Positions 1 through 64,000 of a DNA stretch of 64,000 nt are shown piece after piece (the first letter of the stretch is position 1; each line of letters begins with the position of its first letter). The notes beneath the pieces are model-generated. The model searched no databases. It was not told the origin of the DNA and saw only the letters and a program-made list of their open reading frames with translations. Source of the DNA: Scenedesmus sp. ARA3 (taxonomy: Eukaryota > Chlorophyta > Chlorophyceae > Sphaeropleales > Scenedesmaceae); NCBI GenBank assembly GCA_004335835.1, contig RWJK01001554.1:1-64000 (forward strand). Reading direction: 5' to 3'. A program made the translations under genes and the position numbers.

Positions 1-877
1 GGGACAGTGCAGGTCCTTGCTCATGAAGCCTGCATTGAAGCCGCCCCTGTACTCGTGCGCTGAAAGCACGTCAGGCAGCACACCCTCGCAGCAGCAGCAG
101 CAGCAGCAGCAGTCTGGTGGGTGCGTCATGGGACAGTCGGATGCTGCACCCTGCTGGTGCGTTGTTGAGGCCAGTGCAGCTGCTCGTCGGGCCCGCTGCT
201 GAGCGCCACATCACAGCGGCTGACACATCAGGAGACGTTGGGCAGGGGTGTCCCGATCATGCATTGCTCAAAGGTGCGTAGGCATGCATCATAACACATG
301 TGCTGTTTCGCACCACACTCACCGGCACTGGGTTTTACACCTGGCTGGACCAACAGGTCACACGGAGTGACACGTCACACCAAGTGGCAGGTCACACCAA
401 GTGGCAGGTCACACGGAGTGACACATCATCCACTCACTGGCACTGGGTTGTACACCTGGCTGGACCAGCAGCGTGCCGAGTGACACGTCACACAGTGACA
501 CACCACCCTCACGGGCCGTGACGCATCACCACACTCACTGGCACTGGGTTGTACACCTGGCTGGACCAGCAGCGTGCCGAGGAGCTGTTGAAGACCTGGG
601 TGAGAGCAGCAGGGTCCAGGCCCATGGCCGCCCCCAGTGCCAGCGCCTCGCTGACTGCTGCCATCTGGATGGCCATGGCCAGATTGTTGCAGATCTTGGC
701 CACCTGGCGCGGCAGCAGTGGCAGCAGCAGCAGCAGCAGCAGCATGATGTTGTCGGAGCAGAGATGCTGGCAGCAGCAGCCGCATGTGTTGCACGCCATT
801 GCTAGGTTGTTGCTGATCTTGGCCACCTGACGCGGCAGCAGCAGCAGCAGCGCGGTTCTGCTAGAAAAGAGATGGTG

Positions 878-943
<66 letters not shown>

Positions 944-1102
944 CACCTGCCCAGTGCCAGGTCCCCCAGGTGCTCCACAGCCTTGCCGAGGCACTGCTGC
1001 TGCTGCTGCTGCTGCTCACCTGCCCAGCGCCGGGGTCCCCCAGGTGCTCCACAGCCTTGCCCCCGAGGCACTGCTGCTGCTGCTGCTGCTACTGTTGCTG
1101 CC

Positions 1103-1155
<53 letters not shown>

Positions 1156-1156
1156 A

Positions 1157-1190
<34 letters not shown>

Positions 1191-1302
1191 ACCTGCCCAG
1201 CGCCGGGGTCCCCCAGGTGCTCCACAGCCTTGCCCATCAGCTGCAGCAGCGGCTTAGCAGCACGCACACCAGCAGCACTGCCGCCGCACTGCACAACAAA
1301 CC

Positions 1303-1341
<39 letters not shown>

Positions 1342-3353
1342 CAACAAAGGTGTGGCCGCTCACATTTTATGCGCAGACTGGACTGCTGTATCCAGACAGC
1401 CCCATGCATCGCAAACCTGCCGATTGACCCACAATTTCCCGCCTCACCATGAACGTGAGCGTGCCAGCCACTGCACCAATGACCCCGCCAGACACAGGCG
1501 CGTCCACAAACACGGGCCCGGGTGCACCAGCCACTTTTCGGGCCCCTGGCGCCAGCATGCTGTAGGTGGCGATGCGTGCCGCCAGCTCAGCCGTGTAGGT
1601 GGGCAGGATGGTGGAGGAGTCGATGAGCAGGCTGGGCTGCAGGCCACCGGCCGCCTTGAGCAGGCCCTGAGGCTGCGAGGGAAAGGCACAGGTACAGGCA
1701 GTGGCAGCAAGACACCGCACACATGTATCGCCTGCCGACGCGAAGGTCACTGTACCAGCAAACACCAGGGCAACACCCAAGCACGATATGCAGCATGCTG
1801 CAGCTGCTGCTGCCGCTGCCGCTGCTTTGCGGCAGCTGCTGCTACTGCTGACCAAACACACCACAGCACCGTGTGCAAGTCCAGACATGTGTAATGAGTA
1901 CTCCTACAGCAGCACAGCACTGTTGTGGCACCAGTTGTCACACTCACGCCTTCATATGCATCTGCCACGTGGTCGGTGGATGGCAGCATGCTCATTATCG
2001 CTGTGACGCCTGCAGCAGCAGCAGCAGGCACACGCAGCGCGGCAGTGCAACAGTTTGCGCAGGCGTGGTTCTTCCTGCATGCGCTGAACAGTACAAATGA
2101 CTGCTGGCTGCGCTCAGAGTTTGGAAGCTGTCAGGAGCAGCCGCAGCCGCAGTCGATGCATGGCTCGCAACCTCTGTTAAACCACACTGCTTGAGCACAC
2201 CCATACAATCCAACAGTTTTTTCCCCTAGGCCTGCTGTGTTCCACTTCTAATGACAGCCTGCCACTGCAAAAAAAAACAGCTGTGAAAAAAACAGGCCGC
2301 TGCTCGCCTGGCGTCTCTCCCATCTCCTGCGGGCTGCTGGCTGCCTTTGCACCAAGTTTGACCAGCTTGTCGACAGCTGCTGGGTTGCGGTCAAACACCA
2401 GCACAGGCAGGCCCGCCTTCAGCAGGTTTGCCGCCACTGCAAGTGATAGATTTAAGGTGTTAATAGGCAGGCAGCAGTGCGTGGCGGGGAACGAGGCAGC
2501 AGCGGTGAGCAGTTGGGCGGCTTGCTGGGTTGGGGCAGCGTCATGCCCGGCATGGGCCAGGCAGTTGTACAATTAGAGACGACGGGGTGGCTGCATGCTG
2601 CAGTGCTGTGGAATCCTAACTTAGAACGGTTTTCAACATGAAAAGTGTCCTGGGACTTCTTTGAAGGCAGCTTGGAGACACACGTGCTGCGCTGCAACAT
2701 GGTGAGCTGGGCAGCAAGCTGGAATATCTGGATGGCCGGCATCTATGCTTCATGCTTCGCAATGTGCTGCTGCTGCTGCTGCTGGCGTGGCATACTTGGT
2801 GCTCCCATGTTGCCGACGCCGATGAAGCCAATGGTTCCCTGCACAGGCAACAAGCGCAGGCAACATGCCATGACTACACTTGCAGGAGCAGCAGTACATT
2901 TGACAGGTACACAACACTTGATTGCTGTGCCAGTATGCGTTGCCTTCGTTGCAAACCCTTTGACCCAACGCATCATGCAAAGTGACGGTACCAGCTTGTA
3001 AGGAAGGCACTGCAATCCATCAGGACAGGTTGGAAGACAGCAGGTGAGTAGTCTGGTCACTTGAAGCATTCTAGCCCCTTGGGCAGGCCTTGCTGTGTAA
3101 CTGATTTTACATATGCTTGTAACAAAGAAAAGTCCACCTTGAAACAGCGAGTTCACGCAGTTCAACGAGTCACACTGCGCTTCCAGCAGTGCGTGCACGT
3201 CAGCAAGTTCACTAGCGTGGTGGGCAAGGTTGCAAGACCACAAACCTGCATATCCAGTACCATCGATCTTTCGCCTTGTGCTCCTGTAGTGTAGCTAGCC
3301 CGCAAGGCTGCACCATGCCTGCAAACAATGGCCGATGCAGCCCTGCAGAGCAT
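1..3353 (-). CDS. HIBADH: 3-hydroxyisobutyrate dehydrogenase, mitochondrial (3' end outside window)
   Basis: Oxidises 3-hydroxyisobutyrate to methylmalonate semialdehyde with NAD in mitochondrial valine breakdown (family knowledge). Eight exons join in phase: 3246-3353, 2796-2838, 2308-2436, 1948-2009, 1448-1672, 1193-1288, 539-703 and 1-84. The start at 3353 opens an Arg/Ala/Ser-rich presequence ([20 protein letters not shown]) that looks like a mitochondrial target. Exon 2/3 gives the Rossmann motif [20 protein letters not shown]. Exon 5 carries the substrate loop DAPVSGG. Exons 6-7 give [11 protein letters not shown], holding the catalytic Lys, and exon 8 has the C-terminal [14 protein letters not shown]. 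Intron 3 uses a GC donor at 2307-2306. Junctions of exons 6 and 7 are echoed several times inside the flanking introns. The last residues lie before position 1. The 6-phosphogluconate-dehydrogenase-like superfamily is certain; HIBADH rather than another beta-hydroxyacid dehydrogenase is likely. Confidence 0.9.
318..581 (-). repeat. Donor-side echoes of HIBADH exon 7
   Basis: The true exon 7 end with its GTGAGT donor lies at 531-581. Diverged copies of the same segment, including about 40 nt of exon and the donor, lie at about 430-480 and 318-352 in the following intron. An acceptor-side copy of the exon 7 start lies upstream at about 793-836 and keeps [11 protein letters not shown]. Confidence 0.8.
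944..1235 (-). repeat. Donor-side echoes of HIBADH exon 6 embedded in CTG tracts
   Basis: The segment encoding [14 protein letters not shown] plus its GTGAGC donor occurs at 1189-1235 (true exon end), at about 1016-1064, and in a more diverged form at about 944-995. Long CTG runs (CAG in the sense of the gene) separate the three, so the intron seems to have grown by duplication of the junction together with triplet expansion. Confidence 0.8.
1071..1190. repeat. Interrupted (CTG)n tract
   Basis: About 120 bp of almost pure CTG on the + strand. It lies in HIBADH intron 6 just after the exon 6 donor and continues beyond the first echo at 889-940. It is CAG in the sense of the gene. Confidence 0.95.
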
Positions 3354-3373
3354 GCTTAGCTCTTATGCTTCTG

Positions 3374-3380
3374 CTATATA
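3374..3380 (-). promoter_or_regulatory. Candidate TATA element of HIBADH
   Basis: The minus strand reads ACTATATAGC about 20-30 nt upstream of the HIBADH start codon at 3353, and the surroundings are AT-rich compared with the genes. It is a plausible core promoter, but the 5' UTR would be very short. Confidence 0.3.
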
Positions 3381-3770
3381 GTATCTACTGCCAAATGAAC
3401 TAAACTATTAGAGTCTGGATTACAAACACGACGTTCTTCGATGCAGCTGTCGACGTCCAATGGGCGAGCAGAATTGGGCTCTGGCAGATGCAAGCGCAGT
3501 GAAAAAGATTATCCACCGTGTACTTGCATGCTGCTAAGCAGATGGTCAACACGGACAGCAAAAACCTGAGCCTGGAGTGATTTGACCTGATCTGCTTCGT
3601 CACCAGGGTCACTTGCGCAAGTGAAGTGCAGTAGCAAAGACCAGCAGCGTACTGTAAAATGGCCATGCTCATAAAATGATCAACACAATACGTCATGACC
3701 AACACCTGCCAGGTGCAGTGCAAACAAACTCAACAAAGGAACACATGTAGCAGCCTGCAACTTGCCCTAC

Positions 3771-3802
3771 AATTGCAATTGCGCAATTGCGCTTGCAAGC
3801 GC
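3771..3802. repeat. Overlapping perfect palindromes downstream of GGT
   Basis: Positions 3775-3790 form a perfect 16-bp palindrome built on CAATTG, and 3789-3802 a perfect 14-bp palindrome (GCGCTTGCAAGCGC). They lie 39-70 bp past the GGT stop codon and could fold in the 3' UTR of that transcript. Confidence 0.75.
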
Positions 3803-3840
3803 ACCGCACGATACATACTGCAGCAACAGCCCTTCTTCCA

Positions 3841-5088
3841 CTACAGCCCCAGCACGCAGCCGTCACCCCGCGGGTCACTTCCCCCACACAGCACACCACT
3901 CTCCGCATCCCTCGCGATAATCGTGCCCTTGCCAAACACCAGCCGCCCAAACCCGCTGCGCAGCTGCACCTCATGGCCCCTCTCCTGCAAGCCTCTTACA
4001 GCAGCCTCACTCATGCCATCTTCTAGCAGGATGTGGCTCTCGTTCACGCTGGCTGGGCCTGCTGATGAGTCGACGCGGTCGATGCAGAAGCGCGGCATGT
4101 CTAATGCGGCTTGTGGGTCCAGCCCCAGCTCCAGCATGTTGAACAGCAGCTGCAGCGCATTGAACAGCAGCTGAAGCATTATTTCAAACGAGTGTGCAGA
4201 AGCGTTACGTCTAATGCGGCTTGGGGGTCCAGCCCCAGCTCCAGCATGTTAAGCAGCAGCTGCAGCAGGCACAGCAAAAACACACAGAAAGTTCAGTTCC
4301 GCCTACAACAACAGCTAGCAGGCTTGTAATCAGCGCTTTGAACAGCAACTGTAGCCCACAATGCACATGCACAGCAGGTTAATGCTCAGCATGTTGCAAC
4401 CAACGTGCTGGATAATAACCTGCTGTGCATATGCATTGTGTGCTACAGCAGTTGCGGCGCGTTAAAGAGCAGTTGCAGCAGGTTGATATTTGTTTGCATA
4501 AAGTTCAAAAGCAGCGCCGCCTGGGGTTCCAGCCCCAGCTGCAGCATGTTGAGCAGCAGCTGCAGGGTGGGATGCACACACAACGCAGTGTGTTGGAGAG
4601 CAGCTGCAGCATGCTGAGCAGCAACAGCAGCGTGCACAGACGGCAGCGGCTCAGCATGTTAGTCCTTTGGGCAGCTTGACAGCAACTCTGGCAACTGTGT
4701 CCCACTTGCCAGGCAAGTGTGTCCCACCCGCCAGACATCAACAGGTGTCCCACCCACCTGCAGGTGGCCCTGTGGCTGCATGAAGCCTCCCATGCAGCCA
4801 AACGCTGCCATCAGCCCCCCCTCCGCGTCAGTCAGCAGCCCCGGCATGATGGTGTGGTAGGGCCGCTTGCGGGGGGCCAGGCTGTTGGGGTGGCCGGGGT
4901 CCAGGTTGAAGCCGTGGCAGCGGTTCTGCAGGCTGAAACCGCAGCCCTGCGACACAAACATGCAGCAGCAGCAGCAGTGTGTACAGTACTTTGCGTCCTA
5001 TGCACTGCACACGGCTAAGACTAGAGGTTGAAGCCGTGGCAGCGGTTTTGAAGGCTGAAGCCGCAGCCCTGCAACACAAACAAGCAGC

Positions 5089-5121
<33 letters not shown>

Positions 5122-5226
5122 GCGTACAGTACCGCGCGAGCTATGCATTGCACACGGCTAAGACTAGAGGTTGGAGCCGTGGCAGCGGTTTTGAAGGCTG
5201 AAGCCGCAGCCCTGCGACACAAACAT

Positions 5227-5267
<41 letters not shown>

Positions 5268-6102
5268 GTGCACTGTACCTCGCGTCCTATGTACTGCACA
5301 CGGCTAAGACTAGAGGTTGGAGCCGTGGCAGCGGTTCTGCAGGCTGAAGCCACAGCCCTGCGACACAGTAGTAGCAGCAGCAGCAGCAGCAGTGTGAGCA
5401 GCATTTCAAGTCCCCCAGCGGATCTGCAGGCTGCAGCCGCAGCCCTGGCCGGCCCAATATGCCAGCAGCACAGATGAGCAACTGCACGTCTGGCCACATG
5501 CCAAGTGCAGGCCCGCCAGGCATGCTCAACGCCAGCTGAGGGATCTGGAAGGCATCTAGCTGCTGAAGCACAAGTCTGAGCTGAACATGCGTGTGCGCAC
5601 AATGCATGGGTAAGTGCAGCGTACGCTGTCGGGTGCCTGCCGCTGTGGTGCTCTGAAGCCACACATGCAGCATGGCGCAGCCTAGCTCAAGCCCAACATT
5701 TAACAAAAAGCATAGCTGTCCATTGAATGGGAAGCATGACAAGCATAACCCCTCTTGCAGCCTCACCTCAGGCACGATGCCTGTGCCGAAGCCCATCAAG
5801 ATCCTGTCCAATATTGTGTCACGAACCACACATGGCTACCCTATTTCAATTATCCTAGTAGCCCCACCTCAGGCACGATGCGTGTGCCGAAGCCCATCAA
5901 GATCCTGTCTGAGATGGTGTCAAGACGCACACGTCACTACCCTAATTCAAGTATCCTAGTAGCCCCACCTCAGGCACGATGCCTGTGCCAAAGCCCATGT
6001 AGGTGCTCTGGATGAACGATGCAGCATTGCCCTGGCCGTCAACCACCACCTGAAACCAGGAGCAAGGGCCACCACACAGCGCACCACGACAGGCAGTTAC
6101 AC

Positions 6103-6163
<61 letters not shown>

Positions 6164-7062
6164 CGCATCAGCAACAGCAGCAGCAATCGAAGTCGTGCCT
6201 GGCTGTGCGGCAAGCACAATTGCGGCGCCGCTGCGATGCGAGTGCCCCGCTTGCTGGGTGATTGTCCTGAGCAGGCGCAGGCAGGGGGCTGCGCTGTTGC
6301 ACACTACATGCGTGCTTGCTGCTCAAAGATGCCATCCCACGCTGCTGGCAACCCACGATTACCAAATGTCACTGCGTGCGGCCCTGCAATGCGCCACATG
6401 TGTGCAACATAGGTATGCAACAGCAGTCACAGCTGCGGACCCCGCTTTGCTCTGCTAGTCTGCACACGCAGGCCCACCACAGCACCGCACTCACCCACTG
6501 GCAAGTGTCCCCGCCCTTGAACTGCTTGGGCTGCCCAGCTGGCAGCGTCTGGCAGGGCTCAGGGCAGCAGGCCTGGCCAGCAGCAGCAGCAGCAGTGCCA
6601 TCAACGCATTCTCAGCAACAGCAGGATAGCGTGGAAATATTGATACACACACATACGATGCTGCTGTGCAACCGCTGCTGCCATTTGCATCCTAAATGGC
6701 ACACTCCACATCGGATGCTCATAGCTGCAGGGCGCTGCGCACAGCAGCTGCTGCCAGGCCTGCATCATCAACATGCTCCTGCGTCAGCTGCACAAACTAA
6801 ACCCTGAACATGCCGCTTTTTGGCACGCAAACAACAAGCAACGTAAACTCAAAAACTGCACAACACACCTGGTCAGGGCGGAAGTACTGCTGGCAGCGCT
6901 GCGCGGCCCGCTCCGTGCACAGCAGCTGCTGCAGCGGCTGCTCATGCGCCCGTGGGTCAGCCACCCAAGCCAGTGCATCAGCAAAGGCCAGCCTGCAGGC
7001 CTCGATGCTTAGATGCAGCTGCTGGGGGCTCCACTGCACTGCCTTTGGCTGCCCAAAGTTGA

Positions 7063-7094
<32 letters not shown>

Positions 7095-7899
7095 CTGCCG
7101 CTGGTTGTGGTGGTGGAGGTAGGAGTGTTGACTGTGTGGTGTTGCTGCTGCTTGCTGTGTGCTTCCAGTACGTTGAGAGCCATGAGTGTGACGATGCCTG
7201 CGGTTGGTGGCGGCACCTCCCACACCACAGCGCCCCTGCAGGCGGGTGAAGCAGCCAGGCCAGCAGCTGGTGGATGCAAATCAACAGTCAAGCTGCAGCA
7301 TTATAGGCTAGCTGCTGCTGACTCACAACATATTTCTGCGGGTCAGGCAGCCAGGCACAACAACGCTGCGCCGTCACAGCTGGCTGCTGCGGGTGAGGCA
7401 GCCGGGCCAGCAGCTGGTGTGTGTACAAATAAATGCTGTGACATCACCACTACCTGGCTGCTGCTGCCTCGCAACATGCATTGTGTCGCTATGTGGCAGC
7501 ATGCAGCACGCTTAAACCCAGCAGCATGTGTGGGTCGCTTCAGCCACACGCCATGCTGCAACTGCCCAGTTGCAGTTCCAGGGCGGCTGGTACTCCCTGC
7601 CACAACGAAAACGGCAGCGCAGCACCCTCCACACATCCACACCTCCACATGTATGAACCGCATGCTCTCAAGGGCCTTTTGCCTACGTCCTGCCTTGCTG
7701 CTCACTGCAAGCAATCTCCTGCCATTTGAGCGTTGATCTCGCTCTTTTTGTAAGTGTTTGATACATTTTGCTACTTACTTTTAAAGAGAAGGAGAGAACA
7801 AAAAGGAAATTTGCCGCGGTGCTGCTGCCACACTCCCTTTCATCCGCTCACTTGTACTGTGTGCTGATGGGCTCCACCTCAGCTGTCATGCATCACTGC

Positions 7900-7944
<45 letters not shown>

Positions 7945-8099
7945 GCAGCTGGTGCCGCACTCCTACTCACTTGTACTGTGCGCTGATGGGCTCCACCTCA
8001 GCTGTGCGGTGGTCGGCAAGGTCCTGCAGGCTCAGTACGCCACCCCGCGACTGCACAGCAGCCACCAGCGCCTCCGCGACCGGCCCTGAGTAGAAGCCT

Positions 8100-8144
<45 letters not shown>

Positions 8145-11031
8145 ATTCATACACTACTGTACAGCAAACCCATAAAGGAATGACACATGTGGCTAGTGAC
8201 ACGTGCCACTTCTGCGGGCCGCAATTGAATGATAAGCACCGTTCAAAAATGTCAGTTTGTCCCTATAACCTATAACATATAAACTAATTCAACTCATACT
8301 GTATGAATCATACAGTATTGCTGGGGTGCAGGGAATGATGTTGGGTTGCTGAAAAGTGATGCCTAGGGCAGGATTGCTTGCAGGCACCCTTTGCAATGAC
8401 ACATGATGTTTGATAAGTTTGCCAACTGTGTACGCCAAACTTGCACACACCGCACAATTCAGAGTTATATCAGTTTGTTGCTTTAAACCTATTACAGCTA
8501 GCACAGCATTGCTGGGGTGCAGGGAATGATGTTGGGTTGCTGAAAAGTGATGCCTTTGGCGGGATTGCTTGCAGGCACCTTCCGCAATAACACAGGCTGT
8601 TTGTTACGCTTGGCGACTGTCCGGGGCAAACTTGGACGCAACGCACCTTTCAAAAATATCATTGAGTTATTTGAAACACAAATAAACTATTACAGCATTG
8701 CTGGAGTGCAGGGAAGGATGTTGGCTTGCTGAACAGTGATGTCTGGTGCAGAAGTGCTCCCAGGCACCCGCCGCAGTGACACGTGGTGTTTGTTACGTTT
8801 GGCAACTGTGTGCGCCAAACTTGCACGCAACGCACCATTCAAAAATATCAGTTCGTTGCTTTTAACCTATTACAACTTTTACATCACTGCTAGGGTGCAG
8901 GAAATGATGTTAGGTCGCTCAGAAGTGATGTCTAGGACGGGATTGCTTGCAGGCGCCCTCCGCACTGACACATGTTATTTGTTACGTTTGGCAACTGTGT
9001 GCGCCAAACTTGCATGCAACGCACCATTCAAAAATATCATTGAGTTTGTTTTGAACATGAACAAACTAGTACAGCATTGATGGGGCATGACATCACACTT
9101 CAGCAGCCCGCTAGTCACCACAGCAGCAGCGCATCACCACGCACCTTCAGCCGCGCGCCGAGCTCCCCTTGCCGACGCAACGTCGCCGCCAGGTCCTTAT
9201 TCCGCCACAGGCCAGACAGCAAGATTAAGATGTGCTGCTTGCACACCTCTGACATGCGTGCATGTTGGCTGCAAGCTGCCTGACAGTAGACAACTAGCGG
9301 GCCATTTCAGACACAGCAGCTCCCCTGCGCACCTTCAGCCGCGCCGAGCTCCCCCAGCCGCCGCAACGTCGCCGCCAGGTCCTTATTGCGCCAGATCTGG
9401 CCCGGCTGCGGCCCTTCACCCTTTTCCGTGATCAGCGCCAACACGCCGGGGCCGCCAGCCGCCGCAATCACCTCGGCACCCTTTTGCCACTCGAATGAGG
9501 CCACGGGGCCCACCGGAAAGCCCTCTTCTGCCAGTTCTATTGCAGGGGCTAGAATATCAGCTAGGCTGCAGTGTCCGCTGCCCCAGCGAGACACAGCATC
9601 CTCCCAGAGCGCTGCTGCGCCGGGCACTGAGACTGTCAGCGCGTGGCGGGGCGGCAGCTCGCTGCCAGTTATGCCTGGTGGAATTGATACCGCAGAAACA
9701 GCAGCAGCAGCAGCAGCAGCAGGTAGCAGGTAGCAGCAGACAGTTGGGGAAGCGCCGGCAGTCTAGTGTGCTGGCAGCAGCAGTTGGTGTAAAAGAGTGC
9801 ATGGCGTGGGCATGCAGCCTGATGTTGCTGTGCAAGCAGCTTGATGTCAAATGCGCTGCTGTGACCTGCTGGGCTTCATGCAGACCAGCGCTGGTGAAAC
9901 AACAAGCACGCGTGGCTGGCCGCCTCAATGCGTGCAAAACAAAACCGCATTAAATCTGCCCCAGGCGACACAACCCCGCGCCGCCCGCACCTGCCGCCCG
10001 CACCGCCTCCAGGCTGAGCCCTGCGGGTGCTGCGCCGTTGCCCTGCAGGCAGTGCACCTTGCGCTGCTGCGCGGAGTAGTACAGCGCGAAGGCGTCGCCG
10101 CCGATGCCTGCAGAGGAAACAGTGGTGCTTTTCAGCTAGCACGCACTGCCGAGGAGGAGGTAGATGCCAAGCGGCTCGCTGTTTGTATGCAAGCTGCATG
10201 CCGCATGGTACACGTCACGCTGTGATTAGTGATGTCGCGCAGCGGCGCCGCACCTGTGCAGCAGGGCTCTGTGACGCTGAGTGCTGCTGCCACTGCCACT
10301 GCTGCGTCTGCTGCGTTGCCGCCTGCCTGCAGGATGCGCAGGCCGGCCTGCGCTGCCAGCGGCTGAGAGCAGGCCACCATACCCTTTGTGGAATACACGG
10401 GGGAGCGCCTGCAGGACAAGGGGCCAGTTTGTCAGTCACTAGGGTTTGCGCTTTGCAGGATTGCCCTTGGTGGAGTAGACGGGGNGGGGGGGGGGGCGCC
10501 TGCAGGACAAGGGGCCAGTTGGTCAGTCACTAGTGTTTGTGCTTTGCAGGATTGCCCTTGGTAGAGTAGACGGGGGAGCGCCTGCAGGACAAGGGGCCAG
10601 TTGGTTGGTCACTAGGGTTTGCTCTTTGCAGGATTGCCCTTGGTGGAGTAGACGGGGGAGCGCCTGTGGGGCCCAATGGGGCCAGTTTGTCAGTCACTAG
10701 GGTTTGGGCCTTTGCAGGACTGAGGCGTAGCGCTGCTGCATGCGCCGGGCGCAGTGTATGGCATGTTGTAATAGATAGATGAATGCTTGGAAATGGAGGG
10801 TGCCTGGCACAGCTGGTGCGTGCTTGTGCCGCACATGCTGCTGCAATTCTGCTGTGTGGCATAATCCTGTGGTGCTGATGCGCACATGCTGGCTTGCATG
10901 GCAACTGCTGCTGCAGGCTGCAATTGCAGCGAGCAGAGAGATTCGGCAGCTTTCACCAACCTGGAGTTGTAAGGCAGCACTACATTGGCGCTGGCAGCCT
11001 GCTGCTGCACCAAGGTACTGTATGTGCCCAT
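3841..11031 (-). CDS. GGT: Gamma-glutamyltransferase family protein (YwrD-like), 611 aa
   Basis: Ntn-hydrolase that cleaves or transfers gamma-glutamyl groups, e.g. from glutathione (family knowledge). Ten exons join in phase to 1836 nt: 10961-11031, 10254-10408, 9991-10107, 9333-9674, 7971-8097, 6869-7235, 6495-6572, 5969-6049, 4758-4946 and 3841-4149. The N-terminus, [20 protein letters not shown], resembles YwrD-type members, which lack the long signal anchor of classical GGTs. Large-subunit motifs are [31 protein letters not shown] and [14 protein letters not shown]. The expected autoprocessing nucleophile is Thr about 416 in KGGDT; the small subunit continues with [27 protein letters not shown] and [12 protein letters not shown]. 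The exon 7 start has two alternative in-frame acceptors. Five or more junctions are echoed in the introns. It is head to head with the PRA1 gene. True substrate and location are unknown. Confidence 0.92.
4090..4562 (-). repeat. Acceptor-side echoes of GGT exon 10
   Basis: The start of exon 10 ([16 protein letters not shown]) at 4090-4152 is repeated at 4205-4262 and 4507-4562 in the upstream intron, each copy preceded by a CAG acceptor. The copies are diverged in sequence but still encode [20 protein letters not shown] peptides. Confidence 0.8.
4331..4470. repeat. Foldback (inverted repeat) in GGT intron 9
   Basis: Arms at about 4341-4382 and 4415-4458 are imperfect reverse complements over about 40 bp (the core reads TAACCTGCTGTGCAT against ATGCACAGCAGGTTA). 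The loop is about 32 nt, and weaker pairing extends outwards. It could be a miniature foldback element or an RNA hairpin; no target-site duplication was identified. Confidence 0.65.
4902..5445 (-). repeat. Five-fold acceptor-side echo of GGT exon 9, about 140-bp period
   Basis: The start of exon 9 (GCGFSLQNR and its acceptor, 4902-4960) recurs at about 5027-5080, 5167-5222, 5307-5364 and 5410-5445. Each copy carries the acceptor, about 45 nt of exon-like sequence and a CAG/CTG tract. The three nearest copies run into a shared in-frame stop (AACCTCTAG). Confidence 0.85.
5763..6000 (-). repeat. Donor-side echoes of GGT exon 8
   Basis: The exon 8 end encoding GFGTGIVPE with its GTGGGG donor at 5961-6000 is repeated at 5862-5902 and 5763-5800, about 100 bp apart, inside intron 8. 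All three keep a usable GT donor. Confidence 0.85.
6101..6160. repeat. (CAG)n tract in GGT intron 7
   Basis: About 60 bp of uninterrupted CAG on the + strand, which is CTG in the sense of the GGT gene. It lies about 50 nt upstream of the exon 8 acceptor. Confidence 0.95.
7846..8143 (-). repeat. Echo of GGT exon 5 donor flanked by CTG/CAG tracts
   Basis: The exon 5 end and donor at 7961-8005 is copied at 7846-7893. A CTG tract (about 7898-7943) lies between them, and a CAG tract (8101-8143) abuts the exon 5 acceptor, so the acceptor reads (CTG)nCAG in the sense of the gene. Confidence 0.8.
8312..9070. repeat. Tandem satellite, four units of about 190 bp, in GGT intron 4
   Basis: Unit starts (ACAGCATTGCTGG-like) fall at 8312, 8503, 8692 and 8881, with the next partial start at 9071, giving units of 191, 189, 189 and 190 bp. 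A degenerate partial unit precedes them at about 8190-8311. Units 2-4 contain the imperfect dyad GTTTGGC(10 nt)GCCAAAC or a variant. They encode nothing recognisable and lack CAG repeats, unlike the rest of the gene. Confidence 0.9.
9139..9205 (-). repeat. Donor-side echo of GGT exon 4
   Basis: A diverged copy of the last 60 nt of exon 4 with its GT donor (true junction at 9333/9332). It lies about 190 bp downstream in intron 4, next to the satellite array. Confidence 0.75.
10392..10665 (-). repeat. Four-fold acceptor-side echo of GGT exon 2
   Basis: The exon 2 start encoding [10 protein letters not shown], preceded by a CAG acceptor, occurs at about 10392-10412 (true), 10481-10503, 10560-10585 and 10636-10665. 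The period is about 80-85 bp. The copies diverge from the exon just after STKG. One copy contains a poly-G run with an ambiguous N at 10485. Confidence 0.85.
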
Positions 11032-11529
11032 GTGACTGGTGCTGCCGCTGCTCTACTTGGTGATCAGCAAACCTACGTCCCAGAATAGATTATGTTGGCC
11101 AAAACGTGAAGGTTGTTTCTTCAGGTCCGGGATCTGCGAAACGATGCACTGTTCATGCAGCACATAGCAGTGGGGCACTGTCATGTCACACCACGAACCC
11201 TGGTGTCCTGTATGTCCTTTGCTGCCCCCTGTTCACATGCACTCGAGAGGCAGAGAAGACGAAAGCGTTGTGGAACACGTTTGATCGACTAAATTTTGTA
11301 CGTGCTGCCTCAGTTGTCAGAGCTACAGGACGTTTGCTTTCGCCTGCCTGCACGTTGCACTAGCTAAGCGCTTCTTCGCATCAGAGCTGATACAATAACT
11401 AGTGTATCAATTCTGCGTTCTCTGCAGCGTTGACCATCAGACGCCTTTCGTGATACTGCATCGTGTTGGTGTGTACTTGCTGCTGTACAAACGGTGCTTG
11501 GCTTGGCTGCCCAACACCGCAGCGCCCTC
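11032..11529. promoter_or_regulatory. Divergent promoter region GGT / PRA1
   Basis: About 500 bp separate two head-to-head start codons. No coding exon was recognised. It presumably holds both 5' UTRs and promoters; no clear TATA element was identified. Confidence 0.45.
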
Positions 11530-12827
11530 ATGGACTGGTCTAACGTCACAGCTGAGGAGCTGGTTGATGCTTTAAGAGAGGTAATGTGCAGCCGCTACAT
11601 CAGGAGGTTGGCAGCGTACTGTCTACTGTGCTGCTGCAGCAGCAGAGCAACAATATTGTTTTAGTTGCCGCCTACACACACATGGGTTGGACTACTTGTC
11701 GGGGTGAAGGTTCCGTCCCTGCATCAGCTTCGAATGAGGCTGATCAACAGCCGCTGCATCCGCTGGGTGGCCAGTTAAACAGCAGCGCCTGCAATCGGGT
11801 ACACTGGTACAGTCAAAAGCAGCGCCGCTTGCCCTCTTCTGCTTGCACAGGTCGACTGGAAGGCCCCCCGCCCTGTGTGGGAGTTTGTGTCCAAGTTCAG
11901 CATACCCAAAAACCAGAGCAAATGGACGTCGCGGCTAAAGTGCAACATATACTACTACAGAACCAAGTAGGTGCAAGCCCGCCTGCCTGTTGCTGTCCAG
12001 CTCGCCATGCTCAGCAGTCAGGCCCAGCCAGTGACTCAGGGTGCTGCTATTTTGTGTCTGCTGGAGCTTGGACCTGCTGACAGTGGCTTTATCGCACCTT
12101 GGACACCCAACATCAACATCAATCACATCAGGGTGCCTCTGCCTTTGCCGCTGCCTGCAGCTATCTGGTGCTGCTGGTGCTGGCGCTGGCGCTGGCGCTG
12201 CTGCGGAGACCGCTAGGGCTGCTGGGAGCAGCGCTGAGCCTGGTGGCGCTGATGTGCTTCAACGACCCATTCACCAGCAGCCTCAAGTGAGCAGCAGCTA
12301 CCAGCAGCAGCAGCGGCAGCAGCAGCAGGACGCTGATGCAGGCACCTTGGAGATCTGCATGCGCGGCAGACCTGCGCACTGCATAGCAGCAAATGCCAAT
12401 AGAAACCCCAAGCCTGCATAGGCCTTGAACATGGCAGCAGAGCTGCGCTGGCCTTTGTGGGCAGCTGCATGGCTGAGGCTATGCGGCGTACATGCCATGC
12501 AGCAAAAGGCACCAACAGCCAGCCAGATACTCTATAGCTGCTGCCGCAACGGCTTTCTCGTATGCCTCTTGTTAACAGCATGTGCAACACAGCCTGCCCG
12601 GCAGCTCACTGAAGAGGCCAAGCAGCAGGCCGCGAGCTCTGCTGCGTGTGTACCGATAACACGCTCACCCTGTGCCATGTGATGTGATGTGCTGTGCCGC
12701 AGTGACGCTGCAGTGCGGCTGGTGCGCAAGGTGCACCCTCATAGTGCGTCGCTGCTGCGCAGCAGGTGCAGCGCGTCATCCGGCAGCTTGGTCGCGTGAG
12801 TGGCTGGCTTGCTGGGGCTGGTGGGGC

Positions 12828-12859
<32 letters not shown>

Positions 12860-13938
12860 TATGACACTTGCTACAGCAGCAGCGACGGCAGCAGCAGCAG
12901 CAGCAGTGGCAGCAGCAGCAGCGGCAGCAGCAGCGGCGGCAGCAGCAGCGGCGGCAGCTGCATCAGCTGCATGTAAGTGGCTTTGATTGCTCATGTGGGT
13001 GTCTGCGGAGCTGGGGCGCACAGCGCAAGCACCTGCAACAGCCGACTCGGGTGCAGTGGCAGCTGCTGGCTGCGCTCAAGGGCTGTTCAATGTGCAGAGA
13101 GCAGGAGATCCCCAAGCTTCGGTGTTGCTGACACAGAGTGAATGGCCCGGTGTGAAAACTGTGCTGCACACTGCCAGCAGAGCAGCTGCAGCCTCTGGCT
13201 GTTGTGTCAGGATGGGTAGCTGTACTGGCAGGGAATGTCCGCGTTGTGAACAGATATCGCTTTGCAGACGATCTGTTGCAGCTGACGATCAGCAATCATC
13301 ATCACACAATCAGGAGGACGAGTGTGCTCACCAAATATGCGGCTGTGCTGCGTGTTCTGCAGCACGTCGCGGCAGCGGCAGGGCAACGTGAAGGTGCTGG
13401 GGCTGAGCCGGCCGCTGTTTGTGCTGCTGCTGGCGGCTGGCGCGCTGTACTGCTGGTACCGCAGCAGAGCGTGGCTGGGGCTGGCGCTGGCGCTGCTGGC
13501 AGGTATGGGGCGGGAGAGGGGGCACTGCAGGGGCAGCACCGGCAGCTGGCATAGGTGCAGCGGCTGCTGCATGTGCAGCAGCTGTTAGCGAAGAGTTTAT
13601 ATGTAAGCATTGGACTGCAATGCACGTCGCTGTGATGTATCCTCTAGGATTAAAGGTTTATGACACACGTGGGTCGGATAGCTGCAGCCAGCAGCAGCAG
13701 TGTAGGCGGTGCAGTGCCAGGAGGCAGTGTGCATGTTGCATGGCGCAGCCGATGCGCATTGGGCTTGGCCGCTCAGCTGCTTGCACGCTGTTTTGACGGT
13801 TTAATATACTTGACCTGAGTGCTCATGCGTGTTGCTGGCGCAGGCACGTGCGTGCCGCTGTGCCATGCCAGCCTGCGCTCACCAAATTTGAAGGCGCGGC
13901 TGGCCAGTGCACGGGAGGAGTTCCGAGCAGTGTGGTGA
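11530..13938 (+). CDS. PRA1: PRA1 (prenylated Rab acceptor) family protein, 206 aa
   Basis: PRA1 proteins are ER/Golgi membrane proteins that interact with prenylated Rab GTPases in vesicle traffic (family knowledge). Six exons join to 621 nt: 11530-11580, 11851-11966, 12161-12286, 12703-12795, 13363-13502 and 13844-13938. It starts MDWSNVTAEELVDALREVDW. The cytosolic segment has VWEFVSKFSIPKNQSKW and the family signature YYRTNYLVLLVLAL. Hydrophobic segments lie in exon 3 (two) and exon 5 (two). The C-terminal HASLRSPNLKARLASAREEF matches the family tail closely. The exon 4 donor is a choice: GTGAGT after 12795 gives the usual linker length, while an earlier GT after 12765 would keep the phase. 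The GGT gene diverges upstream. Confidence 0.9.
12833..12966. repeat. Imperfect GCA/GCG triplet tract in PRA1 intron 4
   Basis: About 130 bp of GCA repeats with GCG, GAC and GTG variants. Unlike most tracts in the window it is heavily interrupted, so it is probably older. Confidence 0.85.
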
Positions 13939-14752
13939 GCTGATGGCGCTGCCTGCAGCTGATGTCTTGCATGCCATGCCTGTTGTTGGAAAGATGCAGA
14001 TGTGCTCTGTAGCAAGTATGCATGCGTTGCAGTTCAGGGCTTGCTGTGTTAATGCTCTGCAACGGCACGAAGCGGTGTGCTAGCGACAGCTGACTGTGCA
14101 AAGCCTCTTCGTGACGCTTAAAGGCTCTGTGCTGCCTGTCTGCTTGCTGGCCACATCATGCAGGCGGGGATACCAAGCTGACATAGCTCACCACGACTAT
14201 ACGCTATGATCGGGAGAGGCGCAGCCGCTTTTTGAGCAGCAGCAGCAGCAGTGACAGCGCAGGTCCAGGGAGTTGCTGATCAGTTGGCTGCTGGGGCCCA
14301 GTGGACTGGTGTGTGCTGCTGCTGCCTTGCAGATTCTTGTGTGCATGCATGCTGATGTTGATTCGACTCAACGGCGCCGCGCAGCGATGTGTGATGCCCG
14401 TTTTATGCTTTGACGGACGATTGGTTTGCGGTAACTGCATCCGTCTGTTTGTATGTGGCTGTTGGCTCGTCGCTTAGTGTCGTGCGTTCCTGACATGACC
14501 CCCTCTTGCAACGTGGTGACACCGCAGCATGCGCAGCTTGCTCCTGCGAATGCATCTGTCTCAAAACTGATTTGATGTCACGAGCGTGAAGTGCAGCGTG
14601 CCGGGTTGTCTTCACCAGTACTGTACCGCCCCTGTTCCCGCTTCACGAGTCACCGCGGCATCTCGGCCGAAAAAAGCGTCTGAAATTGATTAAAGTATAT
14701 AGCTGATTTGTTAGTTTATCTGCGCGCTGAGTAAGACAGCAGACTGTACACG
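13939..14752. other. Intergenic: PRA1 3' flank and promoter of first secreted-protein gene
   Basis: No gene was recognised. The last 120 bp become AT-rich, and AGTATATAGC at 14694-14703 is a possible TATA element about 50 bp before the ATG at 14753. Confidence 0.5.
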
Positions 14753-15602
14753 ATGGGGCGCAAGGTGCTGCTGGGGCTCGCCGTCCTGGTGTGCGCTTTC
14801 GCAGCCAGCAATGGCCGCTCAACCGAAGCCATCGGCGAGTTTTGGACCAAAGGAAACTCTAATGCTGGTCAGCAGCAGGCCGGTGCTGCTGTAGCAGCAG
14901 TGCCAACTCCCAGCAAGCCCGCTGTGCCCACCTCAGCAGCGGCTCAGAAAGCTGTGCCCAGCCGCCCTGCTGGCAGCCAAACTCCAGCTGCAGCAACAAA
15001 GCCAGCTGCTGCTGTCCCCAGGCGCAGCACTGCTGCTAAGCCCCAAGGCCCTGGTGCAGCAGCACCAGGCGCTGCAAGGCGCGCCTCAACGCCAGCTGCT
15101 GCCAGGGGCACTCCAGCACAGCCCAGGCACCAGCCCACCACCAAGCCCTCCAGGCCTGCAGCAGCACACCAGCAGCCCACCAGCGGCAGCAGAGCTATCC
15201 CTGCAGCCCCTGTCACCCCACAGCAGGGGCCTGGGGTGCTGCCGCCGCTGTTCCCTCCCACAGTGATCCGGCCTCCATTGGCTGGCGGTGGGGAGCCGAT
15301 GACTCGCTTCTCAAAAGACATCCGGGGACTGCAGCTGAGCATCGTGAACATCAAGCTGACCCCAACCACGATGAGCCCAGACGGCCAGAAAATCACCGGC
15401 TTCACATTTGCGTAAGTCGTGCAGCACGCAGCGAGACTGTATCTTCTTGTAGGATGTGTGCTGGCAGCTGCACTTGACCTGTTCATGCGGGTGTGTGGAC
15501 TGCCAAAGCCGTGCACGACAGCTCGGCAGCTGTTAGGTTTGCAGTTTGCTTGCTGTGTGGATGCAGGCTTTCTGTGCAGCAGTCACACTCACCACTGCTG
15601 CG

Positions 15603-15657
<55 letters not shown>

Positions 15658-15707
15658 NNNNNNNNNNNNNNNNNNNNNNNNNNNNNNNNNNNNNNNNNNN
15701 NNNNNNN

Positions 15708-15766
<59 letters not shown>

Positions 15767-16656
15767 ACAGTGGTGACCTGCAGTGCATGGCTGCCGCCAC
15801 CATGCCCATTGTGGGCAGCTGCTACATCAGCGCAGGCATGCTGGCGGATGACGGCCAGGCCATGGCCACAGCCATCTGGTGAGAAATGAGAAGCGAATAC
15901 AACTGCATGGCACCAGCAGTGTGATGTTTACATGTTTGCTTGCGGTGTCCCAGCACATATTGATGGCAGATTATTGTCAGGCCATGGGCACAGCCATCTG
16001 GTGAGAGGCGCACAAACTGCATGGCACCAGCAGTGATATCTTTGCATGTTGCATGCGGTGTCCAGCATGAGGCAACACAGTCAATTGCAGTGCAGCGCAA
16101 GCTTGCTCTGCATGCGGCAGTTTGGTTAGAGAGCCCACAGCACCAGCTGGTGGAGTACCTGGCTGCTGTGCCAGTGGTCACATATAGACACCACCTACAG
16201 CACCAGGCAATTCACAGGGATATCAGCTGCGCAAGCAGCTATCTATTGCAGCACCACATGCGACTGATCCGCTGTCTTTGCATCGTTGTCACTCTGCCGT
16301 GCAGTGTGACCAACACCAACGCCCCCAACTGCGACCCTCAGCTCACTGGATCCCTCACAATCACAGCCACAGGCCTGCTGACAGTCAACATGGGCACCAC
16401 AACAACACCAGCTGCCAGCAGCAGCTCTACTGCACTTGTCAAGGCAGCAGACAACAGCACGCAGCTGGTCAGCTCTTTCAACACAGTGACACCACTCATT
16501 GTGGATGGCGTGTACAGCAGCAGCAGGCCTGATACGCTGCTGAGCAGCATTGTGGGGTTCAAGCGGGGCAACCTGGATATTCCAAATGTGAAGTGGAGCA
16601 ACGGCACTTACACCGGCAGCATGACGCTCAGCATGTTCAAGGGCCCCGTGCTGTGA
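14753..16656 (+). CDS. Secreted protein of unrecognised family, paralogue A, 372 aa
   Basis: Function unknown. Exons 14753-15411, 15771-15878 and 16305-16656 join in phase (both introns phase 2). Residues 1-20 (MGRKVLLGLAVLVCAFAASN) form a signal peptide. Residues of about 40-175 are a Pro/Ala/Lys/Arg-rich, low-complexity linker of the kind seen in algal wall or extracellular proteins. The C-terminal half is folded-looking: QLSIVNIKLTP, then a Cys-bearing exon 2 (GDLQC, VGSCY), then exon 3 with NAPNC, a Ser/Thr-rich stretch, and SIVGFKRGNLDI near the end. Intron positions and phases, Cys pattern and the VGFKRG motif match the next gene, so the two are tandem paralogues. Intron 1 contains the assembly gap in a CTG tract just before the exon 2 acceptor. 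Confidence 0.75.
15603..15770. repeat. (CTG)n tract with 50-N assembly gap
   Basis: CTG repeats run from about 15603 to 15657, then 50 Ns at 15658-15707, then CTG again to about 15765, ending CTACAG at the exon 2 acceptor. The true length is unknown; 50 Ns is a typical placeholder. Confidence 0.95.
15850..16030 (+). repeat. Donor-side echo of exon 2, paralogue A
   Basis: The exon 2 end (GCCATGGCCACAGCCATCTG, then GTGAGA) at 15850-15905 is copied at about 15965-16030 together with the downstream intron text CTGCATGGCACCAGCAGTG. Confidence 0.8.
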
Positions 16657-18034
16657 ATGAATGTTTGACCGGCGTTGACTGGGAGTCTGAGCATGACTCC
16701 GCCTGATTGACCGGGGGTATTATTGAGCACTAGTTAGTTTTGTCAGAATGGCTTGGGTGTTTGACCGGCTATGGCTCAGTGTATGTACGGCGGGCAGCTG
16801 CATTCTGATAATAGCGCAGCTGATGTTGGATCTAGTTAACTTCCATACTCCAGTTTGTAGTCGTGACTGGGCATGTTTGGTGCTGCAAGCTAGGTTTATT
16901 TTGTTTGTCTGTTGCAGCCAGTTTCTTCCGTGCAGTGAAAGTAAGGATCAGGCACTGTGGGAGTTCTGCAAGCAACAAATGTGCTGAGTCAAGCTCACAA
17001 TGCGCACATACAATGTACACACACCCCTGTCTTATGTGTACAAGGAGAGTGCGTACTGATCTATGGCAGCCATAAGGTCTGTGACAGATATGAGATGGTT
17101 GCGCTGCTTAAGTTATCCACCAGGCATGGCTTTGTTTTGTAAAAGCATAGAATGGGACTGCCGGAAGCGCGGAACAGCGGCTCAGGTGGTGACATATATG
17201 CAGTTCATGGCTGGGCGTGCTGTTGCTATGCGTGTGTGCCCTCAGAGTCATAGTCAAAACCAAGTTCCTACTACTGTTGGCAAGATGCGTTGCTAGCCCC
17301 CGCTTACAACACACCCAATTGCAATGCCTCTGTGATCCGTGTTAGCTCGCAGCACCTGGTGTTGACCAGTAGGACACACATACTGCTGTCATAGTACACT
17401 CGCTAATTTGGCGCAAAAGACGTGCTGTTGCCATGACAACATCAGAAAAAGGTGCAGCGCCTGCCAAAAAAGTAGAACGCATATGAACTGTGCAAGATGC
17501 ACCTGCAGTCCACGTCCGCTGCTTGCAGCCAGGCCCAAACCGCATTTTAGAATCTGGTCAAGGTAACAGTCCCTGCATACCTAGTGACTAGCAGGGCTTT
17601 TCCAAAAGGTGCTGCTTGTATCCAGCATAACTGTGCGTTACTGTTGCTGTTGGTGGCAGAGTGTGCGGCGGCAGGGTCAACAGCGTCTGCCGTCATGGCA
17701 GATGCATCTTCTGTTGATATGCCAGGTTGCCAAGTGCATGGTGGCGCGCAGTTCACAGATGGCATGCATATTGCTAGGCCGCAACAGCAAGAACGCATGC
17801 AGCTTATATCTGGAACCAACACAATAACCTTCTGTGCGCTTTGGTTCCTGCACGCCGCTCAATTTCAGGCAAGAAAGCCCCATGGGTCACTGATGATACC
17901 TGTTGTATACCTGGACTAACACCCCCTGGCTTAAACGGCCTCCAAACAATCAATTTCGCATATTATTTTAATTTTTCTCGGTTTAAGGCTGCAGTAAGAG
18001 CTCGTGTGTGCCTCTCTTCAGAACGACGTGCGGG
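16657..18034. other. Intergenic between the secreted paralogues
   Basis: No gene was recognised and triplet tracts are almost absent. AT-rich sequence at about 17945-17990 lies 50-90 bp before the next start codon and is the likely promoter end. Confidence 0.5.
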
Positions 18035-18452
18035 ATGGCGCGGAGTCACACCGCTCTGCTATGTTTGTGTCTCGTTGGCCTATACACATGCACAAACGGT
18101 TACAGATTTCTAGAACCTCCACGAGATAGCCTAGGTAGAGCTCTGCTGCAAACTGGAGAGCCCCTGGGACCGGCAGTACACGCAGCAGGCGCTGGCGAGC
18201 ACGATGCAGCAGACGAAGTAGCCGCAGCAGCAGTTGATAAGCCGCTCAGCGAAGGCCGTAGATTACTTGCAGTAGACGCATCGCAGCAGGGGCGTGTGCC
18301 TGTCGTCCCAGGTGGCCTGGTCCGTAACCCAGAAGCTCGGATCTTGTACAGAAACATTGAAGTCCTGGCAGACGGCACAGCAGTGGTGACATCGCAGACA
18401 AACCTGCCAAACGACCTGCCGAGGAGTGCAACGTCGTTTTCATACACGTAAG

Positions 18453-18513
<61 letters not shown>

Positions 18514-18804
18514 GCAGCAGCAGCAGCAGGTTCTTCAGCACTTCAGCACTGTGCAACCAGTGGTGCCTGGTCTTGAGTAGCAGTGCTGGTCATTCACAGT
18601 GTGCCGCTCTGGCTCGATTGCCGAAAGCCATTGCATCTATAGAGTCAGCAGTAGTGCAGCGATGGTGGTGCTGACTGTGCTGATGCATGCACAAGTGCAC
18701 ACGCGGCAGCGTTGGTGGCACCAGCCGCTTCTTGTGTCAACCCAGTGACACCAACATGTGGCAGTGCTGATTGGCAGCAGGAGCAGCAGCAGTGGCAGCA
18801 ACAA

Positions 18805-18838
<34 letters not shown>

Positions 18839-19934
18839 CGTGATTCCCCACCAAGTGCTGTGGGCAACGCGACGCCGTCAGCGCCCACATCAACAACTGA
18901 GCTGCAGCAGCAGTGGCACTGCCGGCACCAACTGTCGAAAACATACTCCTCCGCCACCCCTACATAACGCCAACTGACAAACACACAACATTTGCCTGTC
19001 TACTGCCTTGCAGAGCCAACCTGCAGTGCAGCTACAGGGGCAGCATCTCCCCCACAGTGGGCACATGTGCCTTCACTGGCAGGCCAGTGAGGCCGGTGGT
19101 TGATGTGCAAGGGGCCGTGCCAGACACTGCACAGGCCATGATTGATGGGCAGTGGTGAGAGCCGAGGCACCCAGCGGCTGTAATGTACTGTGCAGTGTGA
19201 TATTACTGCAACTTTATAGCCAGTCATCTAGCCGGGCTAAACGACCTGAGGTTGATGCTTGACCATCTGCGCTCCCAGCAGCACCAACGCTTGAGGCACA
19301 TCGTTGGCTGTCACTGCAGCAGCCAGGCAGCTGCAACAGCGCATTGGTTCCTTGCAGGGGATGTGTTCATAAACACACCCATCATTGTCCGCACCCTGAT
19401 GTCCTCTTTCACAATTTCCATCATTGTCTGCACCCTGACGTGTTGGGGTTCGTGGTGTGATGCCATGCAACAGTTTCAACCCCAACACTGGCACCTACTG
19501 CAACTGCAAGTTGTCTGTATCTTGCAGCAGAGGGCATCAGGCAATTTCACCACATGTTACACCCTGGCACTGAGCGAAGTGGCTTGTTCTGTCTGTGTGG
19601 TGTTGTGTGCCGCAGCAACCTCAACTCCAACGCCGGCACCTACTGCGACTACAAACTCAAGGGAGGCGCCACCCTCTTCGTGCGCGGCATGGGCATAGTC
19701 AAGTACGCACCAGCAGCAGCCAACGCGACAGCCGACGAAGCCATCCACGCGATCCAAGCAGATCGGCTGTACGTGCGCAGCATACAGTACAACTCAGGCC
19801 CCGAGGCGTTCATCGGCACGCTGTTTAGTCTGACTAATACGGTGGTGGGCTTCAAGCGCGGCGTGCTGGAGGTGAATGCAGCAAGGCAGGAGGGCTCCTT
19901 CATGGGTGTGCTCAACTTTGAGCTGTCCATGTGA
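18035..19934 (+). CDS. Secreted protein of unrecognised family, paralogue B, 290 aa
   Basis: Function unknown. Exons 18035-18447, 19014-19154 and 19616-19934 join in phase, again with two phase-2 introns. The start MARSHTALLCLCLVGLYTCT is a signal peptide and was preferred over an upstream in-frame ATG at 18008 that would bury it. There is no Pro/Ala linker; an acidic/Ala stretch precedes ARILYRNIEVLADGTAVV. Exon 2 carries NLQCSYRG and VGTCAF; exon 3 carries CNLNSNAGTYC, GGATLFVRGMG and VVGFKRGVLEV. Shared architecture with the previous gene (LQC, GxC, Cys at the start of exon 3, VGFKRG then a GxMxL-like end) shows duplication. Predicted beta-rich extracellular domain; no known family is claimed. 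Confidence 0.75.
18455..18532. repeat. (AGC)n tract after exon 1 donor, paralogue B
   Basis: An AGC/CAG run of about 75 bp begins within ten bases of the GTAAGA donor at 18448. It is in the CAG orientation in the sense of the gene, as after other donors in the window. Confidence 0.95.
19470..19650 (+). repeat. Acceptor-side echo of exon 3, paralogue B
   Basis: The true exon 3 start (CAACCTCAACTCC through ACCTACTGC) at 19611-19650 has a diverged copy at 19470-19512 (TTTCAACCCCAACACTGGC, then ACCTACTGC) about 140 bp upstream in intron 2, also preceded by CAACAG. Confidence 0.75.
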
Positions 19935-20853
19935 TGATGTGATGACGAATCACCCTGTGATGAGGCGCGCTGCTGGTGCAGCAGGTGCAGCCATGGTGTA
20001 GTCACGCGGAACTGATCATGATCAGGTGTGCTTCTGTAGATATATAGTATAGGATGCACCAGTGAAGGTGTAGGGTGATGGGGTTTCAGAACGTTTCACG
20101 CTGTGGGGTGGGGCTTTGGTGCGGTTGCCTGGCATGCCAGATCAGCGGCTGCTGTTTGTGCCGTCATAATGGCATTGTAGTTCTAACGGTCTGAGCAATT
20201 GCTGTTTTGGCCAAAATGTTTTGTAACTATCAGTCAGCACTGTGACAGACGAAGCACAGGTTGCCAGTTCAGGGTGCCTGCCAATGCACCACAAGGCACT
20301 GGCATGCTAGCCGATGCACCCTGTCACAACACAACACACAGAACCGTAGCCGGCGATATGCCTTTGAGCACCCCCGAGAGCCGGTGCGTGGTGCAAAGAG
20401 ACAGCTGCTGGCACAGTTCATGTGGCGCAGGCGTTGCCCGGCAACCACCAAGGGTGACAGCTCATGAACCTCGGCAGTGGCCTGTGCTGCATGCATTGCA
20501 AATCATTGAATGAGCACTGCGACCGTCCAGTCAGTAAGCCAACGCACGGCTTGCTGACATTCAAAACGAGATTCTTGCTAATAAGCAGAACGAGACTCTT
20601 GCTAATAAGCAGAACCAGCAATTGCACTCGAGGATACGGAGTGTTACATGTGCAAAGAGGAGGGCAATGCATGTGAGCATCTGATCATCACTGGTCAAGC
20701 ATAACCTGTTGTACATGCTGCAATCAGCAACTCCAAGCACGTCATAAACTATATGCACAGCTGCAACGTGATAGGACAGCAGCAACACCACTCGTTCCAC
20801 CAGTCGTCACGCTGGCCGGTGGGCCGCCCTAACAAGGTCCAGTGAGAACAGCG

Positions 20854-20957
20854 CACAGTGCACAGCCACAATGCAGCGCTGCCATGTTGTGCAGCAGCTC
20901 CTGCACACAGTGCACAGCCACAATGCAGCGCTACCACGTTGTGCAGAAGCTCCTGCA
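20854..20957. repeat. 52-bp tandem duplication
   Basis: Units 20854-20905 and 20906-20957 both begin CACAGTGCACAGCCACAATG and differ at a handful of positions. Confidence 0.85.
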
Positions 20958-21777
20958 GTGGCAGCAGGACGCTGTTTCACTGCCATATCGGTCATCAGCA
21001 AAAGGCAGGGAGAGCGTTTCTTCCTGCCACAACGCACGTGCTGCATGCAACACCTGCGACCGACCATACGGTGCCTCACGCCGGTTGCGGACACTGTGCG
21101 CAAGCACACCATGCAACAAATCCGCCCACAGGAACCTTTGCTGAAGATGTGGCAGGAAGAGCAGCTGTTGTCAACGGCATGCGCACTCTGCAACACTGCT
21201 GTGCCGTAGTAATGACCAGGACAGGGTGGCAGCAGAGTTGAAAGACACAGGTCACACAGAGCAACACTCAGCAGCAGCAGCTGCAGCAGCAGCGCAATCA
21301 CACAAAACAGACATCCCATGCCCGCAGCTGGTGCATGACCGTACCAGAACCGTGCATGGGCAATGCACCCAGCTGCCAAGATAGGCTAGCAGCATGCTTC
21401 TGAAAGCACGCAGACACACGACACGGCAGTGCTTGCTAGCACTACGCACATGCGTTAGGTTACTGTGCCTGACTGTGCAAAGCTGCGCACTATCCACAAA
21501 CGGATGACTAGACGCACGACACATGCGTATGAGGCACTTGATCCGCGCACATAACCTGCATACCTCCACCTAGCCCAAAAGCTAGATATTATAGAGTTGT
21601 TTGCTGCGCATAGCGATTGCACACCATGCTGTGTGCATGCACAGAATTGTCGAGCAGCTGCTTGACCAAACAATTCAATGGAATGGCTTTTAGCAGCTGG
21701 CCCAGGCTGCCACATCGCTGCGGCGGCTCCGATCAGGCCTGCCTACCGACACCCAGCTACCTCGCCCACCTGGCGAC

Positions 21778-21937
21778 ACAATTGACGGCCTGGCAGTCCG
21801 ACTGACGACCAAGCAGTACAATGGATGGCCTGGCAGTACGATCAACAACCTGGCAGTACAATCACCAACCAGGCAGTACAATTGACGGCCTGGCAGAACA
21901 ATTGACGGCCTGGCAGTACAAGTGACAGCCCGGCAGT
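21778..21937. repeat. 20-bp minisatellite, eight units
   Basis: Eight consecutive 20-bp units with consensus ACAATTGACGGCCTGGCAGT and no length variation. The CCTGGCAGT half is better conserved than the ATTGACGG half. Confidence 0.9.
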
Positions 21938-22820
21938 ATAATGTGCGCCAGGGCATGCACCAACATGCAGCGGCCAACTTGCCACTTCCTGCCTTATGCT
22001 GCCGCTTCCTGCCTGATTTGGCACATCTGCATGCTGAGCCACACTGTCTAGCTGCTCCAAATACATTGCAGCCGTGCAACAGACAGCTACAGCCAGCTGC
22101 TGCAGCACTGTCACCGCAATGCACAGTGCCATGCGTGCTGCTGCAGCCCATACAGATACCAACAGCGCCGCATGCTGATTGACTGCACAGCACAGCAGCA
22201 CACGCAGCATCATCCCAGGCAGTCATACAATGTCCTCCCCTCATGTACAGCACAAGCAAACACACGACAGCACACCTGAGCAGCCACTGCACCGGGTGAT
22301 CAGCTTGCTTGCCTGAGCAGCCGTGCTGTCCATGGCCTGCTGTTTTGAGCTGCACGTAGCCCCACACACACTCAGAAAAAGCAGGCAGGGCCTGCATCAT
22401 GAAAACCATGGATTCGAAAGTTTGGTGCTTGCTGCTGCTGCCGCCCTGGCGACATTTAAGTTGGCGCATCATCCCAGCCACTGCAACCATAAGCATAGAT
22501 AAGTCCCCAGCAACGAAACTAGTTGTCAGAGGTCAGGAGCTGCAGGGAGTGGGACACACCGAGCTGCTGGTCAGGCAAAACTCATGCACTACTGCGATTC
22601 TTAGCAGAGCACTGCACGTGATAGTGCGGGACGACTGCAGCATATGCGCATGCTGCCGAAGGCCTGGGGCACCAGGCTGCAACGGCTTGCCGCATACATA
22701 CACAACACCAAACTTGCTGGCTGCAGCAAGATGCTTTGCTGCACCTGTGACACACTGTGCGCGCACCGCACCACAGCGCAGGCAATGCATCATATCATCA
22801 TCAGCAGCAGCAGCTGCCGC

Positions 22821-25800
22821 TCATGTGTCCAGGTTGAGGTGGTGCATCAAGTGCCCCAGCTCTCGCCTGTCCTCCACCCACTTTGTGAAGTCGGGCGCGG
22901 TGCGGCCCAGCTGCTCCGCGCGCTGCCGCTGCACCAGGTAGCACCTGCAGGCGAACAACAACAGCAGCAGGCGCGAGTGTTAGGCAGCGCTGGAAGAAAA
23001 CTTCTGTACATCAACTGCTGAAGCACAGCAGCATTGCCACCGACTGACCCCACACCTGAAGGCAACCAGCAGGACGTAGCGCTTCAAAAAGTGCACAAGA
23101 AGCTACGGCAGCTGCCCCTGAAGGCGACCAGCAATCGGCGTAAACCACACACACCCCTTCCCTCCCCCGTCTCACACACTCAACGCACCTGAACGCGATG
23201 AGCAGGAAGTAGCGCTTGAGGTAGTGCACGCCCAGCTGCCGCGCCGCCCAGGCCATGCTGCCAGGGTCGTCGCTGCTCTGCCCAGGCGCGGACGCGTTGT
23301 GCTTGCAGGCCTGCGGCACGTAGCGGCAGCAGCAGCAGCCATAAGATGTCAGGTTCAGCTTGAGCAAGATATGCAGCCAGCAGTACCGGTGCACTGCCAG
23401 TGTATTAAGTCAATTTCAACACATGAGGCGCGGCAACCGCTTGGTCCCCTGCCGAACTCGCAGACATGCGCCTGACAAGTACTCGAGCAGCTGCAAGTAC
23501 GCCTAAAGCCAACCTACGTATCCACATCAACCCCAAAGCAAGTCCGCAACACTGCAGAACTGCAGCTACCTCCACTAAAGATTCATCCTCACTATCCTCA
23601 TTATCGCACCTTGATGTCCTCCCGCAGGTTGCCGATCGCCGAGCAGCGGTCAATGGCCGCATCCACGGCCCCCTTCACCTCCAGCCCCCCCGGCAAAAGC
23701 CTCGCCACACTCATGATGCCCCGGTACTCCCCTAAGTCAGAATGCGTGCGCCGCATTCGCTTTGCGGGCCCCTGGCTCGGGCTGTCGCCATTCGCTGCTG
23801 CTGCTGCTGCCACAGCGCCGCCAGGACCCTTGCTTGGGCTGCCAGGTGCACCCGCTGCTGCTGCTTTGGACTCTGACTTGGAGTGCTTCTGCAGGAAGGT
23901 GGCAAAGGCGGCTGTGGCGAAGCGCGCACTGCTGCCGGTCGCTGTGCGAGACACCACCAAGTGCACGATGCTGCGCGGCTGCTGCTGCTGCTGCTGGCCT
24001 TCTTGACCTCCTGCCACACCTGCTGGTGGCTTTGCAGCGAGCCGGTTCATGTCTGCTGCGCACTGCGCGGCCATGCGCATCATCTGCGCGGCACGCGGGC
24101 TGGCGCCACCCCCCGGGCTGCCTAGATCAAGCGGGCCCACCCCCGCAGGCAGCGCCAGCATCTGCTTCATCATGTCACCAAGATCTGAGGGCACAGGCGT
24201 GCGCTCACGCGACAGCGGGATGCGGCGGTACGTGATGTGGAAGCCCGCATGCTGCAGCTGCTTTGCAACATCTAGGCATGTCGCCAGCGGCGACGGCCGC
24301 ATGCCCTGCTGCTGCTGCTGCTGCTGCTTGGGATCTGGCTGTGTGTCTGCTGCTGCTGCTGCTGCTGCACTGGGAGGGGATGCTGCGCTGTCGCCGCTGC
24401 TGGCAATTTCCACAGGCTCCCAATACGGCACCACGGCCGCACCTGGCCGCACATCCACGGGTGCTGTGACGTCATCGCCCGCAGTGTTGCTGGCAGCAGC
24501 AGCGCCCTCGGGCCCAATGAGGATCTGGCTGCTGCTGCCGCGGCCAGCTGCTGCTGCAGCCGGGCTGGTTGCAAAGGGGCTGGGGCTGATAGGCGGGAAA
24601 CCAGGGAAGCCTGCTGCTGCTGATGCATCGCCTGCTGCACCGTTTACAGCTGGGCTGGCTGCTGCTGCTGCTGCTGGGCCGGGTGAGATTGGCGGCAGCT
24701 GCCCACTGATGCGGCGGGCGGTGCCTGCGGCTGCAACAGGTGACGGCGCAATCGCCGATGCCAGCTGCAGCGCTGTGGCAGGTACAGGGCCTGTGGGCGG
24801 CGTGAGGAATGACCCCAGCATTGGCAGCGGCAGCGCTGAGCTACCTGCGCGGCCAGGAATTGACACGCGCAGCGCCGCGCCGCCGCCGCCGCTGCCTCCT
24901 GGGATGAGGCCGCTCATGCGGCGCTGCGCATCTGCTGCTGTGTAGAGCTCCTGGTGCAGCAGCACGCGGCCTCCCCACTTGGCTGCCTCGTTGGCCACAT
25001 CTTCGCGCAGCGCTGCTTCCAGCAGCTCCAGCTGCCGTGCGTGCACGCCTGCGTGGTGCAGCGCAGCAGCTGGCATCTCCAGCTCGCGCCGGATGTGCGG
25101 CACGCCTGCGGGGGGCAGACGGGTGTGTGTGAAAACAGGCAAACAGGTTAGTGTTACGTTCAGAGCATGCACATACGGCACTGTATGCATGATTAGGGGG
25201 GGTTTTCTGCAGAGGTACCCGCTGCCGTGAATATGGTGTTAGGTAAGCTCCTCGCAGCCGCGCCGTCTACCACATCATCAACACACAGTTACCATTCACA
25301 CCATAGAAGCGGCAAACCACAGCATTGTCATCTGGCCTCACCGCCCGCCCGCCTCCTGGCCTCATCATCACCATGTTACAAATCAAACCATTACGATGAT
25401 GCCAACCGAGCAATAGCAAATGCGACCTATGAAGCCATTGATACGACATCACAAACTCACCGTTGACATACACCACCAGCTCCTCCCTCACATCAGTCAC
25501 CACCACATGCGTGCTGCCCCCCGGGCCCGCACCCAGGTGCAGCAGCAGCTTAGCCAGCGCCTCATAAGCCACGTTGCCCACAGCAAACACGGGCAGGCCT
25601 GCGGCAGACAGCGCGGCACGTACACCACATACACACAGTGAGCGGCAGCAGGCAGCAGCAGGACTCGGCACACCCAGCCAGGCAGCATAGCAGCAGGCAT
25701 GAATCAGGTGCATTTCTACAGGAGTGTCAGACGAAACAGGCGCCATATCATGTGCATCTGGCAGCATTGATTGTGAGGTATTAGCCAGGGCTGCAGTTAT

Positions 25801-28800
25801 CACTGCCAGCCTACTCAACAGCAACAGAACATGAGGTACACACACGCATGCACAACAAAAACTGCTGCAGTGCACAGCCTAAGCACACACAGCGCCACCA
25901 GCGCGCTGCCGCACCTTCCGCCTGCCGCACGTCGGGCGTGCCGGGGGGCAGCGAGGGGTCTGCTGCTCTTGCCAGGTAGGACTTGAGGATGATGCGGCGG
26001 TTCAGCGTCTTGCCACGGCGCTTGCGCAGCACCTGCGGGCGGGGCAGGGAGGAAGGGGGCCAGTTTGTCAACGTAATGGGTGGTGCTGTTGGTGCAGTTG
26101 GCAGCTGTGCAGCAAGCAGGCTGTGCAGCAAGCAGGCTGTGCAGCAAGCAGGCTGTGCAGCAAGCAGGCTGTGCAGCAAGCAGGCTGTGCAGCAAGCAGG
26201 CTGTGCAGCAAGCAGGCTGTGCAGTTGAACATGTACACAGCATGCAATGCGTGATGTGCAGCACTTGTGCCGAATGTAACCAGAACACAGTTAATTATTT
26301 ACGCTGCCCTTCGTCCAGCAGCACAATGCAGCGCAGCCGCGCACCTCCTCTTGCTCAGCTGGCGTGACCTCCACCCCGCCGCGCACGGAGCGGTACAGCA
26401 CCGGCATGGCAGCCACAGGCACGGCCGCCAGCGCGGTGGCTGGGTTGCTGTGGATGTTGGACAGCGCCTGCGGCAGCAGCAGGAGGCAGGTGCAGGCAGC
26501 AGGTGCAGCAAGTGCATGTCAGCAGCGCATTGAACAGGCGCAGCCCAGCTGTGCATATGCTCAGGCTGCATGTGTGGTTGCCCTGCTGATGAAGCAAGGG
26601 CCACCTAGTTCAAGGAACAGAAGTCATGGCGGTCACGTCAAATAAAGGCTCAACTAGCGCGCACACCGGCACGCACAGATGCACAACTGCGCACCACAAC
26701 CCAACGCACACCAACCCCTACCATTCCCCATACAAGATGAGCAGCGCACCTGCTTCAGCTCAGGCCGCGCCTCCAGCCACGCCTCAAAGCTGGTGGCGCT
26801 GCCCAGGCCCTCCGCCTGCAGGTAGGCCCCCAGCGCCACCAGCAGGCAGTAGCGCTCCAGGTACGCGGAGCCGCGCCGGTACGCAAAGTGGCGCGCCGCC
26901 ACCTCGCTCTTGTGGTTGTGGTACTGGTGCTTGGGGCGGCGGAACCTGGCGCAACGAGAGTGTACAGGTTGTGGCAGCAGCAGCAGCAGCAGCAGCAGCA
27001 GGGCGGAGGGGTTGAGAAAAGGCAGCAGGCCGAGGGCAGCTTGGACATACCGCACGTGCAGCAGCCTGGCGCCGTAATTGCCGTTGCTGCAGGGGGCATG
27101 TGGCAGCTGTCAGTCCTGCTTCCAACAGGTGGTGGCTCCGCCATCTGAAGCAGCACTTCATGCATGCATGCGCATGGCTGAGCTGCACAGGCACAAGTGG
27201 GAGGACATGAGGGCCGTAGATTTTGCAGACAGGGACCGCAGCAGCAGCATGCCGCCGCTGCGCCCACCTCATGATGGCCACGCGCAGGTTGAGCATCTGC
27301 GCGCAGCCGTCAATGACCGCGTCCACGAGCCGCTTGGCGCTGTCGCCGTGCTCCAGCAGCCGCACCACCCGCCGCACGCCCACGTAGCCGCCCGCAGCCA
27401 GGCTCACGCGCTCCTGCAGCAGCAGCAGCAGCAGACTCTCAGTCATGATTCACCACCTCGTCACCTAGCGGCGCGCAGGCGCTGTGCCTGGCAAGCTTGC
27501 ATCCATGAGAGCGCTGATCTCGGCAGCAATTGCCAGGCAGCACTGGCGCTTCTACATATCCGGCAAGCACGATCCACGCGCAGGACCACACGCGTTGCAG
27601 GTCACCAGTCAGACAGGCACACCACCTCATCAACCTATCTAAACTGTGCCCAGTAGCTTTCATACCACAAACATGCGCACCTGCACTTCCTCAGGGCTCA
27701 GGTCACTCCACAGCTCAGCAACGCTGCTGCAGCGCGGCACCGGCGGCTGCTGGCCCTGGCCTGCTGCTGCTGCGCCTGCTGCTGCTGCTGCTGCTGTTGC
27801 CTCGCCCCCGGCACGGTTGGCAAATGCGCCTTGCAGCGGCATGCCGGCAGATGAAAGGGGGCTGCCATTGTCTGAATCCTCTGCGGGTGCAGGGGCAACC
27901 ACGGTAGGCAGGCAGGCAGCGTTACAACGATGAGCAAGCATAGGTGCTAGAAAGCCTGAAGCTGTAGGCAAGACCGCAAAACACAAGCAGCACCAGCTCC
28001 AACCATCCAACCTTCAATTGCACAGACCCGGCCCTGCTCAGACCTCTGCAGTGCACACAGTCTGTGCCCAGCCAGCGTCTGTCCATACAAATGCAACCGG
28101 ATGCAGCCAAAATCGCACCTGAGTGCCGTGGTGAATCCCCAGCCAGCTCCTCCCGGATGATGTCCTTGCTCAAGTCATCCATGCTGGTGCTGCTGGGCAT
28201 GCTCGCCAGGAACGCCCGCGCACTTGCAGCAGCAGCGTCAGCGCCGCCGCTGCCGCCGTCCTCAGCAGCAGCAGCAGCAGCAGCGCCCGGCGGCTGCGTG
28301 GCGCAGCCGTACATAGCCAGCAGGGCACCGATGACAGTGCCTGTGGTGGTGCGGCCTGCACCCATTTGGCAGTTGAAGACCATGGGGTGGTCATAGCCCA
28401 CATGCGCCACCTGGAAGGGCAGAGAGGAAGCAAAGAGGCAGCAGAGGGTGAGCAGGACACAGGTAGGGAGTGCTGGGACATGCCTGCAACATAGCGACTG
28501 CTGGCCCACATGCGCCACGTTGCAGGGCAGACAGGCAGGAAGCAGCGAGGGGCAGGTGAGCAAGGCACAAGCAGGGCAATGCTGTCTGCAGCGCAGCGAC
28601 TGCTGACGTCAAACCCGCGCCACCTGACAGGGCACTAGACAGGAAGCAGAGAGGCAGCAGAGGGTGAGCAAGAGGAGCAAGATACAGGCAGGGAATGCCG
28701 GGACATGCCTGCAGCACAGCGAGCGCTGACGATGCTTCTGGGCGGTGATCTTGATAGCTGTGGGAGGCAGCTGCGGATGCAGCGGCAGCCAGATGCCCTT

Positions 28801-31800
28801 GCTGGCAGTTGATCTGCGCTGCGGGATGACGGCCGCGTACTGCATTAGGATGTGTCACCACCAAGCAAACATATTGTGCGTCTCAGATGGTTGTATACTG
28901 TCGCATGGCATGAACTGCATGTACTGCAGCAAGAGCCTGCAAAAACCCAATCAACACTGCAGTCCCACCTGGCGCATGATGGCGTCAATGTCGCCAGCTG
29001 AGGGCGCCTTGCCGTCCGTGACAGGCACGCGAAGGTAATGCACGCCCAGGCCCTCCCCAGCCAGCGCAGCATACACCTCAGCAGGGGTCTGCACTGCATC
29101 GGGGCCATCCACTGGCTCCCACATGTCCACCACCTCTCCTGTGCCGCTGTAGTGCACGGCGTGCTCTGAGGGCAGGCTGCCTGGTGCTGCTGCTGACTCA
29201 CGCGCCACCAGGATGCGGCCGCTGTGGTGGGCTGCAGTGGAAAACAAGGTGTGTTACGTCAGCGTCAGCAGGAGCATCAGCAGCAGCACCTGGACTTGAC
29301 AGAACTGCACTGGACGCGGACAAACCCTAGGTCGTTGAGCAACTGCACATCTGGCATGCTGCAGCTACCAACGCAACCTCACACTCAACCTGAACTTGAA
29401 CCTGCACAACCCAAGCACAATCGCCAACCATCTAGCAGCAACACAGGTGTGCGGCGCACCCAAACAGCCAAAACCTGCAGCTGCGCAAGCAGCAGCACCG
29501 GCAGCAGCAGCAGCACTGCCTCAGCCTGCACGTCGTATGCCAAGCCGCGCCTCCATGCGCTCCAGCCTGCCTGCATCTAAGCGTCGACACAACACATATA
29601 TGCACTGATGAAACTATAACAGAAGGACCCCCTGCCCCCTCCTACACATACACACACCTGCTTCTGCCAGCACGTCATCTTTCAGCCGCGCCTCCATGCG
29701 CTCCAGCCGCCCAGCATCAATGCCCGCATACTCCTGCAGATTCTTCATGGGCCGCTGCTGCTCACGCAGCACAAAAGGCAGCCCGTTGATGTACACCATG
29801 GGCTCCTCACGCATGTTGAACCACATCACAGACTGCAGGGGGTGCAGCGCAGCGCAGCACAGGGGGCAGTGCAGGGGGCACGGCGGCAGCAGTTCAAGGT
29901 GGAGCGCGCTACAGCCGCGATGAGGTGCATGCACAGCTGCACACAGCTTTGCAGCGGCACTCGATGTGTCAATGCGGCATGCGGCAAGATCCAAGGTGCA
30001 TGCTGCATATGCTGCTGGCTGATAGGACTCCAAAGCGCGCAGCCTGCCGCACCTTGGGCCCGCCAGCCGCCTGCTGCTGCTGCGCCACCGCTGCCAGCAC
30101 GTTGCGGATGCCTCCCAGTGTGCACATGGCCACGCCGTACACAGGGGGCCCTGCGGCGCGCCTGAAGTTGCCCGCACCTGGCAGCACCTGCGGCAGCCTG
30201 ATGGGAGGCACGGCAAGCAGCAGGCAGCACAGCGCCGAAGAAAAAGGAAAGTTGGTGCCTACTCATGATGTGCAAAAGCAAAGGTAGCACCTGCGGCAGC
30301 CTGTTGGGAGGCGGCAGGCAGCAGGCAGCTCAACGGCAAAGAACTAGGATACGTGGAGCATACTGATCTGCACAACAGCGCAGCAGAGGCACAGCGCAGT
30401 TGTTTGCACCTCATCTGAGGATCTCGGCTACACATCAGTGAGCTCAAAAAGGAAACTCCAGAGTCACAGCTGCACCTTGACATGATCCAACAGCTGCTCA
30501 CATCTGTCGTGCCAGCTCGCTAGCTCGATCCTGCGCCTGCTGCTGCACACACGCCCATCTGCCCCACACCCCATACACACCTGCTGCTCTTCATGCCTGG
30601 GAAGTAGTCCTCCTTGAGGATGGTCAGTGCGCCCAGCACCGCGCCGCTGCGCGACTCGATGATGACGTCAGCACGCGCCTCAGCCTGGCGGCAGCAGCAG
30701 CAGCAGCAGGAGCAGCAGCAGCGCGCGGGCAAGGAGAGGCAGGTGCATCAGCGCGATGTGCAGCCAAGCATAGCAAGTAGGCGGCTGACCAGCGCACTCC
30801 GCAGCACGCACACCTTGGCGAGACACGTAGCGCAGGGCTGCATGCATGTGTCTGCTGTCTGTGTGGCACTGCACGCGGACGATGCGTAGCTGCTGCTGGG
30901 CGCTCTGCACAGAGTGCTAACCACCACACGTTGATACACATTTGGTTTGCCGTGACAGCCACCAAGTTGCTGTGCACCACGCTGATAGCAGCAGCAGCAG
31001 GAGCAGCAGCAGCAGCATCAGCGCCGCACCTGTGACCTCGCTGCCTGGTCTGCATCCTCGTCGCCGCCCTGGTGGCCTGCCGCGCTGTCCTGCAGCAGCG
31101 TGGCAGCAGGGATGTGCAGCTCAAGCGCAGACAGCGGGTTCCTGCAGCGGCAAGCAAGCAAGCAGGCAGGCAGGCAGAAGTCGGCAGGCAGAGGTCAGGT
31201 CACGAATTTGGCGACGTACAACAGCAGACACGGCCAAATAAATATTTGTGTGCAACAATGGCTCTGCACACATTTGCAAAACAGCATTCACACTCGATGA
31301 GCTGCTGTGTAGTACATGACGACCGCAACGAGCACCATACACAATGCAAGCTGTGGCGCATCCAATGCTCGCACTCAGTACAGCAGATGCACTACTCCCC
31401 AGGCACTTGCTGCTAGACAAGCCCCACCCGGCCATGCCTGCCAGCCAGCACAAGGTGGAGTTCAAGGGGCCCTTTGAATGGAATCAACTCAAACCAGGTT
31501 GCATGTGACCAACACGCTGGTTCACACGCCAACATTCGTGTGCGTTGGTTCCAACCCACACACTGCCCTACATGCTGACCAAACCACGCACCTGCGCAGC
31601 ATCCTGCTGAGCAAGCTGCGCAGGTGCACCACTGCACCTACAGACACACCATTGCCGCAGATGCCACCTTCCCCATGCACTGGCTGCGGTGCATGCTGAC
31701 CAAACCACGCACCTGCGCAGCATCCTGCTGAGCACGCTGCGCAGCTCAGGCCTGCTGTCCATCCAGTCCTGAAACGTCACGTGCCCCCGCGAGGCCGGGT

Positions 31801-34800
31801 CAAACTTGGGCCAGGTGAGGTAACTCGTAAAAGCAATGAGCATGTAGTAGCGCTCCAAGTACTCCAGGCACACGCCCATCAGCTGCGCGCGGCGTGACTC
31901 CTTGGACTCAGCCATGAGGCGGCTGCGGTACGTGGTGATGGCCTCACGCAGGTTCTGCGGCATGCGGCAGAGAAACAAAGGTGTTTGCAAGTCAGCAGCA
32001 ACTAGAAGCAATGCTCGTGTAGTGCATGTGCAGCAGATGGGCCGCAGGTCTGACCGCGGTGAGTGGTGATGCCCTCACGCAGGTTCTGCGGCACATAACA
32101 TGTGACAAAACAGCAGTTGCAAGTCAGCAAGCCAGCAACACAGAGGCAATGCTCCTGCACATGCGGCCGATGGGCCGCAAGCCTGGCCAAGGTACGCGGT
32201 GATGGCCTCGCAAGTGGAATCTTTCACCAGCAACAACATTTTCACCCCAACCCCACAGCCAGTGCTGCTGCCAGCTACTGCGTCTCCTGCGCCCCTCTAC
32301 TACCCCACCAGCGCAGCTGCGCCACCACGCTGCGCGCTGCACCCCCACCCACCTGCATCGCGCTGCACGCGTCCAGGCACACATCCAGGATGGCCTTGCC
32401 AGCCACGCCCCGCTCCAGCACACGCAGCAGGCTGCGCACCACACCAAACTGCCCAGCCTTCAGCTTCTGCTCAGTGCCGCGAGGCGTGCCGCCCGCTGCA
32501 GTGGGCGACCCCAGGCTGCCCACGCCGCCCGCGCCGCTGCCGCGCGCCGCCTTGCTGTTGCGGAACCACGCAGGCACCAGCTGCTGCAGCTGGCTGCCGT
32601 ATGCAGCAGCAGCGCCATCTCCAGCCTGCATGTGGAAGCCATTGCCGTTGCCGTTTGCCAGCTGCTGCTGCTGCTGCTGTTGTTGTCCTGCAAGGGGTGC
32701 TGCTGCCGCGCTGAATGCGCCGAAGCGCCGCAGCGTGAGCAGCGTAGCAATGACCATGCCTGTGGTGGTGCGGCCGCGGCCCATCTGGCAGTTGAAGACC
32801 AGTGCTGCATCAGGAGGCACGTTCCACAGCCGCTGAATGAGCAGCTCAAAGTCGCTGTCCTTTGGGGCCTTCTCATCGGTGATGGGCACGCGCGTGTAGT
32901 CCTGCAAGAGGCAGCGGCAGCGCAAAACGAAGCACAGCATTGCAGTGGTCATGATAAAGTGGCAAAAAGCCCCGAAGGCAGAGATGGACGGATGATCTGG
33001 ATGGAGTGCACATCGCATGCTGGCATCTCACTATTCACACCGAATATGATACTGCCAGGAGGTGTCCGCAAACCGGCTGCTGCACAAAGCACCTGCCCTG
33101 TTGACAGCATTGCATACCACTGCTGCAGGACAAGCATGCAGCCAGTGCCTGCACCATGCAGCTCCTAACCAACTCGAGGAGCACCCTGGCATTGCGCGGC
33201 CTCACTCCGCGCTGCATCACTATATTGCAGCTTCAAAAATACAGTTCAACATAACAACAGTTCAACAAATTCGCACGCACCACGTTGTATCCGTCCTCGA
33301 TGAGCTCCTGGTACACCTCCATGGGCGTCTGCACGTCACTCTCCGTGACAGGCTCCCACACGTCAATCACCTGCAAGGATGGCAGCGGCAGCAAACCACA
33401 CTCGTTGGAGTTGCGTTGGAGTTGCGTTGGAGAGGCGGAGATGCTAGGCCAGTGGCTCAAGCGCACAAGACGCGCAGCTGTGGCGTCGCTGGGGATGATG
33501 CTTGAACCACACAGCCGCATCTGCTGTTCATGCTTGCAGGAATTGGCGCATCACGCAGCTGCAGGCCCTGTGGCAGCTGCAGGCATCACGGCTGCCATGC
33601 CTCAGCACTCACGCAGCTGCTGCCTGCACCACCAGCGCGCTTCACCTTCACATCACCGCAACCCACACAGCTGCTTGCTGCTAGCTGGCATGCTGCCCCT
33701 GCTCACGTTCATGTCGTCGTCCTCCTCCGTGACCAGGATGTGGTGCCCGTAGCGACCCGCCTCGCGCAGCACGTCACGCTTCAGGCGTGACTCCATGTCC
33801 TCCACGCGGGAGCGGTCGATGCCTGCAGCACAGCACAGCACAAAAGAGGCCAGAGCCATGCTTGTTGTTTGCAGGCGACACTGTGGCTGTGTTCATGAAC
33901 AGCACGTGTGGAGAGCCAGATGGCATGTGCAACAGCTGCCGCGATAGTGCTCGACTGCAACCATCAAGAGCCAATGAAACGCTGAGAGCGTTTGCTGCAA
34001 AGCCTTGAATAGCCTGCCTAGGTTCTCTCCTGTGCTGTGCCGCCGACTACTGCACACAACATGGCTCTGTTGCCACTGCTGAGCCAGCGCGGCTGCCCTC
34101 TTGGTGCACCAGTTACTACTGCAGCCAAACAGGGCCAGTGCAGCAGCCATAGCTCTATGTAACCTGCCTGCTGCAGCTGCCCTTGCTGCCGCAGCCACTG
34201 CAGCTGTTGCCGTCCTGCAAGCGCTGCTGCGTGTCACCTGTGTACTCCACATTGCAGAAGGGCTGGTCTGACTCGCGCACGACATACGGCTTGCCATTGA
34301 TGTACAGCACCGGCTCCTCCCGCATGTTGTGCCATAGCACACCGCGCTGGCCTGCAGCAGGGGCAGCAGCATACATCCAAGGCTGTTGGTACATGTTGGC
34401 ACGTTAAGCAGCTGCAGGAAGCACGAAGCAAAGCTGCTGGGGAGTGCTGAAGGGTGCAGTTGCACTGGACACCATTTCTGCAGCTGCTGATGTTCAAGGT
34501 CCTGCCTGTGCAGCAGCAGCTGCAGCAGCAACAAGGATGAGCTGCATGCAGCAAGCTTGCAACTGTTTGACAGCAGCTACACCTCAGCTGCTGTCCTCTG
34601 ACACCTTGTGTTGTGATTTCCACTTCCATAGGTTGCAACCAACTTCTGCTGCTGCTGTTGCTGCCATTGATGCTGCTGCTGCGTCGGCTGCTGCTTGCAC
34701 CTGGCATGGTTGCTGACAAGCAAACAGCCCTGGGATTCGCACCTTGCGCTGCACCCAGCACATCCATCACATTGCGCAGCCCGCGCACAGTCGGGATGGC

Positions 34801-35373
34801 CACACCGTACACCGGCAGGCCCTCCACCTGTCTGAAGTTTGGAGCTCCATCCAACAGAGGTGTGAGCTTGGTGTTCTGGCACCCTGAAAAACATGCACAC
34901 CACACAGCACATGTGCTGCTGTCAAACAGCACACCTGGCGGGACAGCTCACTTGACAAGTGATCAAAGAGTGCGGGTGTCAAACAGTGCTGCTTGTGCGT
35001 GCAGTTCTATACGTGCTTGCAGGACTGCCCTTTGTGCATGTGTGTGGCAGGTTTGTCTGGCATCAGAGCAGCATCTGCTGTATGCCTCGCTGAGAGCCCA
35101 GGCGTGCCCACATTCCCATACTTCTCTGTTTTCCATTACGGAGTACAGAAGCCTGTCAAGACACGTAATCTGTGCCAACACCTCGTGCTCACGACCGATA
35201 CCCTCGGTCAAGGTAGTTTTCAAGCACTACTTGCCTGGAAAGTGGTCTGCTTTCAGCAAAGTGTTCTTAATCAAGACATCCCCAGCCCGTGACCTGATTA
35301 CTTCCTCTGCTTTAGGCCATCCGGCCTCTGCAAGCCCCGTTGCATCTCCACTGCCAGTCTTCCGCAAGGCCAT
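22821..35373 (-). CDS. Paladin-like protein with three PTP/phytase-like units, 1726 aa
   Basis: Related to animal paladin and plant/fungal PTPlike-phytase repeat proteins; a phosphoinositide/inositol phosphatase or pseudophosphatase role is inferred. Twenty-three exons sum to 5181 nt, in phase: 35235-35373, 34743-34883, 34238-34351, 33707-33822, 33281-33370, 32353-32901, 31713-31954, 31030-31141, 30581-30684, 30053-30197, 29658-29832, 28969-29231, 28119-28410, 27681-27880, 27268-27413, 27051-27086, 26750-26945, 26345-26467, 25915-26032, 25461-25598, 23610-25105, 23189-23310, 22821-22944. Each unit has a PNFRQV- or NFRR-like block, a WxNxREEPxxYING block and a P-loop. P-loops: CQMGRGR (about aa 238) and CQMGAGR (about aa 744). 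The third, near aa 1528, reads VVSRTATGSS and has lost the Cys. The 1.5-kb exon 21 holds Ala/Gln-rich inserts. Intron 1 uses a GC donor. The ATG at 35373 was chosen; an upstream in-frame start is possible. Confidence 0.9.
23050..23225 (-). repeat. Donor-side echoes of paladin-like exon 22
   Basis: The exon 22 end with its donor (23185-23225) recurs at 23110-23137 and 23050-23090 in the last intron. The copies still pair to YFLLVAFRC-like coding sequence. Confidence 0.75.
26105..26216. repeat. Perfect 16-bp tandem repeat, seven units, in paladin-like intron 18
   Basis: Seven identical copies of CTGTGCAGCAAGCAGG plus a partial eighth. Complete identity implies very recent expansion or active homogenisation. 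Confidence 0.95.
28390..28640 (-). repeat. Acceptor-side echoes of paladin-like exon 13
   Basis: The exon 13 start (VAHVG) with about 80 nt of upstream intron is repeated near 28500-28530 and again, more diverged, near 28600-28640. The intron text AGGAAGCAGAGAGGCAGCAG is shared between copies. This is the exon that carries the second P-loop. Confidence 0.7.
31580..32212 (-). repeat. Echoes at both ends of paladin-like exon 7
   Basis: The donor end (31701-31740) is copied at 31580-31625. The acceptor end (31935-31975, NLREAITTY) is copied at about 32055-32100 and in short form at about 32190-32212. Both sides of one exon are therefore echoed, each in its own flanking intron. Confidence 0.75.
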
Positions 35374-36591
35374 ACGCTGGACTCGATCCCCCCAGCGATC
35401 TTTCGATCCTTGGAAGTTCAAGTGTTTGGTTGTGTTGGGAGTGTGTACTGTGCAAGCAGTTTGCACTGTGCTGCGAGATGAAGTTCTTTGCTGTAGTAGT
35501 AGGTGTATGTCCCAGCAGGTAATTCAACAAGGGCGTTTACTATCAAGCCTTGAGTTCTTATACCACTGAACTATCATGAAGCGCTTGAGCACGCGTTGTC
35601 AATGCAAGTGTCACTGACAAGCGCACGTGAACGTGGCGTGGAGTGTGTGTGAGGTCCGCTCCTGCAGCATCACCCGTCATTTTGCAATGTCCGCTTGTAA
35701 CTTCATTGGTGGCTTATTGGCTCGACAGCTGCATGGTTTGTAAGCCCTGTGCCTGCAGCACATCACTGTGCAGAAAGTACTGCAGGTTGCCTGGGGCGAG
35801 GTATCTTTCGCCTGCGCACCATCAAGTACAACATCAAGATCTACACCATATATGTGTGGTTCATGCGACTTGTCCACCTGCTGTTACGTGCAAGCACTGG
35901 TGACAAGCACCCAGTGCCGGGCCAGCAAGTGTGGGCTCTATGCGTGGCCTCTGATGCGGTTGCACATGGAGGCGGGAGTGTTTGAAAAGACACGCAGCAC
36001 AGCGGCAGCCAGGCCCTGACAGCTTGTTGCACACAGCCTGCCAGAGCGCTTCTCAACCTGCAGTGCCCGGCGTAGTGACTACAGCCACCCTCAGGGCCTG
36101 CAGCGCATTGGCCTAAGGCTAGTATCCTTCGCGCGAAGTGGCTTCCTAAATAATGTTAGCTTTTCCCTACACATTCAGCCATTAAGTGAGCATTTGCCGA
36201 GGTGGTTGAAGCCCGTACCTGTACAAGGTTCTGGGGGTGTAGCAACAATGTGAGCCTCGGCCCCAACTGGGCCGAAGCAACAAGCATTGGCACTTGTACT
36301 ACCGAAACCGTCTTATACTTATTTATGATCAGTTTGTTGGCGGTTCGGCTACCTGCACGGTCAAGAACGCCCGCGATGCAGGCTTGCTGACGTGTTCAGG
36401 GTCTACACTGATCTGTGCAGATCCGCACCGTTGGTGCTTGACCAGCACGCCGTTAAAGTCAACACCGTTGTGGTAACCGATATCATTGATTTGAGTTGAC
36501 GTTTTATCACTCTTACTGCCAGGAACGCACAGTAACTGTGATCACTGATCAAGACTCTGATCTTCACAGCCAACGGCTCATTTGCATCACC
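35374..36591. other. Divergent interval with an unresolved CAG-poor, Cys-rich segment
   Basis: Lies between the head-to-head paladin-like and plastid-protein genes. From about 35640 to 36474 CAG/CTG repeats are absent, and the + strand holds open stretches with many Cys (35768-36019: CGSCDLSTCC) and a later one ending at 36476 (GGSATCTVKNARDAGLLTCS). I could not join these into a gene with phased introns and recognise no family. It could be a short secreted-protein gene, a degraded gene, or promoter/UTR sequence. Confidence 0.3.
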
Positions 36592-37537
36592 ATGGCCGCT
36601 TCAATGATGAAGATCAACAGCTCGTCGATTGTTTCAAGCCGCACGGCAGCCCCTTGTGCGTTCAAGGCAGCTGCTCCCAAGCCAGCCCGGACTCCCGTTG
36701 TGTGCAGGAGCTACGAGCTGCTGGCAGCTGCTGGTGACGTGGATGCACCTGTAGCCGTGCCGCTTATCGCGTGAGTAGCGCTCGGGGTCAAATGGCTGTT
36801 TGTAGCTGGTCGTGAGCTTTGACGAAAGGTGTCGCGTGTGCCCACATTGTGTTGGCATGCTCTGCTGACACGTTCAGCTTTTGCTTGTTTGTAGGGCTGT
36901 TGTGGTCACTGCGGCAGTGACGTTCCTGGTGCCCGCATACCTGCAAAGGGGTGAGTGCTCAACGGCAGCTGTGATCACCTGTCTGGCCCAGCCAGCCACT
37001 GGCGAAATGTTCCGTGCAACAAAAACTGTGATATTGGAGCTCAAACAATCATCTGTATAGGGAAGACGGCAGCTCGGGACTTGTGAGTACCCCACAGTTT
37101 GAAACAGTGGCCAACTGCCCAGGTGTCTCATGCCATGTCAGCACAGCAGCTGCACTGTGCAGCAGTCCAGTATGCTTGCACCAGCCAGGTGCACCTGGCT
37201 GGTGCAGGGTAACAGCCACATCCCATCGCCTCACTGCATTGTATGTAAACGTAAACAGCCAACATTGGTCACACGCGTACTTGTCAGTGGGCAGAATCTA
37301 CGTCCCCTGGCATGCTGCTGGCAGCGCCGTTGCCGCTCTGTTGCTGTGCCCTCACTGCGCCCTCACTGGACACTCATATGCATCCTAAACCGACCCTGGC
37401 ATCTGCTTGCAGGCCAGGCAGCTGCTGACAAAATCTTTGACAAGAGCGCGGCAAAGAAGGGCGCCACCACCAGCGGCAAGAAGACCGTCAGCGGCAAGAA
37501 GGCAACCGTGAGCGGCAAGAAGACCTCCAAGCGCTGA
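36592..37537 (+). CDS. Small plastid-targeted single-pass membrane protein, 119 aa
   Basis: No family is claimed. Exons 36592-36770, 36895-36950 and 37413-37537 join in phase to 360 nt. Residues of about 1-40 are Ser/Ala/Lys-rich without acidic residues and end near VVCRS, a typical algal chloroplast transit peptide. One hydrophobic helix follows (VAVPLIAAVVVTAAVTFLVP), then a short amphipathic stretch and a Lys/Gly/Ser/Thr tail with repeated SGKK (KTVSGKKATVSGKKTSKR). The size and layout resemble small thylakoid membrane subunits, but the basic tail is unusual for them. It is divergent from the paladin-like gene. A nuclear or envelope location cannot be excluded. Confidence 0.7.
37177..37206. 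repeat. Perfect 30-bp palindrome in an intron
   Basis: Positions 37177-37206 equal their own reverse complement with no spacer. The centre is GGTGCACC, flanked by CCAGCCA and TGGCTGG. It lies in intron 2 of the plastid-protein gene. Confidence 0.95.
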
Positions 37538-38935
37538 AGCAGCAGGGGCGTGCGGGCCGTGCCCACGCAGCAGCAGGCGTACGGCGCAGTGTAGTACACC
37601 TGCAGGTTGCATCACATCGCGTGGCCGGAGTATTCATGTGTGGTAGCTGCGAGGTGGATGTTGGCAGGCGCGCTGGGCTTGCCTTTTGCCTGGCTGTGCG
37701 TGCAGCAGTGATGCAGGCAAATGTGTCGAACGCTCTTTTTGAGGGTCGGTGGCCAGATGCAGTTGTGCTTGTGCCCTAGAGTGTTGTACAGGGGAACCTG
37801 GGTTGCTGTGTCTCGCTCTCCAGAGCAAAGCAGCGCTAGGGTATGAGCAGCAGCGGCAGTGTCGGTTCTGGCATGTGCAGTTGCCCACCTGGCATTTCAA
37901 GTCGGCTGCGTCACAGCTGCTGTCAAGAACCTGGCAGTGTTGGCGCCATTGCGGTGCATTTGGTGCACACGATAGTTACCACGATTTGCCGATGAATCAA
38001 TCATGAACAAGAATTGTGACGCCAGGGTGTGATCCAGTGAAGTTTGTGGAATGGTCACATGGACGAGCAACTGTGATCACTTGTAACAAACCAGATAATA
38101 ATAATAGTCTTCTTGTAAGCCATACCTTGTCATCGGCATCGGCAACCGCGCCCCATACGGAGCGGAAACTACGACTATTATTGCCTCTCTATTGGTGAGG
38201 GGTAGACCACCCAGACCCCCTCACCGCCTGCACCAGGCAGCAGGTGGGGGTAACAAACCAGATGTGTGCATTCAATCATGGCCAGAGGGAGTCACAGACA
38301 ATATGATGCTGGGCAATAATGTGTGAACATATGAGACAAACTGTGTTTGCTCGCGAGCAAACGCAGTGCGAGTCGTGACAGCTCAGAAGGGCACACCCCA
38401 CAGATGCGGCTGCTCTTGAAAAGAGAATGCCATATGCAATGCATTTTGTGCAGTGCACATCACACAAATCACGTGCCTGGCAGGCAAAGTTGTGTATGCT
38501 CGGCAGGCTGCACCTGGTGTTAACCAAAGTGTGTTCAACTCCAAGATGGATGCAAAAACACAGGGTTGTGACTGTGTGCAAATGCAGCAACGCATGGCTC
38601 ATTCTTCGGCAATGCAAGAGCAGCAGGTGCAGATGGGATGATCGCACACATCACGATGAACCTTTGACAAACATTCAACGTGAAAACAGAGGCCTGGCAA
38701 TTGTTACTGCGGCGGCAGCACACAGTAGAATATCAATCCCCAGGCACTGCTCCAAAGTGCCGGCCACCAAGCTGCTCTGAGCTTATCCTGCCACAACCAT
38801 ATGTACACGTTTATGACCAAACACGGACAATACTGCTTGGGTAACACACGTCATGAATTCTGCTTCGAAGCAGCATGCCGCGTTACACATTGGTGTATCG
38901 CACATCACAGCATGCGGGTGCCTGCCAGCTCGCCG
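37538..38935. other. Intergenic between convergent genes
   Basis: Holds the 3' flanks of the plastid-protein gene and of the oxidase gene. No coding exon was recognised and triplet tracts are lacking. Confidence 0.5.
38883..38887 (-). terminator. Candidate polyadenylation signal TGTAA for the oxidase gene
   Basis: The minus strand reads TGTAA about 50 nt after the stop codon at 38936. TGTAA is the usual chlorophyte polyadenylation signal. Confidence 0.4.
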
Positions 38936-41900
38936 CTACTGCTCCTGTCCGCTCCAGCCAAGCCCGTACGGCACCACCATGCGGCCCTGCGGGTCGTACT
39001 GCCTCTTCACAACCAGCAGCCGCGCCACATTGTCACCCCAGAAGCGTGCCTGCCAGTCAGGCACGCGATTGTAGCCCTCCGCTGATGACACCTCGTTCTG
39101 ATAAGAGCCGGGGTAGAGCTTGTACAGGGGCAAGATGGCATCAGAGACTGCTTGGTAGGCCCGCAGGTCCCAGTCTGGATCCTTGCCACCTGCAGAATTG
39201 TGGAGGCGCATTTTTTGAGAGGATAGTTACATGTGGGTCCGGGCACCATCTTAGATGGTATGAGCCGCAACAGGTTGAACACAAGGTCTGAGACCAGAAA
39301 AGGATTTTGTTTGGCATTTTGTTTGGCGTGGCCGGCGGCAGGGTGGTGAGGTTGCAGGTAAGCAGCATCACGATGCACGCAACAGTCACGGCCCGATAGG
39401 CCCACATGTCCCAGGACGGGTCTGCAGCCGCTACGTGCTGTCATAATAGCGCAGCAGGCAACAGACACTGCTGCGACAACTGCCACTGAAGTCGCACCAC
39501 ACAGCAACTCTCCTCTGCTGCGTGAGGTGTCACTGCTGCTTGCGACATGCTGCCTACGAAACTGGAATGTATTGCAAGATGACACTGTTGATTGTTGGCC
39601 CCACCCACCCGCGGTGAGCACCAACTCAGCTGCAAAGCTCCTAAAGGCGCGGCTGATGCTGGTCTTAGCAGCCTCAGGGTGCCCCGGCACTGCCCCGCCA
39701 CCCACCAGACTGACTACAAACCCTAGGGTTTCAAAGCTATCTGGACCGGCCAGGGGCACCGCTGCAACGCGCTGCATGGTTTCTAGCGCAGTGAACAGGC
39801 GGCCCGTCGCACTGGGGTTCATGTCTTGCGGGCTGAGGAAAACATTGGACACGAACTGGCGCTGGTAGTTGCTGGTGTCTGCGTTGTGGTACATGAAGTC
39901 GTAGTAGCTTCGATACGATGTCTTGGTGGTATAGTACGTCATGTCGGACACCCAGGGCGCTCTGTAATTCAAAATAGCGCGTATGCCTGGGGTCTTATCA
40001 ACTGCCAGAGGATCATTGCCCACATACACAAAGCTGAGCGCAGCCTGGCCTGCGCAGCTGGATGCTGTGCCAGATGAGATGCCTTGCGGGGCGCTGCAGT
40101 TCCTAGGGACAGATCCAACAGACCAGGCTGCCCAGGTAGGCCCCAGCGCTTGCCAGAAGCTGGCGTTGAATACGAAGGCATCAAAGATGTCTCGGATCTG
40201 CTTGCCTGCGCAGGTGACATCAGATGCACACGCAGATGGCGTGAGAGGGCAGCAAGGCCGGCAGTGGGTCAGGGATCCCAGTACACACGCCACACTTGCA
40301 TGCAAAGCAATTGCAAGAAAAGTTGCAAACGTTCGGCAGCAGCACCCACATGGCTGAGGGTTCAGCATTGCTTGTGTGGCGCTGCTGCACACGTGTTCAT
40401 CACAGCTGCTGCTGCAATAAATAGCGCAAGTAGCGCTCAAAGCACTCAGCCGCCACCCATTACCCTGCTGCATCTCACCCTGGGAGTCATACAGCAGCCA
40501 TGTGACTGTCACCGTCTGCACAGCAGTAGGAGCCGGCACCAGCTGCATGCCAAACTGCACCACCACGCCCAAGGTGCCTCCTCCTCCTCCTCTCAAAGCC
40601 CAGAACAGCGAGGTGTCTGAAGTAATCTGCTTGCCCTCTTTGAAGTCAAGGTCTCCATTAGGCAGCGTGTTCATCTGGTGCACTCCCCTGCTGGAGGCCT
40701 TGACTAGCTGGCCCGTGGGCGTCACCAGCACAATGCTTTGCACGTTGTCGGCACCTGCAGGCGAAGGGTGCAGCACATATGGTGGCAAAAGCAGCTGTGA
40801 GGTCCTCTCCTCAGCACAACCGTCACATCACAAGAGAAGTGTCAGTATGCTACCAGACGCTTGCTTGGAGGGCAGGACAGCTACCTCTGCTCACTCACAT
40901 GAAGGATGCAGCTATGTCAGACAACAGCTTGCTCATGACCTTGTGCTATGAACTGTCTGCTTTGGTGATAAGCTGAACACAGCGGCAGCAGTGTGTTCTT
41001 TTTCAAGTCTACATTAAAGCCACAGCAGCCACAGCAACGTACACGCACCAAGTGTCTGGCTGCAGGTGATGCTGCATGCGCAAGCAGGGCCGAGTTCCTG
41101 CCCCGGCCAGGCGCTGCATGCAGCCCCAACCTACACTGCATCTGTGCGCCCTGCTGAAATGCTTGCTGCGCAGCTTTAAACCCACACTCACCCAGGCCAT
41201 GCAGGCGTGCCAGTGCACCATGGCAGCCGCCCAGCAGGCAGCCCCCAGGCCCCACAGTCAGGTCATGCAGATTGGCCCACTGTGCTTGGCATAACGGCCA
41301 CTTTGGCTCAGCCGCACAACGTGTCCTATTGCACATCTCATGATGCAACGCACACACTCACCCAGGCCATGCAGGCGTGCCAGTGCACCATGGCAGCCCC
41401 CCAGCAGGCAGCCCCCAGGCCCCACAGTGAGGTCGTGGCCCGACACAACAGCGCAGCCGTGCTTGAGCACTGCAGGCTTGATGATGTCACCGAAAGTGGC
41501 ACCAGCACCAAAGAACGTCTGCAGTGCAGCAGGGTTAGCAAGCACAAATACACGGAGTTGGGATACAAGGGCAGTGGCAGCATCCTAGTTGTGGTGCAGG
41601 GGACTGGGGTTTTGCTCCTGTCACAGGCGGCTGGCACAGCCATGTGCTCACGGCAGCACTAACAGCACCTGATGGTCACATGCTGGCGTGCTGTTGTGCT
41701 GTGGCATGCAGCATGTGTTGGGCAACCGCCTCCTCCAAGTTGCATGCCTGCAAGTTGGGCTGCAAGTGCGCCGCTGAGCTTGGCACAGCAGTCATGTGGT
41801 GCTTGGCACAGCAATCATTCGGCTCAGTTACGCACCTTGTTCTGCCGCACATCAAAGAAGACATCGTTCAGCAGCCGTGTGTTGATGTTGAGCGAGCCAT

Positions 41901-43032
41901 CTGACGAGCACCTGCCGTTGTAGTCATGCCCTGTGCCCTTCACTGAGATCGTCAGGTTGTTCTTGGCTGCAAACCTCTGCAGCAGCAGAACATCAGCAGT
42001 GGTGATCAGGTATCCACACCTGCTGCAGGTTGTGAGGCCTGGCACACAGGGACGTTAACGCTGTTGCTGTGGGCAACAGGGCACTGCAGCCAACACGCAG
42101 CATGGCATGTTACCAAACAGCTGCAGCACGGCTTGATGCCTGTGGACGCTCGCTGGTAAGAATTGCATGACCCTGCTGGTGCTGCTGAGCTGCTGGTGGG
42201 TGCGTGTCCGTGCAGATGCTGCTGCTGTGTGCTTCCCGCTGGAATGGGGCGGGTGCAGGGCCTGCAGGCCCTGAGAGTTCACAGCCTGCTGCCTCATGGG
42301 GCGGGTGCAGGCCCTGAGGGTTCACAGCCTGCGCTGACTCACCACAGCAGCAACAACGTCTTTCACTTTGGCTGGATGCACTATGACTTGTGGATACGAC
42401 TGGAAGTTTGTGCTGCGGAGTACAACGTCACGCCTGCGCACACGGCATTTGGGCAGGGCCTTGGTGAAACAGTGCTTGTGAAATTTGTAGGCACTGCTGG
42501 TAACACCCGGCCAAGCTCAATGCCTGATGCATTTGCAAGGGAACTGACTGCATAGTTGCGGACAAGGCTGGGACAGCAAGAACATAACCCATTACTTGTC
42601 GTGTGCGTGCATGCACGGCCGCTGCGCTGTTTTAGAAATCACAGTTTGCTGTGGTGCCTCTGGCAGCATACATCCCATGCATTGCGACGTGCAAATGAAA
42701 TCGCTGCAAAGTGCTGACTGTTATGCTTCTTGATCACGTCTCTTTTATCTCTCCCCAGGCAGGACTTTACAATGAGAAGCAGAGCTGCATCAGCCATACC
42801 ACGCTGCAGCCAGCGCTCCTGTCCCGTGTTGTGGGCAGGCTGCTGCTTACCTGTACGCCGCAGAGAATGGCAGGAGGACCAATGCATTTGGGGCCAACTG
42901 AGATCGAAGCTCTGCTGCTAGGCTGTCTCCTAGACGGCACTGCTGCTGCTGCCCATGCACTGATGCTGCCACACTGCATAGCAGCAAGACAGCAATTGCT
43001 GCACCCCACATCTGCTGCTGCACCAGTGCCAT
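38936..43032 (-). CDS. Secreted FAD-linked oxidase, berberine bridge enzyme-like, 565 aa
   Basis: Flavin-dependent oxidase of the FAD_binding_4 plus BBE-domain type; substrate unknown (carbohydrates or small alcohols are typical). Seven exons join to 1698 nt: 42851-43032, 42343-42433, 41836-41976, 41362-41518, 40479-40754, 39609-40205 and 38936-39189. Exon 1 holds a signal peptide (MALVQQQMWGAAIAVLLLCS). The flavin domain shows YPQVIVHPAKVKDVVAAV, then VKGTGHDYNGR, whose His (about residue 108) is the usual covalent FAD ligand. It continues with TFFGAGATFGDIIKPAVLKH, TVGPGGCLLGGCHG and LFWALRGGGGGTLGVVV. The C-terminal BBE domain ends FWGDNVARLLVVKRQYDP. The position where bicovalent members have a second flavin-linking Cys reads SGHDLTVG, so attachment is probably through His only. 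Junctions of exons 4 and 7 are echoed. Confidence 0.9.
39385..39432 (-). repeat. Acceptor-side echo of the oxidase last exon
   Basis: Encodes DPSWDMWAYRAV after a CAG acceptor, parallel to the true exon start DPDWDLRAYQAV at about 39150-39189. It is a diverged copy about 240 bp upstream in the intron. Confidence 0.65.
41180..41435 (-). repeat. 95-bp donor-side echo of oxidase exon 4
   Basis: The exon 4 end and donor at 41352-41435 (GGCLLGGCHGALARLHGLG then GTGAGT) is duplicated at about 41180-41275 with few changes. The copy keeps an intact donor, so use of the distal donor would insert duplicated residues. Confidence 0.85.
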
Positions 43033-44852
43033 ACAGCGCTTGTCGTACAGTTTAACCACACAGATGTTGAAACCTAGACATAGCGGCGACGCTGTTCGGC
43101 TTGGATGTAGCCAGATGCGACAATCTTCCTGCTACGTCGTCGTTGATGGTGGTGTTCTTGCAGCTGTCTTCGCAGGACTACCTGAAACTACCTATATTTG
43201 AAGCTTGCCTCGTGTTTAAGCAACAAAGAATCGCTCTGCAGTAAGATCAGAGTGGCAGGGGTGCAGGTCACCCGCCATCTGACAGCCCTGTCAGCCACAT
43301 CCAAGTGACACTATAGGCAGGGCCTGCAGTGTGCTAACAACCCCGCAGCCCATGACATGTATCAGTTGATGACGAACCGCGTGAGTGCAGCTTTACCTGC
43401 TCAGAATTCATTTCTTTGCATGAAGCTTGCCGTAAGCTCACCAGTCAACAGTGCAACCAGGCCGCCGCTAGCTGCTAGCTGAGCTGCACTGCAGCCAGAA
43501 TTACTCGCGCGTCTTCAGTCTTACTCTCAAGGTATGCCCAGAACGTCAAAAAAACGGAAGCAGAACTGCAGGTGAGTCACACATGTTACCAGAGCCAACA
43601 CATATGTCACTACAGCCCAGCGCTACAGAGCAGGCTGGCCAGACAGCCAGTCACAATGGAGTCAGCCTGGCCACATGCTCCATCCAGGAACCGAATAAGG
43701 GTCATCATTTTACATGCTCACATGCATGTGCTACGCAGCATGTCCTACGTATACCGAGATCCGCACTGAAGAGAACAAAGGCACACACTGCGATGTACAA
43801 TCATAAACACACGTGTGCAAAATGACTTGCTGCATGTGTCTCAGCAAAGTAAACGCCACTACGTGAACCGACACCCTTCATGTAACAGCTCAACGGCACT
43901 AATGGCACTAATGGCATGAAGAATACTCCCACGTGAAAGCGCAGGGCGCAGTAAGTGTCACCACAAGTTGCCGTGCACAGCAGCCCTGCACAACTGCACC
44001 TACAATCGCCTGGACACTGCCTGTTGAAGCTGATATGCCAGCATCCCACAGGCAGAAAGAGGTCGCCATGCTGTGCAACTCGCCCATCGCTGGCTGGCAA
44101 CACATTTCAGTGTTTTGAATGGCAGCCATTCTGCGAGCATGGCACACGTGCTCAACCCACCTGCCCAGGCTGTCCTCAACCAGCTGCTCTGCACACAAGG
44201 TTCACAGCTCAATCACTCTGTGTAATGCCCTGCTACCATCGATGTTCAAGGCCAACAACATCAGCTGAAACCCGGCAACACCCATAGGTGTCAGCAGTCG
44301 CATGCTAGCTGCGACATGTACAGCAACTGTCGATGCACCCCAGCTAACAAGCTGCCTGTCTGCAGCTTCTGCTGGCGATCCTGGTAGGGTCGAGAGGCTG
44401 CCAGCCAGCTGCTAAGGATGTGGAGCAAGCAGCAGCCACAACAGCTGCATGCAAGTCACTGCTGTAAGCGCAGCAGCCAGGAAACAGCGTGCCGGCCACC
44501 TGTACATCATTGCATGCTGCGCAGCCACGCCAGACATGCTCGTCCTGCAGCAAGTGCTGCGTCAGCAAGTAGCTGCCAACATTCATGCACGTAACATGTC
44601 ACACACCAGCAACAGCAATGGCAGCTAACTGCCAGCTGGCCATACTTGACGCCGGCCTGCTGCTGCTGCTGCTGCTGCTGCTCCTGCTGTGGGAATGCCC
44701 AGCTGCTGCAAGGCAGCACACAGATCGCCGCATGGAGCTTCAGCAGCTGCGTGTCGTCCTTCAGCCAACTGGAGCTGCAGGTTGCCGTGGTTGTTGCTAA
44801 ACTGGCTGCTCAACACACTGGCTGCCACTGTCTGTGTCAGCCCTGGTGGCTG
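43033..44852. other. Interval upstream of the oxidase gene; possible lone exon at 43534-43571
   Basis: On the + strand, 43534-43571 reads MPRTSKKRKQNC followed by a strong GTGAGT donor and could be the first exon of an unrecognised gene. I found no downstream exons to join. The rest has no recognisable coding, and a short CTG tract lies at about 44660-44690. Confidence 0.3.
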
Positions 44853-45032
44853 TCACCGGGCCTCAAACTGCACCACCTTCCTTGTGCGCTTCTTGTACAA
44901 GATTCTGTAGCCACATTCACGGCACTGGATGGGCTCCCCATGCTTCAGGCGCGTGCCGCTGCCGCAGCTGCCACAAACATAGTCACAGGCAGCATCAGAG
45001 CCCGTAGTGTAGGCGGGGCCGTAGCCACTCAT
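44853..45032 (-). CDS. RPB12: RNA polymerases I/II/III common subunit RPABC4 (RPB12), 59 aa
   Basis: Smallest zinc-ribbon subunit shared by the three nuclear RNA polymerases, in the RPB2/RPB3 region of the core (family knowledge). It is a single exon. The zinc ribbon is plain: YVCGSCG then IQCRECGYRILYKKRTRKVV, ending QFEAR, which matches the nearly invariant family C-terminus. The ATG at 45032 gives a 12-residue variable N-terminus; a GTG four codons earlier was not used. It is head to head with prefoldin subunit 2, about 600 bp away. It is one of only two features here with no intron or echo. Confidence 0.97.
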   Translation of the reverse strand: MSGYGPAYTTGSDAACDYVCGSCGSGTRLKHGEPIQCRECGYRILYKKRTRKVVQFEAR

Positions 45033-45637
45033 GCTTTGCAGCACGCTGAAACTATTTAGCTATATTAAAAAACAACTATACAGCAGTGAAGGGGTCGACA
45101 AGGTCAGTCCAGGCTGCTATGAACAGACACAGCTAGAAGTGCGAAGTGTGTAGAACAAGAGCGAGGCCAGTCGTCATCAAACAAAAGCATGAGCATCAAG
45201 GTAGTGTCAACGATCGTGTGCCTGCCTTACATGGAAGGCACTGTCACATTCAAGCGCACAGTGTCATAAGAAGTACTGCCCGTCCTCTTAGCCTCCTGCA
45301 AGAGGCAGATGGTATCTCTAGCTGTAAATACGCGGTAGCTACATTATTTCGAAGCCGTCGAGATCGGTGCACCAATAGTTGTTCTGGCCTGTCAGGCGGG
45401 AAGCTGCGTTCCTGAGGCTGATCTGTCTGCCGTGTTCTTGACTTCTGAAAGAGAGGCGTGAAACTGACACTGAAACAACATCTCTGGTCACTGTCTGCCA
45501 CAGCTGCTCACCTGCTCAAGCCTGCAGCACAGACCAACAGCAGCACAGCCAACCCCGCAACAGCAGTGCTCTAGTTCTCTGCTTCAGACCACTTGCCTTG
45601 TTGCCGGCAGCAGCAGCTGCTAGTCTCACGAAACAGC
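45033..45637. promoter_or_regulatory. Divergent promoter region RPB12 / PFD2
   Basis: 605 bp between opposite start codons. No coding sequence and no CAG tract; presumably the shared promoter of two housekeeping genes. Confidence 0.45.
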
Positions 45638-47084
45638 ATGGCTGAGCCTGTGCTTAGATCAGAGCAGGAGGTGCTTGCTCGCTTCCATGAGCTGCGCCAG
45701 GGCGTTAGCACACTATTTGCAAAGCTGAACGACATAGAGACAGGTGTGTGCACATGCAGCTGCTGCGCAGCATACTAAGTTCATGTTGGCTCAGCTAGAG
45801 GCTGCTGTGGTTTAAAGCATGTGTCTGGATAGGTACAAGGACCTGCATGTCCAGCAAATGCATACTAGTTGCAGGCTTGCTGCATGTGACTGCATGACCT
45901 GTCGAAGCAGCAGTAGAAGAATGGTGACTTGTCACTTGCCATGAGAACAGGTTAGGTTCCCTGCATGGCTATGCTCTGCATACCTGGGCAGCTAATCTGC
46001 GGTGTTCAGTACACTTGCGCAGCAGGCAGCCTTGCAGGAACAGCTGCTGCACTGCAATTCACTACTGCCCTGTACATGTCAACACGTAGTGGCAGTAATG
46101 TTGCGCCTGCCAATATGTTGCCGGCCGCCTGCATGGCTTGCAGCCACTGTTCCCTCGTACATGTCCCGTGCATTGACAGCAGCAGCTGCGCACTGCGGTG
46201 CTTCCCACACCTCATTATCAATGCCGCGCTGCCATTGTAACACCACTGCATGCTGCTGCTGCCTGCTGCTGCCTGCTGCTTCCTGTTGCTGCTGCTGCTG
46301 CCGCTGCTGCCTGCTGCTGCTGCGCCCTCAGAGGCTGCTGAGCACGACCTTGTGCTGAAGCAGCTGGAGCCAATGGACAAGGGGCGGCGCTGCTACAGGA
46401 TGATCGGCGACGTGCTGGTGGAGCGCACAGTGGCGGAGACGCTGCCCGCAGGTGCGGCACTGTGTGCAAAACATTTCAGCACAGGCAACTGCATACCGTT
46501 ACATTGTTTTAATGGAGGAGTGTTGCATGGCAGCTGCCCGCAGGTGCGGCAGGGGCTGCTCAAGCCAGGTCAGGCAGCTCATTCTGAGCTGCGTCATCGT
46601 TACGTTCAGTTGATGGAGCAGCGATGCAAGCCAGCCCAGGCAGCTGAGGCAGCTTAGAAAGCTGCAACATTGCTACGTTGAGTTCATGTTGATGGGGCAG
46701 CACTTGATGCAAGGCAGGGGCTGGCAGCAGGGTGCAACCAGCGCTCCTGGCAGTTGGGTGATGGTCAGCATGCGAAATCAGCACTGCCTTTCTTGACATT
46801 TGCATACCGCACATAACCGCTGCGTGTGCCGCTGGCTGCCATTTGTTCTTGTTGCTGCACCCTTGTGCGTGCTGCACCCTGCAGTCCAGCGCAACCGTGA
46901 GGGCCTGGGCAACGTCATGAAGCAGCTGCAGGCGCAGCTGGAGGCGCAGCAGAAGGCCCTGGCTGCCTTCCAGCAGCAGTACAAGATCCGGGTGGGGCAG
47001 CCGGGCGAGGCGGGCAGCAGCGAAGGAGGCAAGCCAGCAGCCGCCAGCAAGGATGGACAGGGTGCAGCAGGTGTGCTGTGCTGA
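45638..47084 (+). CDS. PFD2: Prefoldin subunit 2, 141 aa
   Basis: Beta-type subunit of the hexameric prefoldin chaperone that hands unfolded actin and tubulin to CCT (family knowledge). Exons 45638-45743, 46332-46451 and 46885-47084 join to 426 nt. Helix 1 contains LARFHELRQGVSTLFAKLND. The beta-hairpin region has KGRRCYRMIGDVLVERTVAE followed by TLPA. Helix 2 contains VQRNREGLGNVMKQLQAQLE. A Gly/Ser/Lys-rich tail ends GVLC. A decoy copy of the exon 2 end sits at about 46529-46570 and would read out of frame. The 3' coding end is repeated three times downstream of the stop. Divergent from RPB12. Confidence 0.95.
46529..46571 (+). repeat. Echo of PFD2 exon 2 donor
   Basis: GCTGCCCGCAGGTGCGGCA at the true exon 2 junction (46451/46452) is repeated about 90 bp downstream. 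Skipping it gives the conserved LPAVQRNREGL junction, so it is not an exon. Confidence 0.8.
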
Positions 47085-47425
47085 AACAGCGGCACTGACA
47101 AACGTATCAATGAGGTGGAGCAGGAGGGCGGCAAGCCAGCAGCCGCCAGCAAGGATGGAAAGGGCAGCGCAGGCGTGCTGTGCTGAAACAGCGGCGCTGA
47201 TAAAAAATAAACGATGCGGTGGAGCAGGAGGGCGGCAAGCCAGCAGCAGCCAGCAGCAAGCATTGCAAGGGTGCAGCAGGCGTGCTGTGCTGAAAGCAGC
47301 GATGAACCGGTGACGTGGAGCAAGGCAGGTTGAAGTGCGGAGCTGCGTGATTGCTGTGCAGCGAAAGCAGCAAGCCTGCAGCCAGCAGAAAGACTGGCAA
47401 GGGCACGGCATGCATCCTGTGCTGA
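47013..47425 (+). repeat. Repeated C-terminal coding tail of PFD2
   Basis: The coding end 47013-47084 (GGKPAAASKDG, then AAGVLC and stop) is followed by copies at 47115-47186, 47219-47293 and about 47358-47425. The first two copies read EQEGGKPAA and end AGVLC-stop; the third ends ACILC-stop. Reading frame and stop are kept although they lie in the presumed 3' UTR. Confidence 0.85.
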
Positions 47426-50255
47426 AAACGCGGCGCTGATGTAAGTTCTGGCGAGGTGGAGCAAGGCAGGTGGAGGCACGGACTGCTGTGTGGTGGCTGC
47501 GTGGCTGCAGCGGAGGGCAGCGAGTCAGACAGCAAGCGTACAGATCGGCGCGAATGCCGCAAGGTCTCTGGCGCATCCTGTCTAACAGGCACAGGCAGCT
47601 CAACGTGCTGGGCTCTGCCCCACCTCGCGGTGATGCGCACAGCCTGGTGTTGGTGCGCAGGAGCCTGCTGAATCCTGCACTAATAAGGCTGACCTTAGTG
47701 CTGCTGGCGGTTTTGTGCAGCTGTGCGCTGCGCAGGGGCTGCAGTGAGGGGTGTGGCGGGCGCAGCAATAGTTGCGGTGCGTTGTGCATGGTGTGGAGCA
47801 GCTGCTGTTTCGTGGTGCTGCTGTACGGCAGCACTGCAGTTGCAATGGACTGGGCCACTGTCAGCCCTAGCATGATGCTCTGGTTGTTTGCAAGCGTACC
47901 GGCACGCTGCACCTCGTCAGGATGCTGTGGCAGCTGCTGTATCTGTGTTGCGCTTGGGCAGCTGGCGCTCTAAAGCATTCCAGCAGGAGATGTGTTATGT
48001 GGCAGGACGGGCACTGCATGCGAGCAGTGCAGGTGCGGCCATTGTGTGCGCCGCACACACGCGGCATGTACAGCCACTTACTTGGGTGGCTGGGTTTGCT
48101 CCAGCAAACATGGCTGAATCCGCTGCGTCTATTGCTCCCTGTGTTGGGGCCAGCTGTACCACAGCGTTAGTAACAGAGTGTGTGTGTTGTCCATGCCACA
48201 TTGTGGTCACCGCTGGCGCCAGTGGCCAACCTACAAACTATGCACAGTCGGTGTAAGCTGTGCTGAACAGCCAATCACTGTTGATCAAGCTCACGAGCAG
48301 CAGAACAGCAAGCCGCTTGCTGACATACACCTTGGCAGCATGCTCAGTTGCTGGTGCTCCTAGCTCTACATGTTATTGCCTGCAAAATACATCGTTGATA
48401 GTGATTATTGCCTGCAAAATACATCGTTGATAGTGATTGTGTGCAGCCTGCTGAGCAGATGGGAACAACTTGTTACAGAAAGCTGATTCCACTTCATCCC
48501 CAGTCTGAACTTGATCCAAGCCAACGCACCAGCTGACGGGCTCCGCCACTCTGCTGGGCATGCAGCAATAAGATTCTGTGATAGATGCGTGGACAGAGGA
48601 CCCTGTGCCGCGGAGGGTGTAATGAAAACATCACGAGCATGCATGCAAGTTCAAGCCACATGCAACAATACGACTGGCAAACACAACGCCTGGGCATCGC
48701 AGAGCGCTCGTTGCCAGCAACATCAAACACTGCTAATGCAGATGCAGCGGGTGAACTGCTGCTGCCACAATGCGTCAGCAACGCTAGTGCAGAAAGCGCT
48801 CCCAACGAGTCGTGCTTATCATGTTCTTGGCTGTCACAGCAAAAGGCCTGAAGGATCGGACATGCACATGCCCAGTTTCCTGTTGTGCCGCACGCTGCAA
48901 TGCATACTGCTCTACATGCACAGTCTGCTTATGCCACTTCTTCCCACGCCAACAACACCACCAGCACAACACCAGCCAGCAAAAGCTGCTGCACTGCCAA
49001 CTACTAGATACTAGCAACTTGGAATCTGCCCCTGCTTGGGCATGCGCTCTTGCGGCAGCGCAGCGCCACCAAACATGCACAAGCAACACCACGCACCTTT
49101 GGCTGAATGCACACACAACGCAGCACAATCACTGTGCGAGGCCGTACTACAAACACATGCACGTTAATTCACACGATGCCACCAGGGGCTCGTTCGAATG
49201 CGACGCCAAAGACAGTCTTTGCTAACCTCCACATCCATAGCAGCCGGCACAGGACGTGTGCAGCACGTCCGCAATGCCACCCTTGGCTGATCACGTGCGC
49301 CTGCACATTGTGCACACATTGACTCGGAGCTGCAGACCGCAAAACACATGATTCTTTGCAAGGAACAGCACACTGCACACCACACCCCCATCTGTGACAC
49401 CCATCTTTGGTTTCACAACATTTCCTGTTCTGCCTGCCGCTGCTCCCCACTTGTCAAATCAAGATAGCGCAGTGGCAGTTGAGCAGCACATGATGCAATA
49501 CGCACCCGTGTCCGCTCCTGAAGTACAGACGCCGACTTGCCTGATGCAACGTTCATCCTCACTAGTACAGCCCTCTGTCCCCACAGCACAGCCGGCAACC
49601 CGCCAAGACCCCAAATACACCCAAAACGGCGCACACAACGTACAACCACAAGCATAGCCGGCAAGCCGCTGCAACTGAGCCAGCATGGCACGTCTGCCGT
49701 GCATGCGCGTAGGCTCCGCGCAGCAGGGACTGCATGTTGCTCGTCCCACCAAAACTGTCGCCAGAAGCAGCGTCGAAAAACACACACAACACTCCCCCTG
49801 GCAGGCCGCGCCGAGCAGCATCCTGCAGATTCATGCACACGCATTCATCAAACCCCATGGACAAAAAGGCGGCCAAGCGATACTAGGCTTGAGCCCTGTG
49901 GGCAGTTGCCAATGTGGCACCTTCACCCACCGACAGCAAGGTACACGGGCGGCACATTAACAAAGCACGCCTCACAACATCTCCAACAGCGCAGCTCAGG
50001 GCCTACGCAAACATGCGCTTGCACGCATGGGAGCATCGCAACGGGCACGGCATCTGTTACTTCCAAGGCCTGCACCTGATGCATGCACTCCCGCGTGCTG
50101 CCACGCCGCAAGCACTGGCGCTGCACACAACTGCGGCTGCCCCCAAGACCCACCAGCACAAATGGCGCAACAACCCCAGCCGGCTGATCAGGCCTTCGAT
50201 ATCTGTTCTGCATTGCCACACCGCAGCAACATCTGGCCAATCACACACAGCTGCA
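47085..50255. other. Gene-poor interval after PFD2
   Basis: Starts with the repeated PFD2 tails. Open stretches at 47470-47973 (+) and 49537-50079 (+) have no family motifs or phased introns and are not called. A 32-bp unit is duplicated at 48375-48438. Convergent arrangement with the pyrophosphorylase gene. Confidence 0.5.
48375..48438. repeat. Perfect 32-bp tandem duplication
   Basis: 48375-48406 and 48407-48438 are identical (begin ATTGCCTGCAAAATACATCG). Recent event in AT-richer sequence. Confidence 0.95.
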
Positions 50256-53200
50256 TCACACCTGTGTGCCGGCAGGAATCACAGCGCCCCGCATCACCAC
50301 CAGGATTCCATCCTTGATCACAATGCCCTTGGGCAGGTTGCTGTTCCTGCCATCCCTGATGCCCTCCTTATTCACCAGCACACAGTTGGGCCCGATGCGT
50401 GCATTGCTGTCCACAATGGCCCGCTCCAGGCGCGTGTTGTGGCCTAGGCCGAGGGGAATGGCGCCGCGCGCCACTTCTTCGGCGCGCGACTCGGTCGTGT
50501 CGATGGTGTCCGCGCCGAAGATTATGGAGTCCTGTGTGTGGTGTAGCAGCGGCAGGCAGATATGAGTTGGCCGAGCAGAATGCAGATGGTACACCTTGCA
50601 GATGTGTGCAGCAGCAGCGGGCAGTGCTGCGACGACGCATGTAGAGCAGCAGGCACGAGCCGCAAATGTCAGCAGCTGGCGCAGCGTAACACAACCTCCT
50701 TAGTGAAGTTGGCAGCAGACCGACCCCAACCCAACCCAGCTGCTTACACGCATGCCCATACGCATGCCCTTATGCACGTCCATACGCAAGCCCACCCAGC
50801 AGCAGCAGCAGCAGCAGCCGCCTCACGCCCTCACCTTGACGAAGCAGTCCTTCTCGATGTACGCGCAGCTGCCGATCACGCTGTTCTTGACCACGCTGCC
50901 CCGCTCCACCCTGCAGGCGTCCCCCACCAGGCTGTCAGCCACGCTGGCGCCGTACACCTTGCTGGGCGGCAGCACGCGCGCCTCGCTGAACAGAGGCGCC
51001 TCGCGGTCAAACAGCTGCAGCCGGCTCGTCTGCACGGGGCACAAGGGGAGAAGAGAACAGTAGGTCAACACAGGTTTGTGGTCCGCTTGCATGTCTGCAT
51101 ACACCTCACTGAACAGGGGCGCCTCGCGGTGAAACAGCTGCAGCCGGCTCGTCTGCAAGCGCAGCGGGGCAGAGATACTGCAAGTCAAAACACATGTTTG
51201 GTGGTCCACTTGCGACCCTGAACGGGGGCGCCTCGCGGTCAAACAGCTGCAACCGGCTCGTCTGCACGCGGCACAGCGGGACAAAGAACCTGTCGTTCAG
51301 CATAGGTTCCACAGGGGGTGTGATCGTGGCTGCTTTCCATTGCTCTGATGCAAGAGAGCAGCCATCAGTAGGTTAGTGGGCGCAGCGCAGGTGGGTGCTA
51401 CCATCTGACATGCCGAGCGCAGGAGGGCTGACCATCAGTGCATACAACATGCTGACATAAATCATATACAGCTTACGTCTGCCGCCAGCGCCATTTGTGC
51501 CGCGTAGTAGTCCTTGAGGCTGCCCACGTCCTCCCAGTAGCCGTGGTGCGGGTAGGCCACGATCTTGAGCTCACCGTGCATCAGCGCAAGGATGTCACGG
51601 CTGAAGTCCACCGCCTGGGGGTTGCCAGCCGCAGGGCAGGACAGTACAGGGCAGGGTGCATCAAACCGAGAGTGGAGCATGCACACAACGATGCATCAGG
51701 GCCAGCGTGTCGCGGGGACAGCCCACCGCCTGCGGCTATGCAAGGCAAGGGAGAGTGTAGGGCAGCACACACACCCCTCCAGCCGCTCACCTTGGGGAAG
51801 CGTGTTGACAGCAGCTCCTGCAGCACCTTGCGCTTGATCACGTACATGCCCATGGACGCAACAAAGGGCTTGCTCACGGCCTCCTCCGCGGTGTCGGCTG
51901 CGGAGGCAACAGGCAGACAGGTAAAAAGCAGACAGGGTGCAGACACGTGTCAGTTGCTCACAGCCTCCTCAGCGGTGTCGGCAGCGGCAGCACTGGCGGC
52001 AGGCGCAAGCACAGACATGCAGGTCAGATACGGACACGACAACGGGCTGACAAGCAATGTGTGTCAGCTGCTGCTGATGACCATGCACACCTGCAGGTGC
52101 TCACACAGATCCACATGCTGCACACTTGTCAGTTGCACGTACTGCTGAAACCTGGCGGGTGCTGCTGCTGCTGCCGCTGCCTCGCCTGCACCGCCTTTCA
52201 CAGTCGCCCTGACACTTTGCTGCGGTAACAACATAGCAATACTCAGACGCAATCAGGCGGCAAGCATGCGGGCACCCTCACCGAAGCCGTACTCGTGCGT
52301 GTCGATGGACATGGTGGCCAGCTGCGTGCGCGGCGGCTTCTCGTGGAACTCCAGCACGTTGCAGCCGCGGTCCACCTGGCAGCAGCAGCGGTGTGGCAGG
52401 ATCAAGTGCGAACAGCAGCAGCAGCAGCCGCCAAAAGGCACACGGATCAGCATCAGCAGCAAGCAACATGCAGCCGCCATCAGATTGCAGAATGTTGGGC
52501 AGTGTCACCTTCAGCAGCAGCCAACAAGCACGCGAACATGCAGGCCATGCAGCAGCTCAGACACCGATGCTGCAGATGGTGCTCTTCCACTTTACTGAAC
52601 GACGAGAGACGCGGAGCAGTCATCAAGCTGTTCTGCAGCAACCACAGGGCCGCAGGTTGGCAGCAGCATTCGCCGCACCGTGAGCATCCCCAGGTGTCTG
52701 GCGCCTGCAGAAAGTGCTGCCACGCTGCATGCTTTTTTACGTATGTGCTTCCTGCAACCCTTTGCACACACTTGTTACACTGCCGGCCGCAACAGCAGCA
52801 GGCTCACCGTGAGAACCCCCAGGTGTGCCGCCTGCCCCGTGCTGCTACGCTGCATGCTGTTTGACGTAGGTACTTCCTGCAACCCGTTACACAATGCGTG
52901 TCACACTGTCAACTGCTGCTGCCAGCTCACCGTGAGCACCCCCAGGTGTGTGGCGTGCTCCTCGTCTGCCGGCGTTGTGGCGATGGTCACGTCAGCGCCC
53001 TTGGCCCTGTGGTAGTTGAGCAGCTGCGTGTAATCCATGCGGTAGCTGCATGAAGGGTGCAGCAGCAGCAGCAGCAGCAGGATGCGGAACTTCAGCCTTG
53101 CTGCAATCCCCTTGAAAAGGACTTCTCAAAGATCTTGCATTGCATTGCAAGCAGCATGCATGCTCGCAACAGGCTTGCTGCTCTGCAGCAGCCGCAAGCC

Positions 53201-55376
53201 CTGACGGCAGGCGCTGCTACAGCCGTGCAGCCGAACCAACCACCAGACGCAGCACCCTCCACACCGCCCTGCTGGCTGCCACCTGCTGCGCCACCTCCCT
53301 TGCTGCTGCATCACCACTTGCACCACCCCCACCACCTGCTGCACCACCCCTTGCTGCTGTACCAACTCCCTTGCTGCTGCATCAACCCTTGCTGCACCAC
53401 CACCACCACCACCTGCTGCACCTCCCGCCACTCACAGCTGGTCTGCCGCCATGATGAGCACGTCCTCGCAGCCCTCGTGCTTGGCCTCGTCAAACAGGTA
53501 CAGGTACCTGGGGGGCAGCACGGCGGCAGGGGCGTGGCAGTGACGTATGGTTAGCGCAGTGCCCAAGAATGCACAACATGCAGTCAAGTACAGGTGGTGG
53601 TGGCACAGCAGCACAGCAGCACAGGCAGCAGGACGGTGTCTGCCAAAGCTTCATACCACGCAACATAACACACAAGACACAAACGCAAGCATGCCGCACC
53701 TGCGCGCAGCATCAACAGTGCGCTGATACCATGCAACAAATACACAGGCACATGCACAAGCAGCTCCAGAAGCAACAGCAACCGAACCAGCACCTGCGCA
53801 CTGCGTCTGCCCTGCCCTGGTACCACGCAACAACCACAGAAACACGCACGCAAGCAACTCCAGAAGCTGACGCATACGCGCCTGCTGTGCCCTGGTGCCA
53901 GGCCTCCACACACTCAACAGGTTATGTAACCAGATTTCCTTGTTTACGCACCTGCGCACTGCGTCTGCCGTGCCCTGGTACCAGGCCTCCTTGGACTCCA
54001 GGCCTGGCCGCTGGCTGGCCGCCAGCGTCTCCACAAAGCCGCTGCCGTGGCCGATGAGCGTCACGTTGTTCAGGAACTGGTACGCGCGGCTCAGGTGCCG
54101 GTTCAGGCTGCAAGAAAAAGATGGCGGCAGCAGCAGCAGCAGGTTGTGAAGCGCAGCAGACAGTAACGAAACACAGCATGACAATAAACAGGANGGGGGG
54201 GGGGGGCAGCGAGGGCAGCAGATGGCGGCAGACATGCAGGTTTCAAGGCGCTGCTGTGGAATGCCGCGTGGTCCCCTCCCCCAACGCTCCTGCACACACA
54301 TAGAAGCCATTCTCAGCCGCCTGCACAAGCTGCCCGCATGCGACCTCATGCCTCATGACATGGCTTCACCACGCACCTGGTGGCATTGCACACACATCAG
54401 ACTGATACCTGCTGCCTGCACAGCTGCCCACACGCAGTCAATATGCCTGGTCACATCACCCCGCCCACCTGGTGGCGTTGTACTGCGTGAGCACGTAGAT
54501 GTTGGAGATGCCGGAGTGGATGCAGTTGCTGAGCGGCACGTCGATCAGCCGGAACAGCCCCGCAAACGGCACTGCAGGCTCAGCGCGAGAGTTGGTCAGC
54601 GGCCACAGGTCAGTGCCGGGGCCACCACCCAGGATCATGGCTGCGCGGCGGCAGCAGCAGCAGCAGCAGCAGGACACGCAGCAGCAGCAGCAGCAGGACA
54701 CGCAGCAGCAGCAGCAGGACACGCAGCAGCAGCAGCGCGGCACGAACCGGAGGTATCAACAGGTGGCCACGTCCGCAATGCGCAGGCAGCTGTGGCTGTG
54801 GCTGCTGAAGCGTACGGTGCAGACCAGCACAAACGGTGCGTGCAGGAAGCGGCCCGGATAATCTCAGTGGGGCAGCCGCACCCCACTCCAAGCAAGCGAT
54901 GGCAAGGTTGCTTGCAAGCAAGCAAGCCGTTTGTGGTGTGCTTTGATTGTTGTTGATCAACATTCGGCACATCACAAAGGGCTTTATCGCTTGCAGAGCG
55001 TGCACTGGGTACTGCTGCTGCACAGTGGGCTGGTCATGTATCTAGATGGATGGCTAGATAGATAAGAGGGATGTCAAGCGCTTGCTGCATGGCTCAGGCC
55101 ACCACCCTAAATGAAGCTCGCATGCATTGCCTGGCTGCAGCGATCACCATGCATCCTGAGCATCTGCATGCGATCTGGCATGGGCAAGTCTGATGCTGCC
55201 TGTGCTGGCTCATGCATCTGCTGCAGCGTGCGCTGCAGGCCATGCTGCATGCTGGGTGCTCTGACGCACCCACGATCTCTTCCGAGGACTTGACTGGAGG
55301 CCGTGCATACGGTTTGAGCTGCTGCTGTGGCTGCTGGGGCGTCTGCTTTGATGCTGGGGGTTGTTGCCTGTTTGAG
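50256..55376 (-). CDS. ADP-glucose pyrophosphorylase, large-subunit-like (5' exon unresolved)
   Basis: Forms ADP-glucose from ATP and glucose-1-phosphate for plastid starch synthesis (family knowledge). Ten exons join in phase: 55270-55376, 54469-54640, 53952-54107, 53436-53507, 52931-53045, 52282-52375, 51791-51897, 51477-51614, 50835-51029 and 50256-50531. Motifs: [99 protein letters not shown], then the left-handed beta-helix domain ending VIPAGTQV. The catalytic-subunit signatures GTRL and RAKPAVP read GTDL and RAEPAVP, as is common in regulatory large subunits. Asp of ADQLYRMDY and Lys of FHEKP are kept. The transit-peptide exon 5' of 55376 was not identified; an in-frame ATG exists at 55663. 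Confidence 0.88.
51000..51275 (-). repeat. Acceptor-side echoes of pyrophosphorylase exon 9
   Basis: The exon 9 start ([12 protein letters not shown] with CAG acceptor) at 51000-51040 recurs at 51108-51160 and 51225-51275, about 115 bp apart. Confidence 0.85.
52677..52955 (-). repeat. Donor-side echoes of pyrophosphorylase exon 5
   Basis: The exon 5 end (HLGVLT and GTGAGC donor, about 52925-52955) recurs at about 52803-52830 and 52677-52700 in intron 5. Confidence 0.75.
53696..53990 (-). repeat. Donor-side echoes of pyrophosphorylase exon 3
   Basis: The exon 3 end [10 protein letters not shown] with GTGCG donor (53948-53990) has copies at about 53881-53912, 53790-53830 and 53696-53730. The most distant still encodes [11 protein letters not shown]. 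Confidence 0.8.
54188..54208. other. Poly-G run with ambiguous base
   Basis: An N at 54194 precedes a run of about 12 G in a pyrophosphorylase intron. A near-identical case occurs at 10481-10497 in the GGT gene. Both are probably sequencing-limited homopolymers. Confidence 0.8.
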
Positions 55377-56850
55377 CTGCAGTGCAAGGACAGAACAGCG
55401 GAGGGAAATCGGAGTTTAGCGAAACGTGAGCGCTGCAGTGCGTCCTCGGCACCCGAAAACCGCAGACAATCCACAATTACCCAGGTGGACGGCTCAGCAG
55501 CGTAGCATGTGCCTTGACAGTGGAAGTCCGAGTAAAACTGCCTGTTGATACCCTGGCTCGGCAACCCTCCAGTGTCTTCTGCTGCATCATAGCTGCTTTG
55601 GATTGTGAGAGGCACTTCAGATCGTCGATCGCGCGCGTTACAGACGATGTGTGCTTTGCTCAAGCAGCTTGTCGAAACAAGCGTGATGCCTCAGCTAGAG
55701 AGCAGCAACGTATGTCCTTGGTCAATATATGCCGGAATCACAACAGTAACATGGCATCTTCTGTGGGTCAGAAAGGTGGAGGGAAAGCAGATGATGCAAT
55801 CACTGTTCTTTGGTGTCCTTGCACCCTGGACGACAGGGACACTTGTACCAACATGAAGCAATCGATACTCCGCAACCTAGTTTTAATGCAAATATGTAAA
55901 GCTTACAGGTTGCATCGCTGCTCACTGCACCATGCAATTGCTGCCAGCAGAATGCACACAGGTTCACTCATCACATGCCGCATTGTGCCCTAGCATCCAA
56001 TCCTTGTGCAGTCAAATTGAACAAAGATGACACAGAGGAGAGGAGCCTGTAGATGACACAACAACGCAGGCAAGCAGCCCGTAAGGGATCTGCTTTCACA
56101 CCTGGCATATTGCTGACTCAGCATCCAAATTTGCTGGACTTCCCTCTGCCTTATAAACAAAGTTGCCGATTGCATTCATTACAAGCATAAGCATAATGCA
56201 ACATCGTGCATACTCAAGCATACTCACATAGCTAGACGGCTCCCCAGGCCATCATGGCTGCTTGAACTTCAGACTCTAGTACTGCTGCTCCTTCTGCCTT
56301 GTTGAACTTGTGCCACGTTTGTTTTTAACACAACATAGTCTGTGAACAGTACACATGCAGCAGACCAAGCGACCGTACTGCCATGCACACTTGCAGATGT
56401 GGCCCAGCAGAAGCAGCAGCGTGCACGTGTTGACGGGCAAGCCTGCATTGCAGCCGCTGACAGTACATTCGCAGAACTCACAAGGATCTTCCTTGAAGCA
56501 TGATCCGACACCGCACAGTGCAGCAGGGGCTTGCCTTTGGCGTTGTATTGCAGCAAGGAATGCCACAGTTGCAGCACCAAAAACAACACAAACGCCATGC
56601 ACGTGCAAAGCAATGTAGAACTGGCCCGGGCGTGCTGGCAAAACGGTGGCAACCACGCCTGCTGCTGTAGCCTACACTGCCATGGCGCAGCTTGCACACA
56701 CCGCAGCTACACCTGAATGTGGGCCACCTCAGGCCGCCTCATGCTGGCCACCTTATAAAGTGTGGTTTTCCAGGTGGCAGCACTGCTGCAGTGGCACTGC
56801 TGTGCTTGCAACAGCAACAACACACCACCCTGTTGTATTCAAGCGGCAAC
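55377..56850. other. Interval between pyrophosphorylase and ZNG1 genes
   Basis: Should hold the first exon(s) and promoter of the pyrophosphorylase gene (minus strand) and the ZNG1 3' flank. Minus-strand open sequence up to 55663 is in frame with exon 55270-55376 but does not look like a transit peptide. Nothing else was recognised. Confidence 0.4.
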
Positions 56851-59800
56851 TTAACCATCCGCGCATGCCGCGCAGCACTGCTCCAGCTGCTGCTGCAGCT
56901 GCTGCTGATCCAGGTGCCTCCCAATAAGCACCAGCCTGGTCAGCGCACCATCACTGGCCTGCTGCCCAGCAGCAGCAGCAGCAGCAGCAGCAGCGTGCTT
57001 GTGCAGCACCTGCCAGTCTGCACCCGGCACAATGTCATACAAGTCATACACAGCCTGGAACATGTGCGCCCTGCTGCTGCCTGCCACATGCAGCAAGCCC
57101 TTCATACGCAGCACCTCGGCACGAGCTACGCCTCGCCCTGCCGCTGCTGCTGCTACTGCCTCCTGCCCACCCTCTGCAGCTGCTGCAAGACCTCCTGCTG
57201 CTGCTGCTGCTGCTGCTGCTTTATGCTCCTTTGCTGCGGCTGGGTGGTCCCAGATCAGGCCCTCGACCCAAGCCCTAAAGCGCTCCAGCAGCAGCGGCCG
57301 AGCCACCCTCAGCGCAATGGTCCTGACAGCAGCGTCATGGGCCTGACAGGGCTCCCCAGGCCCCAGGCCAGCCTGGCCGCTGCTGTGCTGCTGCTGCTGC
57401 TGATGGTGATGTTGCTGCTCATGGTGATGGTGTGCAGGGTTGCTGCAGCCCGACGCAGTGCAGCTGCTGGCCGTGCTGCCGTTAGCAGCAGCTGCTGCTG
57501 CTGATACGTCTGCCAGCCACTGCAGCGGCTGCTGCACGGCTGGCGGCAGCGCTGATGTAATGCCATCTGCAGCCTGCTGCTGCTGCTGTGGTTGGTCTGC
57601 TGCTGCTGGTGGTGGGGGCGTCTGCATCTGCTCCAGCAGGCGCAGGTGGTACGCACCGCGGTTCAGCAGCCGGGCCAGGTCCACCCTGCTGTGGCTGGTA
57701 GGGATGATGGCTGCTGCGCTGTTGATGGCCCGCAGCTGGGCAGTAACTGCTGCTGCTTGCTCTTCACTGAGCAGGTCCATCTGCAGCAGGCAGCAGAGCA
57801 CATGCATGTGACAGACAGCATGGCAGCAACAAACCTTTGTGTGGGACAAGTGTAAGGCAACACAATGTCACAGGCCAATCACAGGCTGCGCAACAACACT
57901 GCAGTCCTGGCATCGCTGGCAGCGATCTGGTCCGAGCCGACCCAACCTAAACACAGAACTCAAGGGGCAGCAGCACGTCAGCCGGCAACGCCTGCAGCTG
58001 TGCAATGCATGCAGCGCAGCCTACCAGCCACAGCAAGAGCACCCACACCAGCACCTCCCGACAAACAGCAGATATGGCACTCGCAATGCCACGATGGAAA
58101 ACATCAGCGCCACAGCAGGCACCTGATTCAATAGGATGACGTCAGCCAGTGCTACCTGTAGCTGCACCTCGTTGGTTCGCACCAGACATCAGCTGATTCC
58201 AACGTAACCACAGACACAGCAATCAGAAGCTACAATCATAAACAGCAGCACCGCCCCACCTTGTTCAGCAGGATGGCGTCAGCCAGGGCCACCTGCAGCT
58301 GCGCCTCATTCGCAGCGCCGCCATAACAGTCAACACAAAGTCTCGACAAGCAAAGCCAGCAGCCCCTGCAGCTGCTTTCCATGTGGCACCTACAGCTTGC
58401 CACGCACAGCACCTTACCACACACAACAGATACGGCAAAAATACCATACCAACAACCGGCCCACTTTGTTCAGCAGGATGACGTCACCCGTTCACCCAAT
58501 GCACACCCGCACCTGCCAACAACTACCTGCCACATACGGCAAGCACACTTAAACCACAAACAGCAGCGCCACAGCACGCACCTTGTTCAGTAGGATGACG
58601 TCAGCCAGCGCAACCTGCAGCTGTGCCTCATTGGCTGCGCCGCCAGGCCGCGCCTCGCCCAGCTGGCGCGCCACGTTGCGGCCATCCACCACCGCCACCA
58701 CACCATCCAGCACCACTGCTGCTTCGAGTTCTTCGTCGGTCCACAGCTCCGACATGATGGGCCCGGGGTTGGCCAGGCCTGCAGCAGCGGCACAGAATTG
58801 AGTGCGCAGGTTTCGCTTTGAGTAACAAGGCAGTTGAAAAGGCAACCGCCGCCGTTCACAAATATTCGCCAGAGCAGCAGTGACCGCCTCGATACAAACA
58901 CGAATGCCTGCATTTTGACCAAGGCAAGGGGCACATCAACATCGATGCTCACGGAATTAAACCCTGGTATTAACATGCCTTGAACCCTGCCCGCTCAAAG
59001 CAGCAGCCCTCAACCCAAGCTGCGAGGCCAGATGCCGCCGTTCACGAATATTCGCCAGAGCAGCAGTGACCGCCTCAACACGCACACGAATGCCTGCAGT
59101 TTGACCAGGGCAAAGCACACGTTGAAATGGATGCCCCACGGTAGTGAAACTTGCCGGCATTGTTACTCCACCAGCACGTAGTGAAACCTGCCGGCATTGT
59201 TACTGCCATAGCCCAGCAGCCCCTCCAGCGCCTCATGTGGCGGCTTGTGGCGCCAACAACAACAATGATAAAAAGAATAACAACTGCGGCTGAACTATGG
59301 CGCACCTGTGGTCTCCACCAGCACGTAGTCAAACTTGCCGGCATGGCGGCTACCAGCGCCCAGCAGCCCCTCCAGCGCCCAGCAGCCCCTCCAGCGCCTC
59401 ATGTGGTGCCAAAACCAACATACACATACACGATATACGACAAAATAACAAAGGCAAAGCGCACCTGTGGTCTCCACCAGCACGTAGTCGAACTTGCCCG
59501 CATGCTCACTGCCAGCGCCCAGCAGTCCCTCCAGCGCCTGCACAAACTCCGCCTTCACGCTGCAGCACAGGCAGCCGTTGGCCAGCTCCACCCACTGAGG
59601 CACATCGCTGCGGCCGCCCTGCACTGCCGTGCAGCAGGGGAAGGAAGTTGCAAAGCAGCCGCCGACGTGCTGCGACGGCGATGATGCTGCAACACATGCT
59701 CTGCAGCGCACAGCTTAGACTGCATAAGCCACAGCTGCTGGCACTCTGCCGCTGCAGCCCTACTAGACACCATGCAGCAGCAGCAGCATACATTGCAGTA

Positions 59801-60171
59801 GGGACACGGCAGGATTTAAGCAGCGTGGCCTGCGAGGCAGTGGCGACTCGCCATTGAGCTGCAATACGTAGGGCGACACACAAGCATGATGTGTTGCGCT
59901 GATGTGGCGTCAGCATCAGCTGCTGCAGGCGCTGCTGGCATGCAGTGCGACAGCTGGGCCTGTACAGTGGATGCATAGTGACCGGCACCGCGGGAGACAC
60001 ACTGGCTACACCATGCACACATCCGTGCTATGCATGGCTCTTGAACGCCATGTGATTGCTGCAACGCCGTGGTACTGTTGCATGCTGGCGGCAACGCGCG
60101 GGTGGCTCACCTTGCCTGCCCCAAGGTACCCTGGCGCAGCAGTTATGGCAGCAGCAGCAGCAGCAGCAGCA

Positions 60172-60206
<35 letters not shown>

Positions 60207-60759
60207 TCTGCTACATCTCATGGATAGAAATAGCTGAGGAGTTGCAAGTCTGGCGTAGGTTGGGCAAGCACAGCAGCAGCACTCTGCACGAACGGCACCT
60301 GCTGGCACTCCACAGGTACAGCTGCGGCAGGATTTGGCGCAAGCTTTGCTGCTCTTACGGTAGGCTCGCTCCATACTTGCCTGCTGAGTGAGCTTGTGTG
60401 TTGCATTCACTAGACGAGCAGCGCAGAAGGCCACTGCAGCATGCAAGCCAGCAGAGCGCAGCTTCTGCCAGCAGCAAGCAGTGCTTGCTCACCTGTGATC
60501 AGCGTGACAGGCACAGGCGCCTGCCGCACTGCAGCTGCTGACTGAGATTGTGTCGCTGCTTCTTTCTGAGGTGCTGCTGTTTCTGGTGCTGGTGCTGTTG
60601 CTGGTTCTTCACTGTCTGCAAAACAGCGTTGGGAGCCTAGTCAGCAGCAGTGCCGTGCAGCCCCATCCTTGGACATCCTGCAGCCAGATAGCTGCACAGC
60701 TCACCAGGGCCCAGGGGTACAGCGAGTGGAAGCTCCTCGTCATCGCTGAGGTTGTTCAT
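56851..60759 (-). CDS. ZNG1: ZNG1/CBWD-type zinc chaperone GTPase (CobW family), apparently lacking one exon
   Basis: COG0523 GTPases of the ZNG1 branch deliver zinc to methionine aminopeptidase 1 (family knowledge). Exons found: 60705-60759, 60493-60615, 60111-60130, 59465-59618, 58582-58778 and 56851-57780. The N-terminus MNNLSDDEELPLAVPLG recalls the ELVP docking motif of ZNG1. PVTLITG joins a 20-nt micro-exon giving GYLGAGK (Walker A). Later motifs: WVELANGCLCCSVK (Cys-x-Cys-Cys metal site), KFDYVLVETTGLANPGP, ADVILLNKMDLLSEEQ, a His-rich loop (HHHHEQQHHH) and the CobW C-terminal domain. The exon with the TT after GAGK and the NEFG switch region was not found between 59619 and 60110; splicing across stays in frame. 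It is a pseudogene, an assembly deletion or an unusual exon I missed. Exons 4 and 5 have multiple donor echoes. Confidence 0.82.
58125..58620 (-). repeat. Donor-side echoes of ZNG1 exon 5
   Basis: The exon 5 end (EAQLQVALADVILLNK plus donor, 58571-58620) recurs at about 58470-58495 (short), 58258-58320 and 58125-58175. The last two still encode EVQLQVALADVILLN-like peptides. Confidence 0.85.
59140..59520 (-). repeat. Donor-side echoes of ZNG1 exon 4
   Basis: The exon 4 end (GKFDYVLVETTG with donor, 59461-59520) recurs at about 59303-59400, itself containing a doubled CTGGAGGGGCTGCTGGG block. Further copies lie at 59160-59230 and, partially, at 59140-59170. Confidence 0.85.
60145..60205. repeat. 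(CAG)n tract upstream of the ZNG1 micro-exon
   Basis: CTG orientation in the sense of the gene, ending about 15 nt before the micro-exon acceptor CGCCAG at 60131-60136. Confidence 0.9.
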
Positions 60760-61347
60760 GATGGCGCTGGACGCAAGCACTACACACAAGACGCAGGAAT
60801 GGCTGTGGCGCGTGTCGCTGTACAGCAGTTCTACTGCCAGGCGCGGGAGGCGAAGATATACGAGGTCTAGCGGTGCTTTTAACTGTCAAAGGTCACATGT
60901 ACTTCATCCATTTTAGAAAAAAAGGAGCGTGAGCTGCTCAGAAGCTGGAGAGGCGGCAGAACTGTGTGCCAAACACACTGTGCGTGCATCTGTGACGTCC
61001 ATTCAGCGTAGATTGACTGCTTTTTGTCTGAATCTATTGATTAATTTTTATCGGTGCTGCTGAGTTCTGCTTCAGTGTGCAGCTGTCGAACCCCTGTCTC
61101 CTATCACCCCATAGCCTGTCCTCTGCAGTCCTGCAACTGCATCCCTTCTGATCTCAGACGAAACGTGACATCAGGTACAGCTTTGCTCGCAGACCCTGCC
61201 CTTGCAGCTAGCGCGCTGTCTCACGTCAGCAGCAGCACAGGAGCAGCAGCACCAGGCCAATCCTTTTCACATGTAGGCCTCCTCTCTCGTGCCTGCATCC
61301 CTTGCAGGAAACACTCATAACACAAAGCAAGCAGCAAGCTCGCCACA
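60760..61347. promoter_or_regulatory. Divergent promoter region ZNG1 / TIM9
   Basis: 588 bp between opposite start codons. It contains an AT-rich block near 60915-61060 (TTAATTTTTATCGG) and no coding sequence. Confidence 0.45.
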
Positions 61348-62815
61348 ATGAACTTCCCTGTGGAGGCAATGGCAGACTTGCCTGAGGAGCACAAGGCCTC
61401 CTTCCTGCAGCAGCTGGAGCACATGCAAGTGCGCGACAGGTGCGGCCAGCAGCTGGGTGGGGGGTCCACCCTAAACCCTAAACCCTACAGCAGCCTGCAC
61501 TGTGGTGGGGGGTAAAACGTGTACACTGTTGGGCAGAGGGGTTGTTCTCTTTGAGAGGTGACAGCAGTGTGCGGGAGATCAAAGTTTTGATGAACATGGC
61601 TAGCTGGTGCAGGGGTTGTGGTGGTGCAAGTGAACCTGGGTCTGACATTGTTGGCCAGAAGCCTTCAGCCAGCAACAGCGACAGTCGCAGCAGCTGCACC
61701 TACCTTGCCTGAATGGCAGCAGGGCCATGCGATGGTGCGGTGTCTGCTGTTGCCACCATACTGGCATCAGCAGGGCTCTTCATAAGCACGGAAGCGCACA
61801 CACATACATCTCACCGCTATGGCATGGCTCTAGTGTCGTGAGCAGTTGCCAGGTACGCCGCAGCTCTCCTGCCCCTGGTGTGCTGCTGCAGCAGCACAGA
61901 GCGTGACGTTGTGGTTACTGCACGTGTGCGCACATAGGCATCATGGCACAAGCTTAGAGTCAATGCCCAACCCCCACCCCACCGCATTGCCTGCACCTGC
62001 ATGCCTTCTCCCAGCGCGCCTCCTGGCCTGCCTTCTCCCTGCCCGATGCCACCTGCTGCCGCCTGCTGCTGCTGCTGCTGCTGCTGGCCCCAGCCTGCGT
62101 CTGTACAACGCGCTGGTGGAGCGCTGCTTCAAGGACTGCGTGAGCGACTTCCGCAGCAAAAACCTGGCCAAGGACGAGGAGAAGGTGCGGGGGCTGGGGG
62201 CTGAGTGCTTTACACAGCAGATGTCTTAGGGCTTATGTCAAACTCAAACTCAGGGTTTTGATATCTCAGCAAGAAGCTCAGCAAGAACCTGGCGGGCTTG
62301 GGGCTTTAGGCTCAGGAGGGCTAGTAGGCGGCTAGTTAGCTGTCCTGCTGCTAATTGCTGTTGCTTGCCTGGTGCGTAGCGGGCTGCTGCTGCATGTAGC
62401 TGGCTGATGTCTGCATTGCACTGCACTGCCACTGCCCTTGTCACCCACCACTCACGTATGCTGCTGCTCGCTGCATCTGCGCCTGGTTGTGTGTGGCCTG
62501 CAGTGTGTTCAGAAGTGCTGTGAGAAGTTCATGAACGTGTCAGCACGCACAGGCATGAGGTTCCAGGTGAGTGGCGGGGCTTGAGCTCAAGCCTGTGGTG
62601 ACACTGCCCATGTCAGCTTCTTATGCGTGTCGGTTTAGCAGGCAGGCGGCCAGCAGCTAGAGAATACGCGTGTAGCGCTGCGCCATGTGCTCAGCGCAGG
62701 GTGGTAGGCGCTGCTGACGTGGCTCCGCTGCTGAGGTTGCAGGATCTAGGCTGTAGCCTGGCTGACAGGCTCCTCACGGAAATCTTTTGCTGATGTTGAC
62801 CTATTCACAGAGCAT

Positions 62816-62863
<48 letters not shown>

Positions 62864-62931
62864 AGGAGTTCTTCACAGAGATGGAGAAGCAGGCAGCAGA
62901 GGCAGCAAAGCAGGCCAGCAAAAAGCGGTAG
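61348..62931 (+). CDS. TIM9: Mitochondrial import chaperone TIM9, 103 aa
   Basis: Small TIM of the intermembrane space; with TIM10 it escorts hydrophobic carrier proteins to TIM22 (family knowledge). Four exons join to 312 nt: 61348-61439, 62094-62184, 62504-62566 and 62866-62931. The twin CX3C signature is CFKDC and CVQKC, the spacing and flanks (RDSLRLYNALVERCFKDC) being characteristic of TIM9. The C-terminus is Lys/Ala-rich (KQAAEAAKQASKKR). As in the family there is no cleavable presequence. Exon 4 follows directly on a long CTG tract whose last unit supplies the CAG acceptor. Divergent from ZNG1. Confidence 0.95.
61469..61488. repeat. Telomere-like (CCCTAAA) repeat in TIM9 intron 1
   Basis: Two full CCCTAAA units followed by CCCTAC, containing the plant telo-box AAACCCTAA. 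It lies about 30 bp inside the first intron. Confidence 0.8.
62818..62865 (+). repeat. (CTG)n tract forming the TIM9 exon 4 acceptor
   Basis: Fifteen CTG units followed by CAG, then the exon. The triplet tract takes the place of a polypyrimidine tract. Confidence 0.95.
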
Positions 62932-64000
62932 GGGCCGAGCACCTGGCGCTGCGGGGAAGTAGCTTGCAATGGAACAAATTCAGTTGTGCAGAGTATTCAG
63001 GATCCTCAACTGCTGCTGCTGCCGCCACCTGGTGTTGTCAATTGATGCAGTAGACGGTCAGTCTTTAGCGGCGTGCTGCTTAGCTGTACGGCGCAGCAGG
63101 CAGCTGCAATCACAAGTGTGCTGCTGCACGTGTTGTGCATGTTGTTGACAGTGAGTTTGCAGTTTGCATGTTGTGTTTGGGCCGTGGTTGAGAGGCAGCT
63201 GGTAAAGCGCATGCAGCAAGACACGTGGTTTCTTGCAGCAGTTGCCATGCTCTTGGCCATGCAGTGGTGCCCTAGTGGCGGTTGTCACCGGCAAAGGGGT
63301 GTCCAAATGAGTGATCAGTTATTTTTGCTGTGCAGTATGGATGGCAGCTCGTTATACATACAGAGGTTGCCGCTGCATGGCAGAGGGCTGCTGTCTTGCG
63401 ATGAAGCTGCATCTGTGACATGGCTAGTGCTTGCACCAGCAAGTTGACCATCGTGCAGAATAGGGCAGTGTTGCAGCTGCAGCTGAATGAGCTGCTGCTC
63501 AGGTTGCTGGTGTTTGGCGCTGACACTGCGGCTGCTGATGATTATTTTGGGTGTTTGGTCGGCATGCGGCATTGCATGTTCGGCACATGCGCTGAAAGTG
63601 CATCACCTAATGCATGATGCACATGTGCCGTGCCAAATACTGCAGCCTGATGAGCTCTGTTTGGCGCCCGGGGTCTGCCGTTTGATGCGCGTGCAGCACG
63701 CTGCCAGCGGGCAGCGCCCATGCGTTTTTTAGTTCTCACCAGCAGCACGTATGCACGCACGTGTAACGGCCATCCGTAGCAGTGTAACACCATTCAACGC
63801 TCACCCCTCAGGAGGCAGTGCCAGTGTGAGTCAATTCGCCACTTGGCAACACTGCCTGCATGGCTGAGGCCTCTCATCCTGCTGTTCACGAACAGGCCAA
63901 CATGTCACCCGGTGACTAGTGGCACTAGCAGACCACATCGACTGGATCCAGCGGTCCGGACCGCCGACATGCACCCCAGATGCAATCCCTCTGTCAAGAT
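62932..64000. other. TIM9 3' flank to window end
   Basis: No convincing gene. Open stretches on both strands lack motifs and codon bias. Confidence 0.5.

Follow-up and report, generated by a model that had tools for sequence, protein, structure and literature searches.

Copies of exon edges within the adjoining introns of Scenedesmus sp. ARA3

Echoes in the genes of the window

The window, a 64-kb stretch of Scenedesmus sp. ARA3 DNA, carries ten named genes in which segments straddling splice sites had been noticed to recur in the neighbouring intron. We refer to such a copy, comprising an exon edge plus its splice signal and lying inside the adjoining intron, as an echo. Alignment bears out this observation for eight of the ten: HIBADH, GGT, the paladin-like gene, the FAD oxidase, AGPase and ZNG1, all on the minus strand, and both secreted paralogues, on the plus strand; it does not do so for PFD2 and TIM9.

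In HIBADH, the real border at donor ~538/539 (525–581) is echoed at 425–480 (55/57 positions matching) and 311–356 (43/46), with a 17-nt minisatellite between the copies, and that at donor ~1192/1193 (1180–1235) at 1007–1062 and 935–987 (50/54), with CTG tracts in between. The copy at 1007–1062 is identical to the border (56/56), such that the original description of the echoes as diverged rather than identical does not hold in every case. The acceptor at ~705, placed by reading (672–725), has an echo at 795–848 (47/54). In GGT, an acceptor-side border (4083–4156) recurs at 4195–4266 (66/74) and 4516–4565 (44/50); the acceptor at ~4932 belongs to a four-copy array with a unit of ~122–146 nt (4903–5403), donor 5968/5969 to an array of 2.4 copies of a 101-nt unit (5759–5998), and the acceptor at ~10408 to an array of four copies with units of ~82–91 nt (10382–10722). 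Donors 7970/7971 (7966–8005) and 9332/9333 (9328–9393) have spaced echoes at 7847–7886 (39/40) and 9140–9207 (62/68), respectively.

Donor 15878/15879 of secreted paralogue 1 (15839–15955) is echoed at 15961–16067 (93/117), and acceptor 19615/19616 of secreted paralogue 2 (19600–19654) at 19452–19509 (45/58). Within the paladin-like gene, the donors near 23188 (23186–23229), near 29657 (29658–29718) and at 31712 (31684–31744) recur at 23053–23096 (35/44), 29516–29577 (51/62) and 31563–31623 (57/61), respectively, the last of these being a spaced echo; the acceptor at ~30197 (30180–30266) recurs at 30283–30367, and those at ~28410 and ~31954 lie in arrays with units of ~108 nt (28396–28731) and ~131 nt (31925–32209). 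Donor 41361 of the FAD oxidase (41353–41437) has a spaced echo at 41183–41267 (82/85) across an 85-nt spacer without flank homology, and a search of the whole genome found no second location for the region 41183–41437.

The AGPase acceptor at ~51034 (50981–51034) is echoed at 51104–51157 (51/54) and ~51218–51308, and that at ~51897 (51870–51903) at 51954–51987 (31/34); for donor 52930 (52925–52961), an echo at 52802–52838 (32/37) is accompanied by an array that extends to 52661, and for donor 53951 (53948–53986) the echo lies at 53790–53828 (37/39). In ZNG1, a member of the CobW family, there are three echoes of donor 58581 (58552–58645), at 58462–58489 (25/28), 58234–58323 (79/94) and 58099–58175 (66/77), and two of the donor at ~59465, placed by reading (59459–59539), at 59300–59379 (72/80) and 59166–59233 (58/68). 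The plus-strand PFD2 array (47006–47499) consists of ~103-nt units, and the intron that the gene finder places at 47071–47142 falls within it. Without this predicted intron the frame stays open to the same C-terminus, and there is a simpler reading, in which the array would span the stop codon (47082–47084) and its 3' flank, rather than a splice junction. For TIM9, the best match is just 14/15, which is at chance level.

Enrichment at splice junctions and polarity

Repeats were scanned for in the window together with 25 random stretches, amounting to 298 kb or ~0.34% of the genome, in which genes were modelled with a self-trained gene finder on sequence alone, without RNA. Because they resemble a neighbouring exon, 65/468 predicted exons were removed; they also serve as a warning that ab initio gene finders may take echoes for exons. 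An echo is present in the adjoining intron at 97/722 modelled junctions, and 94/361 sampled introns, about a quarter, carry an echo trace. When the repeats were shifted, 96 echo junctions were observed against a null of 34.6±5.1, and none of 300 shifts reached the observed value; in this 0.34% of the genome, and with self-trained models, repeats coincide with splice junctions more often than by chance. Local direct repeats give 340 HSPs, compared with 38 for inverted repeats (under a slightly different masking rule) and two for direct repeats in block-shuffled sequence. Pairs internal to exons (5 observed, 15.2 expected) and those confined to introns (51 observed, 97.9 expected) are both depleted; when the count is restricted to spaced pairs that are at least 90% identical, intron-only pairs number 10 against 32.4 expected, whereas junction pairs number 45 against 9.0 expected. 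Echo frequency varies between loci more than expected (overdispersion of 99.9, null mean 25.1), and loci richer in simple repeats tend to have more echoes (rho 0.57).

Donor-type copies had been said always to lie downstream of the donor, and acceptor-type copies upstream of the acceptor. This polarity is strong but not absolute: a downstream copy within the intron is seen for 42 donors and another downstream copy for 18, but nine have an upstream copy; similarly, 36 acceptors have an upstream copy within the intron and 19 one that is otherwise upstream, but for 15 the copy is downstream. With these corrections, the exon-edge echo pattern is real and widespread.

It could be argued that the gene finder sets exons on repeated segments, making the repeats appear splice-bound: in addition to their derivation without RNA and the 65 neighbour-like exons, the models merge neighbouring genes, and one modelled acceptor in EF-G is apparently off by ~27–30 nt. 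Nevertheless, the pattern is strong in the homology-supported genes for EF-G, AP-4 epsilon, AGPase, GGT, HIBADH and CobW, and we consider such an artefact very unlikely.

Echoes were found at 1/42 start codons and on the stop side at 9/42 predicted stops. As a general class, stop-codon echoes were rejected: those at L007 and L009 look like donors mis-called as stops, in HIBADH a donor had been missed, and the L022 and L024 cases belong to short-period arrays. After reading, PFD2 is left, and perhaps L019, where a 98% copy ends at the predicted stop, L015 and L008.

Splice signals, coding pattern and intron length

As originally described, GT and AG are kept (50/54 and 39/43), but echo pairs were selected to extend beyond the splice junction, which biases them toward retention, and ~90% identity alone keeps both bases in ~4/5. 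The splice-site scores of the echoes are near those of the real sites (medians 5.87 and 6.64, respectively; 160/172 echo sites above zero), and noise splicing at echo sites is possible on the strength of these scores. The suggestion that echoes are alternative or decoy sites, maintained for regulation, would accommodate both observations; it is nonetheless very unlikely, as splicing at the echo would lengthen the message by a multiple of three bases for 60/172 copies, as for a random frame, and would be stop-free in just 15/172, GT/AG retention is not clearly above expectation, and the codon pattern is neutral. In the exon part of echo pairs, mismatches fall 144/154/257 by codon position, as expected if protein-level selection acts on the exon copy only (73/65/115 where no more than 12 intron columns align, 71/89/142 in the remaining copies). 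Likewise, where 60 or more intron columns align (37 pairs), mismatch is 8.9% in the exon part and 14.5% in the intron part, near the 1:2 expectation if one member of the pair is constrained. Neither protein-level constraint nor reading frame is kept in the echoes, and for EF-G, AP-4 epsilon and AGPase, the homologous proteins do not contain the echo peptides.

In tandem and mutually exclusive exon duplication, exon text is also repeated in the neighbouring intron with a splice site, as it is here. Echoes differ in that they copy exon edges only, with no retention of frame and a neutral codon pattern: for just 2/102 spaced copies is the outer end at most 5 nt away from the opposite end of the exon, which speaks against duplication of whole exons with both splice sites.

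Echo-bearing introns are longer than the others (477.5 versus 283 nt, p=3e-11). Median intron length climbs through 279, 415, 535, 617.5 and 919 nt for 0, 1, 2, 3 and at least 4 echoes, with ~120–136 nt more for each of the first two, which supports the proposed intron growth, although the trend is confounded by the greater room for echoes in longer introns.

Architecture and origin of the echoes

The best pairs are spaced, rather than head to tail, at 53/97 junctions, and the nearest echo lies 100–139 nt away at 52/97. Tandem duplication of AGGT-containing exon segments had been mentioned as a route to intron gain, and a related precedent is provided by the potato RdRp gene, in which, according to PMC4974935, a duplicate crosses an intron–exon boundary. 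As a general explanation this fails, and its likelihood here is close to negligible: besides the spacing, of 11 cases in which a single repeat pair spans both borders, only one has an intron as long as the repeat shift, and most echoes sit inside introns far longer than the unit.

In arrays, the copied exon edge alternates with a spacer. Among the 44 junctions with at least two echoes, 19 have exactly one copy facing an unrelated flank, and this is the outermost copy in 15/19 (5.5 expected), as would be anticipated for a copy-(spacer-copy)n architecture. Head-to-tail units of a single period are seen in several multi-copy arrays; many copies that are outermost in an array, or single and spaced, do not follow this pattern. 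Tandem duplication with subsequent decay was considered as the origin of the spaced copies; it is unlikely, since pairs of similar divergence occur both with and without alignable introns, and since the unrelated flank is usually outermost. In a related scheme, gene conversion would keep intronic exon copies exon-like while their flanks diverge, and old tandem duplicates would come to mimic spaced, splice-delimited copies. Where the exon parts are at least 0.9 identical (56 pairs, mean 0.938), the intron flanks have a mean identity of 0.61 (random control 0.36) with continuous variation, and the step sizes of spaced and tandem copies are similar by eye, all of which would suit conversion. It is improbable, however, given the usually outermost position of the single unrelated flank (15/19), and the existence of spaced copies in which a fully matching piece of intron ends abruptly (24/24 nt in L011, for example).

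We favour, with a probability of roughly one half, an origin through local DNA copying, with selection acting as a filter and unequal exchange raising the copy number, in which the echoes are non-functional by-products that lengthen introns. We infer a founding event that would duplicate an exon edge into the adjoining intron, ~100–140 nt away; typically, this copy would comprise 45–80 nt of exon and a few nucleotides of splice signal, and be separated from the exon by unrelated sequence, often of 50–95 nt. Unequal exchange or slippage between copies would then generate arrays of spacer-plus-copy units. Selection would purge events that change the mRNA, such that the copy contiguous with the coding body would continue to be used while the rest become intron, where they would decay at approximately the synonymous rate.

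Several observations count against this local-copying account. If duplication were blind to exons, intron-only pairs are too scarce, and slower decay where one member is constrained contributes a factor of about two at most. Moreover, the inner ends of 42/102 spaced copies pile up 0–9 nt past the splice site (16 of the 28 with at least 92% identity), which random breakpoints do not predict. Of the multi-echo junctions, 14/44 lack any unrelated flank and 8/44 have unrelated flanks only. Lastly, gaps per 100 columns number 0.35 in the exon part and 2.38 in the intron part, exceeding the two-fold expectation, although alignments are apt to stop early where a gap lies close to their end.

The inner ends and the depletion of intron-only pairs would be explained if breaks, template switching or repair synthesis occurred preferentially at exon/intron borders, owing to the sharp change in GC, or to chromatin or co-transcriptional state; copies would then extend as a matter of course from within the exon as far as the splice signal. 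Indeed, GC drops from ~0.62 to 0.54 across donors, and of the 32 spaced pairs whose ends lie no more than 12 nt from the splice site, just four have flank homology at p≤0.05, although the mean flank z-score of 0.95 for these pairs allows slight residual similarity. Conversely, outer ends fall anywhere in the exon, we know of no enzyme or lesion that prefers exon edges, and a splice-directed process would avoid both the PFD2 array, apparently straddling a stop codon, and the L019 copy. Additionally, no spliced copies were recognized with 330 exon–exon junction queries; 31 same-locus HSPs covered 16 nt or more to either side of the junction, and on reading these proved to be extensions in place, simple repeats, arrays or repeats of a domain. 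Exon-edge-directed copying is a tentative alternative. Equally tentatively, exon edges may be favoured sources of local DNA copying in this lineage: a border-bound mechanism would repeatedly take some tens of bases from either end of an exon, as far as the splice signal, and write them into the intron next to it in ~120-nt steps, which would constitute a main genome-wide route of intron lengthening.

No dispersed spacer family was recognized in searches of two window echo regions against the whole genome and of 52 spacers against the 298-kb sample: with simple repeats skipped, the former gave a single 55-nt match of 82% other than the self-match, and the latter 275 hits beyond the spacers' matches to themselves, most of which looked like CAG/CTG tracts or fell in the locus of origin. 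In a search for empty sites among paralogues, the L005 region, presumably encoding a light-harvesting protein, matched only itself, and that of L019, which we take to be a kinase, gave just short, diverged pieces.

The tandem-duplication cases (PMC3443670, PMC4974935) likewise involve short direct duplications at or across an exon–intron border with preservation of the functional copy, whereas here existing introns are enlarged, and the copies are iterated, mostly spaced by unrelated sequence and usually create no new boundary. Introners (PMC9860276) also represent a genome-wide process shaping introns, but here no dispersed family is seen and each echo derives from its own exon. The duplications formed by fill-in synthesis at DNA breaks (PMC8355091) are similarly small, direct and local; they are tandem, whereas the echoes often have a 50–95 nt spacer and ends that cluster at splice signals. 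Among the intron-gain and repeat papers listed in literature searches (including PMC8226300), no earlier description of iterated exon-edge copies in introns was seen. The echoes represent a concrete, datable route of intron growth: as the exon copy stays fixed and can serve for comparison, the age and the breakpoints of individual echoes can be worked out, which makes the mutational mechanism testable in sister strains.

Sample and gene models

The window, which is no random sample, belongs to contig C1167 of an 87.3-Mb assembly of 1,567 contigs; its genes and splice signals resemble those of green algae. It was scanned together with 25 random stretches of up to 10 kb, each starting at base 5001 and taken from the first 25 of 140 randomly drawn contigs, giving 297,866 bases. 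Gene models came from the third version of a purpose-written, self-trained semi-Markov gene finder, which learned the consensus CAG|GTGMG for donors and TGCAG|G/C for acceptors, and returned 42 genes, 468 exons and 426 introns. The program fuses adjacent genes and calls echoes (copies of an exon edge and its splice signal within the adjoining intron) as exons; the 65 of 468 exons resembling a neighbouring exon were taken out, and 361 introns were kept. Across the sample, echoes called as exons would swell predicted proteins with repeated peptides.

Eight typed proteins or protein pieces from the window matched the expected Pfam families, namely 3-hydroxyisobutyrate dehydrogenase, GGT, FAD-binding, prefoldin, cobW, Tim10/DDP, PTP-like phytase (for the paladin-like gene) and PRA1. 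The first 390 residues of the EF-G model in stretch L009, 346 residues of AP-4 epsilon from stretch L025 and 444 residues of AGPase from the window align to solved proteins without echo peptides; as these queries were typed minus the echoes, with some edges set by hand, the alignments show just that the homologues are free of repeats. One acceptor of the EF-G model would, as its alignment suggests, be misplaced by about 27–30 nt.

Echoes at exon–intron borders

Local repeats in the whole sample comprised 340 direct and 38 inverted HSPs, against two direct HSPs in block-shuffled sequence, and covered 0.208 of introns, 0.142 of exons and 0.066 of the remainder. On the donor side, coverage was about 0.22 across the 60 exon bases next to the junction and 0.20 across the 10 intron bases that follow, then 0.13–0.14 between +30 and +50 and about 0.20 between +100 and +200; the acceptor peak was less pronounced, with 0.19 where the exon begins and 0.13 at −50. 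Echoes were found at 54 donor and 43 acceptor junctions, and 11 introns carried one pair spanning both borders; at least one echo of these three classes was present in 94/361 introns (19/84 in the window, 75/277 in the random stretches). The number of copies was one at 53 junctions, two at 28, three at seven, four at five, five at three and seven at one.

The excess at junctions foreseen in the original prediction is borne out in the 0.34% of the genome sampled: when repeat pairs were shifted circularly inside each gene, none of 300 shifts reached the 96 junctions observed (34.6 ± 5.1 expected; 96 rather than 97 because the gene margin was set more narrowly). Spaced pairs, in which other sequence separates echo and real border, with at least 90% identity were observed at 40 junctions versus 8.6 ± 2.7 expected. 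By the same null, intron-only pairs fell below expectation (51 versus 97.9; 10 versus 32.4 in the high-identity spaced set), as did exon-internal pairs (5 versus 15.2). Pairs fully outside gene spans were less frequent, at 2.8 as compared with 13.0 per 10 kb.

The further claim that copies always lie on the intron side of the border proved to be a tendency: donor copies were mostly downstream (42 in the intron, 18 elsewhere), with 9 upstream, and acceptor copies mostly upstream (36 in the intron, 19 elsewhere), with 15 downstream. PFD2 and TIM9, both named as echo genes, do not match their first description. PFD2 carries a tandem array of about 103-nt units (window 47006–47499), seemingly across the stop codon (47082–47084) and 3' flank. 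Elsewhere in the window are an intron-only array in GGT (8311–9085; four copies of an about 189-nt unit, without exon text), a perfect 16-nt minisatellite, repeated 7.6 times, within a paladin-like gene intron (26104–26224) and a 17-nt minisatellite between two echoes of HIBADH (353–423). An N run within a CTG tract and G runs with an N, at 15658–15707, about 10494 and about 54194, look like assembly gaps or joins.

Echo frequency ranged from 0/17 to 9/10 introns per sequence, an overdispersion of 99.9; 2000 null replicates averaged 25.1 and peaked at 54.9. Stretches L008 (9/10) and L025 (11/14) were echo-rich; L003, L006, L010, L013, L020, L023 and L024 were without any echo. Five factors were tried on the 25 sequences that have five introns or more: echo frequency correlated with simple-repeat content (rho 0.57, p = 0.003), donor score (0.50) and intron length (0.62, partly a consequence), and not with GC.

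Structure and origin of the copies

We favour blind local duplication followed by selection. Where the alignment takes in 60 or more intron columns (37 pairs), mismatches amount to 8.9% in exon and 14.5% in intron, near the two-fold ratio expected if only the exon copy is constrained; the contrast is larger for gaps (0.35 and 2.38 per 100 columns, respectively). Neither the scarcity of intron-only pairs nor the clustering of copy ends at splice signals follows from blind duplication with selection. The members of 53/97 best pairs, some of which link non-adjacent copies of one array, lie 20 nt or more apart with other sequence between them, and homology stops within 12 nt past the splice site in 32 of these 53. 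Flank homology (p ≤ 0.05) was detected in 4/32 such splice-ending pairs (mean z 0.95) versus 16/21 of the remaining spaced pairs. Under a looser definition, the inner ends of 102 spaced copies lay 0–9 nt past the junction in 42 cases, 10–59 nt in 28, at least 60 nt in 14 and inside the exon in 18; exact ends are uncertain by a few bases, because the common splice consensus can add matching bases. Spacers in the 32 splice-ending pairs measure 38 to 327 nt (50–95 nt in 20), the nearest echo lies 100–139 nt away in 52/97, and the exon-side part of the copies has length quartiles of 45, 61 and 81 nt, the outer end having no fixed place in the exon.

A border-directed mechanism would account for both the scarce intron-only pairs and the piled-up ends, but we know of no such copying mechanism, and if their stop codons are real, the PFD2 array and a copy in stretch L019 would represent events unrelated to splicing, so that splice-delimited copying would not be the whole story. 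The L019 copy (4646–4809; 49 nt, 98% identity) ends at a predicted stop codon and has an unrelated-looking 65-nt spacer. A whole-genome search, which skips simple repeats, found no second copy of two echo regions, bar 55 nt of a ZNG1 intron (window 59080–59134; 82% to contig C1165, 95456–95510); no shared spacer family was obvious by eye in the sample, and no spliced copies were recognised there.

Comparison of the 50 nt past each copy at the 44 junctions with at least two echoes found only unrelated flanks in 8, none in 14, more than one in 3 and exactly one in 19. Where there was exactly one unrelated flank, it was that of the outermost copy in 15 cases, versus 5.5 expected, that of the real border in 3 and that of a middle copy in 1; at a stricter threshold, the outermost copy held it in 14/18. 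Many arrays thus read copy-(spacer-copy)n, followed by unrelated intron. Through gene conversion, old copies could come to resemble young ones, but conversion alone makes no prediction of an unrelated outermost flank. The array layout is consistent with a proposed order in which a founding spaced copy would arise first, and exchange between copies would later multiply it.

Coding constraint and intron growth

Exon–echo mismatches number 144, 154 and 257 at the three codon positions (1900, 1900 and 1896 sites), a third-position share of 46%. This is near the one half that would result from an exon limited to synonymous change and an echo without constraint. Counts are similar for copies whose alignment includes no more than 12 intron columns (73/65/115) and for all others (71/89/142). 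As had been proposed, GT is kept in 50/54 and AG in 39/43 echo sites, a retention that pair selection favours. Echo sites score near the real ones (32/172 above). Splicing at them would preserve the reading frame length (insertions divisible by three) in 60/172 and be stop-free in 15/172, which, with the codon-position bias, speaks against the suggested alternative or decoy sites; from these sequence features we conclude that most echoes are probably not functional exons, though they may occasionally be mis-spliced.

The proposed link to intron growth is supported: median intron length is 279, 415, 535, 617.5 and 919 nt for 0, 1, 2, 3 and at least 4 donor or acceptor echoes (276, 39, 25, 8 and 13 introns, respectively). 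The twelve echo-rich sequences alone give 293, 406, 530, 641 and 878 nt, and a linear fit has a slope of 99 ± 16 nt for each echo, which makes the step size approximate. Chlamydomonas relatives are likewise described as having long introns, for which a selective value has yet to be explained (PMC8226300).
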